Shown in pieces: positions 1 through 58,351 of a stretch of DNA of 58,351 nt (positions are counted from its first letter, which is position 1; each line of letters begins with the position of its first letter). This stretch comes from Tannerellaceae bacterium (GTDB lineage Bacteria; Bacteroidota; Bacteroidia; Bacteroidales; Tannerellaceae). Under the pieces are notes generated by a model. It was given only the letters and a program-made list of their open reading frames with translations, was not told where the DNA came from and did no database searches. Location of the stretch: the NCBI GenBank assembly GCA_031280435.1, contig JAITGS010000003.1, positions 1 through 58,351 of the forward strand, written 5' to 3'. The position numbers and the translations under genes were made by a program.

Positions 1-225
1 GACACATACTCAGCATGTTTTACTGGCAATTGCCTATAATTTAAAGCGCTCTCCTGGGATAGTTATGTCCAATTCGCTCAAATAGGGTCGAAATGGGCAT
101 ACAAATGGCTTGTATATCCTATTTTTAAGCCCCAAAGGACAAATTTCTTCAAATAAAACAAGAAGAGAAAACTGAAAAAAGAGAGAAAAATGAGGATTGC
201 TGCATTTTGCAAAGCTCTCAAAACT
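1..225. other. Intergenic DNA, nothing recognised
   Basis: AT-rich sequence at the left edge. I see no convincing gene, RNA or terminator. A short open frame on the minus strand runs from here into the tandem array that follows, but it has no family resemblance and its C-terminal half is antisense array, so it is not called. Confidence 0.6.
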
Positions 226-473
226 AAGCTCGCCGCTGCCGTCGAGGGCCTTCGTCCGAAAAAAATAAGCTCGCCGCTGCCGTCGAGGCCCTTCGCCCAA
301 AAAAAATAAGCTCGCCGCTGCCGTCGAGGGCCTTCATCCGAAAAAAATAAGCTCGCCGCTGCCGTCGAGGGCCTTCGTCCGAAAAAAATAAGCTCGCCGC
401 TGCCGTCGAGGGGCTTCGCCCAAAAAAAATATGCTTGCCGCTGCCGTCGAGGGCCTTCGTCCGGGAAGATTAT
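226..473. repeat. Tandem array 1, six units of exactly 41 bp
   Basis: The segment CTCGCCGCTGCCGTCGAG begins near 229 and recurs at 41-bp steps (unit anchors 228, 269, 310, 351, 392 and 433). It is an imperfect palindrome: CTCG-N-CG ends mirrored by CG-N-CGAG around a central 4 bp. The spacer between palindromes is GGCCTTCGTCC followed by an A-run and TAAG, with small variants (CCTTCGCCC, CCTTCATCC, GCTTCGCCC). It lies just downstream of the rsmD stop. No frame is kept, because 41 is not a multiple of three. Confidence 0.9.
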
Positions 474-495
474 CTGTGTCGATCGCCGGATAAAC

Positions 496-1032
496 TCAGC
501 CCCTGAAGAAGCTGAAGTTCACGGAGCCGTAAGCCCGTTGCTGCACGAATCCGGGAATGTCGGCAAAGCTGTGGGAGGCGGAATGTTCCATCACAAAGAG
601 GCCGTCCTCTTTGAGCAGCCCTTTGCGAAGTGCGAGAGGAGGAACGGTGGGGAGGGCGCTGTGGCTGTATGGCGGATCGGCGAAGATGAAGTCGAAGGGC
701 TCGCCTTTCCATTTTTGCATGAAGCGAAAGGCGTCGGTGCGAAACAGTTGCAGGGCGGAGGTTGGCAGCTCGGCGGCCACCTTGGTGATGAACGCGGCAT
801 GAGTGCGATGGTTTTCGACGGCGACAACGTGGGCGCATCCCCGTGAGATGAGTTCGAAGGAGATGCTGCCGGTGCCGGCAAAGAGGTCGAGGGCCCTGGC
901 TCCGTCGAGGTCTGTAATATTGGCAAGTACGTTGAAGAGGTTTTCTTTGGCGAAGTCGGTGGTGGGCCTTGCGCTGAAGTTCGACGGTATGGCGAAGCGG
1001 CGCCGTCCGTATATCCCGCTTATTATTCGCAT
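496..1032 (-). CDS. rsmD: 16S rRNA (guanine966-N2)-methyltransferase RsmD
   Basis: A 178-residue protein of the RsmD family, which methylates N2 of G966 in the 30S subunit using S-adenosylmethionine. It begins with MRIISGIYGRR, typical of RsmD. The SAM-binding motif LDLFAGTGSISFE is at about residues 49-60, and the catalytic DPPY motif at about 119-122. Length is normal for the family. Its start overlaps the end of the upstream DUF3822 gene by 10 bp, so the two are probably co-transcribed and translationally coupled. This pairing with DUF3822 is, from memory, common in Bacteroidales. Identification is firm. Confidence 0.95.
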   Translation of the reverse strand: MRIISGIYGRRRFAIPSNFSARPTTDFAKENLFNVLANITDLDGARALDLFAGTGSISFELISRGCAHVVAVENHRTHAAFITKVAAELPTSALQLFRTDAFRFMQKWKGEPFDFIFADPPYSHSALPTVPPLALRKGLLKEDGLFVMEHSASHSFADIPGFVQQRAYGSVNFSFFRG

Positions 1033-1847
1033 ACCGACATTAATATCAGGTCGACCGGCGCCTGGAGTATTTCTCCTCCAAGGAAATAAGCTTTGGCCGG
1101 GATTTCAATACTGTCGACATGCCTGATGAAGGTATGCAGCGTGAGTAGGGCCTGGTTGGTGACGGAGGCGTCGCCGGATATGGAAAGGCGATCGTTGAGC
1201 TGGTCGAGCCCGGCCTGCTTCCACACGTAGCAGAGGTAGTAGATGAAGTCGCTGGTCTGGTCGTAGGTGAAGGTATTGGCAAAGATGAGCCGGCTGTTGT
1301 TGAAGCAGCAAACGTCGACCATAGATTGCCGGACTATGGCGAACATGTGCGCCTGCTTCTCTCCCCTGCATTGCTTTTTGAACATTATGAGCTGCGATGT
1401 GACGTGATGCAGGAAGATAGGATTGGTGAGGGAGCGGGCGCAGAACTCGTAAACGTCTTCGTCGGCTGCAAAGACGAGTTCGGCCTGTTCGTCGTCTATG
1501 CGGTTTGAGAGGATGCGCTTCTCCGGCGCGAAAAAATTGTAGGCAAGCAGTTCGGAGCGCTTCTTGCTGTCGGCGCACTCGTCGGGCACGAGGGTGTATT
1601 GCTGGGTTACGCAAAGCACTTTGGTGCGCTTATAGTTCCAGATGAGGCAGTCGTTAGAGAAGAAGACTTCCTTCAGCGATTGCTTGTAGGGTATGGTTTC
1701 GTCGAACTCCACATCCCTGAAGAAGAAGCTCTGCGCCTCGGCCGGATTGTGTGCGGAAAAAGAAAATCCACCCGGCTTTAACCGGATGGACATTATATAC
1801 TTTTCCGAACTGTTGACATTCAACGTATCAGGGATGCTGATCGTCAT
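1023..1847 (-). CDS. DUF3822 family protein
   Basis: A 274-residue soluble protein resembling the Bacteroidota-specific DUF3822 family, whose function is not established. Recognisable features are the opening with several beta-strand-like segments, the central CNN/FANTFTYDQTSDFIYYLCYVWKQ stretch, and the C-terminal SISGDAS segment; this family looks ASKHA-like in overall pattern. No signal peptide or membrane segment is seen. It sits between a membrane-anchored protein (15 bp upstream) and rsmD (10-bp overlap), in one operon. The ATG at 1847 is used; a second in-frame ATG lies 18 codons in. Confidence 0.8.
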   Translation of the reverse strand: MTISIPDTLNVNSSEKYIMSIRLKPGGFSFSAHNPAEAQSFFFRDVEFDETIPYKQSLKEVFFSNDCLIWNYKRTKVLCVTQQYTLVPDECADSKKRSELLAYNFFAPEKRILSNRIDDEQAELVFAADEDVYEFCARSLTNPIFLHHVTSQLIMFKKQCRGEKQAHMFAIVRQSMVDVCCFNNSRLIFANTFTYDQTSDFIYYLCYVWKQAGLDQLNDRLSISGDASVTNQALLTLHTFIRHVDSIEIPAKAYFLGGEILQAPVDLILMSVCE

Positions 1848-1862
1848 GATGCTCAGTATGCT

Positions 1863-2513
1863 TTAGAGGTCTTCCCAATTGCCGGCATAGTTGTTGATTT
1901 CTTCGAGCGATCCGACGCGCCGTCCGGGATACTTCTTCAGCGTGAGGGCTACGGCGTCGAGGTTGACTATGAGCTGCCTGTTGAGGCCGCGCAGATAGTC
2001 GTCGTATGATACGGATGCTTCGAATACTTTCACCGAATATCCCGACGGCGAGAGGATGGTGGCGGTATCCATATTGAACTCAAGCGGCGTACCGTCGCTC
2101 TTTTTGACGTTCGGAACGAACCTCAGGTCGGCGGCGTTGAAACCTGAGCCGAAGAGTGTGTCCTTGGCCAGAATCCAGAAGGTATCTCTGGTGATAAAGC
2201 CTTTCTTGATGGCTTCCTGCTCGGTCATGCCGGCCTCGAGCTGTTCGTCGGTCAGGACTCCCTCTTTCATGATGAAGGGGAGCTTTTCGTTGTTCAGAAA
2301 TTCGGCGAGCCTGTCGAAGCTCGGCGTATGCTCCTTGTATACGTTCTTGTATTCAATCTGAGCTTTACGGATGTCGATAAGACGAGCGATGATAGCTGTT
2401 TCTCTGATTTTCTGCTCATTCTGGAAAGTAATAGGAACGAGCAAGCTTGCATAGCACATGTAGGCCAGCAGTAAAACTGCGCCTAAGAGGATGATTCTAA
2501 TTGTAATCTTCAT
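1863..2513 (-). CDS. Conserved membrane-anchored protein, unknown function
   Basis: A 216-residue protein starting MKITIRIILLGAVLLLAYMC, i.e. a single N-terminal membrane segment with the rest predicted outside the cytoplasm. A longer frame could begin at a TTG at 2549, but the ATG at 2513 gives a proper hydrophobic N-terminus and follows a promoter-like box at 2547-2554, so I chose it. The body is mixed helix/strand with acidic stretches (residues from about 30: ETAIIARLIDIRKAQIEYK, coiled-coil-like). I recognise it as the kind of protein found beside DUF3822 and rsmD in Bacteroidales, but assign no function. Confidence 0.75.
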   Translation of the reverse strand: MKITIRIILLGAVLLLAYMCYASLLVPITFQNEQKIRETAIIARLIDIRKAQIEYKNVYKEHTPSFDRLAEFLNNEKLPFIMKEGVLTDEQLEAGMTEQEAIKKGFITRDTFWILAKDTLFGSGFNAADLRFVPNVKKSDGTPLEFNMDTATILSPSGYSVKVFEASVSYDDYLRGLNRQLIVNLDAVALTLKKYPGRRVGSLEEINNYAGNWEDL

Positions 2514-2546
2514 GGTGGTATAATGATTTTTAAATTGTTTGCCCGG

Positions 2547-2554
2547 CAAATTTA
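2547..2554 (-). promoter_or_regulatory. Predicted -7 box TAAATTTG
   Basis: On the minus strand this matches the Bacteroidota consensus TAnnTTTG. It lies 33 bp before the ATG at 2513 and would drive the operon of the membrane protein, DUF3822 and rsmD. No clear -33 TTTG was found. Confidence 0.5.
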
Positions 2555-2606
2555 AAAAAGAATATTTAATGTCCTATCTTTAACCGAAAAAAAATATTGT
2601 TTCCCT

Positions 2607-4025
2607 ATGACTGTACACTCACTATCCGAACGTATTTTGATGCATTTCCCGCATTCGCCTACCGACGACCAGACGCTGGCCATTCACGCACTGACGGCAT
2701 TTCTATCCGACACATATAATAATAAGCAGGTTTTCCTGCTGAAGGGTTATGCCGGTACGGGCAAGACTTCGCTTGTTGCCGCGCTTGTCAAGGCTCTGGC
2801 TCAGATGAACCGGAAAAGCGTCTTGCTTGCTCCTACGGGGCGGGCTGCCAAGGTCTTCTCTGCGTATGCCGGATGCAAGGCCTGGACTATCCACAGGAGG
2901 ATATACAGGCAAAAGGCTTTCTCAGGCGAGCCGGCCGCCTTCACGCTTGCTCCTAACCCGCACCGCCACGCCTTGTTTATAGTGGATGAAGCCTCAATGA
3001 TTGCCGATCGGGAAACCGAGGGAGGGACTGCCTTCGGATCAGGACGCTTGCTGGCCGACCTGCTGCACTTTGTTTACTCGGCAGAGGGCTGCCGCCTCAT
3101 ATTGATGGGCGACGATGCCCAGCTTCCTCCCGTGATGCTTGCCGAGAGCCCGGCTCTGCAGGCCGAGCTGTTGCGCTCCGGATATGCGCTGACGGTGACG
3201 GAGGCGGCTCTCACCCAGGTGGTCAGGCACGAGGCCAACTCCGACATACTCCTGAACGCAACAGCGCTGCGGCAGGCTTTGCATGAGGAGAAAACATCCG
3301 TCATGCCCAAAATCCGTCTCTCGCCAAAGGGGAATATCATCAAGGTGGAAGGAAATGAAATCATAGAGGAGATTGCATCGGCCTACGCTCGCGACGGCAT
3401 CGACAGCACTATGGTGGTGGTGCGCTCCAACAGCAGGGCCCGGATGTACAACGCAGGCATACGCAGCCGCATCCTCTATCACGAGGAAGAGCTCTCGGCA
3501 GGCGACAGGCTCATGGTGGCGCGCAACAACTACGTGCAGCCGGCAGGCATCGAAGGCTTAGACTTCCTGGCCAACGGAGAGATAGTGCAGGTGATAAGAG
3601 TTATGCATACAGCCGAAGCTCATGGCTTCAGCTTTGCCGACCTTCTTATCGGATTGCCCGACTACGAGGCAGAGGTCGAGATAAAAGTCATTGTAGACGC
3701 CCTTCAATCCGAGGCGCCCGCCCTCACCCGCGAAGAGAACGAGCGACTCTTCCAAGCCGTATGGAACGACCTGGAGCATATCTCCGCCAAAGCAGAAAAG
3801 ATGAAAACACTGAAAGCCGACCTGCTATACAACGCCGTACAGGTGAAATACGCATACGCCATAACATGCCACAAGGCACAGGGAGGGCAATGGAAAAACG
3901 TTTTTCTCGACACAGGCTCCTTCGCCCACGAAACCACCGATCGCGAATTCTACCGCTGGCTATACACAGCACTGACGAGAGCCGAAGCAAGGCTCTACAT
4001 CGTGAACCCTAAGCTACTTACATAA
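2607..4025 (+). CDS. RecD-like ATP-dependent DNA helicase (SF1B)
   Basis: A 472-residue superfamily 1 helicase of the RecD/AAA_30 type. Walker A is GYAGTGKTS at about residues 47-55, Walker B DEASM at 127-131, and the C-terminal UvrD_C_2-type motif (ITCHKAQGGQWKNVFLD, then ALTRAEARLYIV) is at about 428-468. It is shorter than full RecD or RecD2 and lacks obvious N-terminal extensions, like the stand-alone AAA_30 helicases of Bacteroidota often annotated as ATP-dependent endonucleases or exodeoxyribonucleases. No recB/recC lies nearby, so a role in RecBCD cannot be inferred. A TATCTTTA box precedes it at about 2574. Confidence 0.85.
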   Translation: MTVHSLSERILMHFPHSPTDDQTLAIHALTAFLSDTYNNKQVFLLKGYAGTGKTSLVAALVKALAQMNRKSVLLAPTGRAAKVFSAYAGCKAWTIHRRIYRQKAFSGEPAAFTLAPNPHRHALFIVDEASMIADRETEGGTAFGSGRLLADLLHFVYSAEGCRLILMGDDAQLPPVMLAESPALQAELLRSGYALTVTEAALTQVVRHEANSDILLNATALRQALHEEKTSVMPKIRLSPKGNIIKVEGNEIIEEIASAYARDGIDSTMVVVRSNSRARMYNAGIRSRILYHEEELSAGDRLMVARNNYVQPAGIEGLDFLANGEIVQVIRVMHTAEAHGFSFADLLIGLPDYEAEVEIKVIVDALQSEAPALTREENERLFQAVWNDLEHISAKAEKMKTLKADLLYNAVQVKYAYAITCHKAQGGQWKNVFLDTGSFAHETTDREFYRWLYTALTRAEARLYIVNPKLLT

Positions 4026-4078
4026 ATATACGGGGTGGCCCCATGCCCTCTTATCGCAGGCACAGAGACGGGGAGGCT

Positions 4079-5866
4079 TCAGTCGAGCTTCAATACCGCC
4101 AGGAAGGCTTTCTGAGGCACTTCCACCGTGCCGATTTGCTTCATACGCTTTTTACCTTCCTTCTGCTTCTCGAGCAGCTTGCGCTTGCGGCTGATGTCGC
4201 CCCCGTAGCATTTGGCGGTGACGTCTTTGCGGACGGCCTTAACGGTCTCCCGGGCGATGATCTTCGAGCCTATGGCGGCCTGGATGGCTATGTCGAACTG
4301 CTGCCGCGGGATTAGCTCCTTCAGCTTCTCGCACATCTTGCGGCCGAAGCTTGCGCTGTTATCAACGTGAGTAAGGGTGGAGAGGGCATCCACAGGCTCG
4401 CCGTTCAGCAGTATGTCGAGCTTCACCAGCTTGCCCGGCCTGAAGTCTTGCAGATGATAGTCGAAGGAAGCATACCCCTTGGAGATGCTCTTGAGCTTGT
4501 CGTAGAAGTCTATCACTATCTCCCCCAAAGGTATATCATAGAATATCTCTACCCGATCGCCCGATATGTATTCCTGCTTGATGAGTATGCCGCGCTTGCC
4601 GAGGCATAGCGTCATGATGGGGCCTATGTATGTAGTGTTGGTGATGACAGAGGCGCGGATGTACGGCTCGTCTATGTGCTCGATGAGCGTCGGATCGGGA
4701 AGGCCGCCGGGGTTATGCACCTCGGTGCAGGTGCCCTTTTTGTCGTACACCTTATACGACACATTAGGCACGGTGGTGATCACCTCCATGCCGAACTCGC
4801 GGTCGAGGCGTTCCTGCACAATCTCCATGTGGAGCAGCCCAAGGAAGCCGCATCTGAAGCCGAAACCCAGAGCCACCGAGCTCTCCGGCTGGAACGTCAG
4901 CGACGCATCATTGAGCCGAAGCTTCTCCAGCGACGTGCGCAGGTTCTCGAAATCTTCGCTGTCTATCGGATAGACCCCGGCGAACACCATAGGCTTCACC
5001 TCCTCGAATCCCGCAATAGCCTCGCGGGCGCCGCCCTTCAGGTGGGTGATGGTATCGCCAACGCGCACCTCGGCCGATGTTTTTATGCCGGATATGATGT
5101 AACCCACGTCGCCCGTAGAGATCTCGCTGCGCGGCGACATCTCCAGCTTGAGCACCCCCACCTCGTCGGCGTCGTATTCCTTGCCGGTGGCTATGAACTT
5201 CACCATGTCGCCTTTGCGAATCACCCCGTTCACCACCTTAAAGTAAGCAATGATGCCGCGGAAGGAGTTGAACACCGAGTCGAAAATGAGGCATTGCAGC
5301 GGAGCGCCGGGATCGCCTTTGGGCGCCGGAACCTTCTCCACTATGGTGTCGAGGATGCGGAACACGCCCTCGCCCGTTTTGCCGCTGGCCCGCAGTATGG
5401 CCTCGCGCGGGCATCCGAGCAGCTCCACAATCTGGTCTTCCACCTCGTCGGGCATGGCGCTGGGCAGGTCTATCTTGTTTATCACCGGGATGATTTCGAG
5501 GTCGTGCTCAATGGCCATGTACAGGTTTGATATGGTTTGAGCCTGAATGCCCTGCGCCGCGTCCACAATCAGCAGGGCTCCTTCGCAGGCGGCAATAGAT
5601 CGAGACACCTCGTAGGAGAAATCAACATGGCCGGGAGTGTCTATAAGGTTCAGTATGTACGGCTCGCCGCCCAGCTCGTATTCCATCTGTATGGCATGGC
5701 TCTTGATGGTGATGCCGCGTTCGCGCTCGAGCTCCATATCGTCCAGCACTTGCGCCTGCATGTTGGCTGCATCTATGGTTTTAGTATATTCCAGGAGCCT
5801 GTCGGCAAGGGTGCTCTTGCCGTGGTCAATGTGAGCTATAATGCAGAAGTTGCGAATATGTTTCAT
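4079..5866 (-). CDS. lepA: Elongation factor 4 (LepA)
   Basis: A 595-residue translational GTPase that can back-translocate or remodel stalled ribosomes. The G1 motif AHIDHGKS is at residues 11-18, the G3 motif DTPGHVDF near 77-84, and the NKID G4 motif near 130. The LepA-specific C-terminal segment [25 protein letters not shown] is present. Length is exactly what the family shows. It is transcribed alone, converging on the RecD-like helicase gene, with a good -7 box 24 bp upstream of the ATG. Identification is firm. Confidence 0.98.
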
Positions 5867-5889
5867 TGTTACATTGTTTATTGAGCGGG

Positions 5890-5897
5890 CAAAGATA
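5890..5897 (-). promoter_or_regulatory. Predicted -7 box TATCTTTG of lepA
   Basis: This is an exact match to TAnnTTTG on the minus strand, 24 bp upstream of the lepA ATG. The tandem palindrome array starts less than 100 bp further upstream. Confidence 0.6.
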
Positions 5898-5977
5898 GAC
5901 AGATTAAGCGGAAAACCGGCGCAGCTGCGGTTGAGGCCGGGGCATCACCACCCACAGCCTGTGCAGTGGCGGGGCCC

Positions 5978-6835
5978 GATGCCGCAGCGGCAAAGCAAAT
6001 TTTTTTTCCCCGCCCCTTTGCCGCAGCGGCAAAATGCCCGGCAAAACCGTTTGGAACCAATGCCGCAGCGGCAAAGCCCTCAAATCGACTTCCGGAGGCC
6101 TTTGCCGCTGCCAACTTGTCCCCAAATCGCTTTCCGGAGCCCTTTGCCGCTGCCAATTTGTCCGCAAATCAACTTTCAGCGACCAATGCCGGCCCTTATC
6201 ACCCCCAAAAACGGCCTTTTTTGCCCATTGCCGCAGCGGCAGAGCCTTCCCGCAAAAAAATTGGCCCCATTGCCGCAGCGGCAAAGGTATGAGAGGGGTA
6301 GGCCGGCCCCATTGCCGCAGCGGCAAAGGTATGAGAGGGGTAGGCCGAGGCCATTGCCGCAGCGGCAAAGGTATGAGAGGGGTAGGCCGGGCGGGTCAAT
6401 GCAGGTGCTGCAAAGCCGATTTTTTTTCAGGCCTTATTGCATCAGCTGCATTTTGCCCCGGAAATTAATTTGGAGCCAATGCAGGACATGCAAAGGCCCC
6501 AAATCGACTTCCGGAGGCCTTTGCCGCTGCCAACTTGTCCCCAAATCGCTTTCCGGAGGCCAATGCAGCTGCCAATTTGTCCCCAAATCGCTTTTTTGTA
6601 ACCGATGCAAGCCTTAATTTACCCCCAAAACGGCCTTTTTTGCCCTTTGCATGTCATGCAGAGGCTTCCCGCAAATAATTTGGGCCCTTTGCATGTCCTG
6701 CAAAGGGATGAGAGGGGCTGGCCGGGGCCTTTGCATGTCCTGCATTGGGATGGGAGGGGTCGGCCGGGGCCTCTGCATGTCCTGCATTGGGATGGGGGAG
6801 GCGATTTGGGGCCGTTGTGCATTAATCACGGGCAT
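5978..6835. repeat. Tandem array 2, about 20 palindromic units at 42-bp spacing
   Basis: This fills the space between divergent lepA and xerD. The 'GC' opening of the palindrome sits at about 5981, 6020, 6062, 6104, 6146, 6188, 6230, 6272, 6314, 6356, 6401, 6439, 6481, 6523, 6565, 6607, 6649, 6691, 6733 and 6775, with a weaker one near 6819; nearly every step is 42 bp. The palindrome differs along the array: TTGCCGCAGCGGCAAA, GCAGGTGCTGC, TTGCATCAGCTGCATT, GCAGGACATGC, GCATGTCATGC and GCATGTCCTGC. Spacers fall into a few types, one ending in GAGAGGGG(T/C)(A/T/G)GGCCGG and one carrying CCAAATCG(A/C)(C/T)TTCCGGAG. The last unit abuts the xerD promoter. Confidence 0.9.
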
Positions 6836-6839
6836 GCGC

Positions 6840-6847
6840 TATCTTTG
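6840..6847 (+). promoter_or_regulatory. Predicted -7 box TATCTTTG of xerD
   Basis: An exact TAnnTTTG match, 24 bp upstream of the xerD ATG. A GTTG at 6814-6817 is a possible weak -33 element. The box directly follows the last unit of array 2, so anything bound to the array could affect this promoter. Confidence 0.6.
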
Positions 6848-6870
6848 CAGGCAAAACAAAAGGCTATGCT

Positions 6871-7788
6871 ATGAGCAACACAACAGCTATCATCAAAAAA
6901 TATCACACATATATCAGCTTGGAAAGAGGACTTTCCGGCAATTCCATAGAGGCATACATGACAGACCTCGACAAGCTGATGCGATTTGCCGGGGAGGAGG
7001 GCCTGGCCTACGAATCCCTGACCTACGACAACCTGCGGCAGTTCGTCGCCAAGCTGCACGGCCTGGGCATCTGCCCGCGCTCGCAGGCGAGAATCGTATC
7101 GGGCGTAAAGTCCTTCTATCGCTTCCTTGTCCTGGAAGATTATATCACGGCCGACCCCTCGGAGCTGCTCGAAATGCCGAGGATTGGCCTCAGGCTGCCC
7201 GAAGCGCTCTCGCTCGCCGAAGTGAATGCCGTCATCGACAGCATAGACCTAAGCGCAGCCGAGGGGCCGCGCAACCGTGCCATGCTGGAGGTACTGTACA
7301 GCTGCGGGCTGCGGGTATCCGAACTTGTGGCGCTGCGATGCAGCGATATTTATGCCCGCGAAGGATTTATCAAAGTGGAAGGAAAAGGAAGCAAGCAACG
7401 CATTGTGCCCATATCCGATACGGCCCTGGAAGAGATAGCAGGCTATGCCGTGCTGCGCAGCAGTCAGTCTATAAAGAAGGGAAGCGAAGACATTCTGTTC
7501 CTCAACCGCCGCGGCTCGAAGCTCTCCCGCGTCATGGTCTTCCTTATTATAAAGCAGCATGCGGAGCTGGCCGGCATACGCAAGAGCGTCAGCCCGCATA
7601 CCTTCCGGCACTCCTTCGCCACACATCTGCTGGAAGGAGGAGCCAACCTACGGGCCATACAGGCAATGCTGGGCCACGAACAGCTCACCACCACGGCTAT
7701 CTACATACATCTCGACCGCGACTCGCTGCGGAGGGAGATACTTGCATATCATCCGAGAAACAAAAAACAACATAGCACAGCCACATGA
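6871..7788 (+). CDS. xerD: Site-specific tyrosine recombinase XerD
   Basis: A 305-residue XerC/XerD-type recombinase that resolves chromosome dimers at dif together with a partner. The N-terminal SAM-like DNA-binding domain (residues 1-105) includes the typical ISLERGLSGNSIEAY. The catalytic residues can be read: Arg148 in CGLRVSELVALR, Lys near 172-175 in GKGSKQR, His243 and Arg246 in PHTFRHSFATHLLEGGANL, His269 in LGHEQLTTTAIY, and nucleophile Tyr278. Length is normal. The stop codon overlaps the start of the next gene (ATGA at 7785), so the two genes are coupled. Confidence 0.95.
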   Translation: MSNTTAIIKKYHTYISLERGLSGNSIEAYMTDLDKLMRFAGEEGLAYESLTYDNLRQFVAKLHGLGICPRSQARIVSGVKSFYRFLVLEDYITADPSELLEMPRIGLRLPEALSLAEVNAVIDSIDLSAAEGPRNRAMLEVLYSCGLRVSELVALRCSDIYAREGFIKVEGKGSKQRIVPISDTALEEIAGYAVLRSSQSIKKGSEDILFLNRRGSKLSRVMVFLIIKQHAELAGIRKSVSPHTFRHSFATHLLEGGANLRAIQAMLGHEQLTTTAIYIHLDRDSLRREILAYHPRNKKQHSTAT

Positions 7789-8525
7789 AAAAGCTTATCA
7801 CCATACACCCCGCTTTCCTGTCCTTAGAGCCGGAGCTTAGCCGCATACCGGAGAACTTCGACAGCCAAGGCGAGCTGCTCTACCGCGGACGCAACACCAT
7901 AAAGCTGTTCGACATGGATTATCATATCCTCAACGTGAAGCGATACAAACGACCGAGCTTCTGCAACCGCATCATCTACACATTCTTCAGGAAGACCAAG
8001 GCCGAGCGTGCCTATCTCAACTCCGAGGAGATTGTCCGCCGGGGATTCAACTCGCCGCAGCCCGTTGCATGGCTCGCCGTCAGGAAAGGCGGACTGATAA
8101 CGGACGCCTTCTACATCTCCAGCCATGAAGATGAGTACAACCGCAACATGTACGAGTTCGGCCAAGGAGGTACGGAAGGCCGCGAGCATATCCTTACGGC
8201 TTTTGCACGGTATACGGCCGCACTGCACGAAGCCGGTATCTTCCACCACGACTATTCGCCCGGCAACATACTCTTCTCCCTGCACAACGGACGGGCAGAG
8301 TTTTGCCTTGTAGATACCAACCGTATGAGCTTCGGGGATGTGTCGATTGCACGGGGATGCTCCGCCTTTGCCGCTCTGTGGGGCTCGGCCGACATCTTCG
8401 AATTCATAGCCGACCGCTACGCCGATGCACGCAAAACCAGCGCCAGGCTATGCCGCCGCCTCATATCGCGCCGCCGTAAAATCTTCTGGCGCAGATATGC
8501 CTCAAAGCACGGCATGCCCTATTGA
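7785..8525 (+). CDS. Lipopolysaccharide kinase-like protein (Kdo/WaaP, InaA family)
   Basis: A 246-residue protein with an atypical protein-kinase fold of the Kdo/WaaP family, members of which phosphorylate sugars of the LPS inner core. The likely ATP-contact lysine is near residue 52 (LNVKRYKRP). The catalytic loop HHDYSPGN lies at 154-161, and the metal-binding Asp in DTNR at 177-180. The C-terminus is strongly basic (RRLISRRRKIFWRRYASKHG), fitting membrane contact. It is coupled to xerD by an ATGA overlap and converges on a glycosyltransferase gene with which it shares 7 bp, an LPS-related neighbour. The exact substrate is not shown by sequence. Confidence 0.85.
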   Translation: MKKLITIHPAFLSLEPELSRIPENFDSQGELLYRGRNTIKLFDMDYHILNVKRYKRPSFCNRIIYTFFRKTKAERAYLNSEEIVRRGFNSPQPVAWLAVRKGGLITDAFYISSHEDEYNRNMYEFGQGGTEGREHILTAFARYTAALHEAGIFHHDYSPGNILFSLHNGRAEFCLVDTNRMSFGDVSIARGCSAFAALWGSADIFEFIADRYADARKTSARLCRRLISRRRKIFWRRYASKHGMPY

Positions 8526-9652
8526 TTCATGACCTTCTCATACACGCTCATCAGCTCCCATGCAAGGCGATTGTCGCCAAAGCGCAGGGCCTGACGCTTT
8601 CCCGCCATCACAACCTTGCTCCGCTCCCTCACTTTGAAGTTCATAATATCGCTGACGGCTTGCGATATGGCATGGTCGTCGGTATAGCTCACGTAGACTA
8701 CGGCCTCGCCTCCGGCTTCCATCAGCGATGCACCGCCGGCCGTCACTACCGGCAAGCCTGCAAACATGGCCTCAATGATGGGCAGCCCCATTCCTTCGCA
8801 GGCCGACAGATAAATAAAGGCTACGGCAGCCTGATACACCGCCGGCAAGTCCTCATGCGCAATGACGTGCCTGAGGTGCAGGCGGGAGGCAAGCCCGTTG
8901 GCTGCGGCAAATTCCTTCAGCCGGCCCGCGTAGGGCGTCTCTCTCCCTATGACCACGAGCTGCACCGACGAATCGAGGTGGAACAGGGCCGAGAGCGCCG
9001 TGCTCAGGTTGCTGTCGGCGTCAATCTCGCCGGCGCTCAGCACGAAGGTCTCCGGCAGGGAGTAGATTTGCCGCACGCGCTCCCTGTCCTCGTCTGCGGC
9101 TATGTTCATGAAGACCGAATCGCAGCCCTGGTAGACCACGCTGACCTTGTCGAGCGCTATACCTACGTTGGTGACTATATATTGCTTGGTATAATTGCTC
9201 AGGGTTACTATATGATCGGCCGCCTCACAGGTTTGGCTCAGCTTGCGCATAAAGCGGCTGCGCTCGAAGGCGGAGTAAAAGCCGGGCTGGTAGAAGATAT
9301 GCAGGTTGGGAATGGTGACAACCGAGCGTATGCCTTTGCTCCCAAGCTCGGGAGGCAGCTCGCCGCAGAGGCCGTGATAGAGCTCCACCCGGTCGCGCAC
9401 CAGATCGCGAATCAGGGTTCGCTTGCGCCATCGGTCGGAGAACGTCCTGTCTATGCTTTTCAGCGGAAGCACTACGGCAACGTTCTCCCTTTCTGTGATT
9501 GAATCCATGTGATGTTCGGCGGAGATGTCCGGCGTGTAGAGCCTGTATTGATGTTCGTAGTGGATGTGGGAGAGATTGTTAATTACGTAGCGGCTATAAT
9601 TGCGCAGCAGGTCGCCGTCAAAAGCCGCATGAGCATCAAGTCCTATATTCAT
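8519..9652 (-). CDS. Glycosyltransferase family 4 (GT-B fold)
   Basis: A 377-residue cytoplasmic GT-B enzyme. It starts MNIGLDAHAAFDG, a Rossmann-like beginning common in GT4 enzymes. The donor-binding E-x7-E region is clear: ACEGMGLPIIEAMFAGLPVVTAG at about residues 279-301. It probably transfers a nucleotide-activated hexose to a lipopolysaccharide or glycan acceptor; donor and acceptor cannot be read. It is not in a large glycan cluster, and its only glycan-related neighbour is the convergent LPS-kinase-like gene. The gene has its own promoter box. Confidence 0.9.
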   Translation of the reverse strand: MNIGLDAHAAFDGDLLRNYSRYVINNLSHIHYEHQYRLYTPDISAEHHMDSITERENVAVVLPLKSIDRTFSDRWRKRTLIRDLVRDRVELYHGLCGELPPELGSKGIRSVVTIPNLHIFYQPGFYSAFERSRFMRKLSQTCEAADHIVTLSNYTKQYIVTNVGIALDKVSVVYQGCDSVFMNIAADEDRERVRQIYSLPETFVLSAGEIDADSNLSTALSALFHLDSSVQLVVIGRETPYAGRLKEFAAANGLASRLHLRHVIAHEDLPAVYQAAVAFIYLSACEGMGLPIIEAMFAGLPVVTAGGASLMEAGGEAVVYVSYTDDHAISQAVSDIMNFKVRERSKVVMAGKRQALRFGDNRLAWELMSVYEKVMNQ

Positions 9653-9669
9653 AGTAATTCTTTTTTGGG

Positions 9670-9677
9670 CAAATATA
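9670..9677 (-). promoter_or_regulatory. Predicted -7 box TATATTTG of the glycosyltransferase
   Basis: An exact TAnnTTTG match on the minus strand, 17 bp upstream of the ATG at 9652. Confidence 0.6.
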
Positions 9678-9825
9678 AGACATTAGGAAGTCAGGATCAA
9701 CATTACCGGTTTTCGCCATAAGCCTTGGAGGCATCACCGTCGATGAGGCCGGGCGATTCCTTTGCCGCCGCCCGAGCCGCTGCAATCAGTGGCGGAGCAG
9801 CATTGATTCATATATTATTAATAGC

Positions 9826-9833
9826 TATTTTTG
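9826..9833 (+). promoter_or_regulatory. Predicted -7 box TATTTTTG of the C10 peptidase
   Basis: Matches TAnnTTTG 31 bp upstream of the ATG at 9865. A TTG at 9803-9805 sits about 20 bp further upstream, the usual place for the -33 element. Confidence 0.6.
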
Positions 9834-9864
9834 CCGCTACCAATTAATTTTATACAACACAGCC

Positions 9865-11724
9865 ATGATTACAATCAGATTTATTCTCCTGCTCTTTATT
9901 CTTAGCCATGCGACCGCCCTGCTTGCCCCGGCTAAGGAAGTGGGCAAAGCTCAGGCTCTGGCCATAGCATCTGCCTTCTCGCAAGCTCAGCTTAGCCGCA
10001 AGGCGCCGCTCCCGGAGCCGGCCTATACCGCAACGGGCTCCGATGCTCTGCGCTCAGCCGGCAGCCGTCCGTTGTTCTATGCATACAACCTCGAGGGAGG
10101 CGGCTTCGTCATAGTGTCGGCCGAAACTCAAGCCTGGCCTGTGCTTGCCTACTCGGATGAGGGCGAATTTTCGGCCGAGGGCATGCCTGCCTCGCTGAGC
10201 GCCCTGCTCAAGCATTATGAGGAGGAGATAGCCGCAGCCGTGGCCTCCAACCTGCCGCCGGAGGCCTCCCTGCTGTCGGAGTGGGAAGCAATACGGGCGG
10301 GCAAGGCACGTACCGCCGCGCAGGAGGCCCGCATCCAGACCGCTATATGGGACCAGAACGACCCTTACAACATCATGTGCCCCAAAGACGGACGCAGCAT
10401 CACCCAAACCGGATGCGTCGCAACTGCCATGGGCATAGTGATGAAGTATCACCGCTGGCCCGTCCGGGGCCAGGGGAGCATCAAGTACTCCACCAAAACA
10501 AAAAATATAAGCGTCAGCGCAACCTTTAACGTCGACTACCAATGGGACAGCATGCTCGCCACCTACAACCGCTCCGGAGGAGGCTCCTGGACGCAGCAGC
10601 AGGCCGAGGCCGTAGCCACTCTGCTCTTTCATTGCGGAGCGGCCGTAGAGATGGACTATTTAGTTAACGGAAGCGGAGCCACGGAGTGGGCTGTCGTCAG
10701 GGCAATGACGGAGAACTTCGGCTACGACAAGTCGCTCATGCTGGCATACCGCGACATCTATTCTACCGCCGAATGGGACTCCCTCATGCAGCGCGAGATC
10801 AACGAAGGAAGGCCCATCCTCTACGGCGGAATTACGGGCTACTCCGTTGAGGAAGACGAAGGACATCAGTTCGTGGTCGACGGATACTCCGTCTCGGCTC
10901 CCACCTTGCCCGGAGAAGCCGGCAAGTCTTACTACCACATCAACTGGGGATGGAACGGGAGCAGCAACGGACATTATCTGCTCAGCGCTCTTAATCCGAA
11001 CAGCGCGCACAAGGGATACAACCTCGAGCAGGACGCCGTGATAGGCCTGCGCAAAGATGAGGGAGGAAAGCTCAGCCATGAGATGTTCTTCGTGGGGTCG
11101 GACGCTGAGGTAGACCCCGCCAGCCCCACCGGACTGATGGCCGACGTCGATTCTATCAGGCAGGGCACGCCCTTCAACCTCATCACCACATACGTTGCCG
11201 ACTACGGCATCCGGCACTTCGAGGGCTCCTGGGGATTTTTCGTCGTCAGCGCTGCGGGCGTCATTAAGGACTCGCTGGAAGTCGTAGACTACGACCTGCC
11301 GGCAGGATACGGCGTGATGCTATCTTCCGACACCGCCTATGTTATCAACTCCAAAATAGAGGAGGGCGACCACATCAGCCTCTACTATCGCTCCAAGGGA
11401 CACAACTGGCGCATGGTGCGCGGACTGCCCGGCTCCGTCGTCAGGCTTCCACTTAGCACCGGGATTGGCTCCTCGGCCGAGAAAGCAGCTGAGCCTGCCC
11501 AGGTCGCGGTGACCTCCGCCGGCGGAAGCATAAGCGTTCGCGCGGCATCAGAGCCCCTACGCGAGATAGCCCTGTACGGCACAGGCGGCCGGCTGCTCTA
11601 CCGGCAGAGATTCGACGGCCGGACGCTCGGCGCTACCCTCCCCGCACAGTCCTTGGCCCACGGCGTCTACATAGTCCGCACAACTACTTCGGGCGGAACC
11701 TACTCTGCCAAGATCATCTTATAA
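9865..11724 (+). CDS. Secreted C10 (streptopain/interpain-type) cysteine peptidase with type IX sorting tail
   Basis: A 619-residue secreted peptidase with an N-terminal signal peptide (residues 1-22). A Spi/inhibitory pro-region (about 25-150) contains the usual AYNLEGGGFVIVSAE motif. In the mature C10 catalytic domain the nucleophile is Cys184 (QTGCVATAMG), the catalytic His is His334 (EGHQFVVDG), and the domain ends in HINWGWNGSSNGHY. The last roughly 80 residues resemble a type A C-terminal sorting domain of the type IX secretion system (IALYGTGGRLLYRQ and GVYIVRTTTSGGTYSAKIIL). The enzyme is therefore expected outside the cell or on the surface after cleavage of the pro-domain. Substrate is unknown; relatives include streptopain and interpain. 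Confidence 0.93.
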   Translation: MITIRFILLLFILSHATALLAPAKEVGKAQALAIASAFSQAQLSRKAPLPEPAYTATGSDALRSAGSRPLFYAYNLEGGGFVIVSAETQAWPVLAYSDEGEFSAEGMPASLSALLKHYEEEIAAAVASNLPPEASLLSEWEAIRAGKARTAAQEARIQTAIWDQNDPYNIMCPKDGRSITQTGCVATAMGIVMKYHRWPVRGQGSIKYSTKTKNISVSATFNVDYQWDSMLATYNRSGGGSWTQQQAEAVATLLFHCGAAVEMDYLVNGSGATEWAVVRAMTENFGYDKSLMLAYRDIYSTAEWDSLMQREINEGRPILYGGITGYSVEEDEGHQFVVDGYSVSAPTLPGEAGKSYYHINWGWNGSSNGHYLLSALNPNSAHKGYNLEQDAVIGLRKDEGGKLSHEMFFVGSDAEVDPASPTGLMADVDSIRQGTPFNLITTYVADYGIRHFEGSWGFFVVSAAGVIKDSLEVVDYDLPAGYGVMLSSDTAYVINSKIEEGDHISLYYRSKGHNWRMVRGLPGSVVRLPLSTGIGSSAEKAAEPAQVAVTSAGGSISVRAASEPLREIALYGTGGRLLYRQRFDGRTLGATLPAQSLAHGVYIVRTTTSGGTYSAKIIL

Positions 11725-11735
11725 GCCACAGAAAA

Positions 11736-12803
11736 ATGAACAGAATTATTCGCACCGGACTTGCGTCCTACGGAATGTCGGGATCGGTGTTCCATGCTCC
11801 CTTCATTGATATTAATCCGCGCTTCGAGCTGCACAGCGTCCTGGAAAGGAGCACAGACAGAGCGGCGCTGAGGTATCCGGGCGTCAGGACTTTCCGCAGC
11901 TACGAGGCTCTGCTGTCGGACGCCGACGTCGACCTCATTGTCGTTAACACGCCCGACGTGACGCACTACGAGTTTGCCCGCATGGCTCTGCTGGCCGGCA
12001 AGCACGTGGTGGTCGAGAAGCCTTTCGTGCTCGACATTGAGGAGGGCGAAAAACTTGTGCGTCTGGCAGCCGACAAACATCTGCTACTTGCCGTTTATCA
12101 GAACAGACGATGGGACGGCGACTTCCTCACCATCCGACGAATCCTGGAGGAAGGCTTGCTCGGAAGGGTAGTCGAATTTCATTCCGCATACCAGCGCTAT
12201 CGCAACTTCATCCAGGAAAATACCTGGAAGGAGAGAGCCGACGGCAGGGTAGGGCTGGCATACAATCTGGGCTCGCACATGGTAGACCAGGCCGTGCAGC
12301 TTTTCGGATTGCCGCAGGCTGTGTACGCCGACATCTCCAAGCTACGGCGGCGGACTGAGGTTGACGACTACTATTTCATACACCTTATTTATACGGACGG
12401 CCCAAAGGTATCGGTGCGCGGAGGCTATCTTATTCGCGAAGCCACGCCGCGGTATTACGTCCACGGCGAGGCCGGCTCCTTCATCAAGCACGGCATAGAC
12501 CCGCAGGAAGATCTGCTGAAGGCCGGACAGTCGCCCGGGCAGCCCCTCTGGGGAGTTGAGCCTCCGCAGGCATGGGGAAAGCTCAACGCCGAGCTCGGTG
12601 GGATGCACTTTGAAGGACAGATAGAAACGCTGCCGGGAAACTACGGAGCCTTCTACGACGACATCCACAGGGCTATCTGCGCAGGAGAGCCTCCGGCTGC
12701 AGACGCCTCCGGAGTGCTGGATGTTATCAGGGTGATTGATGCAGCCTTTGAAAGCGCTGCCGCCGGAAGGGCTATCGAACTGAAAAAAGGCGAGGGACTG
12801 TAA
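11736..12803 (+). CDS. Gfo/Idh/MocA family NAD(P)-dependent oxidoreductase
   Basis: A 355-residue oxidoreductase with an N-terminal Rossmann domain (the glycine motif appears as GLASYGMSG near residues 6-14) and the family motif GKHVVVEKPF near 88-97, whose Lys is part of the active site. The C-terminal alpha/beta domain has the typical YQRYRNFIQENTWKERADGR and GLAYNLGSHMVDQAVQLFG, where the His near 180 is catalytic in relatives. It is cytosolic, and its substrate, probably a sugar or inositol derivative, cannot be read. It begins 11 bp after the C10 peptidase stop, so it may be co-transcribed, although no functional link is evident. A terminator hairpin overlaps its 3' end. Confidence 0.9.
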   Translation: MNRIIRTGLASYGMSGSVFHAPFIDINPRFELHSVLERSTDRAALRYPGVRTFRSYEALLSDADVDLIVVNTPDVTHYEFARMALLAGKHVVVEKPFVLDIEEGEKLVRLAADKHLLLAVYQNRRWDGDFLTIRRILEEGLLGRVVEFHSAYQRYRNFIQENTWKERADGRVGLAYNLGSHMVDQAVQLFGLPQAVYADISKLRRRTEVDDYYFIHLIYTDGPKVSVRGGYLIREATPRYYVHGEAGSFIKHGIDPQEDLLKAGQSPGQPLWGVEPPQAWGKLNAELGGMHFEGQIETLPGNYGAFYDDIHRAICAGEPPAADASGVLDVIRVIDAAFESAAAGRAIELKKGEGL

Positions 12804-12816
12804 TTGCTCCCTCGCC
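12789..12816. terminator. Terminator hairpin between convergent genes
   Basis: A perfect 9-bp stem GGCGAGGGA / TCCCTCGCC with a 10-base loop, followed by TTTCTCTTCT on the plus strand and preceded by an A-run that gives U's on the minus strand. It overlaps the stop of the oxidoreductase gene and could terminate both converging genes. Confidence 0.75.
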
Positions 12817-12838
12817 TTTCTCTTCTCCACACCAAATT

Positions 12839-14338
12839 TTAATCTTCGCCGCCGGCACCTTCTGCGGGAGCCGGCAATAAGGTTCGGGATTGGAACACCG
12901 GGGCGCTGAAGCCTGCGGCGCGGGTTTTATTGCTGCCGTACCAGTAGCTGACCACCGCATAGTCCGTCCGGCCCGCCGGTAGGCTGTATGTCATCCGCAG
13001 ACTGTTTTCGAAAGCTATGCCGTCGAGAGCGCGGAGCCGGAGCAGGGAATTGTAGCCGTGAGTGTTCGCGCCTCCGCTGCGAATCATTCCCCCGAAGGGA
13101 GTCTGCCTGACGGAAGGCCCGCCGGCCGGAGTATTATAGTAGCCGTCCAAGCCCCTGGCCGCAAACAAAGTTGCCCCGTCGGCCTCGGCTTCAATGAGGC
13201 CATCGGTGAGCCAGGCGGAGCGGGATGTGTAATTATATAATGTAAAGGCCTCGCCTTTGAAGACGCCGGGGCCTCCTCTGATGTCGAGTACAACCGAATC
13301 CTTATCCCCGGCAAGTACTTCGCGCCAGGATGCATTGAAGTACAGGCTGCGCTCATTCCAGGCCCTGGGGCCTAATGTTACGGCATAGCTGATGCGTATG
13401 CGGCTCGAACCTTCGTTGATTAGAGCTATGGAGGCCTCTTCCTGGTACGGCATGAGCCAGCGGCTGGTGAGGCTGCCCTGTCCGTCGGCCGAAAGCATGC
13501 AGCTGGATACGCTGCCGGCCGTCATTCCTCCGCCTGAAAAGTCCGACAGCGGCAGGCGCATGGTGTGCAGCCCGTCGAAAACGCTTTGGAGGATGATGTC
13601 GCGCATGACCTGCTCGTAGGAACCGCTGAGGGCGGCGACGCGCAGGCTTAGCTCGCTCACGGCATATTGGCCCGCCGGCAGATTAATCACTATCGGCTCC
13701 CCCGATCCGAGACTGACAGAGCCGCTGATGCGCTGCGTATCGGCCGGCGCTTCGGGAGCCGCGAGCAGCTGGGCTATACGGGCCGTTTTCTTGCGCAAGC
13801 TTATAAGCGCCCGGGGAGAAAAAGTCTCCACGCGGGTTCGCTGCGGATAGTTTCGGTAGTCGATATGATAAGACTTGGGGCCTCGCTCCGCCGCATCCGC
13901 CGGAGCTTCGTATACTATGCGGCAACTGCGAGAATATGGCAGAGGCAGCCGGCTTGTGGCCTCGCCGTCGGCAAAGCCTTCGGGCATATCGGGAATGTTG
14001 ACCGCAAATGCCGGTATTTCTATATCCGCCGAGGCGGCTCCGTCGAAAAAGATGAGCAGGCGACCACGCCTGTCGGCGGCCGAGAGATGCATGCGGCTGA
14101 CGGCTCCGGGGCCACGGGCGTCGAGAAGCACAGCCGTGACGGCCTCCGCCGCTATCTCCCCCGAAGACACATGAGCCGCCCACAGCTGCGAGGGCATCAG
14201 CGAGGCATCGGCTTCAGGAGAGAGCTCGTCGAGCAAAGACCTGAGGCTCACACCCTCATTACCTTCCGACAGGCATCCGCCCGCAAGGAGCCAGAGGCCG
14301 AGGGCCAGCAAAACGATAGGCGACCGGGCTTTCATCAT
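12839..14338 (-). CDS. DUF2961 / GH172-like lipoprotein
   Basis: A 499-residue protein whose N-terminus ends in a lipobox (LLAGGC, Cys about residue 22). The body resembles DUF2961, now glycoside hydrolase family 172. The ARGPGAVSRMHLS motif near residues 73-85, the YHIDYRNYP segment near 175-183, and the late GNYN/SYWYGSN segment match the double jelly-roll layout of the family. The usual acidic GEGDD cluster and the GTGTEDY motif are not clear here (the equivalent region reads IEAEADGATLFAARGLDGYYN), so activity is uncertain. Family members act on arabinofuranosides or fructans. Its start overlaps the prfB stop (ATGA). Confidence 0.7.
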   Translation of the reverse strand: MMKARSPIVLLALGLWLLAGGCLSEGNEGVSLRSLLDELSPEADASLMPSQLWAAHVSSGEIAAEAVTAVLLDARGPGAVSRMHLSAADRRGRLLIFFDGAASADIEIPAFAVNIPDMPEGFADGEATSRLPLPYSRSCRIVYEAPADAAERGPKSYHIDYRNYPQRTRVETFSPRALISLRKKTARIAQLLAAPEAPADTQRISGSVSLGSGEPIVINLPAGQYAVSELSLRVAALSGSYEQVMRDIILQSVFDGLHTMRLPLSDFSGGGMTAGSVSSCMLSADGQGSLTSRWLMPYQEEASIALINEGSSRIRISYAVTLGPRAWNERSLYFNASWREVLAGDKDSVVLDIRGGPGVFKGEAFTLYNYTSRSAWLTDGLIEAEADGATLFAARGLDGYYNTPAGGPSVRQTPFGGMIRSGGANTHGYNSLLRLRALDGIAFENSLRMTYSLPAGRTDYAVVSYWYGSNKTRAAGFSAPVFQSRTLLPAPAEGAGGED

Positions 14339-15457
14339 CCGTTGCTGTTATCGCCGGCAAATTCCATAAGGAAGGCCTTAATGAAGCCGTCTATTTTTCC
14401 GTCCATCACGCCGCCAACGTCCGAAGTCTGGAAGCCGGTGCGATGGTCTTTCACCCGTCGGTCGTCGAAGACGTAGCTGCGGATTTGCGAGCCCCACTCA
14501 ATCTTTTTCTTGCCCGCCTCCACCTTCTGCTGCTCAGCCATGCGCCTCTGGAGGGCAAAGTCGTACAGCATGGAGCGAAGCAGGCGCATGGCGTTCTCGC
14601 GGTTCATCAGCTGCGAGCGGCTCTCGGTGTTCTCAATCAGAAGCTCGCGCACCTCGCCCGTATCCGGGTCTTTATAGTTGTAACGGAGGCGCACGCCGGT
14701 CTCCACCTTGTTGACATTCTGCCCGCCGGCCCCGCCCGACCTGAAGGTGTCCCAGCTGTAGTCCGCCGGGTTGATTTCAACCTCAATATCGTCGTCTACC
14801 AGCGGAGTGACAAAAACCGAGGCAAAGGAGGTCATGCGCTTGCCCTGAGCATTATAGGGTGAAACCCTCACAAGCCTGTGAACGCCGTTTTCTCCTTTCA
14901 GATAGCCGTAAGCATAGTCGCCTTCCATCTGCATAGTAACCGATTTGATACCCGCCTCGTCGCCCTCCTGAATATTATTCACCGAAAGCTTGTAGCCATT
15001 GGTTTCGGCCCAGCGCATGTACATCCTCATCAGCATAGAAGCCCAGTCCTGGCTCTCGGTTCCGCCGGCGCCGGAGTTGATCTTCAGCACGCAGCCCATA
15101 CGGTCGGCCTCCTGCCTGAGCATGTTGCGAGACTCCAGGGCCTCGGTCAGGGCCAGCGCCCGTTGCCAGGCCGCCTCAACTTCCTCCTCGGAGGCTATGC
15201 CCTCGCGCGCATACTCGCAGGCAAGTTCGAGCTCCTCAACGGCGGCCCGCACCTCCTCGTAGAGCTCAATCCACCGGCGCAGCTCCTTCACTGTTTTCAT
15301 CTGCTCCTCAGCCCGTTTGGCATCCTCCCAAAAGGCCGGGTCATGCGTTCTCAGTTCCTCTTCCTCAAGTCGTATCTTCTTCCCGTCGATGTCAAAGATA
15401 CCCCCTCAGCGCATGCTCGCGCTCCGCCACTTCTCGCAGCTGGTCTGTCGTTATCAT
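14335..15457 (-). CDS. prfB: Peptide chain release factor 2, expressed by +1 programmed frameshift
   Basis: Release factor 2 ends translation at UGA and UAA. The ATG at 15457 opens a 21-codon frame (MITTDQLREVAEREHALRGYL) that ends at an in-frame TGA (15394-15392). A +1 slip at CTTTGA continues with DIDGKKIRLEEEELR and on to the stop at 14335, giving a 373-residue product of normal RF2 length. The slip site is preceded by an internal Shine-Dalgarno-like AGGGGG three bases before CTT, as in the classical autoregulated site. The GGQ motif is present (SGGAGGQNVNKVETGVRL). A simple ORF call would begin at the ATG at 15300 and lose the N-terminal 52 residues. Confidence 0.95.
15391..15406 (-). promoter_or_regulatory. 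prfB recoding site
   Basis: On the minus strand this reads AGGGGGTATCTTTGAC: an internal anti-16S element, a 3-base spacer, the slippery CTT, and the UGA stop followed by C, the weak termination context. RF2 shortage is expected to favour the +1 shift, so RF2 regulates its own synthesis. Confidence 0.95.
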
Positions 15458-15614
15458 TGTTTATAATATATTGTTTTTTTGATACATGCGGCAAAGGTAC
15501 GCAAAAAAAAACTCCTCCGCAGGCGAAAGCAGCCCCCGGCCGGCCTCCACACCTTTTCCGCCTGCCCACACGGGGGTAAGAGGGGTGCAAAAAGGAATTC
15601 CCGACTGGGAAACA

Positions 15615-15781
15615 GGTCATTCCCGCGAAGGCGGGAATTCGAAGCAAGCTTTAAGCTTGCGAGAAGCGACGAAGTCAATCTCCGATCGATAGTTGGGACG
15701 ATAGTAGTTGTATCAAATAAAAAAAGAACTACAATCGTAACCGTTTTTCGATCGGAGATTCCCGCCTTCGCGGGAATGACC
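15615..15781. repeat. Inverted-repeat element I, copy A (167 bp)
   Basis: The ends are GGTCATTCCCGCGAAGGC and its inverted copy. Each end is itself a small hairpin (CCCGC-GAAG-GCGGG reading). This copy carries an extra piece in the left arm with its own GCAAGCTT/AAGCTTGC hairpin (about 15641-15660). Outside the element, a further perfect 17-bp inverted repeat, CCGCCTGCCCACACGGG, flanks it at about 15560 and 15780. No coding capacity for a transposase. It resembles a MITE or a large REP-type palindrome. Confidence 0.85.
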
Positions 15782-15837
15782 CGTGTGGGCAGGCGGAATT
15801 AGCTTTGACCCCTCCCCCGACCCGTAGGGGCAGGCCT

Positions 15838-16035
15838 TTTTTTCCGCAGGGAATTGTAATCTTGCAGAAGCTCCGATTTTTTTCCGCAAGGAAATGCAGG
15901 TCTGCAGAAGCTCCGATTTTTTTTCCGCAAGGAAATGCAGGTCTGCAGAAGCTCCGATTTTTTTCCGCAAGGAAATGCAGACCTGCTTTTCTACCGGGTG
16001 ATTTAGGGGAGGAAATGCAGGTCTGCTTTTTCTTC
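15838..16035. repeat. Tandem array 3, five units at 40-41 bp
   Basis: Five units have anchors at about 15856, 15896, 15937, 15977 and 16017. The palindrome is ATGCAGGTCTGCA (GCAG/CTGC arms), or GCAGACCTGC in the fourth unit. The spacer contains GAAGCTCCGA, a T-run and CCGCAAGGAA. The array lies between inverted-repeat element I copy A and the DUF6261 gene promoter. Confidence 0.88.
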
Positions 16036-16092
16036 AAAGTTTTTTGTTTTCAAATACAGTTTTTTGTCTCATGCTTAATCCGAATATTTCTT

Positions 16093-16100
16093 TATATTTG
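16093..16100 (+). promoter_or_regulatory. Predicted -7 box TATATTTG of the DUF6261 gene
   Basis: Matches TAnnTTTG 31 bp before the ATG at 16131. This spacing supports starting the gene at 16131 and not at an upstream ATG at 16044, which would lie before the promoter. Confidence 0.6.
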
Positions 16101-16130
16101 CGGCCTCATCAAACATCAAAAAATAACGAT

Positions 16131-17066
16131 ATGTCTAAGTTCATTTCCTCTCATTTCAAAGTAATGCTTCGCAAGCTCCACAATGCCGAGCATTTCGAGT
16201 TTTTTGCTAACGGGATTATAGCAGGGCTTCAGAGCCTTATAGCTTCCGTCGCTTCGCTGGCAGGCATTTTTGATGCCCTCAAAATTGTTTTTCAGAAGGA
16301 AGATGCAATGTTCAAACTGAGCCAGGCCTCTATCCTGACCTCCGATATTACCGCTCTGCACGAAAAACGGCTTGCGCTCTTCTCCTTCTTCTGGCACTAT
16401 GTCACAATATTTAAATATCTCGGCGATACGGCTAAAGCGCTGGCTGCCGAAAAACTTTTGTTCCTCAAGAACACCTACAAAGACCTGCCCACGGCTGCCT
16501 ATCAGGACGTGAGCGGCCTGATGACCAACTTCCTGCAGGATTGCGAGAGTAACGCCTGGAAGCCATACATACAGCTTACCGGACTGAGCTTCCTCGTCAC
16601 ACAGATGGCCACCGACAATGAGGCCTTCAGAGACCTGTACCGCGAACGCTCCATCGACCAGGAGCATGTGGCCGGAATGGGCAAGCTTGCCGAAATCCGC
16701 GTCGATATGGACAACGCCTTCGACGCCTTTGTTGACGCCGTCAACGTGGCCTGGCAGGCGAACGAGATAGGCGCAAAAGACCCGGCCGTGAGGGCAGCGC
16801 TCATCAGCGCCAGGGAAATTATTACCGCCGCCATCCACCAGGCCGAGCTCAACCTTGCGCATCGCGGACGGCACAAAAAACAGGACGATAAAACCGACGA
16901 CGGAACTCAAACAACCGACCCGGCAAACCCGGGGGGGACCCCAGGCACGACTCCGGGAACCCAGCAGCCGAACACCGACCGCCCGGAAGCTCACGACACC
17001 ACCCAGAATCCAACCGACGAGCCGCATCATCTCGACCCGGGCGAACATCCTTTCGCCGGCGAATAA
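16131..17066 (+). CDS. DUF6261 family protein with disordered Pro/Thr/Asp tail
   Basis: A 311-residue protein beginning MSKFISSHFKVMLRKLHNAEHFEFF. The N-terminal about 240 residues are helical and resemble the DUF6261 family of Bacteroidota: the opening LxxxEHFEFF and the late EAFRDLYRERS motif before a helix pair. The family has no known function. The last about 65 residues are low-complexity and rich in Pro, Thr, Asp and Gly (TDDGTQTTDPANPGGTPG and so on), probably disordered. No signal peptide or membrane segment is seen. It stands alone between repeat regions with its own promoter and terminator. A longer frame from 16044 is rejected on promoter position. Confidence 0.75.
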   Translation: MSKFISSHFKVMLRKLHNAEHFEFFANGIIAGLQSLIASVASLAGIFDALKIVFQKEDAMFKLSQASILTSDITALHEKRLALFSFFWHYVTIFKYLGDTAKALAAEKLLFLKNTYKDLPTAAYQDVSGLMTNFLQDCESNAWKPYIQLTGLSFLVTQMATDNEAFRDLYRERSIDQEHVAGMGKLAEIRVDMDNAFDAFVDAVNVAWQANEIGAKDPAVRAALISAREIITAAIHQAELNLAHRGRHKKQDDKTDDGTQTTDPANPGGTPGTTPGTQQPNTDRPEAHDTTQNPTDEPHHLDPGEHPFAGE

Positions 17067-17091
17067 AAAATATTTTATGCTTTAGTAGACT

Positions 17092-17130
17092 GCGGGGGTC
17101 CGAAATTTTTTTGGGCCCCTGCTTTTTTTT
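17092..17130 (+). terminator. Rho-independent terminator after DUF6261
   Basis: GCGGGGGTCC pairs with GGGCCCCTGC (two G-U pairs) around an 11-base loop, followed by eight T's. It lies 25 bp past the stop codon at 17066. Confidence 0.8.
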
Positions 17131-17195
17131 GGGGGCAGGGCTCAGGAAAGCTCTGCGACGAGGCTCTTTCCTGCAAACCGGGTTGAAATGAAAAG

Positions 17196-17223
17196 GGGAG
17201 AACTGCCTCCCGGCAACTCTCCC
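17196..17223. other. Hairpin GGGGAGA / TCTCCCC
   Basis: A 7-bp stem with a 14-base loop, followed by an AT-rich stretch without a clean T-run. It may be a second, weaker terminator or an RNA stabilising hairpin. The rest of the 17131-17381 gap shows nothing else recognisable. Confidence 0.4.
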
Positions 17224-17381
17224 CACATATAATTAACTTAAAATAAAAAATGTTTGTTGAGGTTATTCTTTCATGTGAATTAACTAATATGCTGCAAAGG
17301 TAAGCTCCGGAAGCATTCGGTTATTCTCAAAATCAATGTTTTAATTGACGATAATCTTTGGCGGAGGCAAAACTTACGGAT

Positions 17382-17503
17382 GGGGACTTCTAATAGTTAG
17401 ATTTTTCAAGGCTTGCGACGGAGGCAAATGCGGAGTGTACTTTAGTACATGAGCATTTTGCCGACCGAGCGAAACGCAGAAAAAGCAATTAGTAGAAGTC
17501 CCC
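17382..17503 (-). repeat. 122-bp hairpin element II, copy 1
   Basis: The ends GGGGACTTCTA and TAGAAGTCCCC are inverted copies. The core holds GCAAATGCGGAGTGTAC next to a GTAC(T/A)3GTAC palindrome and a GCATTTTGCC motif. Relative to the other two copies it is inverted. It ends 4 bp before the stop codon of the S37 peptidase gene. No ORF of note. Confidence 0.88.
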
Positions 17504-17507
17504 GGGT

Positions 17508-18797
17508 TTAGCTCTCGGAGAGCCATGCGGTGAGCTGCTCTATGATTTGCGTCTTCAGGTCGTCCGGCATGGTGTTGATGCGGGTTCGATGGCTTCCGCG
17601 CGGCTGAAAATATTGCTGCTGATTAATCTTGCCCTTGAAAAGCGGGGCGTGTACGGCGCTCCACGGATCGACTTCGCCGTAGATGAAAATCATCTTGGGG
17701 TCGTTGTCCTTAAGGTAGTTGTAGATTTTGTGGTACAGGGCCGGGTCGAAGGCTACGGGGCCGGCCGATTGGGGCACCATGAGGCGCGCAAGGTATCCGC
17801 CTGACTGGCGCAGGCTGAGGTACTTGCGGAATGGCCTGATGTCGTAACCGTAATATCCGAGCTCGCGTGCGGCCTGTACGAAGAAGGTGTTTTCGGATTG
17901 GTTCTCCGAGAAATAATCGGGGTCGCAAATGTCGACCAAGTGCTCGAAGATGGTGCTGTCGGCGGCTGTGAGCGGCGGAATGAGCTTCACCGAGGTGCCC
18001 CACTGCCAGAAGGCGAAGGAATATTCGAGCACGCAGTAGTCGAATATCTCGGCCATGGGCGCGCGGAATTGCATCTTCTTCTCCGAGGCAAGTTTTTCCA
18101 TCATCGGGACGAGGGTGGGCTTGCGCTTGAGGGCTTCTATCTGGAAGCTGAGGATTTGCCTGCGCTCCGAGCCTGTGCCGACTTTGCGGAGGAAGCCCTC
18201 GTGCCGTCCGTCTTCCACGCCGCGGCAAAGGGGGGCGACGTAGGGCACGGAGATGTCGACGTCGTCGGGGAAGAAGGCGCGGTAAATCATGGTGGTTTGC
18301 CCTCCTTTGCTTACGCCTGTGCTGATCCATTTGCCGGGGTAGATGTCTTTGAGGAGCAGGCGGACGTGGTGGAGGTCGAAGGCTGAGTTTTCGGCCGTGA
18401 GGTAGGCCCAGTCGAGGGGCTCCGGGGTGGATTCGAGGAAATAACGGTGCTCGACGAACACAATATTTGCGTTGAAGAGGGTCGACAGTTCTTCGCGATA
18501 GCGGGAAGAAAGTGCGTAGCGTCCGCCGTATCCTTCGGTGACAAAAACGGTTGGTCGGTCGAAACCTGCGTGGCATACTACGACCCGCTGCTCGAATTGT
18601 CCCTTGGCGGGATTGCTGTGGTCGAGCGGCTGGCTAACTCTGAGGACATATTTTTCGGCGAAGCTTGATTCCAAAGCTTCAATCCGGGCTACGTTCTCCA
18701 GAGCTTCGAGTTTTGTTTTCAGCTCCGTTGCCGCAAAGATGTTTAGCGACAGGAATAAAGATAGGGTGAGAGTGAACAAAGTGCGTGTCATATTCAT
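17508..18797 (-). CDS. Secreted serine peptidase, S37 (PS-10) family
   Basis: A 429-residue protein with an N-terminal signal peptide (residues 1-22). It has an alpha/beta-hydrolase layout: the nucleophile elbow GVSKGG puts Ser163 as catalytic, Asp is likely in YGEVDPW near 376, and His in GSHRTRI near 400. Family S37/PS-10 contains tripeptidyl aminopeptidase-type enzymes. It is probably periplasmic or exported and trims peptides from the N-terminus. It starts 12 bp after the znuC-like gene and is the last gene of the capsule/metal run. Good confidence for the family, moderate for the exact activity. Confidence 0.87.
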   Translation of the reverse strand: MNMTRTLFTLTLSLFLSLNIFAATELKTKLEALENVARIEALESSFAEKYVLRVSQPLDHSNPAKGQFEQRVVVCHAGFDRPTVFVTEGYGGRYALSSRYREELSTLFNANIVFVEHRYFLESTPEPLDWAYLTAENSAFDLHHVRLLLKDIYPGKWISTGVSKGGQTTMIYRAFFPDDVDISVPYVAPLCRGVEDGRHEGFLRKVGTGSERRQILSFQIEALKRKPTLVPMMEKLASEKKMQFRAPMAEIFDYCVLEYSFAFWQWGTSVKLIPPLTAADSTIFEHLVDICDPDYFSENQSENTFFVQAARELGYYGYDIRPFRKYLSLRQSGGYLARLMVPQSAGPVAFDPALYHKIYNYLKDNDPKMIFIYGEVDPWSAVHAPLFKGKINQQQYFQPRGSHRTRINTMPDDLKTQIIEQLTAWLSES

Positions 18798-18809
18798 ACT
18801 GTTTGAGTT

Positions 18810-19463
18810 TTATGTAATAATTGTTTTGTCGATACGGATGATGCGGGTGGCGAGTTTTTCCATGCCGGCTATATTATGCGAAACCAGGATGACGGCGCTT
18901 TCGTGTTTGATGTCGCCAAGCAAGCGGTAGAAATGTGTTTCGAAGGCTGCGTCTATATACGAATCGGGCTCGTCGAGTATAAGCACTTTGGGCTTGCCTA
19001 CTATGGCTCGTCCGAGGAGGGCGCGCTGGAGCTGTCCGCCGGAAAGTTCGCCTATGGGCCTGCGCGCCAGGGCTGTCAGGCCCATCTGCTCTGTCGTTTG
19101 TTCTATGCGTAGCCTCTGCCCCTTGTCGAACGGGCGGAAGAGGGGCTTTTCGGACACAAGCCCGGAGCTGATGACCTCGCGCACGGATATGGGATACTTC
19201 TTGTCGATTAGATTGACCTGCGGAAGGTAGCCCATCTTGAGCGAAGCGGTTTCCTGTCCCTGCTCAAAGAAGCGGATGCTTCCGGCAAGGGGCTTGAGCA
19301 GTCCGAGTATGATTTTCAGCAAGGTTGTTTTGCCGCCTCCGTTAGGGCCGGCGACTCCAAGGAAATCGCTGTCGAACAGGCTGAGCGATATGTCGTGCAG
19401 TATTGTTTCGCTTCGACCGGGATAGGCCGCCGACAGCTTTTCTATGGAAATAAGTTCATTCAT
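18810..19463 (-). CDS. Metal ABC transporter ATP-binding protein (ZnuC-like)
   Basis: A 217-residue ABC ATPase with Walker A GPNGGGKT near residues 39-46, signature LSGGQLQR near 139-146, and Walker B VLILDEP near 159-165, followed by the switch His in SHN. Together with the overlapping znuA-like gene (8-bp overlap) it forms two parts of a zinc/manganese importer. The membrane permease (ZnuB) is not in this window, so it must be encoded elsewhere or shared. Confidence 0.85.
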   Translation of the reverse strand: MNELISIEKLSAAYPGRSETILHDISLSLFDSDFLGVAGPNGGGKTTLLKIILGLLKPLAGSIRFFEQGQETASLKMGYLPQVNLIDKKYPISVREVISSGLVSEKPLFRPFDKGQRLRIEQTTEQMGLTALARRPIGELSGGQLQRALLGRAIVGKPKVLILDEPDSYIDAAFETHFYRLLGDIKHESAVILVSHNIAGMEKLATRIIRIDKTIIT

Positions 19464-20382
19464 CGGCCAGGGCTTTGGCCAGGCGAATCATTTCGCGGCT
19501 CCAGTCGTAGGCTTGCAGATTGATGCTCACCAAGCGGCAGCCGGTTGCCTCGGCGAGCCGGCGGGCGTTGGCAGGATCAAATTCCTGCTGTATGAAAATA
19601 ACCTTTACGTTGTGGGTTTTTACCGCGTCGACCAGTTCTTTGAGGCGGGCAGGCGAGGGCTCTTTGCCGTCTAATTCGATGCAGAGCTGCTCCAGATTGT
19701 ATTCGCGGGCGAAGTATGTAAGGGCGGGATGGTAAATGATGAAGGCGCATCGCCCCAGCGGAGCTAATTCGGCTCGGATAAGGGAGTCGGTGGCGTCGAT
19801 GTCATCCGTGAGCCTGAGGTAGTTCTCCCGGTAGAGCTGCTCGCCTGCGGGGTCGAGCTCTGCGAAGGCGCGGAAGGTGTTGGCTGCGATTGTCCGAGCG
19901 CCTTCAACGGAGCTCCAAACGTGGGGGTCAACGCCTCCGGCATGATGATGATGGTGGCCGTCGCTCTCTGCATTGTCGTCACTGATGAGCCGGAAGCCTT
20001 CCGAGAGGTTGAACACCTTCATGGCCGGATTGTTGTCGAGTATGCTTTGAATCCAGGCCTGCTCGAATCCTATTTGACTTCCCATCAGCAGGTAGGCTGC
20101 ACATTGATTGAAGCGGAGCATCTGCCTCGGCGTAGCGTCGTAGGTCTCCGGGCTCTGACCCGGCGGCACGACTGTGTAGATCTCGAATCGGTTTCCGGCG
20201 ATTCTCTCGGCAAAATATCGCTGAGGCTCTATCGTAACGGCTATGAAACTTTTCTCCGTTCGCCTGCCGCATCCTGCGAGCGTCAATGCCAGGCCTATCG
20301 CCAGGCCAACGCGCAGAATCCGGTGCGCAGATGCTCCGGGAGGGCAATCCGACTTCTGCCTCAGCATGCGCTTTCGTCCCAC
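19456..20382 (-). CDS. Metal ABC transporter substrate-binding lipoprotein (ZnuA-like)
   Basis: A 308-residue cluster 9 (A-1) binding protein. A lipobox LTLAGC near residue 38 marks it as a lipoprotein. A flexible His-rich loop (DGHHHHHAGGVDPHVW, near 142-157) and later His in IYHPAL and Glu/Asp near the C-terminus are the expected zinc ligands. The start overlaps the PHP phosphatase gene by 22 bp; a second ATG five codons in is possible. The length of the N-terminal stretch before the hydrophobic segment (about 20 residues) is somewhat long for a lipoprotein signal. Confidence 0.87.
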   Translation of the reverse strand: MGRKRMLRQKSDCPPGASAHRILRVGLAIGLALTLAGCGRRTEKSFIAVTIEPQRYFAERIAGNRFEIYTVVPPGQSPETYDATPRQMLRFNQCAAYLLMGSQIGFEQAWIQSILDNNPAMKVFNLSEGFRLISDDNAESDGHHHHHAGGVDPHVWSSVEGARTIAANTFRAFAELDPAGEQLYRENYLRLTDDIDATDSLIRAELAPLGRCAFIIYHPALTYFAREYNLEQLCIELDGKEPSPARLKELVDAVKTHNVKVIFIQQEFDPANARRLAEATGCRLVSINLQAYDWSREMIRLAKALADE

Positions 20383-21092
20383 AGCATAGTATTATTGTGC
20401 AGAAGCTGCTCCAGCTCTTTGCGCTGCCGGCGTGAAAGCGAACAGGCTCCGATGGCATTCCTGTAACTGCGCAAATGGTGAACGTCGGATCCTGTGAAAT
20501 CATATAGCCCCTGCTTTAGCAGCGATAGCGCTTTCTTTTGCGGCGTATGCCCGTAGGCTCCGATGAGGGAGAAGAGGTTTAGCTGGAACATGTAGCCCTG
20601 ATTCCGCAGCCGGTAGTAGGTCTCTTCCTGCATATACATGTAGCGTTCGGGATGAGCTATGATGGGCTTGTATCCCGAAACCGTCAGTTCATACAGCATA
20701 TCGGTCAGGCCGGGAGGGGGCGAGAGATAGGAGGTTTCCACCAGCACATGCCTGTCGCCCATCGTGAGCAGGCCGTCCTGCATCTTTGCGGCGAAGTCGG
20801 CGTCGAGCATGTATTCGGCTGCCAGCCGCATCTTTATCCGGTACGGACAGTTTGCCGCGAAGCGCTCGAAGACAGCCCTAAGGCGGGCCGGCGTATTCTC
20901 TCTGAGGTCCGACATAACATGCGGAGTGAGGAATATTCTCTCAACGCCTATGCTACTCATATACATAAGCGCTTTCAGAGAATCTTCCTCACTCTTCATG
21001 CCGTCGTCAACTCCAGGCAGCAAATGCGAATGGATGTCGGTCATTCCGTTCAGCAGACCTGCCTGAAGTATATTACGTTTGAAGGAAAACAT
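20361..21092 (-). CDS. PHP-type capsule protein-tyrosine phosphatase (CpsB/Wzb-equivalent)
   Basis: A 243-residue PHP-domain phosphatase of the CpsB/YwqE family. The metal-binding HSHLLPGVDDG is at about residues 21-31, and further His/Asp ligands are in TPHVMSD, AHPERY and GSDVHH. Such enzymes dephosphorylate the C-terminal tyrosines of the BY-kinase that controls polysaccharide chain length. It starts exactly at the end of the wzc-like gene (1-bp overlap at 21092), which supports that partnership. Confidence 0.92.
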   Translation of the reverse strand: MFSFKRNILQAGLLNGMTDIHSHLLPGVDDGMKSEEDSLKALMYMSSIGVERIFLTPHVMSDLRENTPARLRAVFERFAANCPYRIKMRLAAEYMLDADFAAKMQDGLLTMGDRHVLVETSYLSPPPGLTDMLYELTVSGYKPIIAHPERYMYMQEETYYRLRNQGYMFQLNLFSLIGAYGHTPQKKALSLLKQGLYDFTGSDVHHLRSYRNAIGACSLSRRQRKELEQLLHNNTMLWDESAC

Positions 21093-23452
21093 TATTCTTT
21101 GTGATATTCGTAGCCGTAACTATATCCGTAGCGATAGCTGGAATAGCTATATCCGGCATGCTTGTAGTCGACAGCATTGAGTATGACGGCCATGTTCTTG
21201 AACTCTTTCGTTTTGTACAGTTGCTCCAGTTGCGGCAACATTCGCCTGTCCATCAAACCGGCGCGAACAACATAGATTGTGGCATCGGCCACGCGGTTCA
21301 CGATCTTGGCATCGGCCACCATGCCCGCAGGAACGTTATCGAGGAAGATGTAATCGTAGTTCTTACGCAGGGCCTCTATCATGGCGTCGAGGCGATCGCT
21401 AAGCAAGAGCTCGGCAGGATTTGGAGGAATAGGGCCTGCACTGATTACGTCGAGGTTGGGATGCGGGCTCGCGGCTTTGTCGCTTATCAGCATATCCGCG
21501 TCTTTCACCTTTCCGGTAAGGAAGTTGGTTACGCCTATCGCGCCTTTCTCGTATTGCAGCGTTGAGGAAAGCGTGTGCCGGCGAATGTCGAGGTCAACCA
21601 GCAAGACTCTCTTTTGCGCCAGCGCAAAGCTCATGGCTAAGTTGATCGACACAAATGTCTTTCCTTCGCCGGGCTGGAAGGAAACGAGCTGTATGACCTG
21701 ATGCCTTTCGTTTTCCTTGTAGTTCATGAAGTCCATGTGAGTGCGGATGATGCGGAAGGCTTCGGATATGGAATCGCGGCCTCCTTCCTTTACGACGACC
21801 GGATTCGGCTTCTCGCCTTTTTTAGTAACCTTTAGAGGCACGTCGCCCAAGTAGGGAACTGTTATTGCGTCTTCGAGGTCTTTGCGGTTGCGAACCGTGG
21901 AGTTGAGCATCTCCATCCCCCAGAAGATTCCGGCAGGGATAATGGCTCCAAGAAGAATGGCGATCGCAAGGATTATCTTGCTCTTGGGCGACACCGGAAC
22001 TTCAGTGCCCGTAGCGTCGTCGATGATACGGGCGCTTGTTGCGGCCATCGACTGCGAGAGGGCATTCTCTTCGCGCTTGTTCAGCAGGTAGAGGTAGAGC
22101 TCTTCCTTGATCTTTTGCTGACGCTCGATCGAGAGGAGTTGCTTTTCCTGCGTAGGAACGGCGGCGATGCGGCTTGTGTTGCGTCTGTCGCTGGCCTGCA
22201 CGTTGCGTATCTTAACATCGAGGCCCACGATAAGGTTGTCGATAGCCTGGATGATGTTGCGTCGCATGGCGTCGAGCGAGTTGTTCAGGTCCATGACGAT
22301 GGGATTGCGGGCGCTGCTGTTTTGTATCAGGCGGTCGCGTCTCTGCACCGTGGTGTTATATTCGGTAATCTGGCCTTCGATGCTGATGTCGCTCATGGTA
22401 TTGCCCGGAATCATCGCTGCACTGCGGGCGGGGTCGGTAAGATAATTGCGTATCGTTACCGCAAGCTCTTTCTGATTTTCGAGCGATAGCTGCTCCTGGC
22501 TGTACCGGCTGCTTTCCGTCAGGTACATGCCAACTTCCGACTGGAGGTTGGTGAGCTGGTTTTCGCGACGGTAGCGCTCTATGTTCGAATCAACGCCGCC
22601 AAGCTCCTCTTCGATGATGCGGAGGCGTTCGGCAATAAAATTGGAAGTATTGATAAGCACCTGGTTCTTGTCGTTGAGGGCCGAGGTGTTGTACACAAGG
22701 ATCAGACGGTTCAGGAAATCCTCGGCTCGCGGTATGGATACGTCGTCTATGCTAAGATTGACTATGGTTGCGGTTTTGCTTCCCAGAGCCACTTTCAGCT
22801 TATTCTTATAGCCGTTAACCACCGAGATGCGTTTGCTTTTCTTGACGGCAATGGCGAGGTTATATGCATCCTCGTCGTAATAAGAAGTGGGAGTGGCAAC
22901 AACTCTGCCAAGCGGCGTGTCGACAGTGTCGTTCATAGCTATGGTTACATTCTCCGCATGGTCGGGCAAATGCGACAGCAATACCTGCTTGTCGGGCAGC
23001 GGGGTTGCGGTGAAAGTAAAAGACTGGGCTTCGTCAATGTCGATAAAGCTGAATACAACCGGAGAGCGAGTGTACAGCTCAATGGTGCGCAGGCCTTCCT
23101 TCATGCTGTAACTGACGTCGAGGTTAAGCTGCTTTACAACCTCTTTTACGAGCGTTTCCGACTGGAATACGAGCATCTCGTTGTCAACACTGCGCTTAAT
23201 GTTGAACATGTCGATGTCGCCAAAGGCTGCGGCTTCGCTCATCGCTCCTCCTTTGCCGTCATCTTTGATCAGGACGGTTGCCGTGCGGGAATACACGTAG
23301 GGAGCCCACATCAGGTAAACGGCTGCAAAAATTATGCATACTATTATTGATATGGCAAACCACATCCAATTGTTCTTCACAACGGCAAATAAATCCTGGA
23401 GCGAAATCTCGCTTTCAGCTTCACGTGCAATCAAATCTCTGTTATCATCCAT
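21092..23452 (-). CDS. Polysaccharide co-polymerase with BY-kinase domain (Wzc-like)
   Basis: A 786-residue inner membrane protein with an N-terminal Wzz domain. It has a first membrane segment (WFAISIIVCIIFAAVYLMW, near 32-50), a long periplasmic coiled-coil region (about 200-470), and a second membrane segment (ILAIAILLGAIIPAGIFWGM, near 500-520). The cytoplasmic BY-kinase domain has Walker A QPGEGKT near residue 590, Walker A' VDLDIRR, and a tyrosine-rich tail (YSYSSYRYGYSYGYEY) that is the autophosphorylation site. It controls capsule or exopolysaccharide chain length and export with Wza. It has single-protein (Gram-negative) architecture. Confidence 0.95.
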   Translation of the reverse strand: MDDNRDLIAREAESEISLQDLFAVVKNNWMWFAISIIVCIIFAAVYLMWAPYVYSRTATVLIKDDGKGGAMSEAAAFGDIDMFNIKRSVDNEMLVFQSETLVKEVVKQLNLDVSYSMKEGLRTIELYTRSPVVFSFIDIDEAQSFTFTATPLPDKQVLLSHLPDHAENVTIAMNDTVDTPLGRVVATPTSYYDEDAYNLAIAVKKSKRISVVNGYKNKLKVALGSKTATIVNLSIDDVSIPRAEDFLNRLILVYNTSALNDKNQVLINTSNFIAERLRIIEEELGGVDSNIERYRRENQLTNLQSEVGMYLTESSRYSQEQLSLENQKELAVTIRNYLTDPARSAAMIPGNTMSDISIEGQITEYNTTVQRRDRLIQNSSARNPIVMDLNNSLDAMRRNIIQAIDNLIVGLDVKIRNVQASDRRNTSRIAAVPTQEKQLLSIERQQKIKEELYLYLLNKREENALSQSMAATSARIIDDATGTEVPVSPKSKIILAIAILLGAIIPAGIFWGMEMLNSTVRNRKDLEDAITVPYLGDVPLKVTKKGEKPNPVVVKEGGRDSISEAFRIIRTHMDFMNYKENERHQVIQLVSFQPGEGKTFVSINLAMSFALAQKRVLLVDLDIRRHTLSSTLQYEKGAIGVTNFLTGKVKDADMLISDKAASPHPNLDVISAGPIPPNPAELLLSDRLDAMIEALRKNYDYIFLDNVPAGMVADAKIVNRVADATIYVVRAGLMDRRMLPQLEQLYKTKEFKNMAVILNAVDYKHAGYSYSSYRYGYSYGYEYHKE

Positions 23453-23486
23453 AAGGTATTATCTACTATAATATTATTATTCGGAT

Positions 23487-24287
23487 TTATCTCCGGCTTA
23501 GTGTTACCAGAACATTCACGGCCGTAAGAAGCACGCCCACGGCCGACATCCATACGCCGACGGTGTTGTTCTGGTTGATGCTGCTTTGCCCGGCGCGAGC
23601 GCTGTTAGGCTCCACGTATACTATGTCGTTTTGCTGAAGGAAATAGCAGGGCGATTGGAACATATCGGCCGACCTCAGGTCGTGGAACAGAATCGTTTGC
23701 TTGCCGTTGCGCTCGCGTATTACAGCCACGCGGTCGCGACGACCGTAGATCGTCAGGTCGCCCGCCATACTTATAGCCTCGAGAAGCGTAACGCGATCGC
23801 TCGTGATCGAGAACTCGCCGGGACGGTTTACTTCGCCCATAACCGATATTTTGAAGTTCAGAAACTGAACCGTAACGATAGGATCCTTTATCAGGTCTTC
23901 CTTTATCAGGCGATTCTTTATCAGGTTCGTGAGTTGCAGGCGGGTGAGGCCTTCCGCGTGGAGCTTGCCGAGGATGGGGAAATCAATGTCGCCGTTGATG
24001 TCCACAAGATAGCCCAGCATACGCTGCTGGGTGTTATACACTGCGCCTGTCTGAAACGACACCAGCGGCAGGTTGAACGGGCCTGCAAGTTCCAGATCCT
24101 TACTGCTGATGGAGATGCCCAGCAAATCGTCGCGATAGATGCTCATCTCATAATTCGTAGGAACCGTCATTTGCATCAGGGGAGCTACGTCTTGCAGGTA
24201 AACAACGTCTTTGCGCGTGGCGCATCCTGCTAAGGCTCCGATAAGGATTACAAATACAATAATGCTTGTTAAAATTGGGTGCTTCAT
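23487..24287 (-). CDS. Outer membrane polysaccharide export lipoprotein (Wza-like)
   Basis: A 266-residue lipoprotein with lipobox LAGC (Cys22). The Poly_export domain follows (YRDDLLGISISS onward, then NGDIDFPILGKLHAEGLTRLQL), then an SLBB domain with VMGEVNRPGEFSI and LLEAISMAGDLTIYGRR. A C-terminal hydrophobic helix (VWMSAVGVLLTAVNVLVTLSRR) could cross the outer membrane, as in Wza. It is first in the run wza-wzc-phosphatase. No glycosyltransferases or flippase follow, so the polysaccharide is made elsewhere. Confidence 0.92.
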   Translation of the reverse strand: MKHPILTSIIVFVILIGALAGCATRKDVVYLQDVAPLMQMTVPTNYEMSIYRDDLLGISISSKDLELAGPFNLPLVSFQTGAVYNTQQRMLGYLVDINGDIDFPILGKLHAEGLTRLQLTNLIKNRLIKEDLIKDPIVTVQFLNFKISVMGEVNRPGEFSITSDRVTLLEAISMAGDLTIYGRRDRVAVIRERNGKQTILFHDLRSADMFQSPCYFLQQNDIVYVEPNSARAGQSSINQNNTVGVWMSAVGVLLTAVNVLVTLSRR

Positions 24288-24313
24288 ATTCTTATTACAA
24301 AATTTATAGGATG

Positions 24314-24321
24314 CAAAATTA
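24314..24321 (-). promoter_or_regulatory. Predicted -7 box TAATTTTG of the wza run
   Basis: Matches TAnnTTTG on the minus strand, 26 bp upstream of the wza ATG. It would head the six-gene run down to the S37 peptidase, in which all gaps are under 40 bp or are overlaps. Confidence 0.55.
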
Positions 24322-24394
24322 TCTTTTTCCGCTCAATTTATCTATTGCCTCTCTAATCTTACCGACGATTCTTTTATTGATGCGGGCCCGGCTG

Positions 24395-27295
24395 TCATCT
24401 CAGCGAGCGATATATCACGTCTTGTATGCCTGTACGTATGTGCAGGCTGCTTAGCTTAGTGTTCTCGCGAGTGGGATAAACCCGGTTGGAGAGGAATATA
24501 TATATGAGTTCGTTGTCGGGATCAATCCAGAAGCATGTGCCGGTGTATCCCGTGTGGCCGTATACCGACGGAGGAGCCAGCTCGCCGCAGGGCGATAGCC
24601 GCAGGTTCCGCGTATCGGGCTTGTCGAAGCCGAGACCCCGGCGCGATGTCGGAGTCTTAGAACGGGTGAAAAGCTCCACCGTCGATTCCGACAGAAGCCT
24701 TTCGCCTCCGTATGTACCCCTATTCAGATACACCTGGAGCATCTTCGCAAGATCGTTGGCATTGGAGAACAGGCCGGCATTGCCCGACACGCCTCCCTGG
24801 AAAGCCGCAACCTCGTCGTGAACATATCCGCGCAGAGATTGCTTGCGGAAAGAATTGTCGGTCTCCGTCGGAACTATCAGCAGCGTATCAAAGCTGCGGA
24901 GAGGATTGTAGGTCAGCTTGCGGGCACCTATCCTGTCGTATAGCGTTTCGCGCAGAAGGCTGTCGAGACGGCGGCCGCTTTGGGCCTCCACCATCTTTTG
25001 CAGCATCACGAAGTTGATGCAGCTGTACAGATACTTCCCCTTCGCGCCCAGCTTCGACCCGCGGATGCTCTCCATCAGCGTGTCACGGAAAGCATCGGCC
25101 ACGAAGAACCTCCTGCCCGCCTCAAGGCTGAAACCCTCGCCGGCACTGTCGCGCACGGCTGCCTTCTTATACACGGAAAAAGGCAAGGTGGCTATCACGC
25201 CCGTTTCGTGGTACAGCAAATCGCGTATGCTGAGCGACTCCTTGTTCGAGCCCTTCAGCTCCTCCACATGCCTACCAATGCTGTCTGTCAGCCCAAACTT
25301 GCCGCCGTCGTACTCAAGCATTACGGCAGCCAGCGTACCCACGGTCTTTGTAACCGATGCCAGGTCGTATACCGATTCCTCAGTCACCCGCCTGCGGCCT
25401 TCGTAGTCGTAAAAGCCAAAAGCCTTTTCGTACACCACAATCCCCTTGCGTGCCACCAGCACCTGGCATCCCGGATAGGCGCGCTCCCTGAGCCCCGTCG
25501 CCACTATCGAATCTATGCCCGCAAGCGCAGCCGCATCCATTCCCGCCTCTTCAGGCTCATGGTATGCAAGGCGCGTAGGGCTTGTAGATATTCCCGTGCC
25601 TACGGGGAAGAGATCGGGTATGCCCACCGGCAGTTTTCCGCCGGCGCCCGTTCCGCCAAAGAGCAGCTGGGCCGCGTAGGAGCGGCTCAGCGGAGTATCT
25701 TCGTAAGCCATAAGAACGGCCTTGGCAGAACCCACCGAGGCTGCATAGCTGCTGCAAAAATAAGGCTGGGTGAAAAAAACAATCACCACATCCCGACGGG
25801 CCGACAGCTGCCTCAGCTCGGCGCTCTCCGCGGCGCGAACCGTATGCACGGCGCATATAATAAGGTCGAAGCCCGCCAGCTCGCCGAACACCTTTTGCCG
25901 TGCGGCAGGCTTGGCATCGCGCGGCAGGCCGAAGCACGCAACGCTGTCGTACCTGTTCAGCATAGCCGTAAACTCATTCGTCTCCGACTCGCCCAGCGAC
26001 AGCGCCGCAATCCTCCTGCCTCCCGTATTGCGGAGCGGAACGCAGCCCGAATCGTTTTTCAGAAGCGTAAGCCCCTCCGCGTTCAGCTTGGCGGCAAGCC
26101 AGGCAGCATGAGGCGTGTTGATGCGCTCTTCGAGGCCTTTAGTCTCTATCGTCCGCCGCTCGTGCAGTCCGGCGATATACTTGTATCTTAATATCTTCAG
26201 GCATTTGGCCTCAATGTCCTTCAGGTCGAGTACGCCCTCGGCAATAGCCTGCCGCACCGCCCTGAAGTCGGTTTGCGGAGTAGCCGTGCCCAGCACAACA
26301 TCATTGCCCGCCTGCAAGGCCCTCACCGACGGATTATCCGCCTTGCCCGTCGAAGCTCCCTTCATCGCCAGGGCATCGGTAAAGAGAAGCCCGCCGAAGC
26401 CGTACTCCTCGCGCAGCAACTTGGTGACGACAGGAGCAGAGAGCGAAGACGGCCGCCCGGCCACAGCATCGAGCGCAGGCACATACAGGTGAGCCGTCAT
26501 GACCCCTCCGAAGCCTTCGTCTATGTATCTTTTGAAAGGATAAAGCTCTATGCTGTCGAGACGGCTGCGGTTATGTTTCACGACCGGAAGCTTCTTGTGC
26601 GAATCGTCCGACGTATCGCCATGGCCAGGAAAATGCTTGGCAACAGACAGTATGCCCGCGCTCTCAAGCCCGCGCGAATAAGCAAGGCCCTTGTCGGCAA
26701 CAGCCTTGGGATCCTCGCCGAACGAGCGCGTTCCTATAACCGGATTGCTGCTGTTACTGTTCACGTCGAGGTCGGGAGCAAAATTTACATGTATGCCCAT
26801 CTCCCTGCACTGCCGGCCAACTTCCCGGCCGTACTCCGTGATGAGTTCCACGTCCGAAATAGCGCCCAGCATCATGTTCCTGGGAAAGCGCGTCGTGCCC
26901 GTAAGGCGCATCGACAGGCCCCACTCGCCGTCGAGGGCAATCAGCAGCGGCGTACGCGAAGCCTTCTGCATGCGGTTGGTAATTTCCGCCTGCGACACCG
27001 GCATCCCCTTGGAAAAGAGCACGCCGCCAATATGTATGGAATCAATATATGTAAGCATCTTGCGCATGTTGCGCTCATCGGGCGACGGATCTGCAATCAC
27101 CATAAAAACCTGCCCTATGCGCTCATCATAACTCATAGCGTCGAAAACCGAATCGACCCAATGGTTCATCTTCAGGGAATCGGCCTCCCTGAAAAGCGCA
27201 GGCCCACTCTGCCCGTCAACAGTGGCCGACAGGAAGTTTATGGAAGTAATAAGTAACAAGAAAAGCAATGGAAAAAGTTTGCAGTCGTTATGCAT
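24395..27295 (-). CDS. GH3 beta-N-acetylglucosaminidase fused to a serine hydrolase (beta-lactamase fold)
   Basis: A 966-residue exported protein with a signal peptide (about residues 1-25). The N-terminal half is a GH3 domain with the NagZ motif KHFPGHGDTSDDSHKKLP near 218-235, where Asp/His in GDTSDDSH form the catalytic dyad; a GH3 C-terminal-like domain follows. The C-terminal half (about 600-966) is a class C beta-lactamase-type hydrolase: SVTKT (nucleophile Ser, near 645), YSCINF (YxN) and HTGYTG. The fusion is known in Bacteroidota. It suggests peptidoglycan trimming: glycan cleavage by one domain and peptide or ester cleavage by the other. It sits upstream of array 4. Confidence 0.93.
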   Translation of the reverse strand: MHNDCKLFPLLFLLLITSINFLSATVDGQSGPALFREADSLKMNHWVDSVFDAMSYDERIGQVFMVIADPSPDERNMRKMLTYIDSIHIGGVLFSKGMPVSQAEITNRMQKASRTPLLIALDGEWGLSMRLTGTTRFPRNMMLGAISDVELITEYGREVGRQCREMGIHVNFAPDLDVNSNSSNPVIGTRSFGEDPKAVADKGLAYSRGLESAGILSVAKHFPGHGDTSDDSHKKLPVVKHNRSRLDSIELYPFKRYIDEGFGGVMTAHLYVPALDAVAGRPSSLSAPVVTKLLREEYGFGGLLFTDALAMKGASTGKADNPSVRALQAGNDVVLGTATPQTDFRAVRQAIAEGVLDLKDIEAKCLKILRYKYIAGLHERRTIETKGLEERINTPHAAWLAAKLNAEGLTLLKNDSGCVPLRNTGGRRIAALSLGESETNEFTAMLNRYDSVACFGLPRDAKPAARQKVFGELAGFDLIICAVHTVRAAESAELRQLSARRDVVIVFFTQPYFCSSYAASVGSAKAVLMAYEDTPLSRSYAAQLLFGGTGAGGKLPVGIPDLFPVGTGISTSPTRLAYHEPEEAGMDAAALAGIDSIVATGLRERAYPGCQVLVARKGIVVYEKAFGFYDYEGRRRVTEESVYDLASVTKTVGTLAAVMLEYDGGKFGLTDSIGRHVEELKGSNKESLSIRDLLYHETGVIATLPFSVYKKAAVRDSAGEGFSLEAGRRFFVADAFRDTLMESIRGSKLGAKGKYLYSCINFVMLQKMVEAQSGRRLDSLLRETLYDRIGARKLTYNPLRSFDTLLIVPTETDNSFRKQSLRGYVHDEVAAFQGGVSGNAGLFSNANDLAKMLQVYLNRGTYGGERLLSESTVELFTRSKTPTSRRGLGFDKPDTRNLRLSPCGELAPPSVYGHTGYTGTCFWIDPDNELIYIFLSNRVYPTRENTKLSSLHIRTGIQDVIYRSLR

Positions 27296-27374
27296 CTATA
27301 TTAATAATAATTCTTTTAGGGCCGCTAAGATACTGCTTTTTTTGAGCTCCGCCATATCCCCTTAAACAAAAACA

Positions 27375-27668
27375 CAAAATGCAGGAGCCTAAATCAAATG
27401 CAGGGGGCTGCGCAAAAGGGCTTTACTGCGTGTCCCGTTTTTTTTCAATTGCAATAATGCAGGAACGAAAAGCTTCTCCGATTTTTCACGCCGGTCAATT
27501 CGATCTTACATCGCCCCCAATTTTCCGGAGCCAAATCCATCTTAGTTTAGGCCCAAATTATTTTCCGGGAGCTAAATCCATCTTAGTTTAGGGCCAAATT
27601 ATTTTCCCGGAGCCAATCCATCTTAGTTTAGGCCCGGATTTCTTTCCTCAAACTCATCTGCAAGTGAT
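27375..27668. repeat. Tandem array 4, about seven units at 40-41 bp
   Basis: Three well-conserved units carry CTAAATCCATCTTAGTTTAG (CTAAA/TTTAG arms) with a CCCAAATTATTTTCCGG spacer; their TCCATC anchors are at 27536, 27577 and 27617. At the same spacing on both sides lie degenerate units with other dyads: CGATCTTACATCG near 27500, GCAATAATGC near 27454, GCAGGGGGCTGC near 27400, and CATCTGCAAGTGAT near 27657. The array fills the gap between the stop of the GH51-like gene and the start of the GH3 gene. Confidence 0.8.
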
Positions 27669-27720
27669 ACGACCTGAGAAAAAAAATCGCAGGCTGATGT
27701 ATTTATCGGCTACCCTGTGC

Positions 27721-29535
27721 TTAATCGACGCGGAGCTTTATGAGGGTGACGGAGTTCGGGGGAAAATCGTAGATGAGATTACGGCGGCGCGGAAAGCTGT
27801 GGCTGAGGTATTCGGGCGCAACGCTGTGTGGTGAGGCAGCAGAGTTTTGCAGATGGGGTTCGCCTTTCAGACGGATGATGTCGGCAGTGCGGTGGAGCTT
27901 GCCGCCATGAATCTTTATGGCTGTTTTTTCGGCGTGATGAGTGGTATTGACAACTTTGAGCAGTATGGTTCGGGTGGAGTTGTCGAAGGTTGCATTCGCC
28001 ACTAAGGAGGGCAGGTTGGGGTTGATGCTGCGATGTGCGAGGGCATTGTTAAGGTAGCAGAGTACGGTGTCGTAGCGACAGGCTACGCGGATGTGGAAGG
28101 GGCGGTCTGCGGCTATGTCGTCTATGTTGCCGAGGCCGATGGTGTCGACTATGGCTCCGCTATGGCGATAGAGCAGGTAGCTGCGGCCGCTGATGCCTAT
28201 CGACAGCGTGCGGGTGATGTGCAGGCTGAAGCTTGCAGAGTCGGTGAGCCGGCGGAAGGAGGCGGCAATCTCGTAGTTGTAGATAGAGTCGGCGGCATTG
28301 CTTTTGCGGGTCTCCAGCGCCAGAGTTTCGACGCTGCCGTTCCTTATGTCGACTGCCGGAGCGGCTTGCTCCACCTGCGGACGGGCGTAGGCGCTCACCT
28401 CCGCAGGTAGTATCACGTCGCCGGCGTTACGCGAGAATATCTGCAACAGATGGCCGGCCGGCGATGCGTAGGCCCGTCCCGGTTCAACAAAGATGAGGGG
28501 GGTGATGTCGCTGCCGCCTGCCTGCCGCCTGCCTGCCACGGGCGTAAAGATTATCTGCTTGAAGGTTTGCGGACGGCTCTCGGCTCTAATCATGAAGCAG
28601 GCCTGGGCTATGGCGGCTCCCAGAGTGGCTCCGCCGGGACTGATGCATCCGAGCCCGTGGATGCGCAGGCCTGCGGGGAAGAGCCGCTCGAAATCGTGGT
28701 CGGCCATGAGCCAGTTGGCGTCGGCATAGAAGGCTCTTTGCGCTGTCCGAACGCTGTCGATAGACTGCCGGGCCTTCAAGTCGTGCGCTATACCATTATA
28801 TATATGGTGTACGTCGCCCTGGCCGAGAATGAATGTGGGGCTTATGGAGTCTATGATTTCCATCACGTCCTGCCTCAGGCCGCGGTTCTGCCATGTGGTT
28901 TGCGGCACGAGCGAAACCCGGTCGATGAGGAACATTGATGCCTCCCGCATGCTGAAGACTAAGCGGGCGCCGACAGCGTCGTCGGTGGCTATAAAAGTAT
29001 GCCGGTGCTGCGTCCAGGAGTATGAGGGCATGAGCGCGAGGGGCAGGCTGAGCTTAGCTCCGGCGGAATCCTCCAGGCAAACGTCGAGCTGCACTGGAGT
29101 GACCGTAGACGAGGTGCGCAGATAGCAGCCGAAGCTATACCGCTCGCCTCGACGCAAACTGATTCCTTCGTAGCCCGATGCGGCTACTCCTCCGCGCCGG
29201 TCGGGCCCGGCGGGGTTGGCCGACACCATCAGCGAGTAGATGTCGTCCGGCTGCACCGGCCTCGAGGCGCTGCGCCCTATATAATTGTAGGGAGCGAGCG
29301 CGCGCCAGCCGGGTATGCTGTCGTGCTCGTCGAAGCCTCCGTTGCGGATGAGCTCGGCCTTAATGGCCTCAAGCTCGCCTTCCTCAATGGAGAGGCCGTA
29401 GAAATTGTCGTTGAGCGGCACGGTTGAGCTCTCCATGTCGATGCGGATGGTGGAAGTGACCGGTAATTCCGGCCGGCATGCCGAGAAAATTATAGCTGTG
29501 AAGAAATATAGTGCGCCAAGGCGATAAGAATACAT
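27721..29535 (-). CDS. GH51-like lipoprotein with a shortened, probably inactive barrel
   Basis: A 604-residue lipoprotein (lipobox ...FSAC, Cys20). The start NDNFYGLSIEEGELEAIKAELIRNGGFDE and the carbohydrate-binding-like region that follows resemble alpha-L-arabinofuranosidases of GH51. The segment GLRQDVMEIIDSISPTFI matches the barrel entry, and ITPLIFVEPGRAYASPAGHLLQIFSRNAGD matches the late barrel before the C-terminal beta domain. Only about 120 residues lie between these, about 200 fewer than in active enzymes. I find neither the acid/base GNE nor the nucleophile GEY motif (the latter position reads FYADANW). It may be a binding protein or a decayed enzyme. Confidence 0.65.
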   Translation of the reverse strand: MYSYRLGALYFFTAIIFSACRPELPVTSTIRIDMESSTVPLNDNFYGLSIEEGELEAIKAELIRNGGFDEHDSIPGWRALAPYNYIGRSASRPVQPDDIYSLMVSANPAGPDRRGGVAASGYEGISLRRGERYSFGCYLRTSSTVTPVQLDVCLEDSAGAKLSLPLALMPSYSWTQHRHTFIATDDAVGARLVFSMREASMFLIDRVSLVPQTTWQNRGLRQDVMEIIDSISPTFILGQGDVHHIYNGIAHDLKARQSIDSVRTAQRAFYADANWLMADHDFERLFPAGLRIHGLGCISPGGATLGAAIAQACFMIRAESRPQTFKQIIFTPVAGRRQAGGSDITPLIFVEPGRAYASPAGHLLQIFSRNAGDVILPAEVSAYARPQVEQAAPAVDIRNGSVETLALETRKSNAADSIYNYEIAASFRRLTDSASFSLHITRTLSIGISGRSYLLYRHSGAIVDTIGLGNIDDIAADRPFHIRVACRYDTVLCYLNNALAHRSINPNLPSLVANATFDNSTRTILLKVVNTTHHAEKTAIKIHGGKLHRTADIIRLKGEPHLQNSAASPHSVAPEYLSHSFPRRRNLIYDFPPNSVTLIKLRVD

Positions 29536-29560
29536 GTTTCGTTGGTAAATTTTGTTTGAG

Positions 29561-29568
29561 CAAAGATA
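29561..29568 (-). promoter_or_regulatory. Predicted -7 box TATCTTTG of the GH51-like gene
   Basis: An exact TAnnTTTG match on the minus strand, 26 bp before the ATG at 29535. Confidence 0.6.
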
Positions 29569-29682
29569 TAAAAGATGCCCGGAGGCTCAAAGGCGCATCT
29601 TTAGTAGCCGGCTGAAAAAGCTGAAGGTTGAGATGCCGGCATCCCAACCTTCAATCCGTAATAGCGGCTTCCTGTCCGTAGC

Positions 29683-30546
29683 CTACTTCAAGCGGCCTGC
29701 GACGGCGGCCACTATTGCCTCGCCTCCGGCTATGCCTCCGCTTTCGCTGAAGAGTCCGACAATGCACGAGCCTTTCAGGAAGGCGGGGATGTCGCCGTTG
29801 TATCGGTCGCGTATAGTTATAGCGCCTTCCCCGGGGCTGTCGGTTTGCTTGGTGAAGGCAAGATATTGCTTCAGTATACCGAGGGCGCCTTCGGCTGTCT
29901 TACCGTCTATGATAAACAACTGATAGGTGCTGCCGCCGCTTTGATACGAGGCGGCGTAAACGGACTTGAGGAAGTCGTGGCCTATAAAGCTGGAGCTTAT
30001 AAAGACCTCCGAATGGGCTATGCGTCCTTCGGTGGGCAGCAGCGAGAGCATGGGAGGATAAGACGGACGCGGGTCAATCCCGGATGCCAGTCCCTGCGCT
30101 ATCCTTTTCATCGCTTCGCTTGCATCCGTATCGCAGTGGGCCGCCATCTTGACGTATATGCTTCCGGCAAAGAAGAAGAAGTTCTCGGCATCGCCCTGCG
30201 CCTCGCCGCCTGTACCGTCGATGAAAGGAATCTCCGGCGAGCGCTCGGAGGCATACATTCCGAAGGCATCTTCCGGGGCAGCATGCCGGTAGGCCTGGAC
30301 GGTGATGTAGTCGTCGCCCTTGCGATAGTCTACGGCCGTCATCTCGCGGAAGTTGTAGGCAAGGAAGAGCGGCGCCGCTCCGTTTATCCTGTCGTAGAGG
30401 TTATCGGGATTGAATACCTCGGCCCGGCCCGTGGTCCATCCCTCAAGGGAGGGCAGCAGGCTTCTCAGCTGCTCCGGCGACTGGGCCACCGACATCCGGA
30501 GCGCCAGCATGCCAAGCAATGCTATAAGAGGAAATCGTGCGTTCAT
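29683..30546 (-). CDS. DUF6599 family exported protein
   Basis: A 287-residue protein. The ATG at 30546 is chosen because it opens a signal peptide (MNARFPLIALLGMLALRMSVAQ); a longer frame to 30675 would run inside the upstream gene. It resembles DUF6599: NLYDRINGAAPLFLAYNFREM near 50-70, then YRKGDDYITVQAYRH and DAFGMYASER. The function of the family is unknown; the protein is probably periplasmic. It begins 15 bp after the stop of the Tat-exported aldo/keto reductase, so the two are likely in one operon and may act in the same compartment. Confidence 0.75.
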   Translation of the reverse strand: MNARFPLIALLGMLALRMSVAQSPEQLRSLLPSLEGWTTGRAEVFNPDNLYDRINGAAPLFLAYNFREMTAVDYRKGDDYITVQAYRHAAPEDAFGMYASERSPEIPFIDGTGGEAQGDAENFFFFAGSIYVKMAAHCDTDASEAMKRIAQGLASGIDPRPSYPPMLSLLPTEGRIAHSEVFISSSFIGHDFLKSVYAASYQSGGSTYQLFIIDGKTAEGALGILKQYLAFTKQTDSPGEGAITIRDRYNGDIPAFLKGSCIVGLFSESGGIAGGEAIVAAVAGRLK

Positions 30547-30560
30547 TGCGTGCGGGGGGC

Positions 30561-31757
30561 TTAGCTGAGGAGTATGTCGGGAGTGTGAAGCACCGGCGTA
30601 ACGGCGGCTATACGCTCGGCCACGTTGTAGTCGAGACTGCACTTCACCCGGCAGGAGCCATTGCAGGAGCTGCACATAGAAGCCGCGTCGGCAAGCCTGA
30701 GCTCCGAGAGCAGCTCCTTCGACAGGCCTGCGTTACGATAACCGTAGGCATACATGTAGGCCCGCATCATCTCCGGAACGGGCAGGCCTTCTTTGCACTC
30801 CTTCTCGCACTTGCCGCAGCGATTGCAGAACAGCATGTCCCTGCTGTCGAGCGATGCCAGATAGCTACTCTCGTCGGCGCTCAGCTCCGGGCTTCTCGCG
30901 GCCGCCAGGCAGTCGTCGAGCTTATCGAAATTGTCGAAGCCGGGAATGGCCGTGGTGATGTTAGGATTTTGCCAGACCCATTTGAGGCAGGCCTGACCGT
31001 TGACTGCCTTGCCGTCGGCCACTCCTCCCGTCATGCTTTTCATCGCCACGAAGCCGATGCCGGCCTTCACTCCGCGCTCGATAGCCTCGTTGGTTTCCTG
31101 CATCTTGGGCATCTTGAAGTTATAGCTCAGCAGTATCACCTTATATAAACCAACGGATATGGCTGCGTCTATCTGCGCCGGATTCATGGCATGCGTAGAG
31201 AGGCCGACGTGCTTTACTTTGCCGGAGGCTACAAACTGCTTCAGCAGGCTCAGGATGCGCTCGTCGGTGACGTCGCCCGTGCCGTTGCGGCTGTCGAGCG
31301 CGTGGGTGTAGAACAAGTCGACGTAGTCCATCTGCAAACGTTTCAGGCTAAGGTCGAGCAGCGCGGTGAAGTCCTTCTCAAAGCTGTCCTTGAGCGGATA
31401 GTCGAACTTGCCCTTGGTGGCAATGGTGAACGAGCTGCGCGGCTTGTCCTTAAAGAAATTGCCGAGCATCTCCTCATTCCTCCCGTTCTGGTATCCGTGC
31501 GCAGTATCAAAATGGGTGATGCCGGAGTTGTAGGCCGCCCGCACAACGTTTGGATTATCCGCACGCATCACGCCCATGCTAAGTATGGGGAGGGTGAGGC
31601 CTGTGCTCCCAAGCTTGCGCAACGGGAAAGCCGTGTCGGCCTGCATGGCATACGGAACCATAGCCTGAGCCTTGGAGCCCGAAGCCAGAACAACACCTGC
31701 GCCTGTTGCAGCGGAGAGGCGGAAAAAGTCTCTGCGATTGAAATTCTTTTGTCTCAT
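30561..31757 (-). CDS. Tat-exported aldo/keto reductase with C-terminal iron-sulfur cluster motifs
   Basis: A 398-residue protein. The N-terminus has a twin-arginine signal (NRRDFFRLSAATGAGVVLASG), so it is folded, with cofactor, before export. The aldo/keto reductase barrel runs from about 45 to 300 (FDTAHGYQNGRNEEMLG, and the catalytic Tyr region). The C-terminus carries a ferredoxin-like cysteine set, CNRCGKCEKEC near 310-320, and a second set CSSCNGSCRVKC near 365-376. This combination is known in Bacteroidota and related phyla. Electron transfer to a substrate in the periplasm is inferred; the substrate is unknown. Confidence 0.88.
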   Translation of the reverse strand: MRQKNFNRRDFFRLSAATGAGVVLASGSKAQAMVPYAMQADTAFPLRKLGSTGLTLPILSMGVMRADNPNVVRAAYNSGITHFDTAHGYQNGRNEEMLGNFFKDKPRSSFTIATKGKFDYPLKDSFEKDFTALLDLSLKRLQMDYVDLFYTHALDSRNGTGDVTDERILSLLKQFVASGKVKHVGLSTHAMNPAQIDAAISVGLYKVILLSYNFKMPKMQETNEAIERGVKAGIGFVAMKSMTGGVADGKAVNGQACLKWVWQNPNITTAIPGFDNFDKLDDCLAAARSPELSADESSYLASLDSRDMLFCNRCGKCEKECKEGLPVPEMMRAYMYAYGYRNAGLSKELLSELRLADAASMCSSCNGSCRVKCSLDYNVAERIAAVTPVLHTPDILLS

Positions 31758-31815
31758 AATCTTAAAAGTTTAAAGTGTGATAATAATAAAACATTGGTCT
31801 GTGATAATCGTTCCA

Positions 31816-31823
31816 CAAATGTA
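31816..31823 (-). promoter_or_regulatory. Predicted -7 box TACATTTG of the aldo/keto reductase
   Basis: Matches TAnnTTTG on the minus strand, 58 bp upstream of the ATG at 31757, leaving a leader of about 50 nt. Confidence 0.5.
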
Positions 31824-32026
31824 ATGAACTTCTTTAATTTTTAAGTGAAACCCCGGCAATCGGCCCGGGCAAACGCCTTTAAAAGGAGTACGGCGCCTCG
31901 ATGCCGAGCCCGACGGCGGCTTATGCTTCCAGGCCCCTTCGGAGGCGGCAAAGGATTGCCGAAGGCCTGCCGCTGAGCCCGAAGCCCCTCTCGCCGGCAT
32001 GGCAGCCCATCAAACTCAATTCAACG

Positions 32027-32048
32027 GCTCGCGATAATTATCGCGAGC
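32027..32048. repeat. Perfect 22-bp palindrome
   Basis: The half GCTCGCGATAA is followed at once by its exact reverse complement, with no loop. It lies 22 bp before inverted-repeat element I copy B, in a gene-free stretch. It could be a binding site for a dimeric protein or the tip of a larger mobile palindrome. Confidence 0.8.
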
Positions 32049-32070
32049 GAACAATTCCCGTTCGAAAAGC

Positions 32071-32194
32071 AGGTCATTCCCGCGAAGGCGGGAATCTCCG
32101 ATATAAAAACGGGACGAATGTATTTGTATCATATAAAACACATACAATCGTCCCAGCTATCGATCGGAGATTCCCGCCTTCGCGGGAATGACCT
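32071..32194. repeat. Inverted-repeat element I, copy B (124 bp)
   Basis: The ends AGGTCATTCCCGCGAAGGC and the inverted copy match copies A, C and D. An inner inverted pair is present too, GGGACGAATGTATTTGTA against TACAATCGTCCC, so the whole element can fold as a long stem. It is followed by TTGGGTAGGCTGAATTACC and TTTTGACACATTT, a tail also seen beside copy C and near 38740. Confidence 0.9.
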
Positions 32195-32306
32195 ATTTGG
32201 GTAGGCTGAATTACCTTTTGACACATTTACCCCCCTATTTTTTGAACTTAAAAGTGTCGGCATGGGTTAGAGGCTGCCGGAGCAGGCGCTTTCGGCTATC
32301 ACTTGA

Positions 32307-32428
32307 GGGAACTTCTACTAATTGCTTTTTCGGCGTTATGCTCGGTCGGCAAAATGCTCATGTACTAAAGTACACTCCGCATTTGCCTCCGTCGCAAGCC
32401 TTGAAAAATCTAATTATTAGAAGTTCCC
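32307..32428 (+). repeat. 122-bp hairpin element II, copy 2
   Basis: The ends are GGGAACTTCTA and TAGAAGTTCCC. It is the same length as copies 1 and 3. The core reads GCAAAATGCTCATGTACTAA with AGTACACTCCGCATTTGCC. It lies about 70 bp past the stop (at 32498) of the hypothetical gene on the minus strand. Confidence 0.9.
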
Positions 32429-32497
32429 ATAAGACGGTACAATTTGCTCGCAAGGCCGGCATCTGCCCTTCTGCCAATGCCTGCGGCCTGTTTGTGC

Positions 32498-33157
32498 TCA
32501 AGGCACTATTGCAGAGGTTATGGCGCTCCACGGCCCGCACTTGCCCTTTTCGTTCACCCAGCATATAGCGATGTAAACGGTTTTGCCGCGATCGTTCAGT
32601 TCAAATTGCAGCTTTTGAGGCGTACGGGTCGAGAGCATTTTGTGTCGCATTTCGTCCGGCGGCGGAGGATCGCCCTCAGCAAAGTCGTAGGCAATCATGG
32701 CGCCGTCCGTTCTGATAGGCCGGGCGCGTTTGCTCGATTCCCTGCTCCTGTATCTCACCTCGACCCTGGCCACATCATCCACCACTACCCAAAAGATGGG
32801 AGGAGTAGCGGCCGGCTGCACAAGCGTCCGGGTACGGTCGGGGATAGGCAGGCCAAGACTCTTGCGGTCAGCGTCTGTGATGCTCGGCCTGCGGAAATAG
32901 GAGTTAATAACGGCGCGGGCAATGAGCTCAAACTCCGCGAAAGCCTCGTTTTTCCTGACCACAGCCGTACGTGTCCGCTCATTGGAGCGGGTAATGGCCA
33001 TGCAGTCGGAAAATGTGTCGAACCTTGCGCGAAGGTCGGCCAGGTCGGCAGCCGATACATCGTAGTGTGCGGCATGGTTTTCGATAGCTTCCACGAAGAT
33101 TTTGCCCCATTCCATGGCGGCTAATTCTGCTCTGGGAATAATACTGTGAGCTGGCAT
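32498..33157 (-). CDS. Hypothetical protein with helical N-terminus and fibronectin-III-like C-terminus
   Basis: A 219-residue protein. Residues 1-95 look helical (aromatic and alanine-rich, ending in ITDADRKSLGLPIPDRTRT). The rest looks like one beta-sandwich (PPIFWVVVDDVARVEVRYRS ... KTVYIAICWVNEKGKCGPWSAITSAIVP). The layout, and the phrase 'LGLPIPD' before a proline-rich linker, resemble a widespread but uncharacterised family in Bacteroidota that I recognise only by pattern. No signal peptide or membrane segment is seen. It is alone, bracketed by hairpin element II on its 3' side and the 21-bp array on its 5' side. Function unknown. Confidence 0.65.
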   Translation of the reverse strand: MPAHSIIPRAELAAMEWGKIFVEAIENHAAHYDVSAADLADLRARFDTFSDCMAITRSNERTRTAVVRKNEAFAEFELIARAVINSYFRRPSITDADRKSLGLPIPDRTRTLVQPAATPPIFWVVVDDVARVEVRYRSRESSKRARPIRTDGAMIAYDFAEGDPPPPDEMRHKMLSTRTPQKLQFELNDRGKTVYIAICWVNEKGKCGPWSAITSAIVP

Positions 33158-33239
33158 TATGTTCTGTTTTTATACGGTTTGATTATTTGATATTACTGAG
33201 ATTCCCGGCAACCTGCCTCAAAGTTCTGCGGACATTCCC

Positions 33240-33440
33240 TTAGAGATCCGGCTAAGTAGCCCGATTTTCCGGCTAAGTAGCCCGATTTTCCGGCTAAGTA
33301 GCCGGGTTTTCCGGCTAAGTAGCCGCATTTTCCGGCTAAGTAGCCGGGTTTTCCGGCTAAGTAGCCGCATTTTCCGGCTAAGTAGCCGGGTTTTCCGGCT
33401 AAGTAGCCGGGTTTTCCGGCTAAGTAGCCGGAACTCTGCG
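33240..33440. repeat. Tandem array 5, nine units of exactly 21 bp
   Basis: CCGGCTAAGTAGCCGG (CCGGCT/AGCCGG arms, 4-bp centre) recurs with GGCT at 33250, 33271, 33292, 33313, 33334, 33355, 33376, 33397 and 33418. The spacers are mostly GG-TTTT, CA-TTTT or CGATTTT. Flanks GGACATTCCC and GGGGATGTCC are inverted copies of each other with one mismatch. Because 21 is a multiple of three, a frame encoding GYLAGKP-like repeats stays open on the minus strand, but I do not call it a gene. Confidence 0.92.
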
Positions 33441-33599
33441 GGGATGTCCGGAATACATTACGACAATGCGCATGTACAAAGGGGAATGTGATATTTATAT
33501 CAGAGAATATTGCGGCCATAAAAGGGATATACCAATGTTGTCATGCATATAACGAAGGTAAAGATAGAAATGTTATTGGTTTTTCGGCTTTAGTCCGGC

Positions 33600-34430
33600 T
33601 CACAAGTTATATTTCTTTAAATATCCGTCCATTTCCGCTTGAAGCTCGGCGGCGGCTTCGGCGGCGGCTTCGGCAAAGCGAGGGCCGGCATCGGCATAGA
33701 TGACGGAGCGGGAGGCGTTCACTATAAGCCCGCAGCAGTCGCGGCATATTCCGTACTCCACCACCTGCCGGAGGTCGCCTCCCTGTGCGCCTATACCGGG
33801 CACGAGCAGGAAGTTGTGCGGGGCTATTTTCCTTATGTCGCGGAGCAGGTCGGGCCGGGTGGCGCCTGCCACGAACATGAGGGCGTCGTCGGAGGCCCAT
33901 TGCATGGAGGTGCGTATCACGGCTTCGAACAGCCTCTCGCCGCCGGCGGTGGCTTGTAGCTGGAAGTCGGAGGCTCCGCGATTGGAGGTCAGAGCCAGGA
34001 GTATGACCCATTTGCCGGGATAGGCCGTGAAGGGGCGGAGGCTGTCGGAGCCCATGTAGGGGGCTATGGTGACGGCGTCGCAGCTCATGCGCTCGAAGAA
34101 GGCGCGGGCGTACATCTCGGCTGTATTACCTATGTCGCCCCGCTTGGCGTCGGCTATGACGAAGTGGTCGGGGTGGTTGTTCTTTATGTAGGCTATGCTT
34201 TTCTCAAGGGAGGCTATGCCTGCGCTTCCGTGGCTTTCGTAAAAGGCCAGGTTGGGCTTGTAGGCTATGCAAAAGGGGGCGGTGGCGTCGATGACGGCGC
34301 GGTTGAAGGCGAAGATGGGGTCGTCGAGATGCAGAAGATGGGCGGGTATTTTGGCTGTATCCGTGTCGAGCCCTATGCAGAGGAAGGAGCGGCGGCGGCG
34401 GATGTTGTCGGTGAGCTGTTGCTTTGTCAT
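33600..34430 (-). CDS. pyrF: Orotidine 5'-phosphate decarboxylase, type 2
   Basis: A 276-residue enzyme that makes UMP from OMP, the last step of pyrimidine synthesis. The type 2 (longer) form is shown by the [14 protein letters not shown] opening. The catalytic Lys/Asp motif is [19 protein letters not shown] near 97-115, and the phosphate-binding end is [15 protein letters not shown]. It is cytosolic. It follows prfA by 21 bp in the purM-prfA-pyrF run, an order I know from other Bacteroidales. Confidence 0.96.
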
Positions 34431-34451
34431 TCGGATGTGTTGTTATTGGGT

Positions 34452-35534
34452 TTATAGCTCGGCTTCTTTGAGTCGTTCGGCATTTTCGGCTACAACGAGG
34501 TGGTCGATGCAGTCCTGTATGTCGCCGTCGACGAAGGCCGGCAGGTTGTATATGGTATAGTTTATCCTGTGGTCGGTGATGCGGCCCTGGGGATAGTTGT
34601 ATGTGCGAATCTTGGCGGAGCGGTCGCCGGTAGACACCATGGTCTTCCTTTTCGAGGCTATCTCCTCCAGATATTTGGCGTACTCCATATTATATATGCG
34701 CGTGCGCAGCTCGGTCATGGCCTTGGCTTTGTTCTTGAGCTGCGACTTTTCGTCCTGGCACTGTACGCTTATGCCGGTGGGGATATGAACTAAGCGGATG
34801 GCGGAGTAGGTGGTGTTGACGGACTGGCCGCCGTGTCCGGATGCGCAGAAGATGTCGGTTCGTATGTCGGATTCTTTTATCTCGACGTCGAACTCTTCGG
34901 CTTCGGGGAGGACGGCCACGGTGGCGGCGGATGTATGCACCCGGCCCTGCGTTTCGGTCTGTGGGATTCGCTGCACGCGATGCACTCCGGATTCGTACTT
35001 CAGCGTGCCGTATACATTATCCCCGGAAACTGTGAAGATGATTTCCTTGAAGCCGCCTACGGTTCCTTCGGCATAGTTGGTCACTTCGGTTTTCCATCCT
35101 TTGGCGTCGCAATACTTGGAGTACATGCGGAAGAGGTCGCCGGCGAAGATGGAGGCTTCGTCGCCTCCCGTTCCGCTTCTTATTTCTACTATTGCGTCTT
35201 TGCCGTCTTGCGGATCGGCGGGCACGAGCAGCAGCTTTATATCTTCTTCGAGCTCAGGAATACGGGCGGTTCCGCTGTCGAGCTCTTCGCGGGCCAGCTG
35301 TCGCATTTCGGGGTCCTGCTCGGAGGCGAGCATCTCCTCGGCTTCGCTAATGCTTTGGAGTGTACGGACGTAGGCTGCCCGCGCTTCTATTATCTTTTCC
35401 AGATCGCGGTATTCTTTGCTCAGCCGCACGAATCGCTTCATGTCGGCAATGACGTCGGGATCGGCCATGAGGGTGCGGATTTCCTCGAAGCGCGACAGCA
35501 ATCCGTCGAGGCGGCTCAGGAGGCTTTCAGACAT
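34452..35534 (-). CDS. prfA: Peptide chain release factor 1
   Basis: A 360-residue RF1, ending translation at UAA and UAG. The GGQ motif is in ASGHGGQSVNTTYSAIRLVHIPTG near 228-252. The usual Arg/Gly before GGQ is replaced by SGH, a variant close to the SGP form seen in Bacteroidota. The tripeptide recognition region (about 185-195) falls in the QTETQGRVHTSAATVA segment. There is no frameshift, unlike prfB in this window. It overlaps purM by 8 bp and is coupled to it. Confidence 0.96.
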   Translation of the reverse strand: MSESLLSRLDGLLSRFEEIRTLMADPDVIADMKRFVRLSKEYRDLEKIIEARAAYVRTLQSISEAEEMLASEQDPEMRQLAREELDSGTARIPELEEDIKLLLVPADPQDGKDAIVEIRSGTGGDEASIFAGDLFRMYSKYCDAKGWKTEVTNYAEGTVGGFKEIIFTVSGDNVYGTLKYESGVHRVQRIPQTETQGRVHTSAATVAVLPEAEEFDVEIKESDIRTDIFCASGHGGQSVNTTYSAIRLVHIPTGISVQCQDEKSQLKNKAKAMTELRTRIYNMEYAKYLEEIASKRKTMVSTGDRSAKIRTYNYPQGRITDHRINYTIYNLPAFVDGDIQDCIDHLVVAENAERLKEAEL

Positions 35535-36696
35535 ATACTATGCGCTCCTTCTCGCTTTCTATGATAAGCTCGTTGCGATCCGAGGCTTCTACGTATCCCA
35601 CTGCCTGAGCATCCACTCCGAAGCTGCGGCTGACGGATATTATCGCTTCGGCATCCTCCGGAGCCACGTATATCTCCATCCTGTGGCCCATGTTGAACAC
35701 CGAGTACATCTCCTTCTCGGTTGCCCCGCTTTGTTCCTTGATTATGCGGAAGAGGGGCGGCACGGGGAAGAGGTTGTTCTTCACCACGCGCATGTTCTCC
35801 ACGAAGTGCATTATTTTGGTTTGCCCGCCGCCTGTGCAGTGCACCATGCCGTGTATCCTGTCTCGCCCTACGGTATCGAGCATCCTGCGGATGATAGGGG
35901 CGTAAGTGCGTGTGGGCGAGAGTACCGCCCGGCCGGCATCGGGCTCCAGGCCTTCCTCTGCGGAGGTGGGCAGCAGGCTTCCGGAGTAGGCCAGCTCCGG
36001 CGGGATGCCGCTGTCGTAGCTTTCGGGATACTTTTCGGCTACGAGGCGGGCAAAGAGGTCGTGCCGGGCCGAGGTGAGGCCGTTGCTGCCCATGCCGCTG
36101 TTGGGAGCGGATTCGTAGGTGGCCTGCCCGACGGAGGATAATCCGACTATGATGTCGCCTCCGCGGATCCGTGAATTGTCGACCACGCGGTCGCGCCTCA
36201 TGCGGCAGCAAACGGTTGAATCTACAATGATGGTGCGTACCAAGTCGCCCACGTCGGCCGTCTCGCCTCCTGTCAGGCAGCAGTTGATGCCCAGGCCGGA
36301 GAGCCGCTCGGCCAGCTCGTTGAGGGCGTTGATCAGTACGGATATTACTTCGCCGGGTATGAGCCTCTTGTTGCGCCCTATGGTAGACGATATGAGGATG
36401 GGGCCTGTTGCTCCGACGCATGCGAGGTCGTCGATGTTCATTATGAGCGCATCCTGTGCTATGCCTTTCCATACGGAAAGGTCGCCGGTTTCGCGCCAGT
36501 AAACGTATGCAAGTGAGGATTTGGTGCCGGCTCCGTCGGCATGCATCACGTTGCAAAACGCGGGATCGCCTCCTATGAAGTCCGGAACAATTTTGCAGAA
36601 AGCTTTTGGGAAGAGTCCCTTGTCGATGTTTCTGATGGCGCGATGGACATCGTCTTTGGATGCGGATACTCCGCGCCTGTCGTAACGCTGGGTCAT
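35527..36696 (-). CDS. purM: Phosphoribosylformylglycinamidine cyclo-ligase (AIR synthase)
   Basis: A 389-residue PurM-family ATP enzyme catalysing the fifth step of purine synthesis. Recognisable parts are NVMHADGAGTKSSLAYVYW near 50-68, the nucleotide-binding IAQDALIMNIDDLACVGATGP near 79-100, and LTGGETADVGDLVRT near 140-154. It is longer than the roughly 345-residue enterobacterial enzyme, as is usual for the Bacteroidota version. It is the first gene of purM-prfA-pyrF, with a promoter box upstream. Confidence 0.93.
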   Translation of the reverse strand: MTQRYDRRGVSASKDDVHRAIRNIDKGLFPKAFCKIVPDFIGGDPAFCNVMHADGAGTKSSLAYVYWRETGDLSVWKGIAQDALIMNIDDLACVGATGPILISSTIGRNKRLIPGEVISVLINALNELAERLSGLGINCCLTGGETADVGDLVRTIIVDSTVCCRMRRDRVVDNSRIRGGDIIVGLSSVGQATYESAPNSGMGSNGLTSARHDLFARLVAEKYPESYDSGIPPELAYSGSLLPTSAEEGLEPDAGRAVLSPTRTYAPIIRRMLDTVGRDRIHGMVHCTGGGQTKIMHFVENMRVVKNNLFPVPPLFRIIKEQSGATEKEMYSVFNMGHRMEIYVAPEDAEAIISVSRSFGVDAQAVGYVEASDRNELIIESEKERIVYV

Positions 36697-36731
36697 TTTA
36701 TACTTTTTTTGTTTTCCGATTATTGGTGCGG

Positions 36732-36739
36732 CAAAGATA
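36732..36739 (-). promoter_or_regulatory. Predicted -7 box TATCTTTG of purM
   Basis: An exact TAnnTTTG match on the minus strand, 36 bp upstream of the ATG at 36696. Confidence 0.6.
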
Positions 36740-36783
36740 GGTATTAAAAGGGAGGGGTATTGAGCCCCTCCCGTCGTACAACA

Positions 36784-36905
36784 GGGAACTTCTACTAATA
36801 GCTTTTCCTGCGTTATGCTCCGGCGGCAAAATGCTCATGTACCGAAGTACACTCCGCTTTTGCCTCTGTCGCAAGCCTTGGAAAAGCTAATTATTAGAAG
36901 TTCAC
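36784..36905 (+). repeat. 122-bp hairpin element II, copy 3
   Basis: The ends are GGGAACTTCTA and TAGAAGTTCAC. It is the most diverged of the three copies (for example TACCGAAGTACA where copy 2 has TACTAAAGTACA), yet exactly the same length. It lies between the purM promoter and the stop codon of the DUF1080 gene. Confidence 0.88.
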
Positions 36906-36932
36906 TTTATTGATTAGGATTAATTTTTGATT

Positions 36933-37658
36933 TCAGAGAGGGCGGATCTTGATATTGCGGAACCAGCAGTTGTAGCCGTGATCCTGGAGGCCTATGTAGC
37001 CTTCGCGTGCGGGGCCGGTCTTGAAGCCTTCCCAATCCTTAAACTTGCTTTTGGCTACCATGGCCTTCCATTCGGGCGTCCAGAGCGTGTACTCGCATAC
37101 CTTGGTTCCGTTCTGGATATGCACCGCATGACCGTCTTTCACACGCACCACTATGTTGTTCCATTCGCCGGCCGGACGAGCATTCTGCGGCAGAGCAGGC
37201 AGCATGTCGTACAGCGATCCGGCCAGATGGTTGGTGAGGCGGGTGTCGCCGGCGTACCAGTTGTCGAGCACCTGCACCTCCGGGGCTGCATAGTAAATCG
37301 GCTGGCCGGGATACTCTACCACGTAATAGAAGATGCCGGAGTTGCCTTCCTTCTCGATCTTCCAGTCTATGCTCAGCTCAAAGTCGGAGTACTTGCGGGA
37401 GGCAAACAGAATGTCGCCGTCCTGCCCTCTGCCGGCCGTTGCGCCGCGAGCTACCTTCATTGCATCTTCGTCGACCGACCAGTTGGCCGGCATTCCGGTG
37501 CTGTTGCATTTGCGCCAGCCGTCGAAGTTCTTGCCGTCGAACAGCAGCTCCCAGCCCTCGCTCTTTTCTCTCGCGGTCAGTTCGTTGTTTTTCTGGCCGC
37601 TCATCGTCGCCATGCTCGTCATGAGCATCAGCGCCGCTATAAATAAACCTGTTTTCAT
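36933..37658 (-). CDS. DUF1080 (3-keto-disaccharide hydrolase-like) exported protein
   Basis: A 241-residue protein with a signal peptide (MKTGLFIAALMLMTSMATMSGQ). It holds one DUF1080 jelly-roll domain: GWELLFDGKNFDGWR near 36-50, FELSIDWKIEKEGNSGIFY near 91-110, and the EYPGQPIYYAAPEVQVLDN segment typical of the family. Members bind or cleave keto-sugar glycosides, and several act on 3-keto-glycosides; the Gfo/Idh-type oxidoreductase elsewhere in this window is the kind of enzyme that makes such sugars, but the two are 24 kb apart. It is probably periplasmic. A weaker box, TATCTTCG, is about 37-44 bp upstream. Confidence 0.88.
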   Translation of the reverse strand: MKTGLFIAALMLMTSMATMSGQKNNELTAREKSEGWELLFDGKNFDGWRKCNSTGMPANWSVDEDAMKVARGATAGRGQDGDILFASRKYSDFELSIDWKIEKEGNSGIFYYVVEYPGQPIYYAAPEVQVLDNWYAGDTRLTNHLAGSLYDMLPALPQNARPAGEWNNIVVRVKDGHAVHIQNGTKVCEYTLWTPEWKAMVAKSKFKDWEGFKTGPAREGYIGLQDHGYNCWFRNIKIRPL

Positions 37659-37850
37659 TTGGGATTAAAATTTAAATTGTTGAAATAACGGCCCGAAGAT
37701 AGCGATTAATTTGAATGAGCTATGCCATGTTGAAAAAAAACGCTTCGCTAATATTGCATACATTATAATTAGTACCGAACTTTACGCCCTCAAATCTTAT
37801 ACAAACGCACATGAGTGCATTGTCAAACATAATAAACTTTAAACAATAGA

Positions 37851-38291
37851 ATGATGGATAACAAGAAACCGGAATTTTATGTTCCTCCCCCCGAATTAGA
37901 GATGGATAATCCTCCTCCGCCCAAGCAGCTTCCGGCGCCGCCTCACATAGCTTTCGTTGATACCGTTACCGATGTCCTCACCGGCCGGGCCGACGTCCTG
38001 ATTCCCGGCCGCGAAGTGTGCATCAAAGGCAGCCTCATCAAAGTTACCCCCGACGACGAGCCGGGCCTCGGAGTTTTCCTTGTGCCTTACGCCAAAGACG
38101 AAGAGCCCGATATAGCCTTTCTGGTGGAGCTCGTCGAGAACGTGCGCCACATGATCAAGTTCCTGGTACCTGAAGATTTGCCAAAGGGCAAATATCTGCT
38201 GCGTATAGTAACCCGATATTCAGGCACCAATTTCCTGAAGTACCAAAGGTTTATCGACTATAAAAATATAGTTAGCTGCAAAGCCGATTAA
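37851..38291 (+). CDS. DUF4469-like protein with Pro-rich N-terminus
   Basis: A 146-residue protein. The first about 35 residues are proline-rich (EFYVPPPELEMDNPPPPKQL). The rest resembles DUF4469, an immunoglobulin-like beta domain: VLIPGREVCIKGSLIKVTPDDEPGLGVFLV, then the VENVRHMIKFLVPEDLPKGKYLLRIVTRYSG ending. In many Bacteroidota this domain follows an HU-like DNA-binding domain; that domain is absent here. The start may be either of two adjacent ATGs (37851 or 37854). Stand-alone gene with a terminator. Confidence 0.65.
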   Translation: MMDNKKPEFYVPPPELEMDNPPPPKQLPAPPHIAFVDTVTDVLTGRADVLIPGREVCIKGSLIKVTPDDEPGLGVFLVPYAKDEEPDIAFLVELVENVRHMIKFLVPEDLPKGKYLLRIVTRYSGTNFLKYQRFIDYKNIVSCKAD

Positions 38292-38351
38292 GGGAAATGG
38301 CAGTGGGTAGAATCCCACGCTATTGTGTTTTCGTTAGTTTTTATTTGTTAG

Positions 38352-38384
38352 GCCTCAGTGCATCCAGCACTGAGGCTTTTATTT
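38352..38384 (+). terminator. Rho-independent terminator
   Basis: A perfect 9-bp stem GCCTCAGTG / CACTGAGGC, 7-base loop, then TTTTATTT. It lies 60 bp downstream of the DUF4469-like gene. Confidence 0.85.
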
Positions 38385-38604
38385 GGGGGGGTGCCGGGAA
38401 TGCCGTCGGGGGGTCGTTCAATATCAGTTATCCGTCGTTGTAATATATATATATAATGTATATGCCCCGGGATAGCTGCAAAGAGACGACTATCGGCTTG
38501 CGGGGCAATAATGTGGCGGCCGATAATATCTTCGGAGCCGCTGCGATGTCGCATTTTCTCTACGGAAGACGCCGGAGCCGGCGCGATTTGAGGTGTTCGA
38601 AACA

Positions 38605-38760
38605 GGAATTTTCGCCTGCCCAAATGTGTCAAAAGCCCTTCACGCTCGAACAATGGGTCAGGGGGGTGATGTGCGTTGTGCGTAGAGACGCGATGCATCG
38701 CGTCTCTACATTTTGAACACGACCCCTGTTGGGACAGGCTGAATTACATTTTGACACATT
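38605..38760. repeat. Palindromic mosaic (inverted-repeat element I shell with a different core)
   Basis: The left side reads CCTGCCCAAATGTGTCAAAAG, then CACGCTCGAACAATGGGTCA, resembling the outer flank of element I copy D read in reverse. The right side reads GGGACAGGCTGAATTACA and TTTTGACACATT, the tail found beside copies B and C. In between, where GGTCATTCCCGCG ends would be expected, is a 28-bp perfect palindrome (38682-38709). The rest of the 38385-38898 gap holds nothing else I recognise except a possible promoter before the next gene. Confidence 0.65.
38682..38709. repeat. Perfect 28-bp palindrome
   Basis: The half GTAGAGACGCGATG is followed by its exact reverse complement. From memory, palindromes of this kind (GTAGAGACGCG...) are dispersed repeats in several bacterial phyla, including cyanobacteria; I cannot check this here. 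No T-run follows, so it is not a standard terminator. Confidence 0.85.
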
Positions 38761-38851
38761 CGGCCTCAAAATCTCTGGGATTTCCTGTCGGGGCGTTTGG
38801 CCCACCGGCGCGGATGAGGCAGGGGGAGCCTTGAGGTTTCGGAATAATTCG

Positions 38852-38859
38852 TATTTTCG
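38852..38859 (+). promoter_or_regulatory. Possible -7 box TATTTTCG
   Basis: One mismatch to TAnnTTTG, 39 bp upstream of the ATG at 38899, with a TTG at 38831-38833 near the -33 position. Confidence 0.4.
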
Positions 38860-38898
38860 TGCACTCAAAAAGTTTATTAATATAAATATGTTCAGACA

Positions 38899-40320
38899 AT
38901 GAAGCAACTTCTACTGACAACTCTGGCGTTCATAATGCTGTCGGCAGCCACATCCGCCCAGAATCCCGTTATATGCCGTTTGGGTTTCGCCTACGACCTT
39001 AGCCGGTCGCTTAATTGGGGGAAGGGCAAACCTGTGGTCACTAAGATCTATCCTTATTCGCCGGCCGAACGGGCAGGCATCAAGCTATTCGACGTAATCG
39101 ACGCCATTGAGGGTGTATCCACCACGGATATGACGCCTCCGGAGCTCACCGCCATGATGAATCCCGACGGGAAGACCGAGGTGAGCCTGCTTATCTCCAA
39201 CCTCAGCGAATCGGGCAAGACTGTGATTGTGCCCAAAGATTGCAAGCGAACGGATGCCATCTCGGAAGACCAGCTTGCGGTTGCCTTCTCTATGTACAGC
39301 CCTGAGAATACGAGCGAGAGGGTCTTTGTATGCCCGTTCAAGACGGGGATAACGGCCGATACGGTTAACTTCAATCGCTTCACATATTTCGCTTTTGCAC
39401 CAGTCGACGAGGCTAATGCACGCATAGAAACGGCCATCAATGCCGCGCTCGAGAAGGAGTTCAAGAAGAAAGGCCTCTCGTATCGGGCCTACGACCCCGA
39501 TGTGCTGATAGAAACCTTTTACTCCTACGGCAAGAATCCCAACTTCCGCAAGTCCGGCATAGCAGCAAAGAGCCGTCAGCTCGTCTACCGGTACGACTTC
39601 TCGCTGAGCCGCATGGAGCGCTTCCCCTTCCTGGAGCAGGGAGTGCCCGAATCGGAGGCCGAGTATCTCCTTCAGCTCGGCGTCAGGATGATCGACAAGA
39701 GGGTCAAGCCCGGACGGATACTCTGGGAAGCGGAGGCCAACGAGCTGCTCTCGGCGCCGTACAGGCTCGAAACCTATGCCCAGAGCCATATACCGCTGAT
39801 GTGCATGCAGTATCCCTACGTGAAATATACCCGCAACGTGCAGTTCCTCGTATCCATGAAATCCTTTAACTATACAGGCATAAGCTACGACATCAACAAC
39901 CTGGCGACGGTGATGAGCGTAGACTTGAACTCGCCCGCCCATGCTGCCGGCATACGCATACGCGACATCATTGAGAAGATAGACAACCAGAGCATGGAAC
40001 ATACCGCCGAGGAATTTACCGCCGCCTACAAGCAATTTATCGCGAACACCATGCCCCTCAGAGACGAGTCGACGGTCTTTACCGATGCCAACGGCTTCAA
40101 GCAATGCATGCAGTGGGACAAGATGAAGTACGTACAGGTACTGGACGCCATGCAGAACCCCTATAACATGACGGCCTTCGCCTACCTCTATAAGTTCGCC
40201 CCATACATGAGCCCCACGGGCACCAACTCCTGCACCTTCGTCATACGACGCGGCCGCAACCGCAGCGAAGCCCTGATTCGACCCGCCATCCATACCGAAA
40301 CAACAGTAGAGATAAAGTAG
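38899..40320 (+). CDS. Exported protein with two PDZ-like domains around a DUF4136-like domain
   Basis: A 473-residue protein with a signal peptide (MKQLLLTTLAFIMLSAATSAQ). An N-terminal PDZ domain (about 40-115) has VTKIYPYSPAERAGIKLFDVIDAIEG. A middle domain (about 155-290) starts NFNRFTYFAFAPVDEANARIETAINAALEKEFKKKGLSYRA, which resembles DUF4136 (outer membrane or periplasmic, unknown function). A second PDZ-like domain (about 325-400) has VMSVDLNSPAHAAGIRIRDIIEKID. No protease domain is present. PDZ domains bind peptide C-termini, so a scaffold or chaperone role in the periplasm is plausible but only inferred. Confidence 0.72.
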   Translation: MKQLLLTTLAFIMLSAATSAQNPVICRLGFAYDLSRSLNWGKGKPVVTKIYPYSPAERAGIKLFDVIDAIEGVSTTDMTPPELTAMMNPDGKTEVSLLISNLSESGKTVIVPKDCKRTDAISEDQLAVAFSMYSPENTSERVFVCPFKTGITADTVNFNRFTYFAFAPVDEANARIETAINAALEKEFKKKGLSYRAYDPDVLIETFYSYGKNPNFRKSGIAAKSRQLVYRYDFSLSRMERFPFLEQGVPESEAEYLLQLGVRMIDKRVKPGRILWEAEANELLSAPYRLETYAQSHIPLMCMQYPYVKYTRNVQFLVSMKSFNYTGISYDINNLATVMSVDLNSPAHAAGIRIRDIIEKIDNQSMEHTAEEFTAAYKQFIANTMPLRDESTVFTDANGFKQCMQWDKMKYVQVLDAMQNPYNMTAFAYLYKFAPYMSPTGTNSCTFVIRRGRNRSEALIRPAIHTETTVEIK

Positions 40321-40408
40321 GCGCCGCCATGCCGAACCGGAACCACGACTGTCATATCATCTTCATATATTCATAATTCATCATCCATAACCCATATAAT
40401 CAGCCCTC

Positions 40409-42820
40409 ATGTTTTCTCCTCATAACTTTGAGCAAAAGATAGGGTTCGACAAGCTGCGCGCGCTGCTGTCGGACAAGTGCCTTAGTTCGCTCGGACAAGG
40501 ACGGACGGAGGAGATGGCCTTCACGGCCGACTTCGATCGGATAAGACGCATGCTCAGCCAAACCGACGAGCTCCTGAGCATTCTGCAAGGCGATCGGGAA
40601 TTTCCCGCCTCCTGGTTTTTCGACCTGCGCGAATCGCTCAAGCGCATACGTCCCGAAGGAACTTTCCTCGAAGAGGAAGAGCTGTTCGACCTGCGCCGGT
40701 CGCTGGCAGCCGTCCGCGACGTAGCAGCATTCCTGTCCGGCGGCGACGAGCCCGGCTATCCGGCGCTGCGGGAGCTGTCGGCCGACGTGCCCCTTTTCCC
40801 TAAGATCATAGCCGCAGTCGACAGGATTCTCGACAAAGCCGGGCGGATTCGAGATGATGCATCGCCGGCCCTCGCCCGCATAAGGCGCGAGATAGTCGAC
40901 ACAGCCGCAAGCATCTCCCGCAGCCTTAGGGCCATCCTGCGATCGGCGCAGGAGGCCGGCACGGTAGACAAAGACGCTGCGCCAACCCTGCGCGACGGAC
41001 GCCTCATGATTCCGGTTGCACCCGCCTTCAAGAGGAAGCTCCGCGGCGTGGTGCACGACGAATCGGCCAGCGGCAAGACTGTCTTCATCGAACCGGAGGC
41101 CGTAGTGGAAGCCAACAACCGCATACGAGAGCTGGAGGCCGAAGAGAAACGCGAAATAATACGCATACTGATCGAGATGACCAACGCCATACGGCCGCTG
41201 GCCGAGGAAATGATGCAGGCCTACGAATTCCTGGCCGACATAGACTTCATACGCGCCAAGGCCCTGCTCGCCCGGCAAATTAGCGCCATACGGCCCACGG
41301 TGGAAAACCGGCGGCAAATCGACTTCGTCCGGGCCGTGCATCCGCTCCTGTATCTGTCGCACATACCACGGCACAGCGAAGTAGTGCCGCTGGACATTCA
41401 GCTCGACGACGAGCGCAGGATACTGCTTATTTCGGGCCCGAATGCAGGAGGCAAATCCGTATGTCTGAAAACCGTAGGATTGCTGCAATACATGATGCAG
41501 AGCGGACTGCTCATCCCCGTCGGCGAAGGCTCGCGCGCCGGCATCTTCGCCGAAATATTCATAGATATAGGCGATGAGCAGAGCATAGAGAACGACCTCA
41601 GCACGTACAGCTCACACCTTATTAATATGAAGCTCATCGACAAACAGGCAGGGCCTCAATCGCTGATATTGATAGACGAATTCGGCAGCGGGACCGAACC
41701 GCAAATAGGAGGAGCCATAGCCGAAGCGCTGCTCCGACGATTCAACGACAAACAGTGCTACGGACTTATCACCACCCACTACCAGAACCTCAAGCAGATG
41801 GCCGGCGAAACCCCAGGCATAGTCAACGGGGCAATGCTCTACGACAGGCAAAATATGAGGCCGCTGTTCCAGCTCGCGGTCGGGCATCCGGGAAGCTCCT
41901 TCGCAATAGAAATCGCGCGCAAGATAGGACTGCCGGAAGAGGTTATTGCCGAAGCATCGCAAAAAGTAGGAGCCGACTATGTCAACATGGACAAATATCT
42001 GCTCGACATAGTTCGCGACAAACGATACTGGGAGAACAAGCGCGAAAATATCCGCCGGCAAGAAAAGAAGCTCGACGAACTCATCTCCCGAAACGAGCGG
42101 CAGCACGACGAGCTCGCCCTGCGGCAAAAAGATATTATCGCCACGGCCAAAGAAGAAGCCGCCCGGCTTGTGGCCGAAGCCAATGCACGCATCGAGCAAG
42201 TGATCCGGCAAATAAAAGAGGCGCAGGCCGAGAAGGCGCTCACCAAGGAAGCGCGCCAATCGCTGGCCGCCTTCCGCACGTCGCTGGCCGAGCCCGAAGC
42301 AGCCGCAGCCTCCGACTCCGGCACGCGCCGCCCGGCAGCTGTCCGCAAGGAATCCCTGAGCGTGGGCGACAAGGTGCGGCTGCGCGGACAGCAATCCGCA
42401 GGCGTAGTGCTCGAAATAGGCAGCAAGGAAGCCACCGTAGCCTTCGGGATGATCAAAAGCACCGTGAAGCTCGCCAAGCTCGAAAAAGCCCCGGCCGACC
42501 GTCCCGCCGCAGACCATCGCAAGGCCACATTCCTTAGCGCCAAAACCACCGACGAGATGCGCGAGCGCAATCTGCGCTTCAAGCCCGAACTCGACATCCG
42601 CGGCATGCGGGCCGACGAAGCCCTGCAAGCCGTAGCCTATTTCATCGACGATGCCATCCTCGCATCCGTCTCGCCCGTCCGCATACTGCACGGCACCGGC
42701 ACAGGCGCTCTGCGCAGCGTAGTGCGACAGTATATAGGCGCGGCATCCGGCATCCGAAGCTTCAGGGACGAGCACGTGCAGCTCGGAGGCGCCGGCATCA
42801 CCGTAGTAGAATTAAGCTGA
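40409..42820 (+). CDS. mutS2: Endonuclease MutS2
   Basis: An 803-residue MutS2-type ATPase/nuclease that acts on recombination intermediates and, in some bacteria, rescues collided ribosomes. The MutS core and clamp (about 1-320) lack the mismatch-recognition domain of MutS1. Walker A is GPNAGGKS near 343-350 and Walker B LILIDEFGSGTEP near 418-430. A long coiled coil (about 510-630) and a KOW-like segment (VGDKVRLRGQ) follow, and the C-terminal Smr nuclease domain has LDIRGMRADEAL near 728-739 and LHGTGTGALR. Length is normal. It is transcribed alone, upstream of array 6. Confidence 0.96.
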   Translation: MFSPHNFEQKIGFDKLRALLSDKCLSSLGQGRTEEMAFTADFDRIRRMLSQTDELLSILQGDREFPASWFFDLRESLKRIRPEGTFLEEEELFDLRRSLAAVRDVAAFLSGGDEPGYPALRELSADVPLFPKIIAAVDRILDKAGRIRDDASPALARIRREIVDTAASISRSLRAILRSAQEAGTVDKDAAPTLRDGRLMIPVAPAFKRKLRGVVHDESASGKTVFIEPEAVVEANNRIRELEAEEKREIIRILIEMTNAIRPLAEEMMQAYEFLADIDFIRAKALLARQISAIRPTVENRRQIDFVRAVHPLLYLSHIPRHSEVVPLDIQLDDERRILLISGPNAGGKSVCLKTVGLLQYMMQSGLLIPVGEGSRAGIFAEIFIDIGDEQSIENDLSTYSSHLINMKLIDKQAGPQSLILIDEFGSGTEPQIGGAIAEALLRRFNDKQCYGLITTHYQNLKQMAGETPGIVNGAMLYDRQNMRPLFQLAVGHPGSSFAIEIARKIGLPEEVIAEASQKVGADYVNMDKYLLDIVRDKRYWENKRENIRRQEKKLDELISRNERQHDELALRQKDIIATAKEEAARLVAEANARIEQVIRQIKEAQAEKALTKEARQSLAAFRTSLAEPEAAAASDSGTRRPAAVRKESLSVGDKVRLRGQQSAGVVLEIGSKEATVAFGMIKSTVKLAKLEKAPADRPAADHRKATFLSAKTTDEMRERNLRFKPELDIRGMRADEALQAVAYFIDDAILASVSPVRILHGTGTGALRSVVRQYIGAASGIRSFRDEHVQLGGAGITVVELS

Positions 42821-42880
42821 TTTGCCGGGACTTGCCTCTGCCGGCCAACACGGCGCCGGACCCTCCCCAAAAAATCCGAA

Positions 42881-42900
42881 AGCCAAACCGACATCGGGAG
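42881..42900. repeat. Detached unit of array 6
   Basis: AAACCGACATCGGG (centre 42892.5), preceded by AAAAATCCGAAAGCC, closely matches the first unit of array 6 near 43260 with its AAAGAATCCCGAAAGCC spacer. Element I copy C and its flanks lie between the two, which suggests insertion into the array. Confidence 0.7.
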
Positions 42901-42983
42901 CCGTCGGAGGGGTATTTTTTAACAGGTCACGCTCGTAAAACGGGTCGGAGGGGGTGCAAGAGAGAGGTCACGCTCGTAAAACG

Positions 42984-43109
42984 GGTCATTCCCGCGAAGG
43001 CGGGAATCTTCGATCGAAAGTTGGGACGATAGTACTGTTTTATCCTCAAAAAAGAACTACAATCGTAACCGTTTTTCGATCGGAGATTCCCGCCTTCGCG
43101 GGAATGACC
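42984..43109. repeat. Inverted-repeat element I, copy C (126 bp)
   Basis: The ends GGTCATTCCCGCG and inverted copy are as in the other copies. Here the inverted repeat extends outwards: TCACGCTCGTAAAACGGGT on the left is matched by ACCTGCTTTACGAGCGTGA on the right, giving arms of about 43 bp. The left outer arm itself occurs twice, exactly 41 bp apart (AGGTCACGC at 42924 and 42965). Confidence 0.9.
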
Positions 43110-43239
43110 TGCTTTACGAGCGTGAAGATCTCTACACGCCCTCATGACCTGCATGGGCAGGCGGAATGACTTTTTGACACATTTACGCTCTTGAAAAGAT
43201 TTTCCGGAGGGAAAACCGGCCTCAGGCACCTTCAAAAAG

Positions 43240-43725
43240 AATCCCGAAAGCCAGCCCGACGTCAGTTTACCTCAAAATTTTTTTCCGCAAGGAAAACCGA
43301 CGTCAGTTTTGCTTGAAATTTATTTTTTGGAGCAAAACTGACGTCGGTTTTCCTTGAAATTTTTTTTTTGGAGCAAAACTGACGTCGGTTTTCCTTGAAA
43401 AAAAATTTTTGGAACAAAACTGACATCAGTTTTCCACAAAAAAAATTTTTTGGAGGCAAACTGATGTCGGGCTACCTCAAAAAAAATTTTTTGGAGGCAA
43501 ACTAACGTCGGTTTGGCTCCAAAAAAATTTTTTGAGCCAAACTGACGTCGGTTTGGCGCCGGATGTTATAGGTGAGCCAAACTGACGTCGGTTTGGGGCC
43601 GGATGTTATAGGTGAGCCAAACTGACGTCGGGCTGGCGCCGGATGTTACAGGCAGGCCAAACTGACGTCGGTTTGGCGCCGGATGTTATACGCAAGCCAA
43701 ACCGACGTCGGGCTGGGCTGCGGAT
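43240..43725. repeat. Tandem array 6, twelve units at 40-41 bp
   Basis: The centre of the dyad (A)AAC-N-GACGTC-N-GTTT sits at 43260.5, 43301.5, 43342.5, 43383.5, 43424.5, 43465.5, 43506.5, 43546.5, 43586.5, 43626.5, 43666.5 and 43706.5: six steps of 41, then five of 40. Examples of the dyad are AAACTGACGTCGGTTT, AAACTGACATCAGTTT and AAACTGATGTCGGGCT. Spacers change from a TTGAAATTTTTTTTGGAGC type to a GGCGCCGGATGTTATAGG type along the array. Confidence 0.93.
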
Positions 43726-43798
43726 ATTATGCGCAGGAGATGAGCAAACAGTATTCCTCGCCTGAATTAAGGAATATATCAAAACAATTCGAAAAACG

Positions 43799-43926
43799 GG
43801 TCATTCCCGCGAAGGCGGGAATCTCCTTGCAAGAAGACGGGACGATTGTATAATCCTTAGACGCAAAGGGCTGATACAATCGTCCCAACTATCGCTTGGG
43901 AGATTCCCGCCTTCGCGGGAATGACC
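43799..43926. repeat. Inverted-repeat element I, copy D (128 bp)
   Basis: GGTCATTCCCGCG ends as in the other copies; inner inverted pair GGGACGATTGTA against TACAATCGTCCC. Outer flanks TTCGAAAAACGGGTCATT and the reverse complement of AATGACCCATTGTTCGA also match imperfectly. It lies between array 6 and the Ig-like lipoprotein gene. Confidence 0.9.
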
Positions 43927-44028
43927 CATTGTTCGAGCGGAATGATTGTTTGAACAACGCCGTTCCCAAAAAGATCTTCCGTGAGCCGGATTCACGGTTC
44001 ATAAGTTTGATTTCCTTATTTTTGCTCC

Positions 44029-45930
44029 ATGAAACAGTTTGCAAACATCTCCGTTATTATTTTTCTTGTCGGTCTGGCCTGGTCGTGCGCCAATATAGGT
44101 GCGCCGAACGGGGGGCCGTATGATGAGCGTCCGCCGCGGTTTATCAGCAGCAAGCCGCTGCCGAATCAGCTTAATTTTAAGGGCAAGACGATAGAGATTC
44201 AGTTCGACGAGCTTATTGTACTCGACAAGCCGAGCGAGAACGTGATAATCACTCCGCCGCAAATCCTGCTTCCGGTGATAATGGCCGAAGGACGCAAGGC
44301 TGTTGTGGAGCTCAAGGATTCGCTTAAGGACAACACCACCTATACTATTGATTTCACTAATTCTATTGGTGACAATAACGAGAAAAATGTTTTGGAGAAC
44401 TTCACCTTCGCTTTCTCCACTGGCGATATTCTTGATTCGCTTGAGGTTTCGGGGCATCTGCTCGCTGCGGATAATCTGGAACCTATGCAGGGCATCGTCA
44501 TAGGGCTGCACGCCAACCTGAACGATTCGGCTTTTGTGAAGGATGCTTTTCTGCGGACGTCGAAGACCAACGACCGCGGCCGGTTTGTTATCCGCAATAT
44601 CGCCCCGGGCTCCTATCGCATCTTTGCGCTGAACGACAAGAACCGCGACTATCGCTTTGACCAGCCGGGCGAGGATATAGCCTTCGGCGATTCCATCATT
44701 GTCCCAACTTTTGTTTATACCTCCAGGCAGGACACCACCTGGAAGGATTCGCTTACGATAGACACGATTCGCACCCTGCCCTACACTCGTTTTCTTCCGG
44801 ATGACATAGTGCTGCGCTTGTTCAGGGAGAATTTTCAGCGGCAATACGCCCTGCGGCACGAGCGCACCGAGGCGAACCGCTTTAGCCTGCGCTTCAATGC
44901 TCCGCTGGACAGCATGATTGTCCCTGTGCCTATAAATTTTTCGGCAGAGGATGAATGGTATATTCCGCAGCCGGCTGATGGCGGTACAAGCATTAATTAT
45001 TGGATAACGGACTCGATGGTGTGGCGGATGGATACGCTGCGGATGGCTATAACCTATCCGGCCAGCGATTCGCTCAACCTGCTGCGGCCGCAAACCGATA
45101 CGGTGTCGCTGAGCCTGAGGGCCCGCCCGCGCAACGAGCCGCGACGCCGCCGCGACGCGGACGAGCCCGAGCCGCCGGCTCTGCTTCAAATGACGGCCAA
45201 AGGGGCGCAGAACCGCTACGATACGGTCTCGATTTCGTTCGACGAGCCTGTGACGGAGCTAACCAAAGATATTTTCCGGCTTGAGCTGAAAGCGGATACG
45301 CTATGGCAGGCGGCGGACTTCCGATTTTTTCCCGATACGGTCAATCCTCTCAACTTCTTTATCCTCCGCAAATGGATGTACGAGGAGAGCTATCGCCTTG
45401 AGGCCGATTCGGCGGCCGTGACCGGCATCTACGGCAAGAGCAGCGACCGTCTGAGTCTTTCGTTCGGCATTAAGCCGCGAGACCAGTACGGCCACCTGTA
45501 CGTCAACCTCGACGGCCTGCCGGACAGCCTGCCGGCCTTCGGCGAGCTGCTCGACGCCTCCGACAAGCCCGTGCGCAAGGTGAGGGCCATCGACGGCGGG
45601 CTGCTCTTCATGGACCTCAATCCGGGCAAATACGGCCTGCGACTTGTTGTGGATACAAACGGCAACCTGATGTGGGACAGCGGCAACTACGCCGAGCTCC
45701 GGCAGCCCGAAACTGTGTACTATTATAACAAGATGCTGGAGATAAAGCAGAACTGGGAGATAGAAGAGAACTGGAGCCTTGACGCCGTCCCGACAGTGCG
45801 TCAGAAGCCCATGGAGATTACAAAAAACAAGCCTAAGGCAGTGACAAAACCCATTAGAGATCATAGAAATGAAGGACGTAAAACATCGGGCAGCTCCGCG
45901 AACCCCATGGGTCGGAATCTGCCGTTCTAA
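44029..45930 (+). CDS. Ig-like (SbsA-type) domain lipoprotein
   Basis: A 633-residue lipoprotein (lipobox LAWSC, Cys20) with the standard opening of a Bacteroidota family: APNGGPYDERPPRFISSKPLPNQ followed by an SbsA Ig-like domain (FKGKTIEIQFDELIVLDKPSENVIITPP, about 50-130). A carboxypeptidase-regulatory-like domain follows (SLEVSGHLLAADN ... TNDRGRFVIRNIAPGSYRIFALNDKNRDYRFD), then more beta domains. It is probably on the outer membrane; function unknown. Its 3' end overlaps the next gene by 62 bp, a large overlap. A TATTTTTG box ends only 5 bp before the ATG. Confidence 0.85.
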   Translation: MKQFANISVIIFLVGLAWSCANIGAPNGGPYDERPPRFISSKPLPNQLNFKGKTIEIQFDELIVLDKPSENVIITPPQILLPVIMAEGRKAVVELKDSLKDNTTYTIDFTNSIGDNNEKNVLENFTFAFSTGDILDSLEVSGHLLAADNLEPMQGIVIGLHANLNDSAFVKDAFLRTSKTNDRGRFVIRNIAPGSYRIFALNDKNRDYRFDQPGEDIAFGDSIIVPTFVYTSRQDTTWKDSLTIDTIRTLPYTRFLPDDIVLRLFRENFQRQYALRHERTEANRFSLRFNAPLDSMIVPVPINFSAEDEWYIPQPADGGTSINYWITDSMVWRMDTLRMAITYPASDSLNLLRPQTDTVSLSLRARPRNEPRRRRDADEPEPPALLQMTAKGAQNRYDTVSISFDEPVTELTKDIFRLELKADTLWQAADFRFFPDTVNPLNFFILRKWMYEESYRLEADSAAVTGIYGKSSDRLSLSFGIKPRDQYGHLYVNLDGLPDSLPAFGELLDASDKPVRKVRAIDGGLLFMDLNPGKYGLRLVVDTNGNLMWDSGNYAELRQPETVYYYNKMLEIKQNWEIEENWSLDAVPTVRQKPMEITKNKPKAVTKPIRDHRNEGRKTSGSSANPMGRNLPF

Positions 45931-46744
45931 GCTTCTTGCCCTGCTCTGTCTGAGCTCTCTGTCGGTCGGCTCGGCCGGCCAGGCATGCGATTGGGGCCTC
46001 AGTCCGTTTCAGCACGGCGAGCGCGTCAATTATGACGTATATTATAAGTGGGGGCTGATAGCGTCGAAAGCCGGCTCGGCCTCATTCGAGGTTCGCGACA
46101 CGGTTCGAAATTCCGAGCGAGCCTGGCGCTATCACCTGCTGTTTCGTTCCTCCGGGATGCTCGAAACCTTCTACAAGATGCGGGATACGATGACGACCTA
46201 CTTCTCGCCTGACAACAGCATTATTTTTGCGGCCAAGATGACAGACGAAGGAGGTTTCTATCTGCTGGACGAGCTGAGCTTCAGCCGCAGCGGCGACAGG
46301 ACAAGCGTGCGCTCTTATCGCCGAACCCGCACTGCCGTCCGCATAGATACGACGCTAAGGACGGATGCATGCGCCTACGACATGCTGGGCGCCGTTATGT
46401 ATCTGCGGGCGATAGATTGGGACAAACTCCGGCCGGGCGACGAATTTTCTTTCAGGGTGCCTGTCGGCAAAAATTTCGTGAACGCCGCCTTCAGGTATGC
46501 AGGCCCGGAAACGGTCAGGCTGAACGATCCGGCGCGGTATCGCTCTCACCATTTCCATATTGACGTGTACGACCCTGCCTTTTCCCAAAGCAAAGAAGCC
46601 GCAGAGGTGTGGGTTGGCGACGACGGCAACCATCTTCCGCTCCGGGTGAGAGCGAGGCTGAAAGTGGGCGCCGTGGAGATATACATCCGGAACCCGGTCA
46701 ACCTGCGCTATCCTTTCGGCTGCAAGATTGAAACTGCGAAATGA
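45869..46744 (+). CDS. DUF3108 family exported protein
   Basis: A 291-residue protein. The N-terminus has a basic stretch then a hydrophobic segment (KLLALLCLSSLSVGSAGQAC), a plausible signal peptide; the ATG at 45869 leaves about 20 residues in front of it, so a later start is possible. DUF3108 features are FQHGERVNYDVYYKWGLIASKAGSASFEV near the start and the late WVGDDGNHLPLRVRARLKVGAVEIYI. The family is probably periplasmic and of unknown function. Overlaps with both neighbours (62 bp and 4 bp) place it in an operon with the Ig-like lipoprotein and the ABC-F gene. Confidence 0.82.
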   Translation: MKDVKHRAAPRTPWVGICRSKLLALLCLSSLSVGSAGQACDWGLSPFQHGERVNYDVYYKWGLIASKAGSASFEVRDTVRNSERAWRYHLLFRSSGMLETFYKMRDTMTTYFSPDNSIIFAAKMTDEGGFYLLDELSFSRSGDRTSVRSYRRTRTAVRIDTTLRTDACAYDMLGAVMYLRAIDWDKLRPGDEFSFRVPVGKNFVNAAFRYAGPETVRLNDPARYRSHHFHIDVYDPAFSQSKEAAEVWVGDDGNHLPLRVRARLKVGAVEIYIRNPVNLRYPFGCKIETAK

Positions 46745-48507
46745 CGAGCTTCCTACAAATCAGCGGACTGACAAAGAGCTTCGGTAGCCTCAAGCTTTTC
46801 GAGGATATAAGCTTCGGCATATCGCAGGGCGACAAAATCGGTCTGATTGCGGCCAATGGCTCCGGCAAGAGCACACTGCTGAATATTATAGCCGGCAATG
46901 AAGATTATGAGCAAGGCGCGGTAGTTTTTCGCAGCGATCTGCGGGTGGGATACCTTGAGCAGGAGCCTCGCTTCGAGGCCGGAGCCTCCGTATGGCAGGC
47001 GATGAAGGCCCCGGCCGACCGTGAGCTCGAGGCGCGCCAAATCCTCACCCGGCTGAACGTCGACCCGGAGCAGCAGGTCGACGCGCTCTCCGGCGGCCTC
47101 CGCAAACGCATAGCCCTGGCACGCGCACTTGTTTCGGAGCCCGAACTCATCATACTCGACGAACCTACAAATCATTTGGACATAGAGATGATAGAATGGC
47201 TCGAAGCTTATCTCGCAAGGCCGGGCATCAGCCTCCTCGTGGTCACGCACGACCGCTATTTCCTCGACCGCGTTTGCAACCGTATAATGGAACTCGACAA
47301 GCGGTATATATATATGTATAAGGGCAACTATGCTTATTTCCTGGAGAAGCGACGCGAGCGCACCGAGGCCCTCAGCGCCGAAAGCGACAGGGCTGCCAAT
47401 CTGCTCCGAAAAGAACTGGAGTGGATGCGCCGGCAGCCGCAAGCCAGAGCCACAAAAGCCAAGGCGCGCATAGAGGCCTTCTACGAGCTCGAAAGCAAGG
47501 CTCAACGGCAAGATTCGCGCACGGCCATCCGCCTCGAAACCTCTGCGGCCTACATTGGCAACAAAATCTTCACCGCACAGCAGATAAGCAAACAATTCGG
47601 CAGCACCGTCATCACCGACAACTTTAACTACACCTTCGCGCGATACGAGAAGCTCGGAATAGTGGGCAACAACGGGACGGGCAAGTCTACCTTCATCAAA
47701 ATGCTGCTGGGCGAAGTAGCTCCCGACAGCGGACACTTCGACGTAGGCGAGACCATCCGCTTCGGATATTACAGTCAGGACGGCATCGTATTCGACGAAC
47801 AGGTCAAAGTGATAGAAGTAGTGCGCGATATAGCCGAATACGTAGAGCTCAACGGTGCCAATCTGAGCGCATCCCAACTGCTCAACCGCTTCCTCTTCCC
47901 GCCGGACAGGCAGCACGACTACGTGTTCCGACTAAGCGGAGGCGAGAAGCGCAGGCTCTACCTCTGCACCATCCTGATGCGAAATCCCAACTTCCTCGTA
48001 CTCGACGAGCCGACGAACGACTTAGACATAGTAACGCTAAATATTCTGGAGGACTATCTGGCCGCTTTCCGCGGATGCCTGATCGTAATCTCGCACGACA
48101 GATATTTTACCGACAGGGTAGTCGACCATCTGCTCGTCTTCCACGGACAGGGCGCAATCCAGGATTTCCCCGGCAATTACAGCCAATATCGGCTATGGCG
48201 AGAGGAACAGCCTCAGGCCTCGCGCGGCAATTCGGCAGCCAAAGATAAAGCCCCGACGGCCTCCGAACGCTCGCCGAAGCCAGCGGTAGCCAAGCGCAAG
48301 CTCAGCTTCAAGGAGCAGCGCGAATACCGGGAGCTCGAAGCCCAAATCCCGGAGCTCGAAGCCGAAAAGGCTCAGCTCGAGGCTCAGCTGAACAGCGGCA
48401 CGCTGCCTCCGGCTGAGCTCATCTCAAACTCGCAGCGCGTGGCTGCCCTCATCGACGAGATAGACAGCAAGAGCATGCGGTGGCTCGAACTCGCAGAGCT
48501 GCAATAA
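46741..48507 (+). CDS. ABC-F family ATPase (Uup-like)
   Basis: A 588-residue soluble protein with two ABC domains and no membrane part. The first has Walker A AANGSGKSTL near 38-47, signature LSGGLRKR and Walker B LIILDEPTNHLD. The second has GNNGTGKSTF near 308-317, signature LSGGEKRR and LVLDEPTNDLD. A P-site-tRNA-interaction linker lies between (about 205-250), and a C-terminal coiled coil (FKEQREYRELEAQIPELEAEKAQ) is of the Uup type. ABC-F proteins act on ribosomes; Uup also affects DNA recombination. There is no evidence for an antibiotic-resistance subfamily. Confidence 0.92.
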   Translation: MTSFLQISGLTKSFGSLKLFEDISFGISQGDKIGLIAANGSGKSTLLNIIAGNEDYEQGAVVFRSDLRVGYLEQEPRFEAGASVWQAMKAPADRELEARQILTRLNVDPEQQVDALSGGLRKRIALARALVSEPELIILDEPTNHLDIEMIEWLEAYLARPGISLLVVTHDRYFLDRVCNRIMELDKRYIYMYKGNYAYFLEKRRERTEALSAESDRAANLLRKELEWMRRQPQARATKAKARIEAFYELESKAQRQDSRTAIRLETSAAYIGNKIFTAQQISKQFGSTVITDNFNYTFARYEKLGIVGNNGTGKSTFIKMLLGEVAPDSGHFDVGETIRFGYYSQDGIVFDEQVKVIEVVRDIAEYVELNGANLSASQLLNRFLFPPDRQHDYVFRLSGGEKRRLYLCTILMRNPNFLVLDEPTNDLDIVTLNILEDYLAAFRGCLIVISHDRYFTDRVVDHLLVFHGQGAIQDFPGNYSQYRLWREEQPQASRGNSAAKDKAPTASERSPKPAVAKRKLSFKEQREYRELEAQIPELEAEKAQLEAQLNSGTLPPAELISNSQRVAALIDEIDSKSMRWLELAELQ

Positions 48508-48546
48508 TACCCAACCTCTCCGAACACATTAAATCACAACATAGAC

Positions 48547-50361
48547 ATGTATAACACACAACAAGACAAACTCGCAGCCCTGCGCGCCCTTATGGCCGAA
48601 TACGGAGTAAGCGCCTGCGTAATACCAAGCTCCGACCCGCACATGAGCGAGTACGTAGCCCCAAGATGGAAAGCCAGGCAATGGATGTCGGGCTTCACAG
48701 GATCGGCCGGCACACTCGTAGTCCTGGCCGACGACTGCGCCTACCTCTGGACAGACTCCAGATATTTCCTGCAAGCCGAAGCCGAACTTCGCAAAACAAG
48801 CATAGGCCTAATCGAACTGGGCACGGCAGGCATGCCATCCATAGACGGTTTCCTCAAGAGTAACCTCAAGGCGGGTGATACCGTCGCCCTCGACGGACAG
48901 ACATACTCCGCCGCCGCAGCCCATGCTCTCCAAGCCGGTCTTGCCGCCAAAGGCATCCGCCTCGATACCTCCCGAGACCTTGTCGGAGAAATATGGCACG
49001 ACAGGCCGGAGGCTCCGGCAAACCCCGTCTACCTCATGCCTCTCGAACTCTCCGGGCAATCAGCCGAAGACAAGATAAAGCACACGCTCCGGAGCGTACA
49101 CAGCTATGAAGCCCATGCGCTATTGCTCTGCGCCCTCGACGAGATCGCCTGGACATTCAACATGCGCGGCTCCGACGTAGACTATAATCCGGTAGCCCTC
49201 TGCTACGCCTATATCTCGGAAGAGCAGAAGATACTCTTTGTCGATCAGGCAAAACTATCGGACGGCACCGTGGATGCCCTCCGGCTCGAAGGCGTCGACG
49301 TAGCGCCATACAGCTTAGTGACGGAGCACCTCCGCAACCTGCCGGCCGGCACAGGCATAGTGCTCGACAAGCAAAAAACCAACATCGCGATCTACAATGC
49401 CATACCTGAGAACTGCCGCATTATAGACGCCCTCACCCCTCCGAACCACTTCAAGAGCATCAAGAACGAAACCGAGCTCAAAGGATTCAACAACGCTCTC
49501 CTGCGTGACGGAATCGCTCTCACCCGCTTCTACATCTGGCTCGAAGAAGCCCTCCGCTCAGGCCGGCAGCTCACCGAAATATCCGTCTCAAACAAGCTCG
49601 CATCCTTACGGGCAGAGCAGCCGGGATACATGTACGACAGCTTCCCCACAATCTGCGGATACGCTCACCACGGAGCCATCGTACATTATAGCGCCACGCC
49701 AGCAACCGATATACCAATCCTCCCTGAAGGCATACTGCTGATAGACTCCGGAGCCCAATACCGCGACGGCACCACCGACATCACCCGAACCATAGCACTC
49801 AGCCAGCCGACCACAGAGATACGGCAAGACTTTACACGAGTACTCAAAGGGCACATAGCACTCGCCACATGCCGCTTTCCCGAAGGCACACGAGGTTCCC
49901 AAATCGACGTACTCGCAAGGCAATACCTCTGGGACGCAGGCATCAACTACCGCCACGGTACAGGCCACGGAGTAGGGCACTGCCTCAACGTACACGAAGG
50001 ACCGCAAAGCATACGAATGGAAGAGAACCCCATTATCCTAAGCCGAGGAATGATCCTAAGCAACGAGCCCGCAATGTATCGAACCAACCGGTACGGCATA
50101 CGAACCGAAAACCTCATGCACATAGTAAAAGATACAACAACAGAATACGGCACATTCCTCACCTTCGAAACCCTCACCCTCTGCCACATCGACACACAGC
50201 TGCTGCACCTCCCAATGCTCACCGCAGCCGAAATCAGCTGGCTCAACAACTATCACCAAACCGTATACCGGCAGCTCGCCCCGCACCTCACCGCCGACGA
50301 GCAAAGCTGGCTACGCCGCAAAACCCAACCCATACAGCAACCACCACATGGCAATAATTAA
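48547..50361 (+). CDS. Xaa-Pro aminopeptidase (M24B family)
   Basis: A 604-residue cytosolic peptidase of the large, three-domain type. It has two creatinase-type N-terminal domains (about 1-300), then the M24 pita-bread domain with metal ligands in LLIDSGAQYRDGTTDITRT (two Asp), HGTGHGVGHCLNVHEGP (His), and NEPAMYRTNRYGIRTEN (two Glu). The C-terminal M24_C domain ends it. It releases the N-terminal residue before proline. Its 3' end overlaps the gamma-carbonic anhydrase gene by 14 bp. Plus-strand composition here is extreme: C- and A-rich with very little T. Confidence 0.95.
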   Translation: MYNTQQDKLAALRALMAEYGVSACVIPSSDPHMSEYVAPRWKARQWMSGFTGSAGTLVVLADDCAYLWTDSRYFLQAEAELRKTSIGLIELGTAGMPSIDGFLKSNLKAGDTVALDGQTYSAAAAHALQAGLAAKGIRLDTSRDLVGEIWHDRPEAPANPVYLMPLELSGQSAEDKIKHTLRSVHSYEAHALLLCALDEIAWTFNMRGSDVDYNPVALCYAYISEEQKILFVDQAKLSDGTVDALRLEGVDVAPYSLVTEHLRNLPAGTGIVLDKQKTNIAIYNAIPENCRIIDALTPPNHFKSIKNETELKGFNNALLRDGIALTRFYIWLEEALRSGRQLTEISVSNKLASLRAEQPGYMYDSFPTICGYAHHGAIVHYSATPATDIPILPEGILLIDSGAQYRDGTTDITRTIALSQPTTEIRQDFTRVLKGHIALATCRFPEGTRGSQIDVLARQYLWDAGINYRHGTGHGVGHCLNVHEGPQSIRMEENPIILSRGMILSNEPAMYRTNRYGIRTENLMHIVKDTTTEYGTFLTFETLTLCHIDTQLLHLPMLTAAEISWLNNYHQTVYRQLAPHLTADEQSWLRRKTQPIQQPPHGNN

Positions 50362-50863
50362 AACCATAAGAGGATACACACCACAGATAGGGCAAGACAC
50401 CTACCTTGCCGACAACGCCGCCATCATAGGCGACGTCATCATAGGCGACCGATGCAGCATCTGGTTCTCAACCGTAATCCGGGGCGACGTCAACTCCATA
50501 CGCATAGGCAACGGCGTCAATATACAAGACGGCTCCGTGCTGCATACCCTCTACCAAAAGTCCGTAATCGACATAGCCGACAACGTATCCATAGGGCACA
50601 ACGTCACCATTCACGGCGCACGCATCTGCCAAGGAGCCCTCATCGGAATGGGCTCCGTCGTACTCGACCATGCCGTCGTAGGCGAAGGAGCCATCATAGC
50701 CGCAGGCTCCGTCGTCCTCAGCCGCACAATAGTAGAGCCCGGCAGCATATACGCCGGCGTACCGGCCAAATTCGTCAAGACCGTAGACCCGCAGCAATCA
50801 CAAGAGATAAACCGGAAGATAGCGCACAACTACCACATGTACGCCTCATGGTATAAAGAATAG
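50348..50863 (+). CDS. Gamma-carbonic anhydrase family protein
   Basis: A 171-residue left-handed beta-helix protein made of hexapeptide repeats (NAAIIGDVIIGDRCSIWFSTVIRGDVNSIRIG). The three metal-binding His positions of the family are present: one in SVLHTLYQ and two in VSIGHNVTIHGARI. An LbH region with VVLSRTIVEPGSIYAGVPAKFVK and a C-terminal helix complete it. A trimeric zinc enzyme or ferripyochelin-binding-like protein; activity is likely but not certain. It overlaps the preceding peptidase gene and is followed by a terminator. Confidence 0.9.
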   Translation: MAIIKTIRGYTPQIGQDTYLADNAAIIGDVIIGDRCSIWFSTVIRGDVNSIRIGNGVNIQDGSVLHTLYQKSVIDIADNVSIGHNVTIHGARICQGALIGMGSVVLDHAVVGEGAIIAAGSVVLSRTIVEPGSIYAGVPAKFVKTVDPQQSQEINRKIAHNYHMYASWYKE

Positions 50864-50885
50864 CGCCCGCACGCTCATCATCTCC

Positions 50886-50927
50886 GCAAAAGCCCGCAGA
50901 CAGCCACAAGCGTCAGCGGGCTTTTGC
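50886..50927 (+). terminator. Rho-independent terminator
   Basis: GCAAAAGCCCGC and GCGGGCTTTTGC form a perfect 12-bp stem around an 18-base loop, with T's in the descending arm. It lies 23 bp after the gamma-carbonic anhydrase stop. Confidence 0.8.
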
Positions 50928-51071
50928 CGTATATAAACCCTGTTGATAAGTTGGTGAAAACTGGAGGGCAATATTTAGAGACCCATCCCCGACAAATACC
51001 TTATTTTACGACGCGAAAAACAAATAAGATAGCAAAGCATAAGATAACGTACATTGTAAAAAAACACAGAG

Positions 51072-52634
51072 ATGAAGACACGTCACAGCCACCGTATCAC
51101 AGCCATACTCATCGCAGGCCTCCTTGCCGCATCCTGCACCTTCGATGAAGTATATCTCGACAGCGAACCCATAGTCGCTCAGCAAGCAGCCGCCAAGCTC
51201 ACCTACGCAACCATCAGCGTCGCCCTATCCGATCCCATATCACGTAGCCCGGCAGTAAGCGACGAAGCAGAATCAGACTCCATATTCAGTATACGCATCC
51301 TCATGTACGGCAAGAACAGCACAGGCGAATGGATATGCGAATCAGATGTGCTCGCAATGAACTCAGGCGGGAAAAGCGCAACCATAGAAGCATCATCCGG
51401 ACAGAAACGAATACTGGTCGTAGCCAATGATTACAACCGGGCATGGAGATTCTCCAACCAGGTAGGCCGCACGCTCACCGAGCTCGTCAGCATGAAAACC
51501 ACAGCCGGATACCGCCTCAGCAGCAGTGAAGTCGACTTCGGCTCGCCCGCACTCGACGGCAACTCACTCACGCCAATGAGCACACTCAACTACGCCAGCA
51601 TGGCCGCACCATTCGTGTTCAGCAACTCGCTGGCCGACACTTCCAGCCTCCGAGAGCTCAAGCCCGGCGTACCCTTCGGCGTATCAATAGCAGGCAAAAA
51701 CGGCGACAGCGACAATAACTTCCGCATCTTCCTCAAGAGAAGCATGGCCAAAGTAGCCGCAAGCTATAAAGGCACATTCTATCCCGTACCAACAGAAGAC
51801 GGCAACGGAACTCTAACCGACCTCTACTGGGGAATACTCAATCAAAACAGAGCCGTCGCCATATTCGAAATACCGGGGCCCGGAGGCAAACCCGTAGCGC
51901 CCTTCTTCAGCGAACTAAACAACTGGGGGCAAACCACAATAGGCAAAGCCGAAAGCTACCAGGCCTTTTGGTGGAACAATCAAAGCGCTACCGAAGAGAT
52001 AAACATACCGCTGACATCATCCGGCAAACCCTCAAAGTACTACTACGTTCCCGAAAATGCCAACGAAACGCCACTGCCCGGCAACATAACATGCATAGCC
52101 GTGAAAGCCACCTACACGCCAACCGGCAACTCCATCATCACATCCTTCAAGCACAACAACATGTTCAGGCATGTAACCGAAGCAACACGCGGCCAAATAG
52201 AAACCGGCGCCACCTTCTATCGACTCACACTCACAGGTGACGAAGACGTAGCCGAACAGTTCGCAATCCGCAGCAACGACATTATACAAAACAAAGACCT
52301 CTTCGCAACCAGAGAAGAAGCGCTGCGCATGGCCTACATAGTTGAGAACTACGGCTACGACGACGGATTCAACCCCACATTATACCAGCCGAAGAACTTC
52401 GTGGTCGAAACCTATCTCAACGGCGTATGCTATTACAGGATGGACATTAAGAACGGAACAAAAACCTGGGTGGAACGCAACAAGGCCTACCACGGCGGCA
52501 TCCTCTCATTCCGGGCCGTAGGCGATGCATCCGTCACAAGCGCCAACCTGAGCCTGCCGAACGAAAGCATCTACCTCGGAGGCACTATTGAGGTGATACC
52601 CTGGGAGGATATCTACTTCGAGGGCGAGCTTTAG
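51072..52634 (+). CDS. FimA/Mfa1-type fimbrillin lipoprotein
   Basis: A 520-residue lipoprotein (lipobox LLAASC, Cys22) of the Bacteroidales type V fimbriae (P_gingi_FimA/Mfa1-like). The N-terminal domain contains the IRILMYGKNSTGEWICESDV and KRILVVANDY segments typical of fimbrillins. The C-terminal part has CYYRMDIKN ... VERNKAYHGGI followed by a final strand region LGGTIEVIPWEDI. Such subunits are lipid-anchored, cleaved by a gingipain-like protease at the surface, and polymerised by strand exchange. No anchor (FimB/Mfa2) or tip subunits are visible here. Whether it is a stalk or an accessory subunit cannot be decided. Confidence 0.8.
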   Translation: MKTRHSHRITAILIAGLLAASCTFDEVYLDSEPIVAQQAAAKLTYATISVALSDPISRSPAVSDEAESDSIFSIRILMYGKNSTGEWICESDVLAMNSGGKSATIEASSGQKRILVVANDYNRAWRFSNQVGRTLTELVSMKTTAGYRLSSSEVDFGSPALDGNSLTPMSTLNYASMAAPFVFSNSLADTSSLRELKPGVPFGVSIAGKNGDSDNNFRIFLKRSMAKVAASYKGTFYPVPTEDGNGTLTDLYWGILNQNRAVAIFEIPGPGGKPVAPFFSELNNWGQTTIGKAESYQAFWWNNQSATEEINIPLTSSGKPSKYYYVPENANETPLPGNITCIAVKATYTPTGNSIITSFKHNNMFRHVTEATRGQIETGATFYRLTLTGDEDVAEQFAIRSNDIIQNKDLFATREEALRMAYIVENYGYDDGFNPTLYQPKNFVVETYLNGVCYYRMDIKNGTKTWVERNKAYHGGILSFRAVGDASVTSANLSLPNESIYLGGTIEVIPWEDIYFEGEL

Positions 52635-52955
52635 ATGGCCAAACGAATCAACCTGCACGACCACCTTGCATACCGCCGTAAGCTCTCGGAGACAGTGGTA
52701 GAGCTCGACGAGATGGCCGACTGGCTGTACTCGTGCATGGTAGGCCTGGCAATGCATGGGAAATGGAAGGAGTGGGCCGATGCCAACCACATTGGCCTCG
52801 ACTACGAATTCACCGAAGACATGCTCCGCAATACGGGCGACACGTGCATAGACGCCCTGATTGATACCCTCGACTCAATATGCGATGCCATAGAGCTCCT
52901 CACCCAAGAAGCCGGCGACCTGGCCGAGCTACCTCCCGAAGAACTCCCCTTTTAA
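52635..52955 (+). CDS. Hypothetical small protein downstream of the fimbrillin
   Basis: A 106-residue acidic helical protein (MAKRINLHDHLAYRRKLSETVVELDEMADWLYSCMVG ... LAELPPEELPF). Its ATG follows directly on the fimbrillin stop (TAG then ATG, no spacer), so translation is probably coupled. No signal peptide or membrane segment is seen. I do not recognise a family. It may be an unrelated cytosolic protein or a fimbriae-associated factor. Confidence 0.6.
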   Translation: MAKRINLHDHLAYRRKLSETVVELDEMADWLYSCMVGLAMHGKWKEWADANHIGLDYEFTEDMLRNTGDTCIDALIDTLDSICDAIELLTQEAGDLAELPPEELPF

Positions 52956-53117
52956 TCTCTCCGACCCCTCTTAACAGAGGATGATACGCCCCCAAGGCCG
53001 GGGACGCATCAAGTTATTGCTGAAGACGATCATTCGCTCGTCCGATTTTATGGAGTAATTGCAGCCTGTGATTACCTCCAATCCATTGCCATGGGATACC
53101 CCCCATCGAAACAGCAT

Positions 53118-53655
53118 TAGCCGAACAATCGGATTAGCCCCACTGCGCTTTGTTTTTAAGCCTCGAAAAGTATATTGGCCCCACTGCGCTTTGTTTTTGA
53201 GCCGTAAAAAGTGTATTGGCCTCACTGCGCTTTGTTTTTGAGCCTCGAAAAGTGTATTGGCCTCACTGCGCTTTGTTTTTGAGCCTCGAAAAGTGTATTG
53301 GCCCCACTGCGCTTTGTTTTTGGGGCGATAAAAGTATATTGGCCATACTGCGCTTTGTTTTTGAGGCGCGAAAAGTGTATTAGCCTCACTGCGCTTTGTT
53401 TTTTTTGAGCTTGACAAAGTGTATTGGCCCCACTGCGCTTTGTTTTTGAGGGCGAAAAGTGTATTGGCTTCACTGCGCTTTGTTTTTGAGCCTCGAAAAG
53501 TGTATTGTCCCCACTGCACTTTGTTTTTCATCTGTGAAAAATATATTGGCTTTGCTGCGCTTTGTTTTTGAGCTTAGCAAAGTGTATTGGCCTCACTGCG
53601 CTTTGTTTTTAGGCTTAGCAAAGTGTATTGGCCTCACTGCGCTTTGTTTTTGGGA
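53118..53655. repeat. Tandem array 7, thirteen units at about 41 bp
   Basis: The motif CACTGCGCTTTGTTTTT recurs thirteen times, mostly 40-42 bp apart, between GAAAAGTGTATTGGCC-type spacers. Together they form a 28-bp imperfect dyad, CAAAGTGTATTGG then CCTCACTGCGCTTTG, best seen at 53578-53605, where 10 of 13 tested half-site positions pair. The array lies between the small ORF and the nitronate monooxygenase-like gene. An open frame on the minus strand is an artefact of repeats without stops. Nothing is recognised in 52956-53117 or 53656-53870. Confidence 0.9.
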
Positions 53656-53871
53656 TGCCAAAAGGCGGGTCGGGTATATAGCTGTTTCATCAGAGGCTTC
53701 AGCCGGGCAAAACGGAGGCTGTTGCGATGCGGCATAGCCTTGCGGGAAACCGGATTGCTCTTTTGCCTGCGAATATGTTTCCTGCGCTGCCGGGGATGTT
53801 TGCGATGAAGCTACATGCGTCGGCCCGGGATGGGGAGTTATAATGATTAGGGGGGTTACGGATTCTTTGTT

Positions 53872-53879
53872 TATCTTTG
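53872..53879 (+). promoter_or_regulatory. Predicted -7 box TATCTTTG
   Basis: TATCTTTG matches TAnnTTTG about 30 bp before the ATG at 53910. Confidence 0.55.
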
Positions 53880-53909
53880 CTTAACACATTAATATATATT
53901 GAAATCACT

Positions 53910-54821
53910 ATGAATAGAGTTAGCAGTTTGTTTGGGATTAAGTATCCCGTTGTTCAGGGAGGTATGGTCTGGTGCAGCGGCTGGCGGTTGGCGTCGGCTG
54001 TAAGCAATGCGGGCGGTTTGGGATTAATCGGTTCGGGGTCTATGCATCCGGAGATGTTGCGGGAGCACATCAGGAAGTGCAAGGCTGCGACGGATAAGCC
54101 GTTCGGGGTGAATGTATCGCTGCTGTATCCTGAAATCGACGTTCTTATGCGGATTCTGGAGGATGAGGATGTGAGGATTGTGTTTACGTCGGCGGGGAAT
54201 CCTATGACATGGACTAAGGCGCTTAAGGATAGGGGCGCGAAGGTGGCTCATGTTGTGTCGAGCTCGAAGTTTGCCGCCAAGGCTGAGGAGGCCGGCGTTG
54301 ATGCTGTTGTTGCCGAAGGCTTTGAGGCGGGCGGCCATAATGGTCGTGAGGAGACGACGACGCTCTGCCTGATTCCTGCGGTGAGGGAGGCTACGGGGCT
54401 TCCGCTGCTGGCTGCTGGTGGTATAGCTACGGCTAATGCTATCAAGGCTGTGATGGTTCTTGGGGCGGATGGGGTGCAGATTGGCACTCGGTTTGCTCTG
54501 ACGGAGGAGAGCTCTGCGCATGAGAACTTCAAGCGGTATTGCCTGGGGCTTAAGGAGGGCGATACTAAGCTGCTGCTGAAGAAGCTTGGGCCTGTGAGGC
54601 TGCTTAAGGGCGAGTTTATGCGGGCGGTTGAGGAGGCGGAATCAAGGGGTGCGACGGCTGATGAGCTGCGTGCGCTGCTTGGCTCGGGCCGGGCTAAGAA
54701 GGGGCTGTTTGAAGGCGACTTGGAGGAGGGCTTGCTGGAGATTGGCCAGGTGGCTTCTTTGATTGACGAGCTGATGCCTGTTGCGGATGTGATGGCTGAG
54801 CTGTCGGAGGCCTTTGAGTGA
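53910..54821 (+). CDS. Nitronate monooxygenase / FabK-like flavoprotein
   Basis: A 303-residue FMN-dependent TIM-barrel protein. The ATG at 53910 (MNRVSSLFGIKYPVVQGGMVW) is chosen because the upstream extension to 53877 overlaps the promoter. Flavin-binding features are GGMVW near residue 18, HVVSSSKFAAKAEEAGVDAVVAEGFEAGGHNG near 111-142, AAGGIATANAIKAVMVLGADGVQIGTRFA near 170-198. It is either a nitronate monooxygenase (detoxifies alkyl nitronates) or an enoyl-ACP reductase II; sequence alone does not decide. Strong G- and T-rich plus-strand composition, opposite to the genes before array 7. Confidence 0.85.
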   Translation: MNRVSSLFGIKYPVVQGGMVWCSGWRLASAVSNAGGLGLIGSGSMHPEMLREHIRKCKAATDKPFGVNVSLLYPEIDVLMRILEDEDVRIVFTSAGNPMTWTKALKDRGAKVAHVVSSSKFAAKAEEAGVDAVVAEGFEAGGHNGREETTTLCLIPAVREATGLPLLAAGGIATANAIKAVMVLGADGVQIGTRFALTEESSAHENFKRYCLGLKEGDTKLLLKKLGPVRLLKGEFMRAVEEAESRGATADELRALLGSGRAKKGLFEGDLEEGLLEIGQVASLIDELMPVADVMAELSEAFE

Positions 54822-54884
54822 TGAACATCGGCGGTGCGCTGATGTGTTGATGCGTTTTTTATTCACAAGTAAATTATAATAAGT

Positions 54885-57023
54885 ATGAACAAAAAGATTA
54901 TGATTGCCGGATTAATTCTTGCTCTGGCGGGCTCCTGTACTTCGACGAAGAAGGAGGCTGCCGGTACTGATTCTGCGAATCCGCTGCTGACGGAGTTTAG
55001 CGCTCCGTTTGGGGTTCCGCCTTTTGATAAGATAAAGATGGAGCATTACAAGCCTGCCATGATGAAGGGCCTGGAGGATGGCGAGGCTGAGATTAAGGCT
55101 ATTGTTGAGCAGGCTGCTGCGCCCGACTTTGAGAACACTATCGTTGCTCTGGACAGGAGCGGCGAGCTGCTGTCGCAAACGCGGGCTGTATTCTCAGCTC
55201 AGAACAGTGCCAATACGAATGATGAGATGGAGGCGCTGAGCCGTGAGATGGCTCCGCTGATGTCGCAGTACAGGGATAATATCAGCATGAATGCGAAGCT
55301 GTTTGCCCGTGTGAAGGCTGTGTACGATGCACGCGAGGGGCTTGGGCTGGACAGGGAGAAGGCTAAGCTGCTTGAGGAGACGTACAAGTCGTTCGTCCGT
55401 GGCGGCGCTAACCTGAACGCTGAGGATCAGGCTAAGCTGCGCGAGCTGAACAGGCAGCTGTCGCTGCTTCAGCTGACCTTTGGGCAGAACATGCTGAAGG
55501 AGACTAATGCCTTCCGCTTGGTCATTGATAATGCCGACGATCTGGCGGGGCTGAGCGAAGGGCAGATTGCTAATGCTGCCGAGGCTGCGCTTGATGCGAA
55601 TCTGGGCGAGGGCAAGTGGCTCTTCACGCTGCACAACCCAAGCATCATGCCTTTTCTGCAGAACTCGGACAGGCGTGAGCTCAGGGAGAAGATTTTCAAG
55701 GGATATATCATGCGCGGCAATAATGGCAATGAGCAGGATAATAAGGAGATTGTGCGGCAATTGGTGACGCTGCGGCTCGAGAAGGCCAAGCTTCTTGGGT
55801 ACGATGATTATGCTTCGTTTGTGCTGAGCGAGCGTATGGCCAAGACTGCGGATAATGTTTATGCTCTGCTGGATAAGCTGTGGGAGCCTGCGCTGAAGGT
55901 GACGGCTCTGGAGCTGGCCGACATTGATGCGGAGATCGCTAAGGAGGGCGGTAGCTTTAAGGCTGAGGGCTGGGATTGGCGATACTATGCCGAGAAGGCT
56001 CGCAAGGCTCGCTTCGACATGGACGAGAACCTGATACGCCCGTATCTGAAGTTGGAGAACGTTAGGGACGGTGCCTTTTATGTGGCGAACAGGCTGTATG
56101 GCATAACCTTTACGCAGCTCAGTGATATTCCGCTGCCGCATCCGGAGGCTCAGGCCTTTGAGTGCAAGGATGAGGACGGTACTCACCTGGGTGTATTGTA
56201 CATGGACTTCTTCCCGCGGGCCAGCAAACGGGGAGGCGCATGGTGCGGCGGCTATCGCGGTCAGGCCTATAAGGACGGCAAGCGGGTGGCTCCTGTGGTG
56301 ACTATCGTATGCAACTTTACGCCTCCGTCGGCCGGCGAGCCTGCGCTGCTGAGCTTGGACGAGGCGGAGACGCTCTTCCACGAGTTCGGCCATGGGCTTC
56401 ACGGGCTGTTCGGCGATGTGCACTACGAGGGCGTGTCGAACGTCCCACGCGATTTCGTGGAGCTGCCCTCGCAGATTATGGAGCACTGGGTATTGCAGCC
56501 TGAGGTGCTTAAGGTATATGCAAAGCACTATCAGACGGGCGAGGTTATGCCTGCGGAGCTTGTGGAGAAGCTCGACAGGTCGTCCAAGTACGGGCAGGGC
56601 TTCGCTACGACGGAGTACCTGGCTGCATCCTACCTGGATATGGATTATCACATACTGAATGAGATACCCGGCAATAAGGAGAAGGGCAACTTTGAGGTAC
56701 CTGCATTCGAGGCATCGACCCTCGGCAAGCGCCACCTGCCCTCACAGATACCTCCGCGCTATCGCTCCACGTATTTCAACCACACTATGGGCGGGGGATA
56801 TACGGCCGGATATTATAGCTATATATGGTCCGAAGTGCTTGATGCCGACGGCTTCGAAGCCTTTAAGGAGACGGGCGACATATTCAATCGCGAGGTGGCC
56901 GCTCGGTTCAGGAAGTATGTGCTGACTCCCGGAGGCATAGACGACGCCATGGAGATGTACAAGAACTTCCGCGGCAAGGAGCCCGGCACCGATCCGCTGC
57001 TCAAGAACCGAGGGCTCAAATAG
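54885..57023 (+). CDS. M3 family oligopeptidase / dipeptidyl carboxypeptidase lipoprotein
   Basis: A 712-residue zinc peptidase of the M3 (thimet/Dcp) family. An N-terminal lipobox (LALAGSC, Cys18) predicts a lipid-anchored periplasmic protein. The zinc motif HEFGHGLHGLFGDVHYEG with catalytic Glu is near 500-517, and the third ligand Glu is in the following helix region (VPRDFVELPSQIMEHW). The N-terminal helical roof starts LTEFSAPFGVPPFDKIKMEHYKPAM. Dcp-type enzymes release C-terminal dipeptides. Composition is strongly G-rich on the plus strand. Confidence 0.95.
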   Translation: MNKKIMIAGLILALAGSCTSTKKEAAGTDSANPLLTEFSAPFGVPPFDKIKMEHYKPAMMKGLEDGEAEIKAIVEQAAAPDFENTIVALDRSGELLSQTRAVFSAQNSANTNDEMEALSREMAPLMSQYRDNISMNAKLFARVKAVYDAREGLGLDREKAKLLEETYKSFVRGGANLNAEDQAKLRELNRQLSLLQLTFGQNMLKETNAFRLVIDNADDLAGLSEGQIANAAEAALDANLGEGKWLFTLHNPSIMPFLQNSDRRELREKIFKGYIMRGNNGNEQDNKEIVRQLVTLRLEKAKLLGYDDYASFVLSERMAKTADNVYALLDKLWEPALKVTALELADIDAEIAKEGGSFKAEGWDWRYYAEKARKARFDMDENLIRPYLKLENVRDGAFYVANRLYGITFTQLSDIPLPHPEAQAFECKDEDGTHLGVLYMDFFPRASKRGGAWCGGYRGQAYKDGKRVAPVVTIVCNFTPPSAGEPALLSLDEAETLFHEFGHGLHGLFGDVHYEGVSNVPRDFVELPSQIMEHWVLQPEVLKVYAKHYQTGEVMPAELVEKLDRSSKYGQGFATTEYLAASYLDMDYHILNEIPGNKEKGNFEVPAFEASTLGKRHLPSQIPPRYRSTYFNHTMGGGYTAGYYSYIWSEVLDADGFEAFKETGDIFNREVAARFRKYVLTPGGIDDAMEMYKNFRGKEPGTDPLLKNRGLK

Positions 57024-57032
57024 CTTGGCATC

Positions 57033-57356
57033 ATGAGCGAAGAGAATGTATTGCTGCAGCTTGAGGAAGATATAGTGGAGGCGCTGCGAACGGTGTACGA
57101 TCCGGAGATTCCGGTTAACGTATACGACCTCGGCCTGATATACCGCGTCGACGTCGACGCAGATCGGCATGTGGTTATAGACATGACGTTCACGGCGCCA
57201 AGCTGCCCTATGGCCGACTATATAGTGGAGGACACGCAGATGAAAGTGCTCGCTGTGAAAGGCGTCCGCGGCGTTAAGGTGAACATCGTATTCGAGCCCG
57301 CGTGGGATAAGGAAATGATGTCGGACGAGGCCAAGCTCGAGCTGGGGCTACTCTGA
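57033..57356 (+). CDS. SufT-like iron-sulfur assembly protein (MIP18/DUF59 family)
   Basis: A 107-residue cytosolic protein with a single MIP18 domain: LRTVYDPEIPVNVYDLGLIYRVDV near 18-41 and MTFTAPSCPMADYIVED near 51-67, where the Cys is the conserved one. Such proteins help mature iron-sulfur proteins. It starts 9 bp after the M3 peptidase stop and is followed 15 bp later by lpxH, so the three may be co-transcribed. The name sufT is used for part of this family; no other suf genes are present. Confidence 0.85.
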   Translation: MSEENVLLQLEEDIVEALRTVYDPEIPVNVYDLGLIYRVDVDADRHVVIDMTFTAPSCPMADYIVEDTQMKVLAVKGVRGVKVNIVFEPAWDKEMMSDEAKLELGLL

Positions 57357-57371
57357 TTACTGGCCGTACGC

Positions 57372-58139
57372 ATGACCAACCAACGGAAAGTATACTTTGC
57401 GGCCGACGCCCATCTCGGCGCCCGCTTCCACCGGGATCCGGCAGGAGTCGAACGGCTCTTGACGGCCTGGCTAAGCGAGATTCGCGACAGCGCGGCCGCG
57501 CTGTATTTCCTCGGCGATATGTTCGATTACTGGTACGAGTACAGGTATGTTGTCCCCAAGGGATACGTCCGCTTCCTGGGTAAGCTGGCGGAGCTATCGG
57601 ATGCAGGCGTAGAGATACATTTGCTGACGGGCAATCACGATATATGGATGTTCGACTACCTGCCCGCGGAGATCAATGCCGTCATACACCGGGATATGAT
57701 TACGGTAGATTTGCTCGGCAAGCGCTTCCTGCTCGGGCATGGCGACGAGCCCGATTATCGCAGCCGCCGCTTTCGCCTTCTGCGTGCCGTGTTCCGCAAT
57801 CGCGTATGCCAGCGGCTGTACGCCGGCATACATCCCCGCTGGACGTTCGGCTTTGCCCTTGGATGGTCTTACGACAGCCGCCGAGGCGGCTTGCGGCGTG
57901 AGCATGCAGCGTCGCGTGCCGAGGCGGCCGTTGGCTATCTCACAAGCTTTGCAGAGACATATCTGAAGACCGATCCCGCTATTGATTACTTCATCTTCGG
58001 CCACCTTCATATACTTCTTGATCGGCAGCTTAGCCAAGGCTCCCGCCTGCTTGTGGCGGGCGACTGGATGCGGCTCTTCTCCTGGATAGAATGGGATGGC
58101 GATACCCTGGCTATCAAGAAGTACAGGGGCGGCGATTAA
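57372..58139 (+). CDS. lpxH: UDP-2,3-diacylglucosamine diphosphatase LpxH
   Basis: A 255-residue calcineurin-like phosphoesterase that hydrolyses UDP-2,3-diacylglucosamine to lipid X in lipid A synthesis, at the inner membrane surface. The metal-binding motifs are ADAHLG near 10-15, LGDMFDYW near 48-55, LTGNHDIWM near 83-91, LGHGDEPD near 120-127, and FGHLHI near 205-212. Length fits. It is consistent with a Gram-negative host and an LPS-kinase-like gene elsewhere in the window. Confidence 0.93.
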   Translation: MTNQRKVYFAADAHLGARFHRDPAGVERLLTAWLSEIRDSAAALYFLGDMFDYWYEYRYVVPKGYVRFLGKLAELSDAGVEIHLLTGNHDIWMFDYLPAEINAVIHRDMITVDLLGKRFLLGHGDEPDYRSRRFRLLRAVFRNRVCQRLYAGIHPRWTFGFALGWSYDSRRGGLRREHAASRAEAAVGYLTSFAETYLKTDPAIDYFIFGHLHILLDRQLSQGSRLLVAGDWMRLFSWIEWDGDTLAIKKYRGGD

Positions 58140-58162
58140 TCAGGGTCAGGCCTGATGAAACA

Positions 58163-58203
58163 GATAAGGGTCATTCCGGCGCAATGCCGTAATGACCCTT
58201 ATC
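58163..58203. terminator. 41-bp near-perfect inverted repeat after lpxH
   Basis: GATAAGGGTCATTCCGGC pairs with GCCGTAATGACCCTTATC with one mismatch, around a GCAAT loop. It can act as a terminator, although the T-run is poor. The GGTCATT core is the same as in the ends of inverted-repeat element I, so it may be a related short palindrome. Confidence 0.6.
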
Positions 58204-58225
58204 CGTTTAGTGAAGTCGCTATTCG

Positions 58226-58351
58226 CTAATGCCCATTCGGCGATCCTCCGAACGAGCATTCGGCGATCCTCCGAACGAGCATTCGGCGATCCTCCGAACG
58301 AGCATTCGGCGATCCTCCGAACGAGCATTCGGCGATCCTCCGAACGAGCAT
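58226..58351. repeat. Tandem array 8, 23-bp units, cut by the window edge
   Basis: About five units of CATTCGGCGATCCTCCGAACGAG, with CATT at 58234, 58257, 58280 and onwards in 23-bp steps. Each unit holds a dyad TTCGG-CGATCCT-CCGAA (17 bp). The array continues beyond the window. Frames that stay open through it are not called. Confidence 0.9.

Follow-up and report, generated by a model that had tools for sequence, protein, structure and literature searches.

What are the tandem arrays that occupy the intergenic regions of this DNA, and does their common period reflect more than accident? The window, that is the whole stretch analysed here (58,351 nt), is the entire contig JAITGS010000003.1 of a Tannerellaceae bacterium. 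A preliminary description had pointed to eight intergenic arrays, each of a different sequence with a palindrome in every unit, and to a period of 40-42 or 21 bp in seven of them, which would place the palindromes on the same face of the helix. We find that the arrays are real and genome-wide, with a unit of about 41 bp; it comprises a dyad, roughly 16 bp long and variable in sequence, and in many cases an A/T tract about half a unit away.

Results

The eight arrays of the window

All eight arrays were recovered close to the positions first proposed for them, by TRF and by reading the window by eye, and none lies more than half within a coding-scored gene. Array 1 (220-463, 6.0 copies of 41 bp by TRF) has a sequence with 17 matches on 16 contigs of its own genome, itself counted and several of them partial. 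At the orthologous site of the sister species G009 we found a 42-bp array of different sequence, adjoining a PF03602 gene, presumably rsmD-like. Array 2 (5978-6835, 42 bp, TRF pieces within 6061-6796) lies between divergent genes for lepA (minus strand; TIGR01393, 990 bits for a cut-off of 534) and a XerD-type recombinase (plus strand; NF001399, 313.8 bits for a cut-off of 279; TIGR02225 XerD, 323.4 bits, slightly below its cut-off of 329.6). It is made of two halves of about 430 bp whose linkers match and whose palindrome cores are mostly switched; array 2 is a duplication in which the linkers were retained and the majority of the cores replaced. A slippage process that carries the unit together with its linker would not readily switch cores while linkers remain.

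Array 3 (15837-16035, 40-41 bp; TRF reports 15837-15980 at 40 bp, the remainder being read by eye) is located upstream of prfB (minus strand), and the corresponding G009 site carries 7.3 copies of 41 bp with a similar linker and a different palindrome. Array 4, upstream of a GH3 gene (minus strand), had been drawn too wide: the array itself, 2.9 copies of 41 bp, occupies 27520-27635, and the rest of 27375-27668 is non-tandem. The G009 site, 563 bp long, holds no TRF array even at a score of 50. Array 5 (33247-33432, 8.9 copies of 21 bp) is built on the palindrome CCGGCTAAGTAGCCGG (p=0.01 against shuffles). In array 6 (43256-43711, 40-41 bp) the linker switches midway and the palindrome is retained, its orientation, as read by eye, being reversed in the opening units. 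Array 7 (53133-53652, 12.6 copies of 41 bp) is missing from G009, where 86 bp separate the flanking matches, as against 892 here. Array 8 (58234-58351, 5.1 copies of 23 bp), truncated by the contig end, belongs to a separate 23-bp family and gave a negative palindrome test.

A narrow period across the genome

In 692 kb sampled from the 3.06 Mb draft genome (83% complete) we counted 125 tandem arrays, 70 with a period of 40-42 bp and 25 with two or three times that. The common period is therefore no accident among a broad range of periods, as this genome-wide histogram establishes for the seven arrays concerned. The 95 arrays of the 41 class cover 3.0% of the sampled DNA, and the period histogram of G009 gives the same picture. 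Unit length is tightly held when units are anchored (41 bp in 105 of 144, 42 in 22, 40 in 16 and 39 in one), and intergenic DNA in which the TRF arrays had been masked retains a residual signal, with 220 six-mer matches at lags of 40-42 bp, where the average over lags predicts 49.8. Pure slippage offers no cause for a single period over unrelated sequences. In congeners, periods of 22-23, 43-44 and 45-46 bp occur alongside 41-42 bp. Because 21 of the 78 merged array regions have no similarity to any other, common descent of all arrays is unproven.

A fixed dyad with a nearly free sequence

Palindromes proved far commoner than in shuffled units, 21 of 48 non-redundant units being palindromic at p<=0.05 for 2.4 expected. 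The enrichment is strong for 39-43 bp units as a class and is observed in two species, so that a palindrome typical of this class stands, whereas its presence in every unit is less well supported: tested singly against dinucleotide shuffles, three of the 12 TRF rows of the window reach p<=0.05 (6263-6390, 33247-33432 and 43533-43711), the 20-24 bp units of the same genome show no significant enrichment (2/12, p=0.12), and the separate family of 23/46-bp arrays has none (0/8 at p<=0.05). Likewise, the palindromes do differ from array to array, but a linker motif is common to several, which qualifies the notion of a different sequence in each.

This linker allowed 28 non-redundant arrays to be anchored. 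Their dyad lies at +18.5, with 0.39 of positions paired, where 1000 column shuffles gave a mean of 0.286 and a maximum of 0.384. Seven of its eight positions use three or four standard pair types, and the palindrome zone holds 0.02-0.51 bit per column, leaving the sequence nearly free. Together with the period and with the rewriting of orthologous arrays at a similar period, this bears out the proposal of a conserved geometry with unconserved sequence. In-place flips of palindrome centres were seen in six of 132 arrays; that so few arrays show them counts against an origin by hairpin-driven homogenisation.

A/T runs of at least five occur in 48 of 95 units for 6.6 expected from mononucleotide shuffles, and in 16 of 25 cases the distance from run to palindrome centre is 0.39-0.59 unit. 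The correlation of -0.98 between the length of the T run and that of the rest of the unit is a trivial outcome of a fixed total and therefore uninformative. Array starts appeared phased with the dyad (p~0.002; ends, p~0.96), a result we set aside because TRF may pick the starts.

Helical phasing

The idea that palindromes lie on one helix face as a rule is not upheld. The congener periods of 22-23 and 43-46 bp count against it, 23 and 46 bp not being whole turns at 10.5 bp. Moreover, pairs of unlike palindromes in the same genome show no excess of 41-42 bp spacings (2+4 pairs, other bins from 36 to 47 holding 0-6). In G009 such spacings peak at 21, 62, 82 and 103 bp, which we attribute to a further dyad, offset by half a unit, within the same arrays. 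An inherited, clade-specific unit accounts for the common period just as well as phasing.

Gene context and turnover between species

Genes were called anew with a coding model; crude ORF overlaps of arrays are mostly spurious, because 41-bp arrays can remain open in several frames. An array lies between the genes of 19 of the 46 divergent pairs, of 36 of the 344 tandem pairs and of 3 of the 52 convergent pairs. The divergent excess and convergent scarcity recur in G009, where the divergent bias is no longer significant when a set length of other intergenic DNA is demanded (p ~0.10-0.15). Elsewhere the divergent bias is non-significant in the other congeners (9/60 vs 4/66, p=0.14) or not seen in 80 Bacteroidales loci (7/180 vs 6/194 pairs), and its weakness beyond the own genome tells against the mutational account that we favour below. 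Palindromes are not stronger in divergent regions (p=0.30), an observation at odds with a role of supercoiling.

This distribution suggests that arrays between promoters could be topological or structural elements whose geometry is selected while their sequence is free, acting as cruciform supercoil buffers, phased A-tract bends or a scaffold for nucleoid proteins. We consider such a selected architecture possible, if on the unlikely side. It would accommodate the gene-pair bias of both species, the placement of the A/T runs, and the region upstream of lepA, where three of the eight genus genomes carry arrays of differing sequence; against it stand the five others, with no TRF array in the stretch fetched, the periods of the congeners, the missing phase lock between unlike palindromes, and the gain and loss of arrays at orthologous sites of sister species.

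The scarcity at convergent pairs (3/52, for 19/46 divergent) speaks against transcribed hairpin arrays that would serve, like REP, as terminators or 3'-end stabilisers. Stems do adjoin T runs, in tandem pairs the T run shares the strand of the gene 18 times out of 27 (18:9, p=0.12), and palindrome mismatches in 24 arrays are more often G-T (64) than A-C (33), an indecisive excess that comes from few arrays (10 with more, six with fewer). However, none of the 19 terminator-like matches between 26500 and 46000 falls inside arrays 4-6, in a weak scan (19 matches, 21.5 in shuffles), Rfam gave no match in the window, and the linker is split 15:12 by strand. Neither that scan, for arrays 4-6, nor the gene-pair counts, in which convergent pairs are depleted, shows in the arrays the hallmark of intrinsic terminators, a stem with a T run directly behind it at the 3' end of a gene. 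We regard RNA-level function as improbable, and any cellular role is more likely to be exerted at the DNA level.

Discussion

The arrays consist of head-to-tail copies of one unit of 10-100 bp, as in minisatellites. Bacterial minisatellites (VNTR, MIRU) are intergenic head-to-tail repeats; here, in contrast, a single narrow period and its multiples span many unlike sequences, and the units are palindromic. CRISPR arrays, with unique spacers between constant repeats, differ from the eight arrays of the window, where units repeat whole, palindrome included. The palindrome of REP families is conserved and tagged, and RAYT proteins are their partners. Like REP and BIME, described as short intergenic palindromes that are sometimes tandem (PMC3733652), our arrays are palindromic and intergenic; unlike them, they avoid convergent gene pairs, come with no Y1_Tnp that we could find in the 83% complete genome, and have a nearly free palindrome in place of a conserved, tetranucleotide-tagged one. 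Cruciform-capable inverted repeats of bacteria are intergenic, many at gene ends as parts of terminators (PMC6060812, PMC13155455), and are also enriched upstream of start sites (PMC13155455); ours, unlike those surveyed there, form arrays and favour divergent regions.

In our literature search, which covered few subscription papers, only elements of Porphyromonas gingivalis, of the same order Bacteroidales, came close. According to PMC4596501, the tandem repeats of BrickBuilt and MITEPgRS/MITE464 are intergenic, 23 and 41 nt long and variable in copy number; they match ours by length alone. BrickBuilt, a proposed MITE, has a predicted stem-loop, akin to our arrays; its 19 copies form one 23-nt family, mostly with leader or tail, and make up 0.44% of the genome (PMC4596501), whereas we find 95 arrays of the 41 class, of many sequences, with flanks shared by a minority. 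Our arrays might by analogy be the interior of transposase-moved MITEs. The dispersal of the array 1 sequence and the empty and filled sites between species, as read by eye, agree with this, as do 10 flank pairs among same-cluster arrays that share sequence other than that of a separate dispersed element, two array pairs doing so on both sides. However, a common leader and tail is not general, such flank sharing being limited to 11 of 57 clustered array regions, and the Y1 transposase domain of RAYT type (PF01797) was absent from the 83% complete genome in a search that matched in five of 14 genomes. We think transposition very unlikely to account for the arrays.

The explanation that we favour, at about an even chance of being right, is a large palindromic minisatellite family, spread and homogenised via hairpin-prone replication or repair. 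Hairpins formed by the palindromes at these steps would provoke slippage and template switching, which in turn may make arrays longer, invert palindrome centres and let a single palindrome take over an array. The period would have come down from the ancestral unit of the clade. A divergent bias could then arise from negative supercoiling that favours palindrome extrusion, or because inserts are tolerated ahead of promoters. Such a family is supported by the sharp period, by the fixed position of a dyad of nearly free sequence, by the centre flips, by the turnover between species and by the divergent excess. It is also conceivable, though we hold it unlikely, that this is a satellite-like bacterial system whose unit shape (palindrome, half-unit A/T tract, about 41 bp) is selected as a topological element between promoters, the palindrome of each locus being replaced in concert.

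In conclusion, unit length remains constant at about 41 bp while the often palindromic sequence varies by locus and between sister species. If the geometry is selected, the arrays would amount to numerous natural replicates of a DNA element defined by shape and not by sequence, on which the action of topology between bacterial promoters could be tested. A mutational origin of the geometry would make them examples of how palindromes seed, rewrite and homogenise bacterial tandem repeats, and would raise the question why the unit is 41 bp in some species but 22-23 or 46 bp in others.

Census and periods of the arrays

All eight intergenic tandem arrays claimed for the window are real: array 1 (220-463), array 2 (5978-6835), array 3 (15837-16035), array 4 (27375-27668), array 5 (33247-33432), array 6 (43256-43711), array 7 (53133-53652) and array 8 (58234-58351). 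The window is one whole contig of a draft genome (3,057,007 bases, 143 contigs, 83% complete), whose helicase gene has its best match in Tannerellaceae isolate Pc512_bin80 (79% identity); such isolate codes presumably denote a termite-gut origin. In a sample of 692,323 bases of this genome (tandem-repeat finder, TRF, score 100, overlaps removed), we counted 125 arrays, with periods of 40-42 bp (70 arrays), 81-84 bp (14), 120-126 bp (11), 21 bp (10), 63 bp (3), 23, 46 or 69 bp (11) and others (6). The 41 class, comprising 40-42 bp and its two- and threefold multiples, amounts to 137 arrays per Mb and 3.0% of the sample. Since called genes contain 9 of the 13 arrays of 21 or 63 bp, the intergenic 21-bp class is small; in-frame 21- and 63-bp repeats lie within genes at sampled loci L125:11765-13837 and L168:1760-3352.

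The relatives include seventeen congeners (G001-G017), of which the closest, G009, was taken as sister species. In its 283-kb sample, which overlaps slightly within itself, 26 of 46 arrays have periods of 40-42 bp and 11 two or three times that. After masking of TRF arrays (score at least 50), six-mer matches at lags 40-42 numbered 220 against 49.8 expected in our genome and 60 against 17.4 in G009, a remainder that we read as eroded arrays.

A fixed dyad of nearly free sequence

Palindromicity was scored against dinucleotide shuffles at p<=0.05. Among non-redundant 39-43 bp units, 21 of 48 were palindromic in our genome (2.4 expected) and 8 of 22 in G009 (1.1 expected). The 20-24 bp units of our genome gave only 2/12 (p=0.12) and the 23/46-bp class 0/8; the other congeners gave 4/10 at 20-24 bp and 4/14 at 39-47 bp, and 80 Bacteroidales loci 3/13 and 2/6, respectively. 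The preliminary description had placed a palindrome in every window array; taken singly, 3 of 12 window rows reach this threshold. Its claim of conserved geometry with unconserved sequence is borne out by 28 non-redundant arrays whose sole selection criterion was the anchor T[TC]CCG[CG] in the linker together with its spacing: complementarity peaks at 0.39 at centre 18.5 (0.18-0.31 at all others), exceeding 1000/1000 column shuffles, and each dyad position carries two to four standard pair types with weak sequence conservation. Runs of at least five A/T occur in 48 of 95 units (6.6 expected). In 16 of 25 cases the centres of run and palindrome are 0.39-0.59 of a unit apart.

The two aligned halves that make up array 2 (~430 bp each, mean column identity 85%) agree in their linkers and not in most palindrome cores. 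The core is GCCGCAGCGGC in half one and GCATGTCCTGC or its reverse complement across much of half two, where some units have other cores; unit TTTGCCGCTGCCAACTTG is identical in both halves. The palindrome centre is reversed in place in some units of 6/132 arrays. The array 3 site in G009 is occupied by 7.3 copies of a 41-bp unit whose linker is similar and whose palindrome is different, and the gene adjoining array 1 has an array beside it in both genomes, the sequences being unlike. Array 7 and array L125:7454-7775 are absent from G009, which has arrays without counterpart at L207:2573, L207:7172 and L211:2251. Upstream of lepA, arrays of differing sequence are found in our genome (42 bp), G009 (3x41, where the gene beyond the array may differ) and G001 (45-46); five congeners have no TRF array there within the stretch fetched. 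A search with the linker 13-mer TTTTTCCGCAAGC gave 37 matches in our genome and 7 in G009; the 58 other genomes have 0-2 each, and the reversed control pattern reaches 0-4 in them.

Of the 78 merged array regions of our genome, 57 are similar to at least one other, the largest cluster having 32 members, and 21 stand alone. Related arrays share a flank in 11 of the 57, with both sides alike for two pairs, and some arrays have thus moved along with surrounding DNA.

The proposed helical phasing

The periods of our genome match four B-DNA turns, and the palindromes had been proposed to lie on one helix face. This proposal is not supported as a general rule: congeners use 22-23, 43-44 and 45-46 bp alongside 41-42, and 41-42 bp spacing between unlike palindromes in one region is no commoner than background. 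In the 80 Bacteroidales loci, 21-24 bp predominates (13/27 arrays). A period inherited within the clade accounts more simply for the periods and spacing. In congener G001, the arrays at loci L148, L215, L243 and L245 have periods of 23, 45-46 and 62-63 bp. By eye several of them are palindromic, and they resemble the arrays of our genome in style but not in period.

Gene context

With genes called after masking arrays, arrays occupy 19/46 divergent, 36/344 tandem and 3/52 convergent pairs in our genome (divergent vs convergent, Fisher p=2.4e-5). Requiring a minimum of 80 bp of intergenic DNA outside the arrays gives 19/43 vs 2/35 (p=1e-4), and a minimum of 250 bp gives 18/28 vs 2/9 (p=0.05). 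G009 gave 7/22, 11/135 and 1/24 (p=0.02), its excess being non-significant under either minimum (p 0.10-0.15). The bias is non-significant in other congeners and absent from the 80 Bacteroidales loci (congeners contribute a few of these). In tandem pairs there is no start-side preference (median 168.5 bp to the next start, 177.5 to the previous stop). That the arrays have a selected role at the DNA level seems to us rather unlikely; we prefer hairpin-driven amplification and homogenisation, at about even chances.

Other repeats

A separate dispersed palindromic element, core ATTCCCGCC..GCGGGAAT, lies at window 15590-15816 and ~43030-43240, at many G009 places on either strand and in 13/144 flanks of our arrays; we take it to resemble dRS3 or CGTC-type REPs. 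A second dispersed repeat (window 17376-17502; matches ~46-127 bp) is abundant in G009 and G005, and in G005 several copies lie close to contig ends. Palindrome AGACGCGATGCATCGCGTCTCTAC or near variants recurs at window 38670-38710 and, inside 96-183 bp tandem units, at L127:396-854, L135:736-1050 and L136:18975-19383. The dispersed 23-bp family (CATTCGGCGATCCTCCGAACGAG and variants; window 58234-58351, L160:7053-7236, L162:1-129, L166:14869-15035) is distinct from the palindromic arrays; its likeness to P. gingivalis BrickBuilt is the 23-nt unit length of both.

Conclusion

Tandem repeats of 41, 23 and 22 nt are present in Porphyromonas gingivalis, of the same order (PMC4596501), so the kind is already known. 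The literature searched held no description of such array numbers, of a fixed dyad with free sequence, of concerted palindrome change or of divergent bias in such arrays. The arrays are a large, fast-changing palindromic minisatellite family, in which geometry is constant and sequence nearly free.
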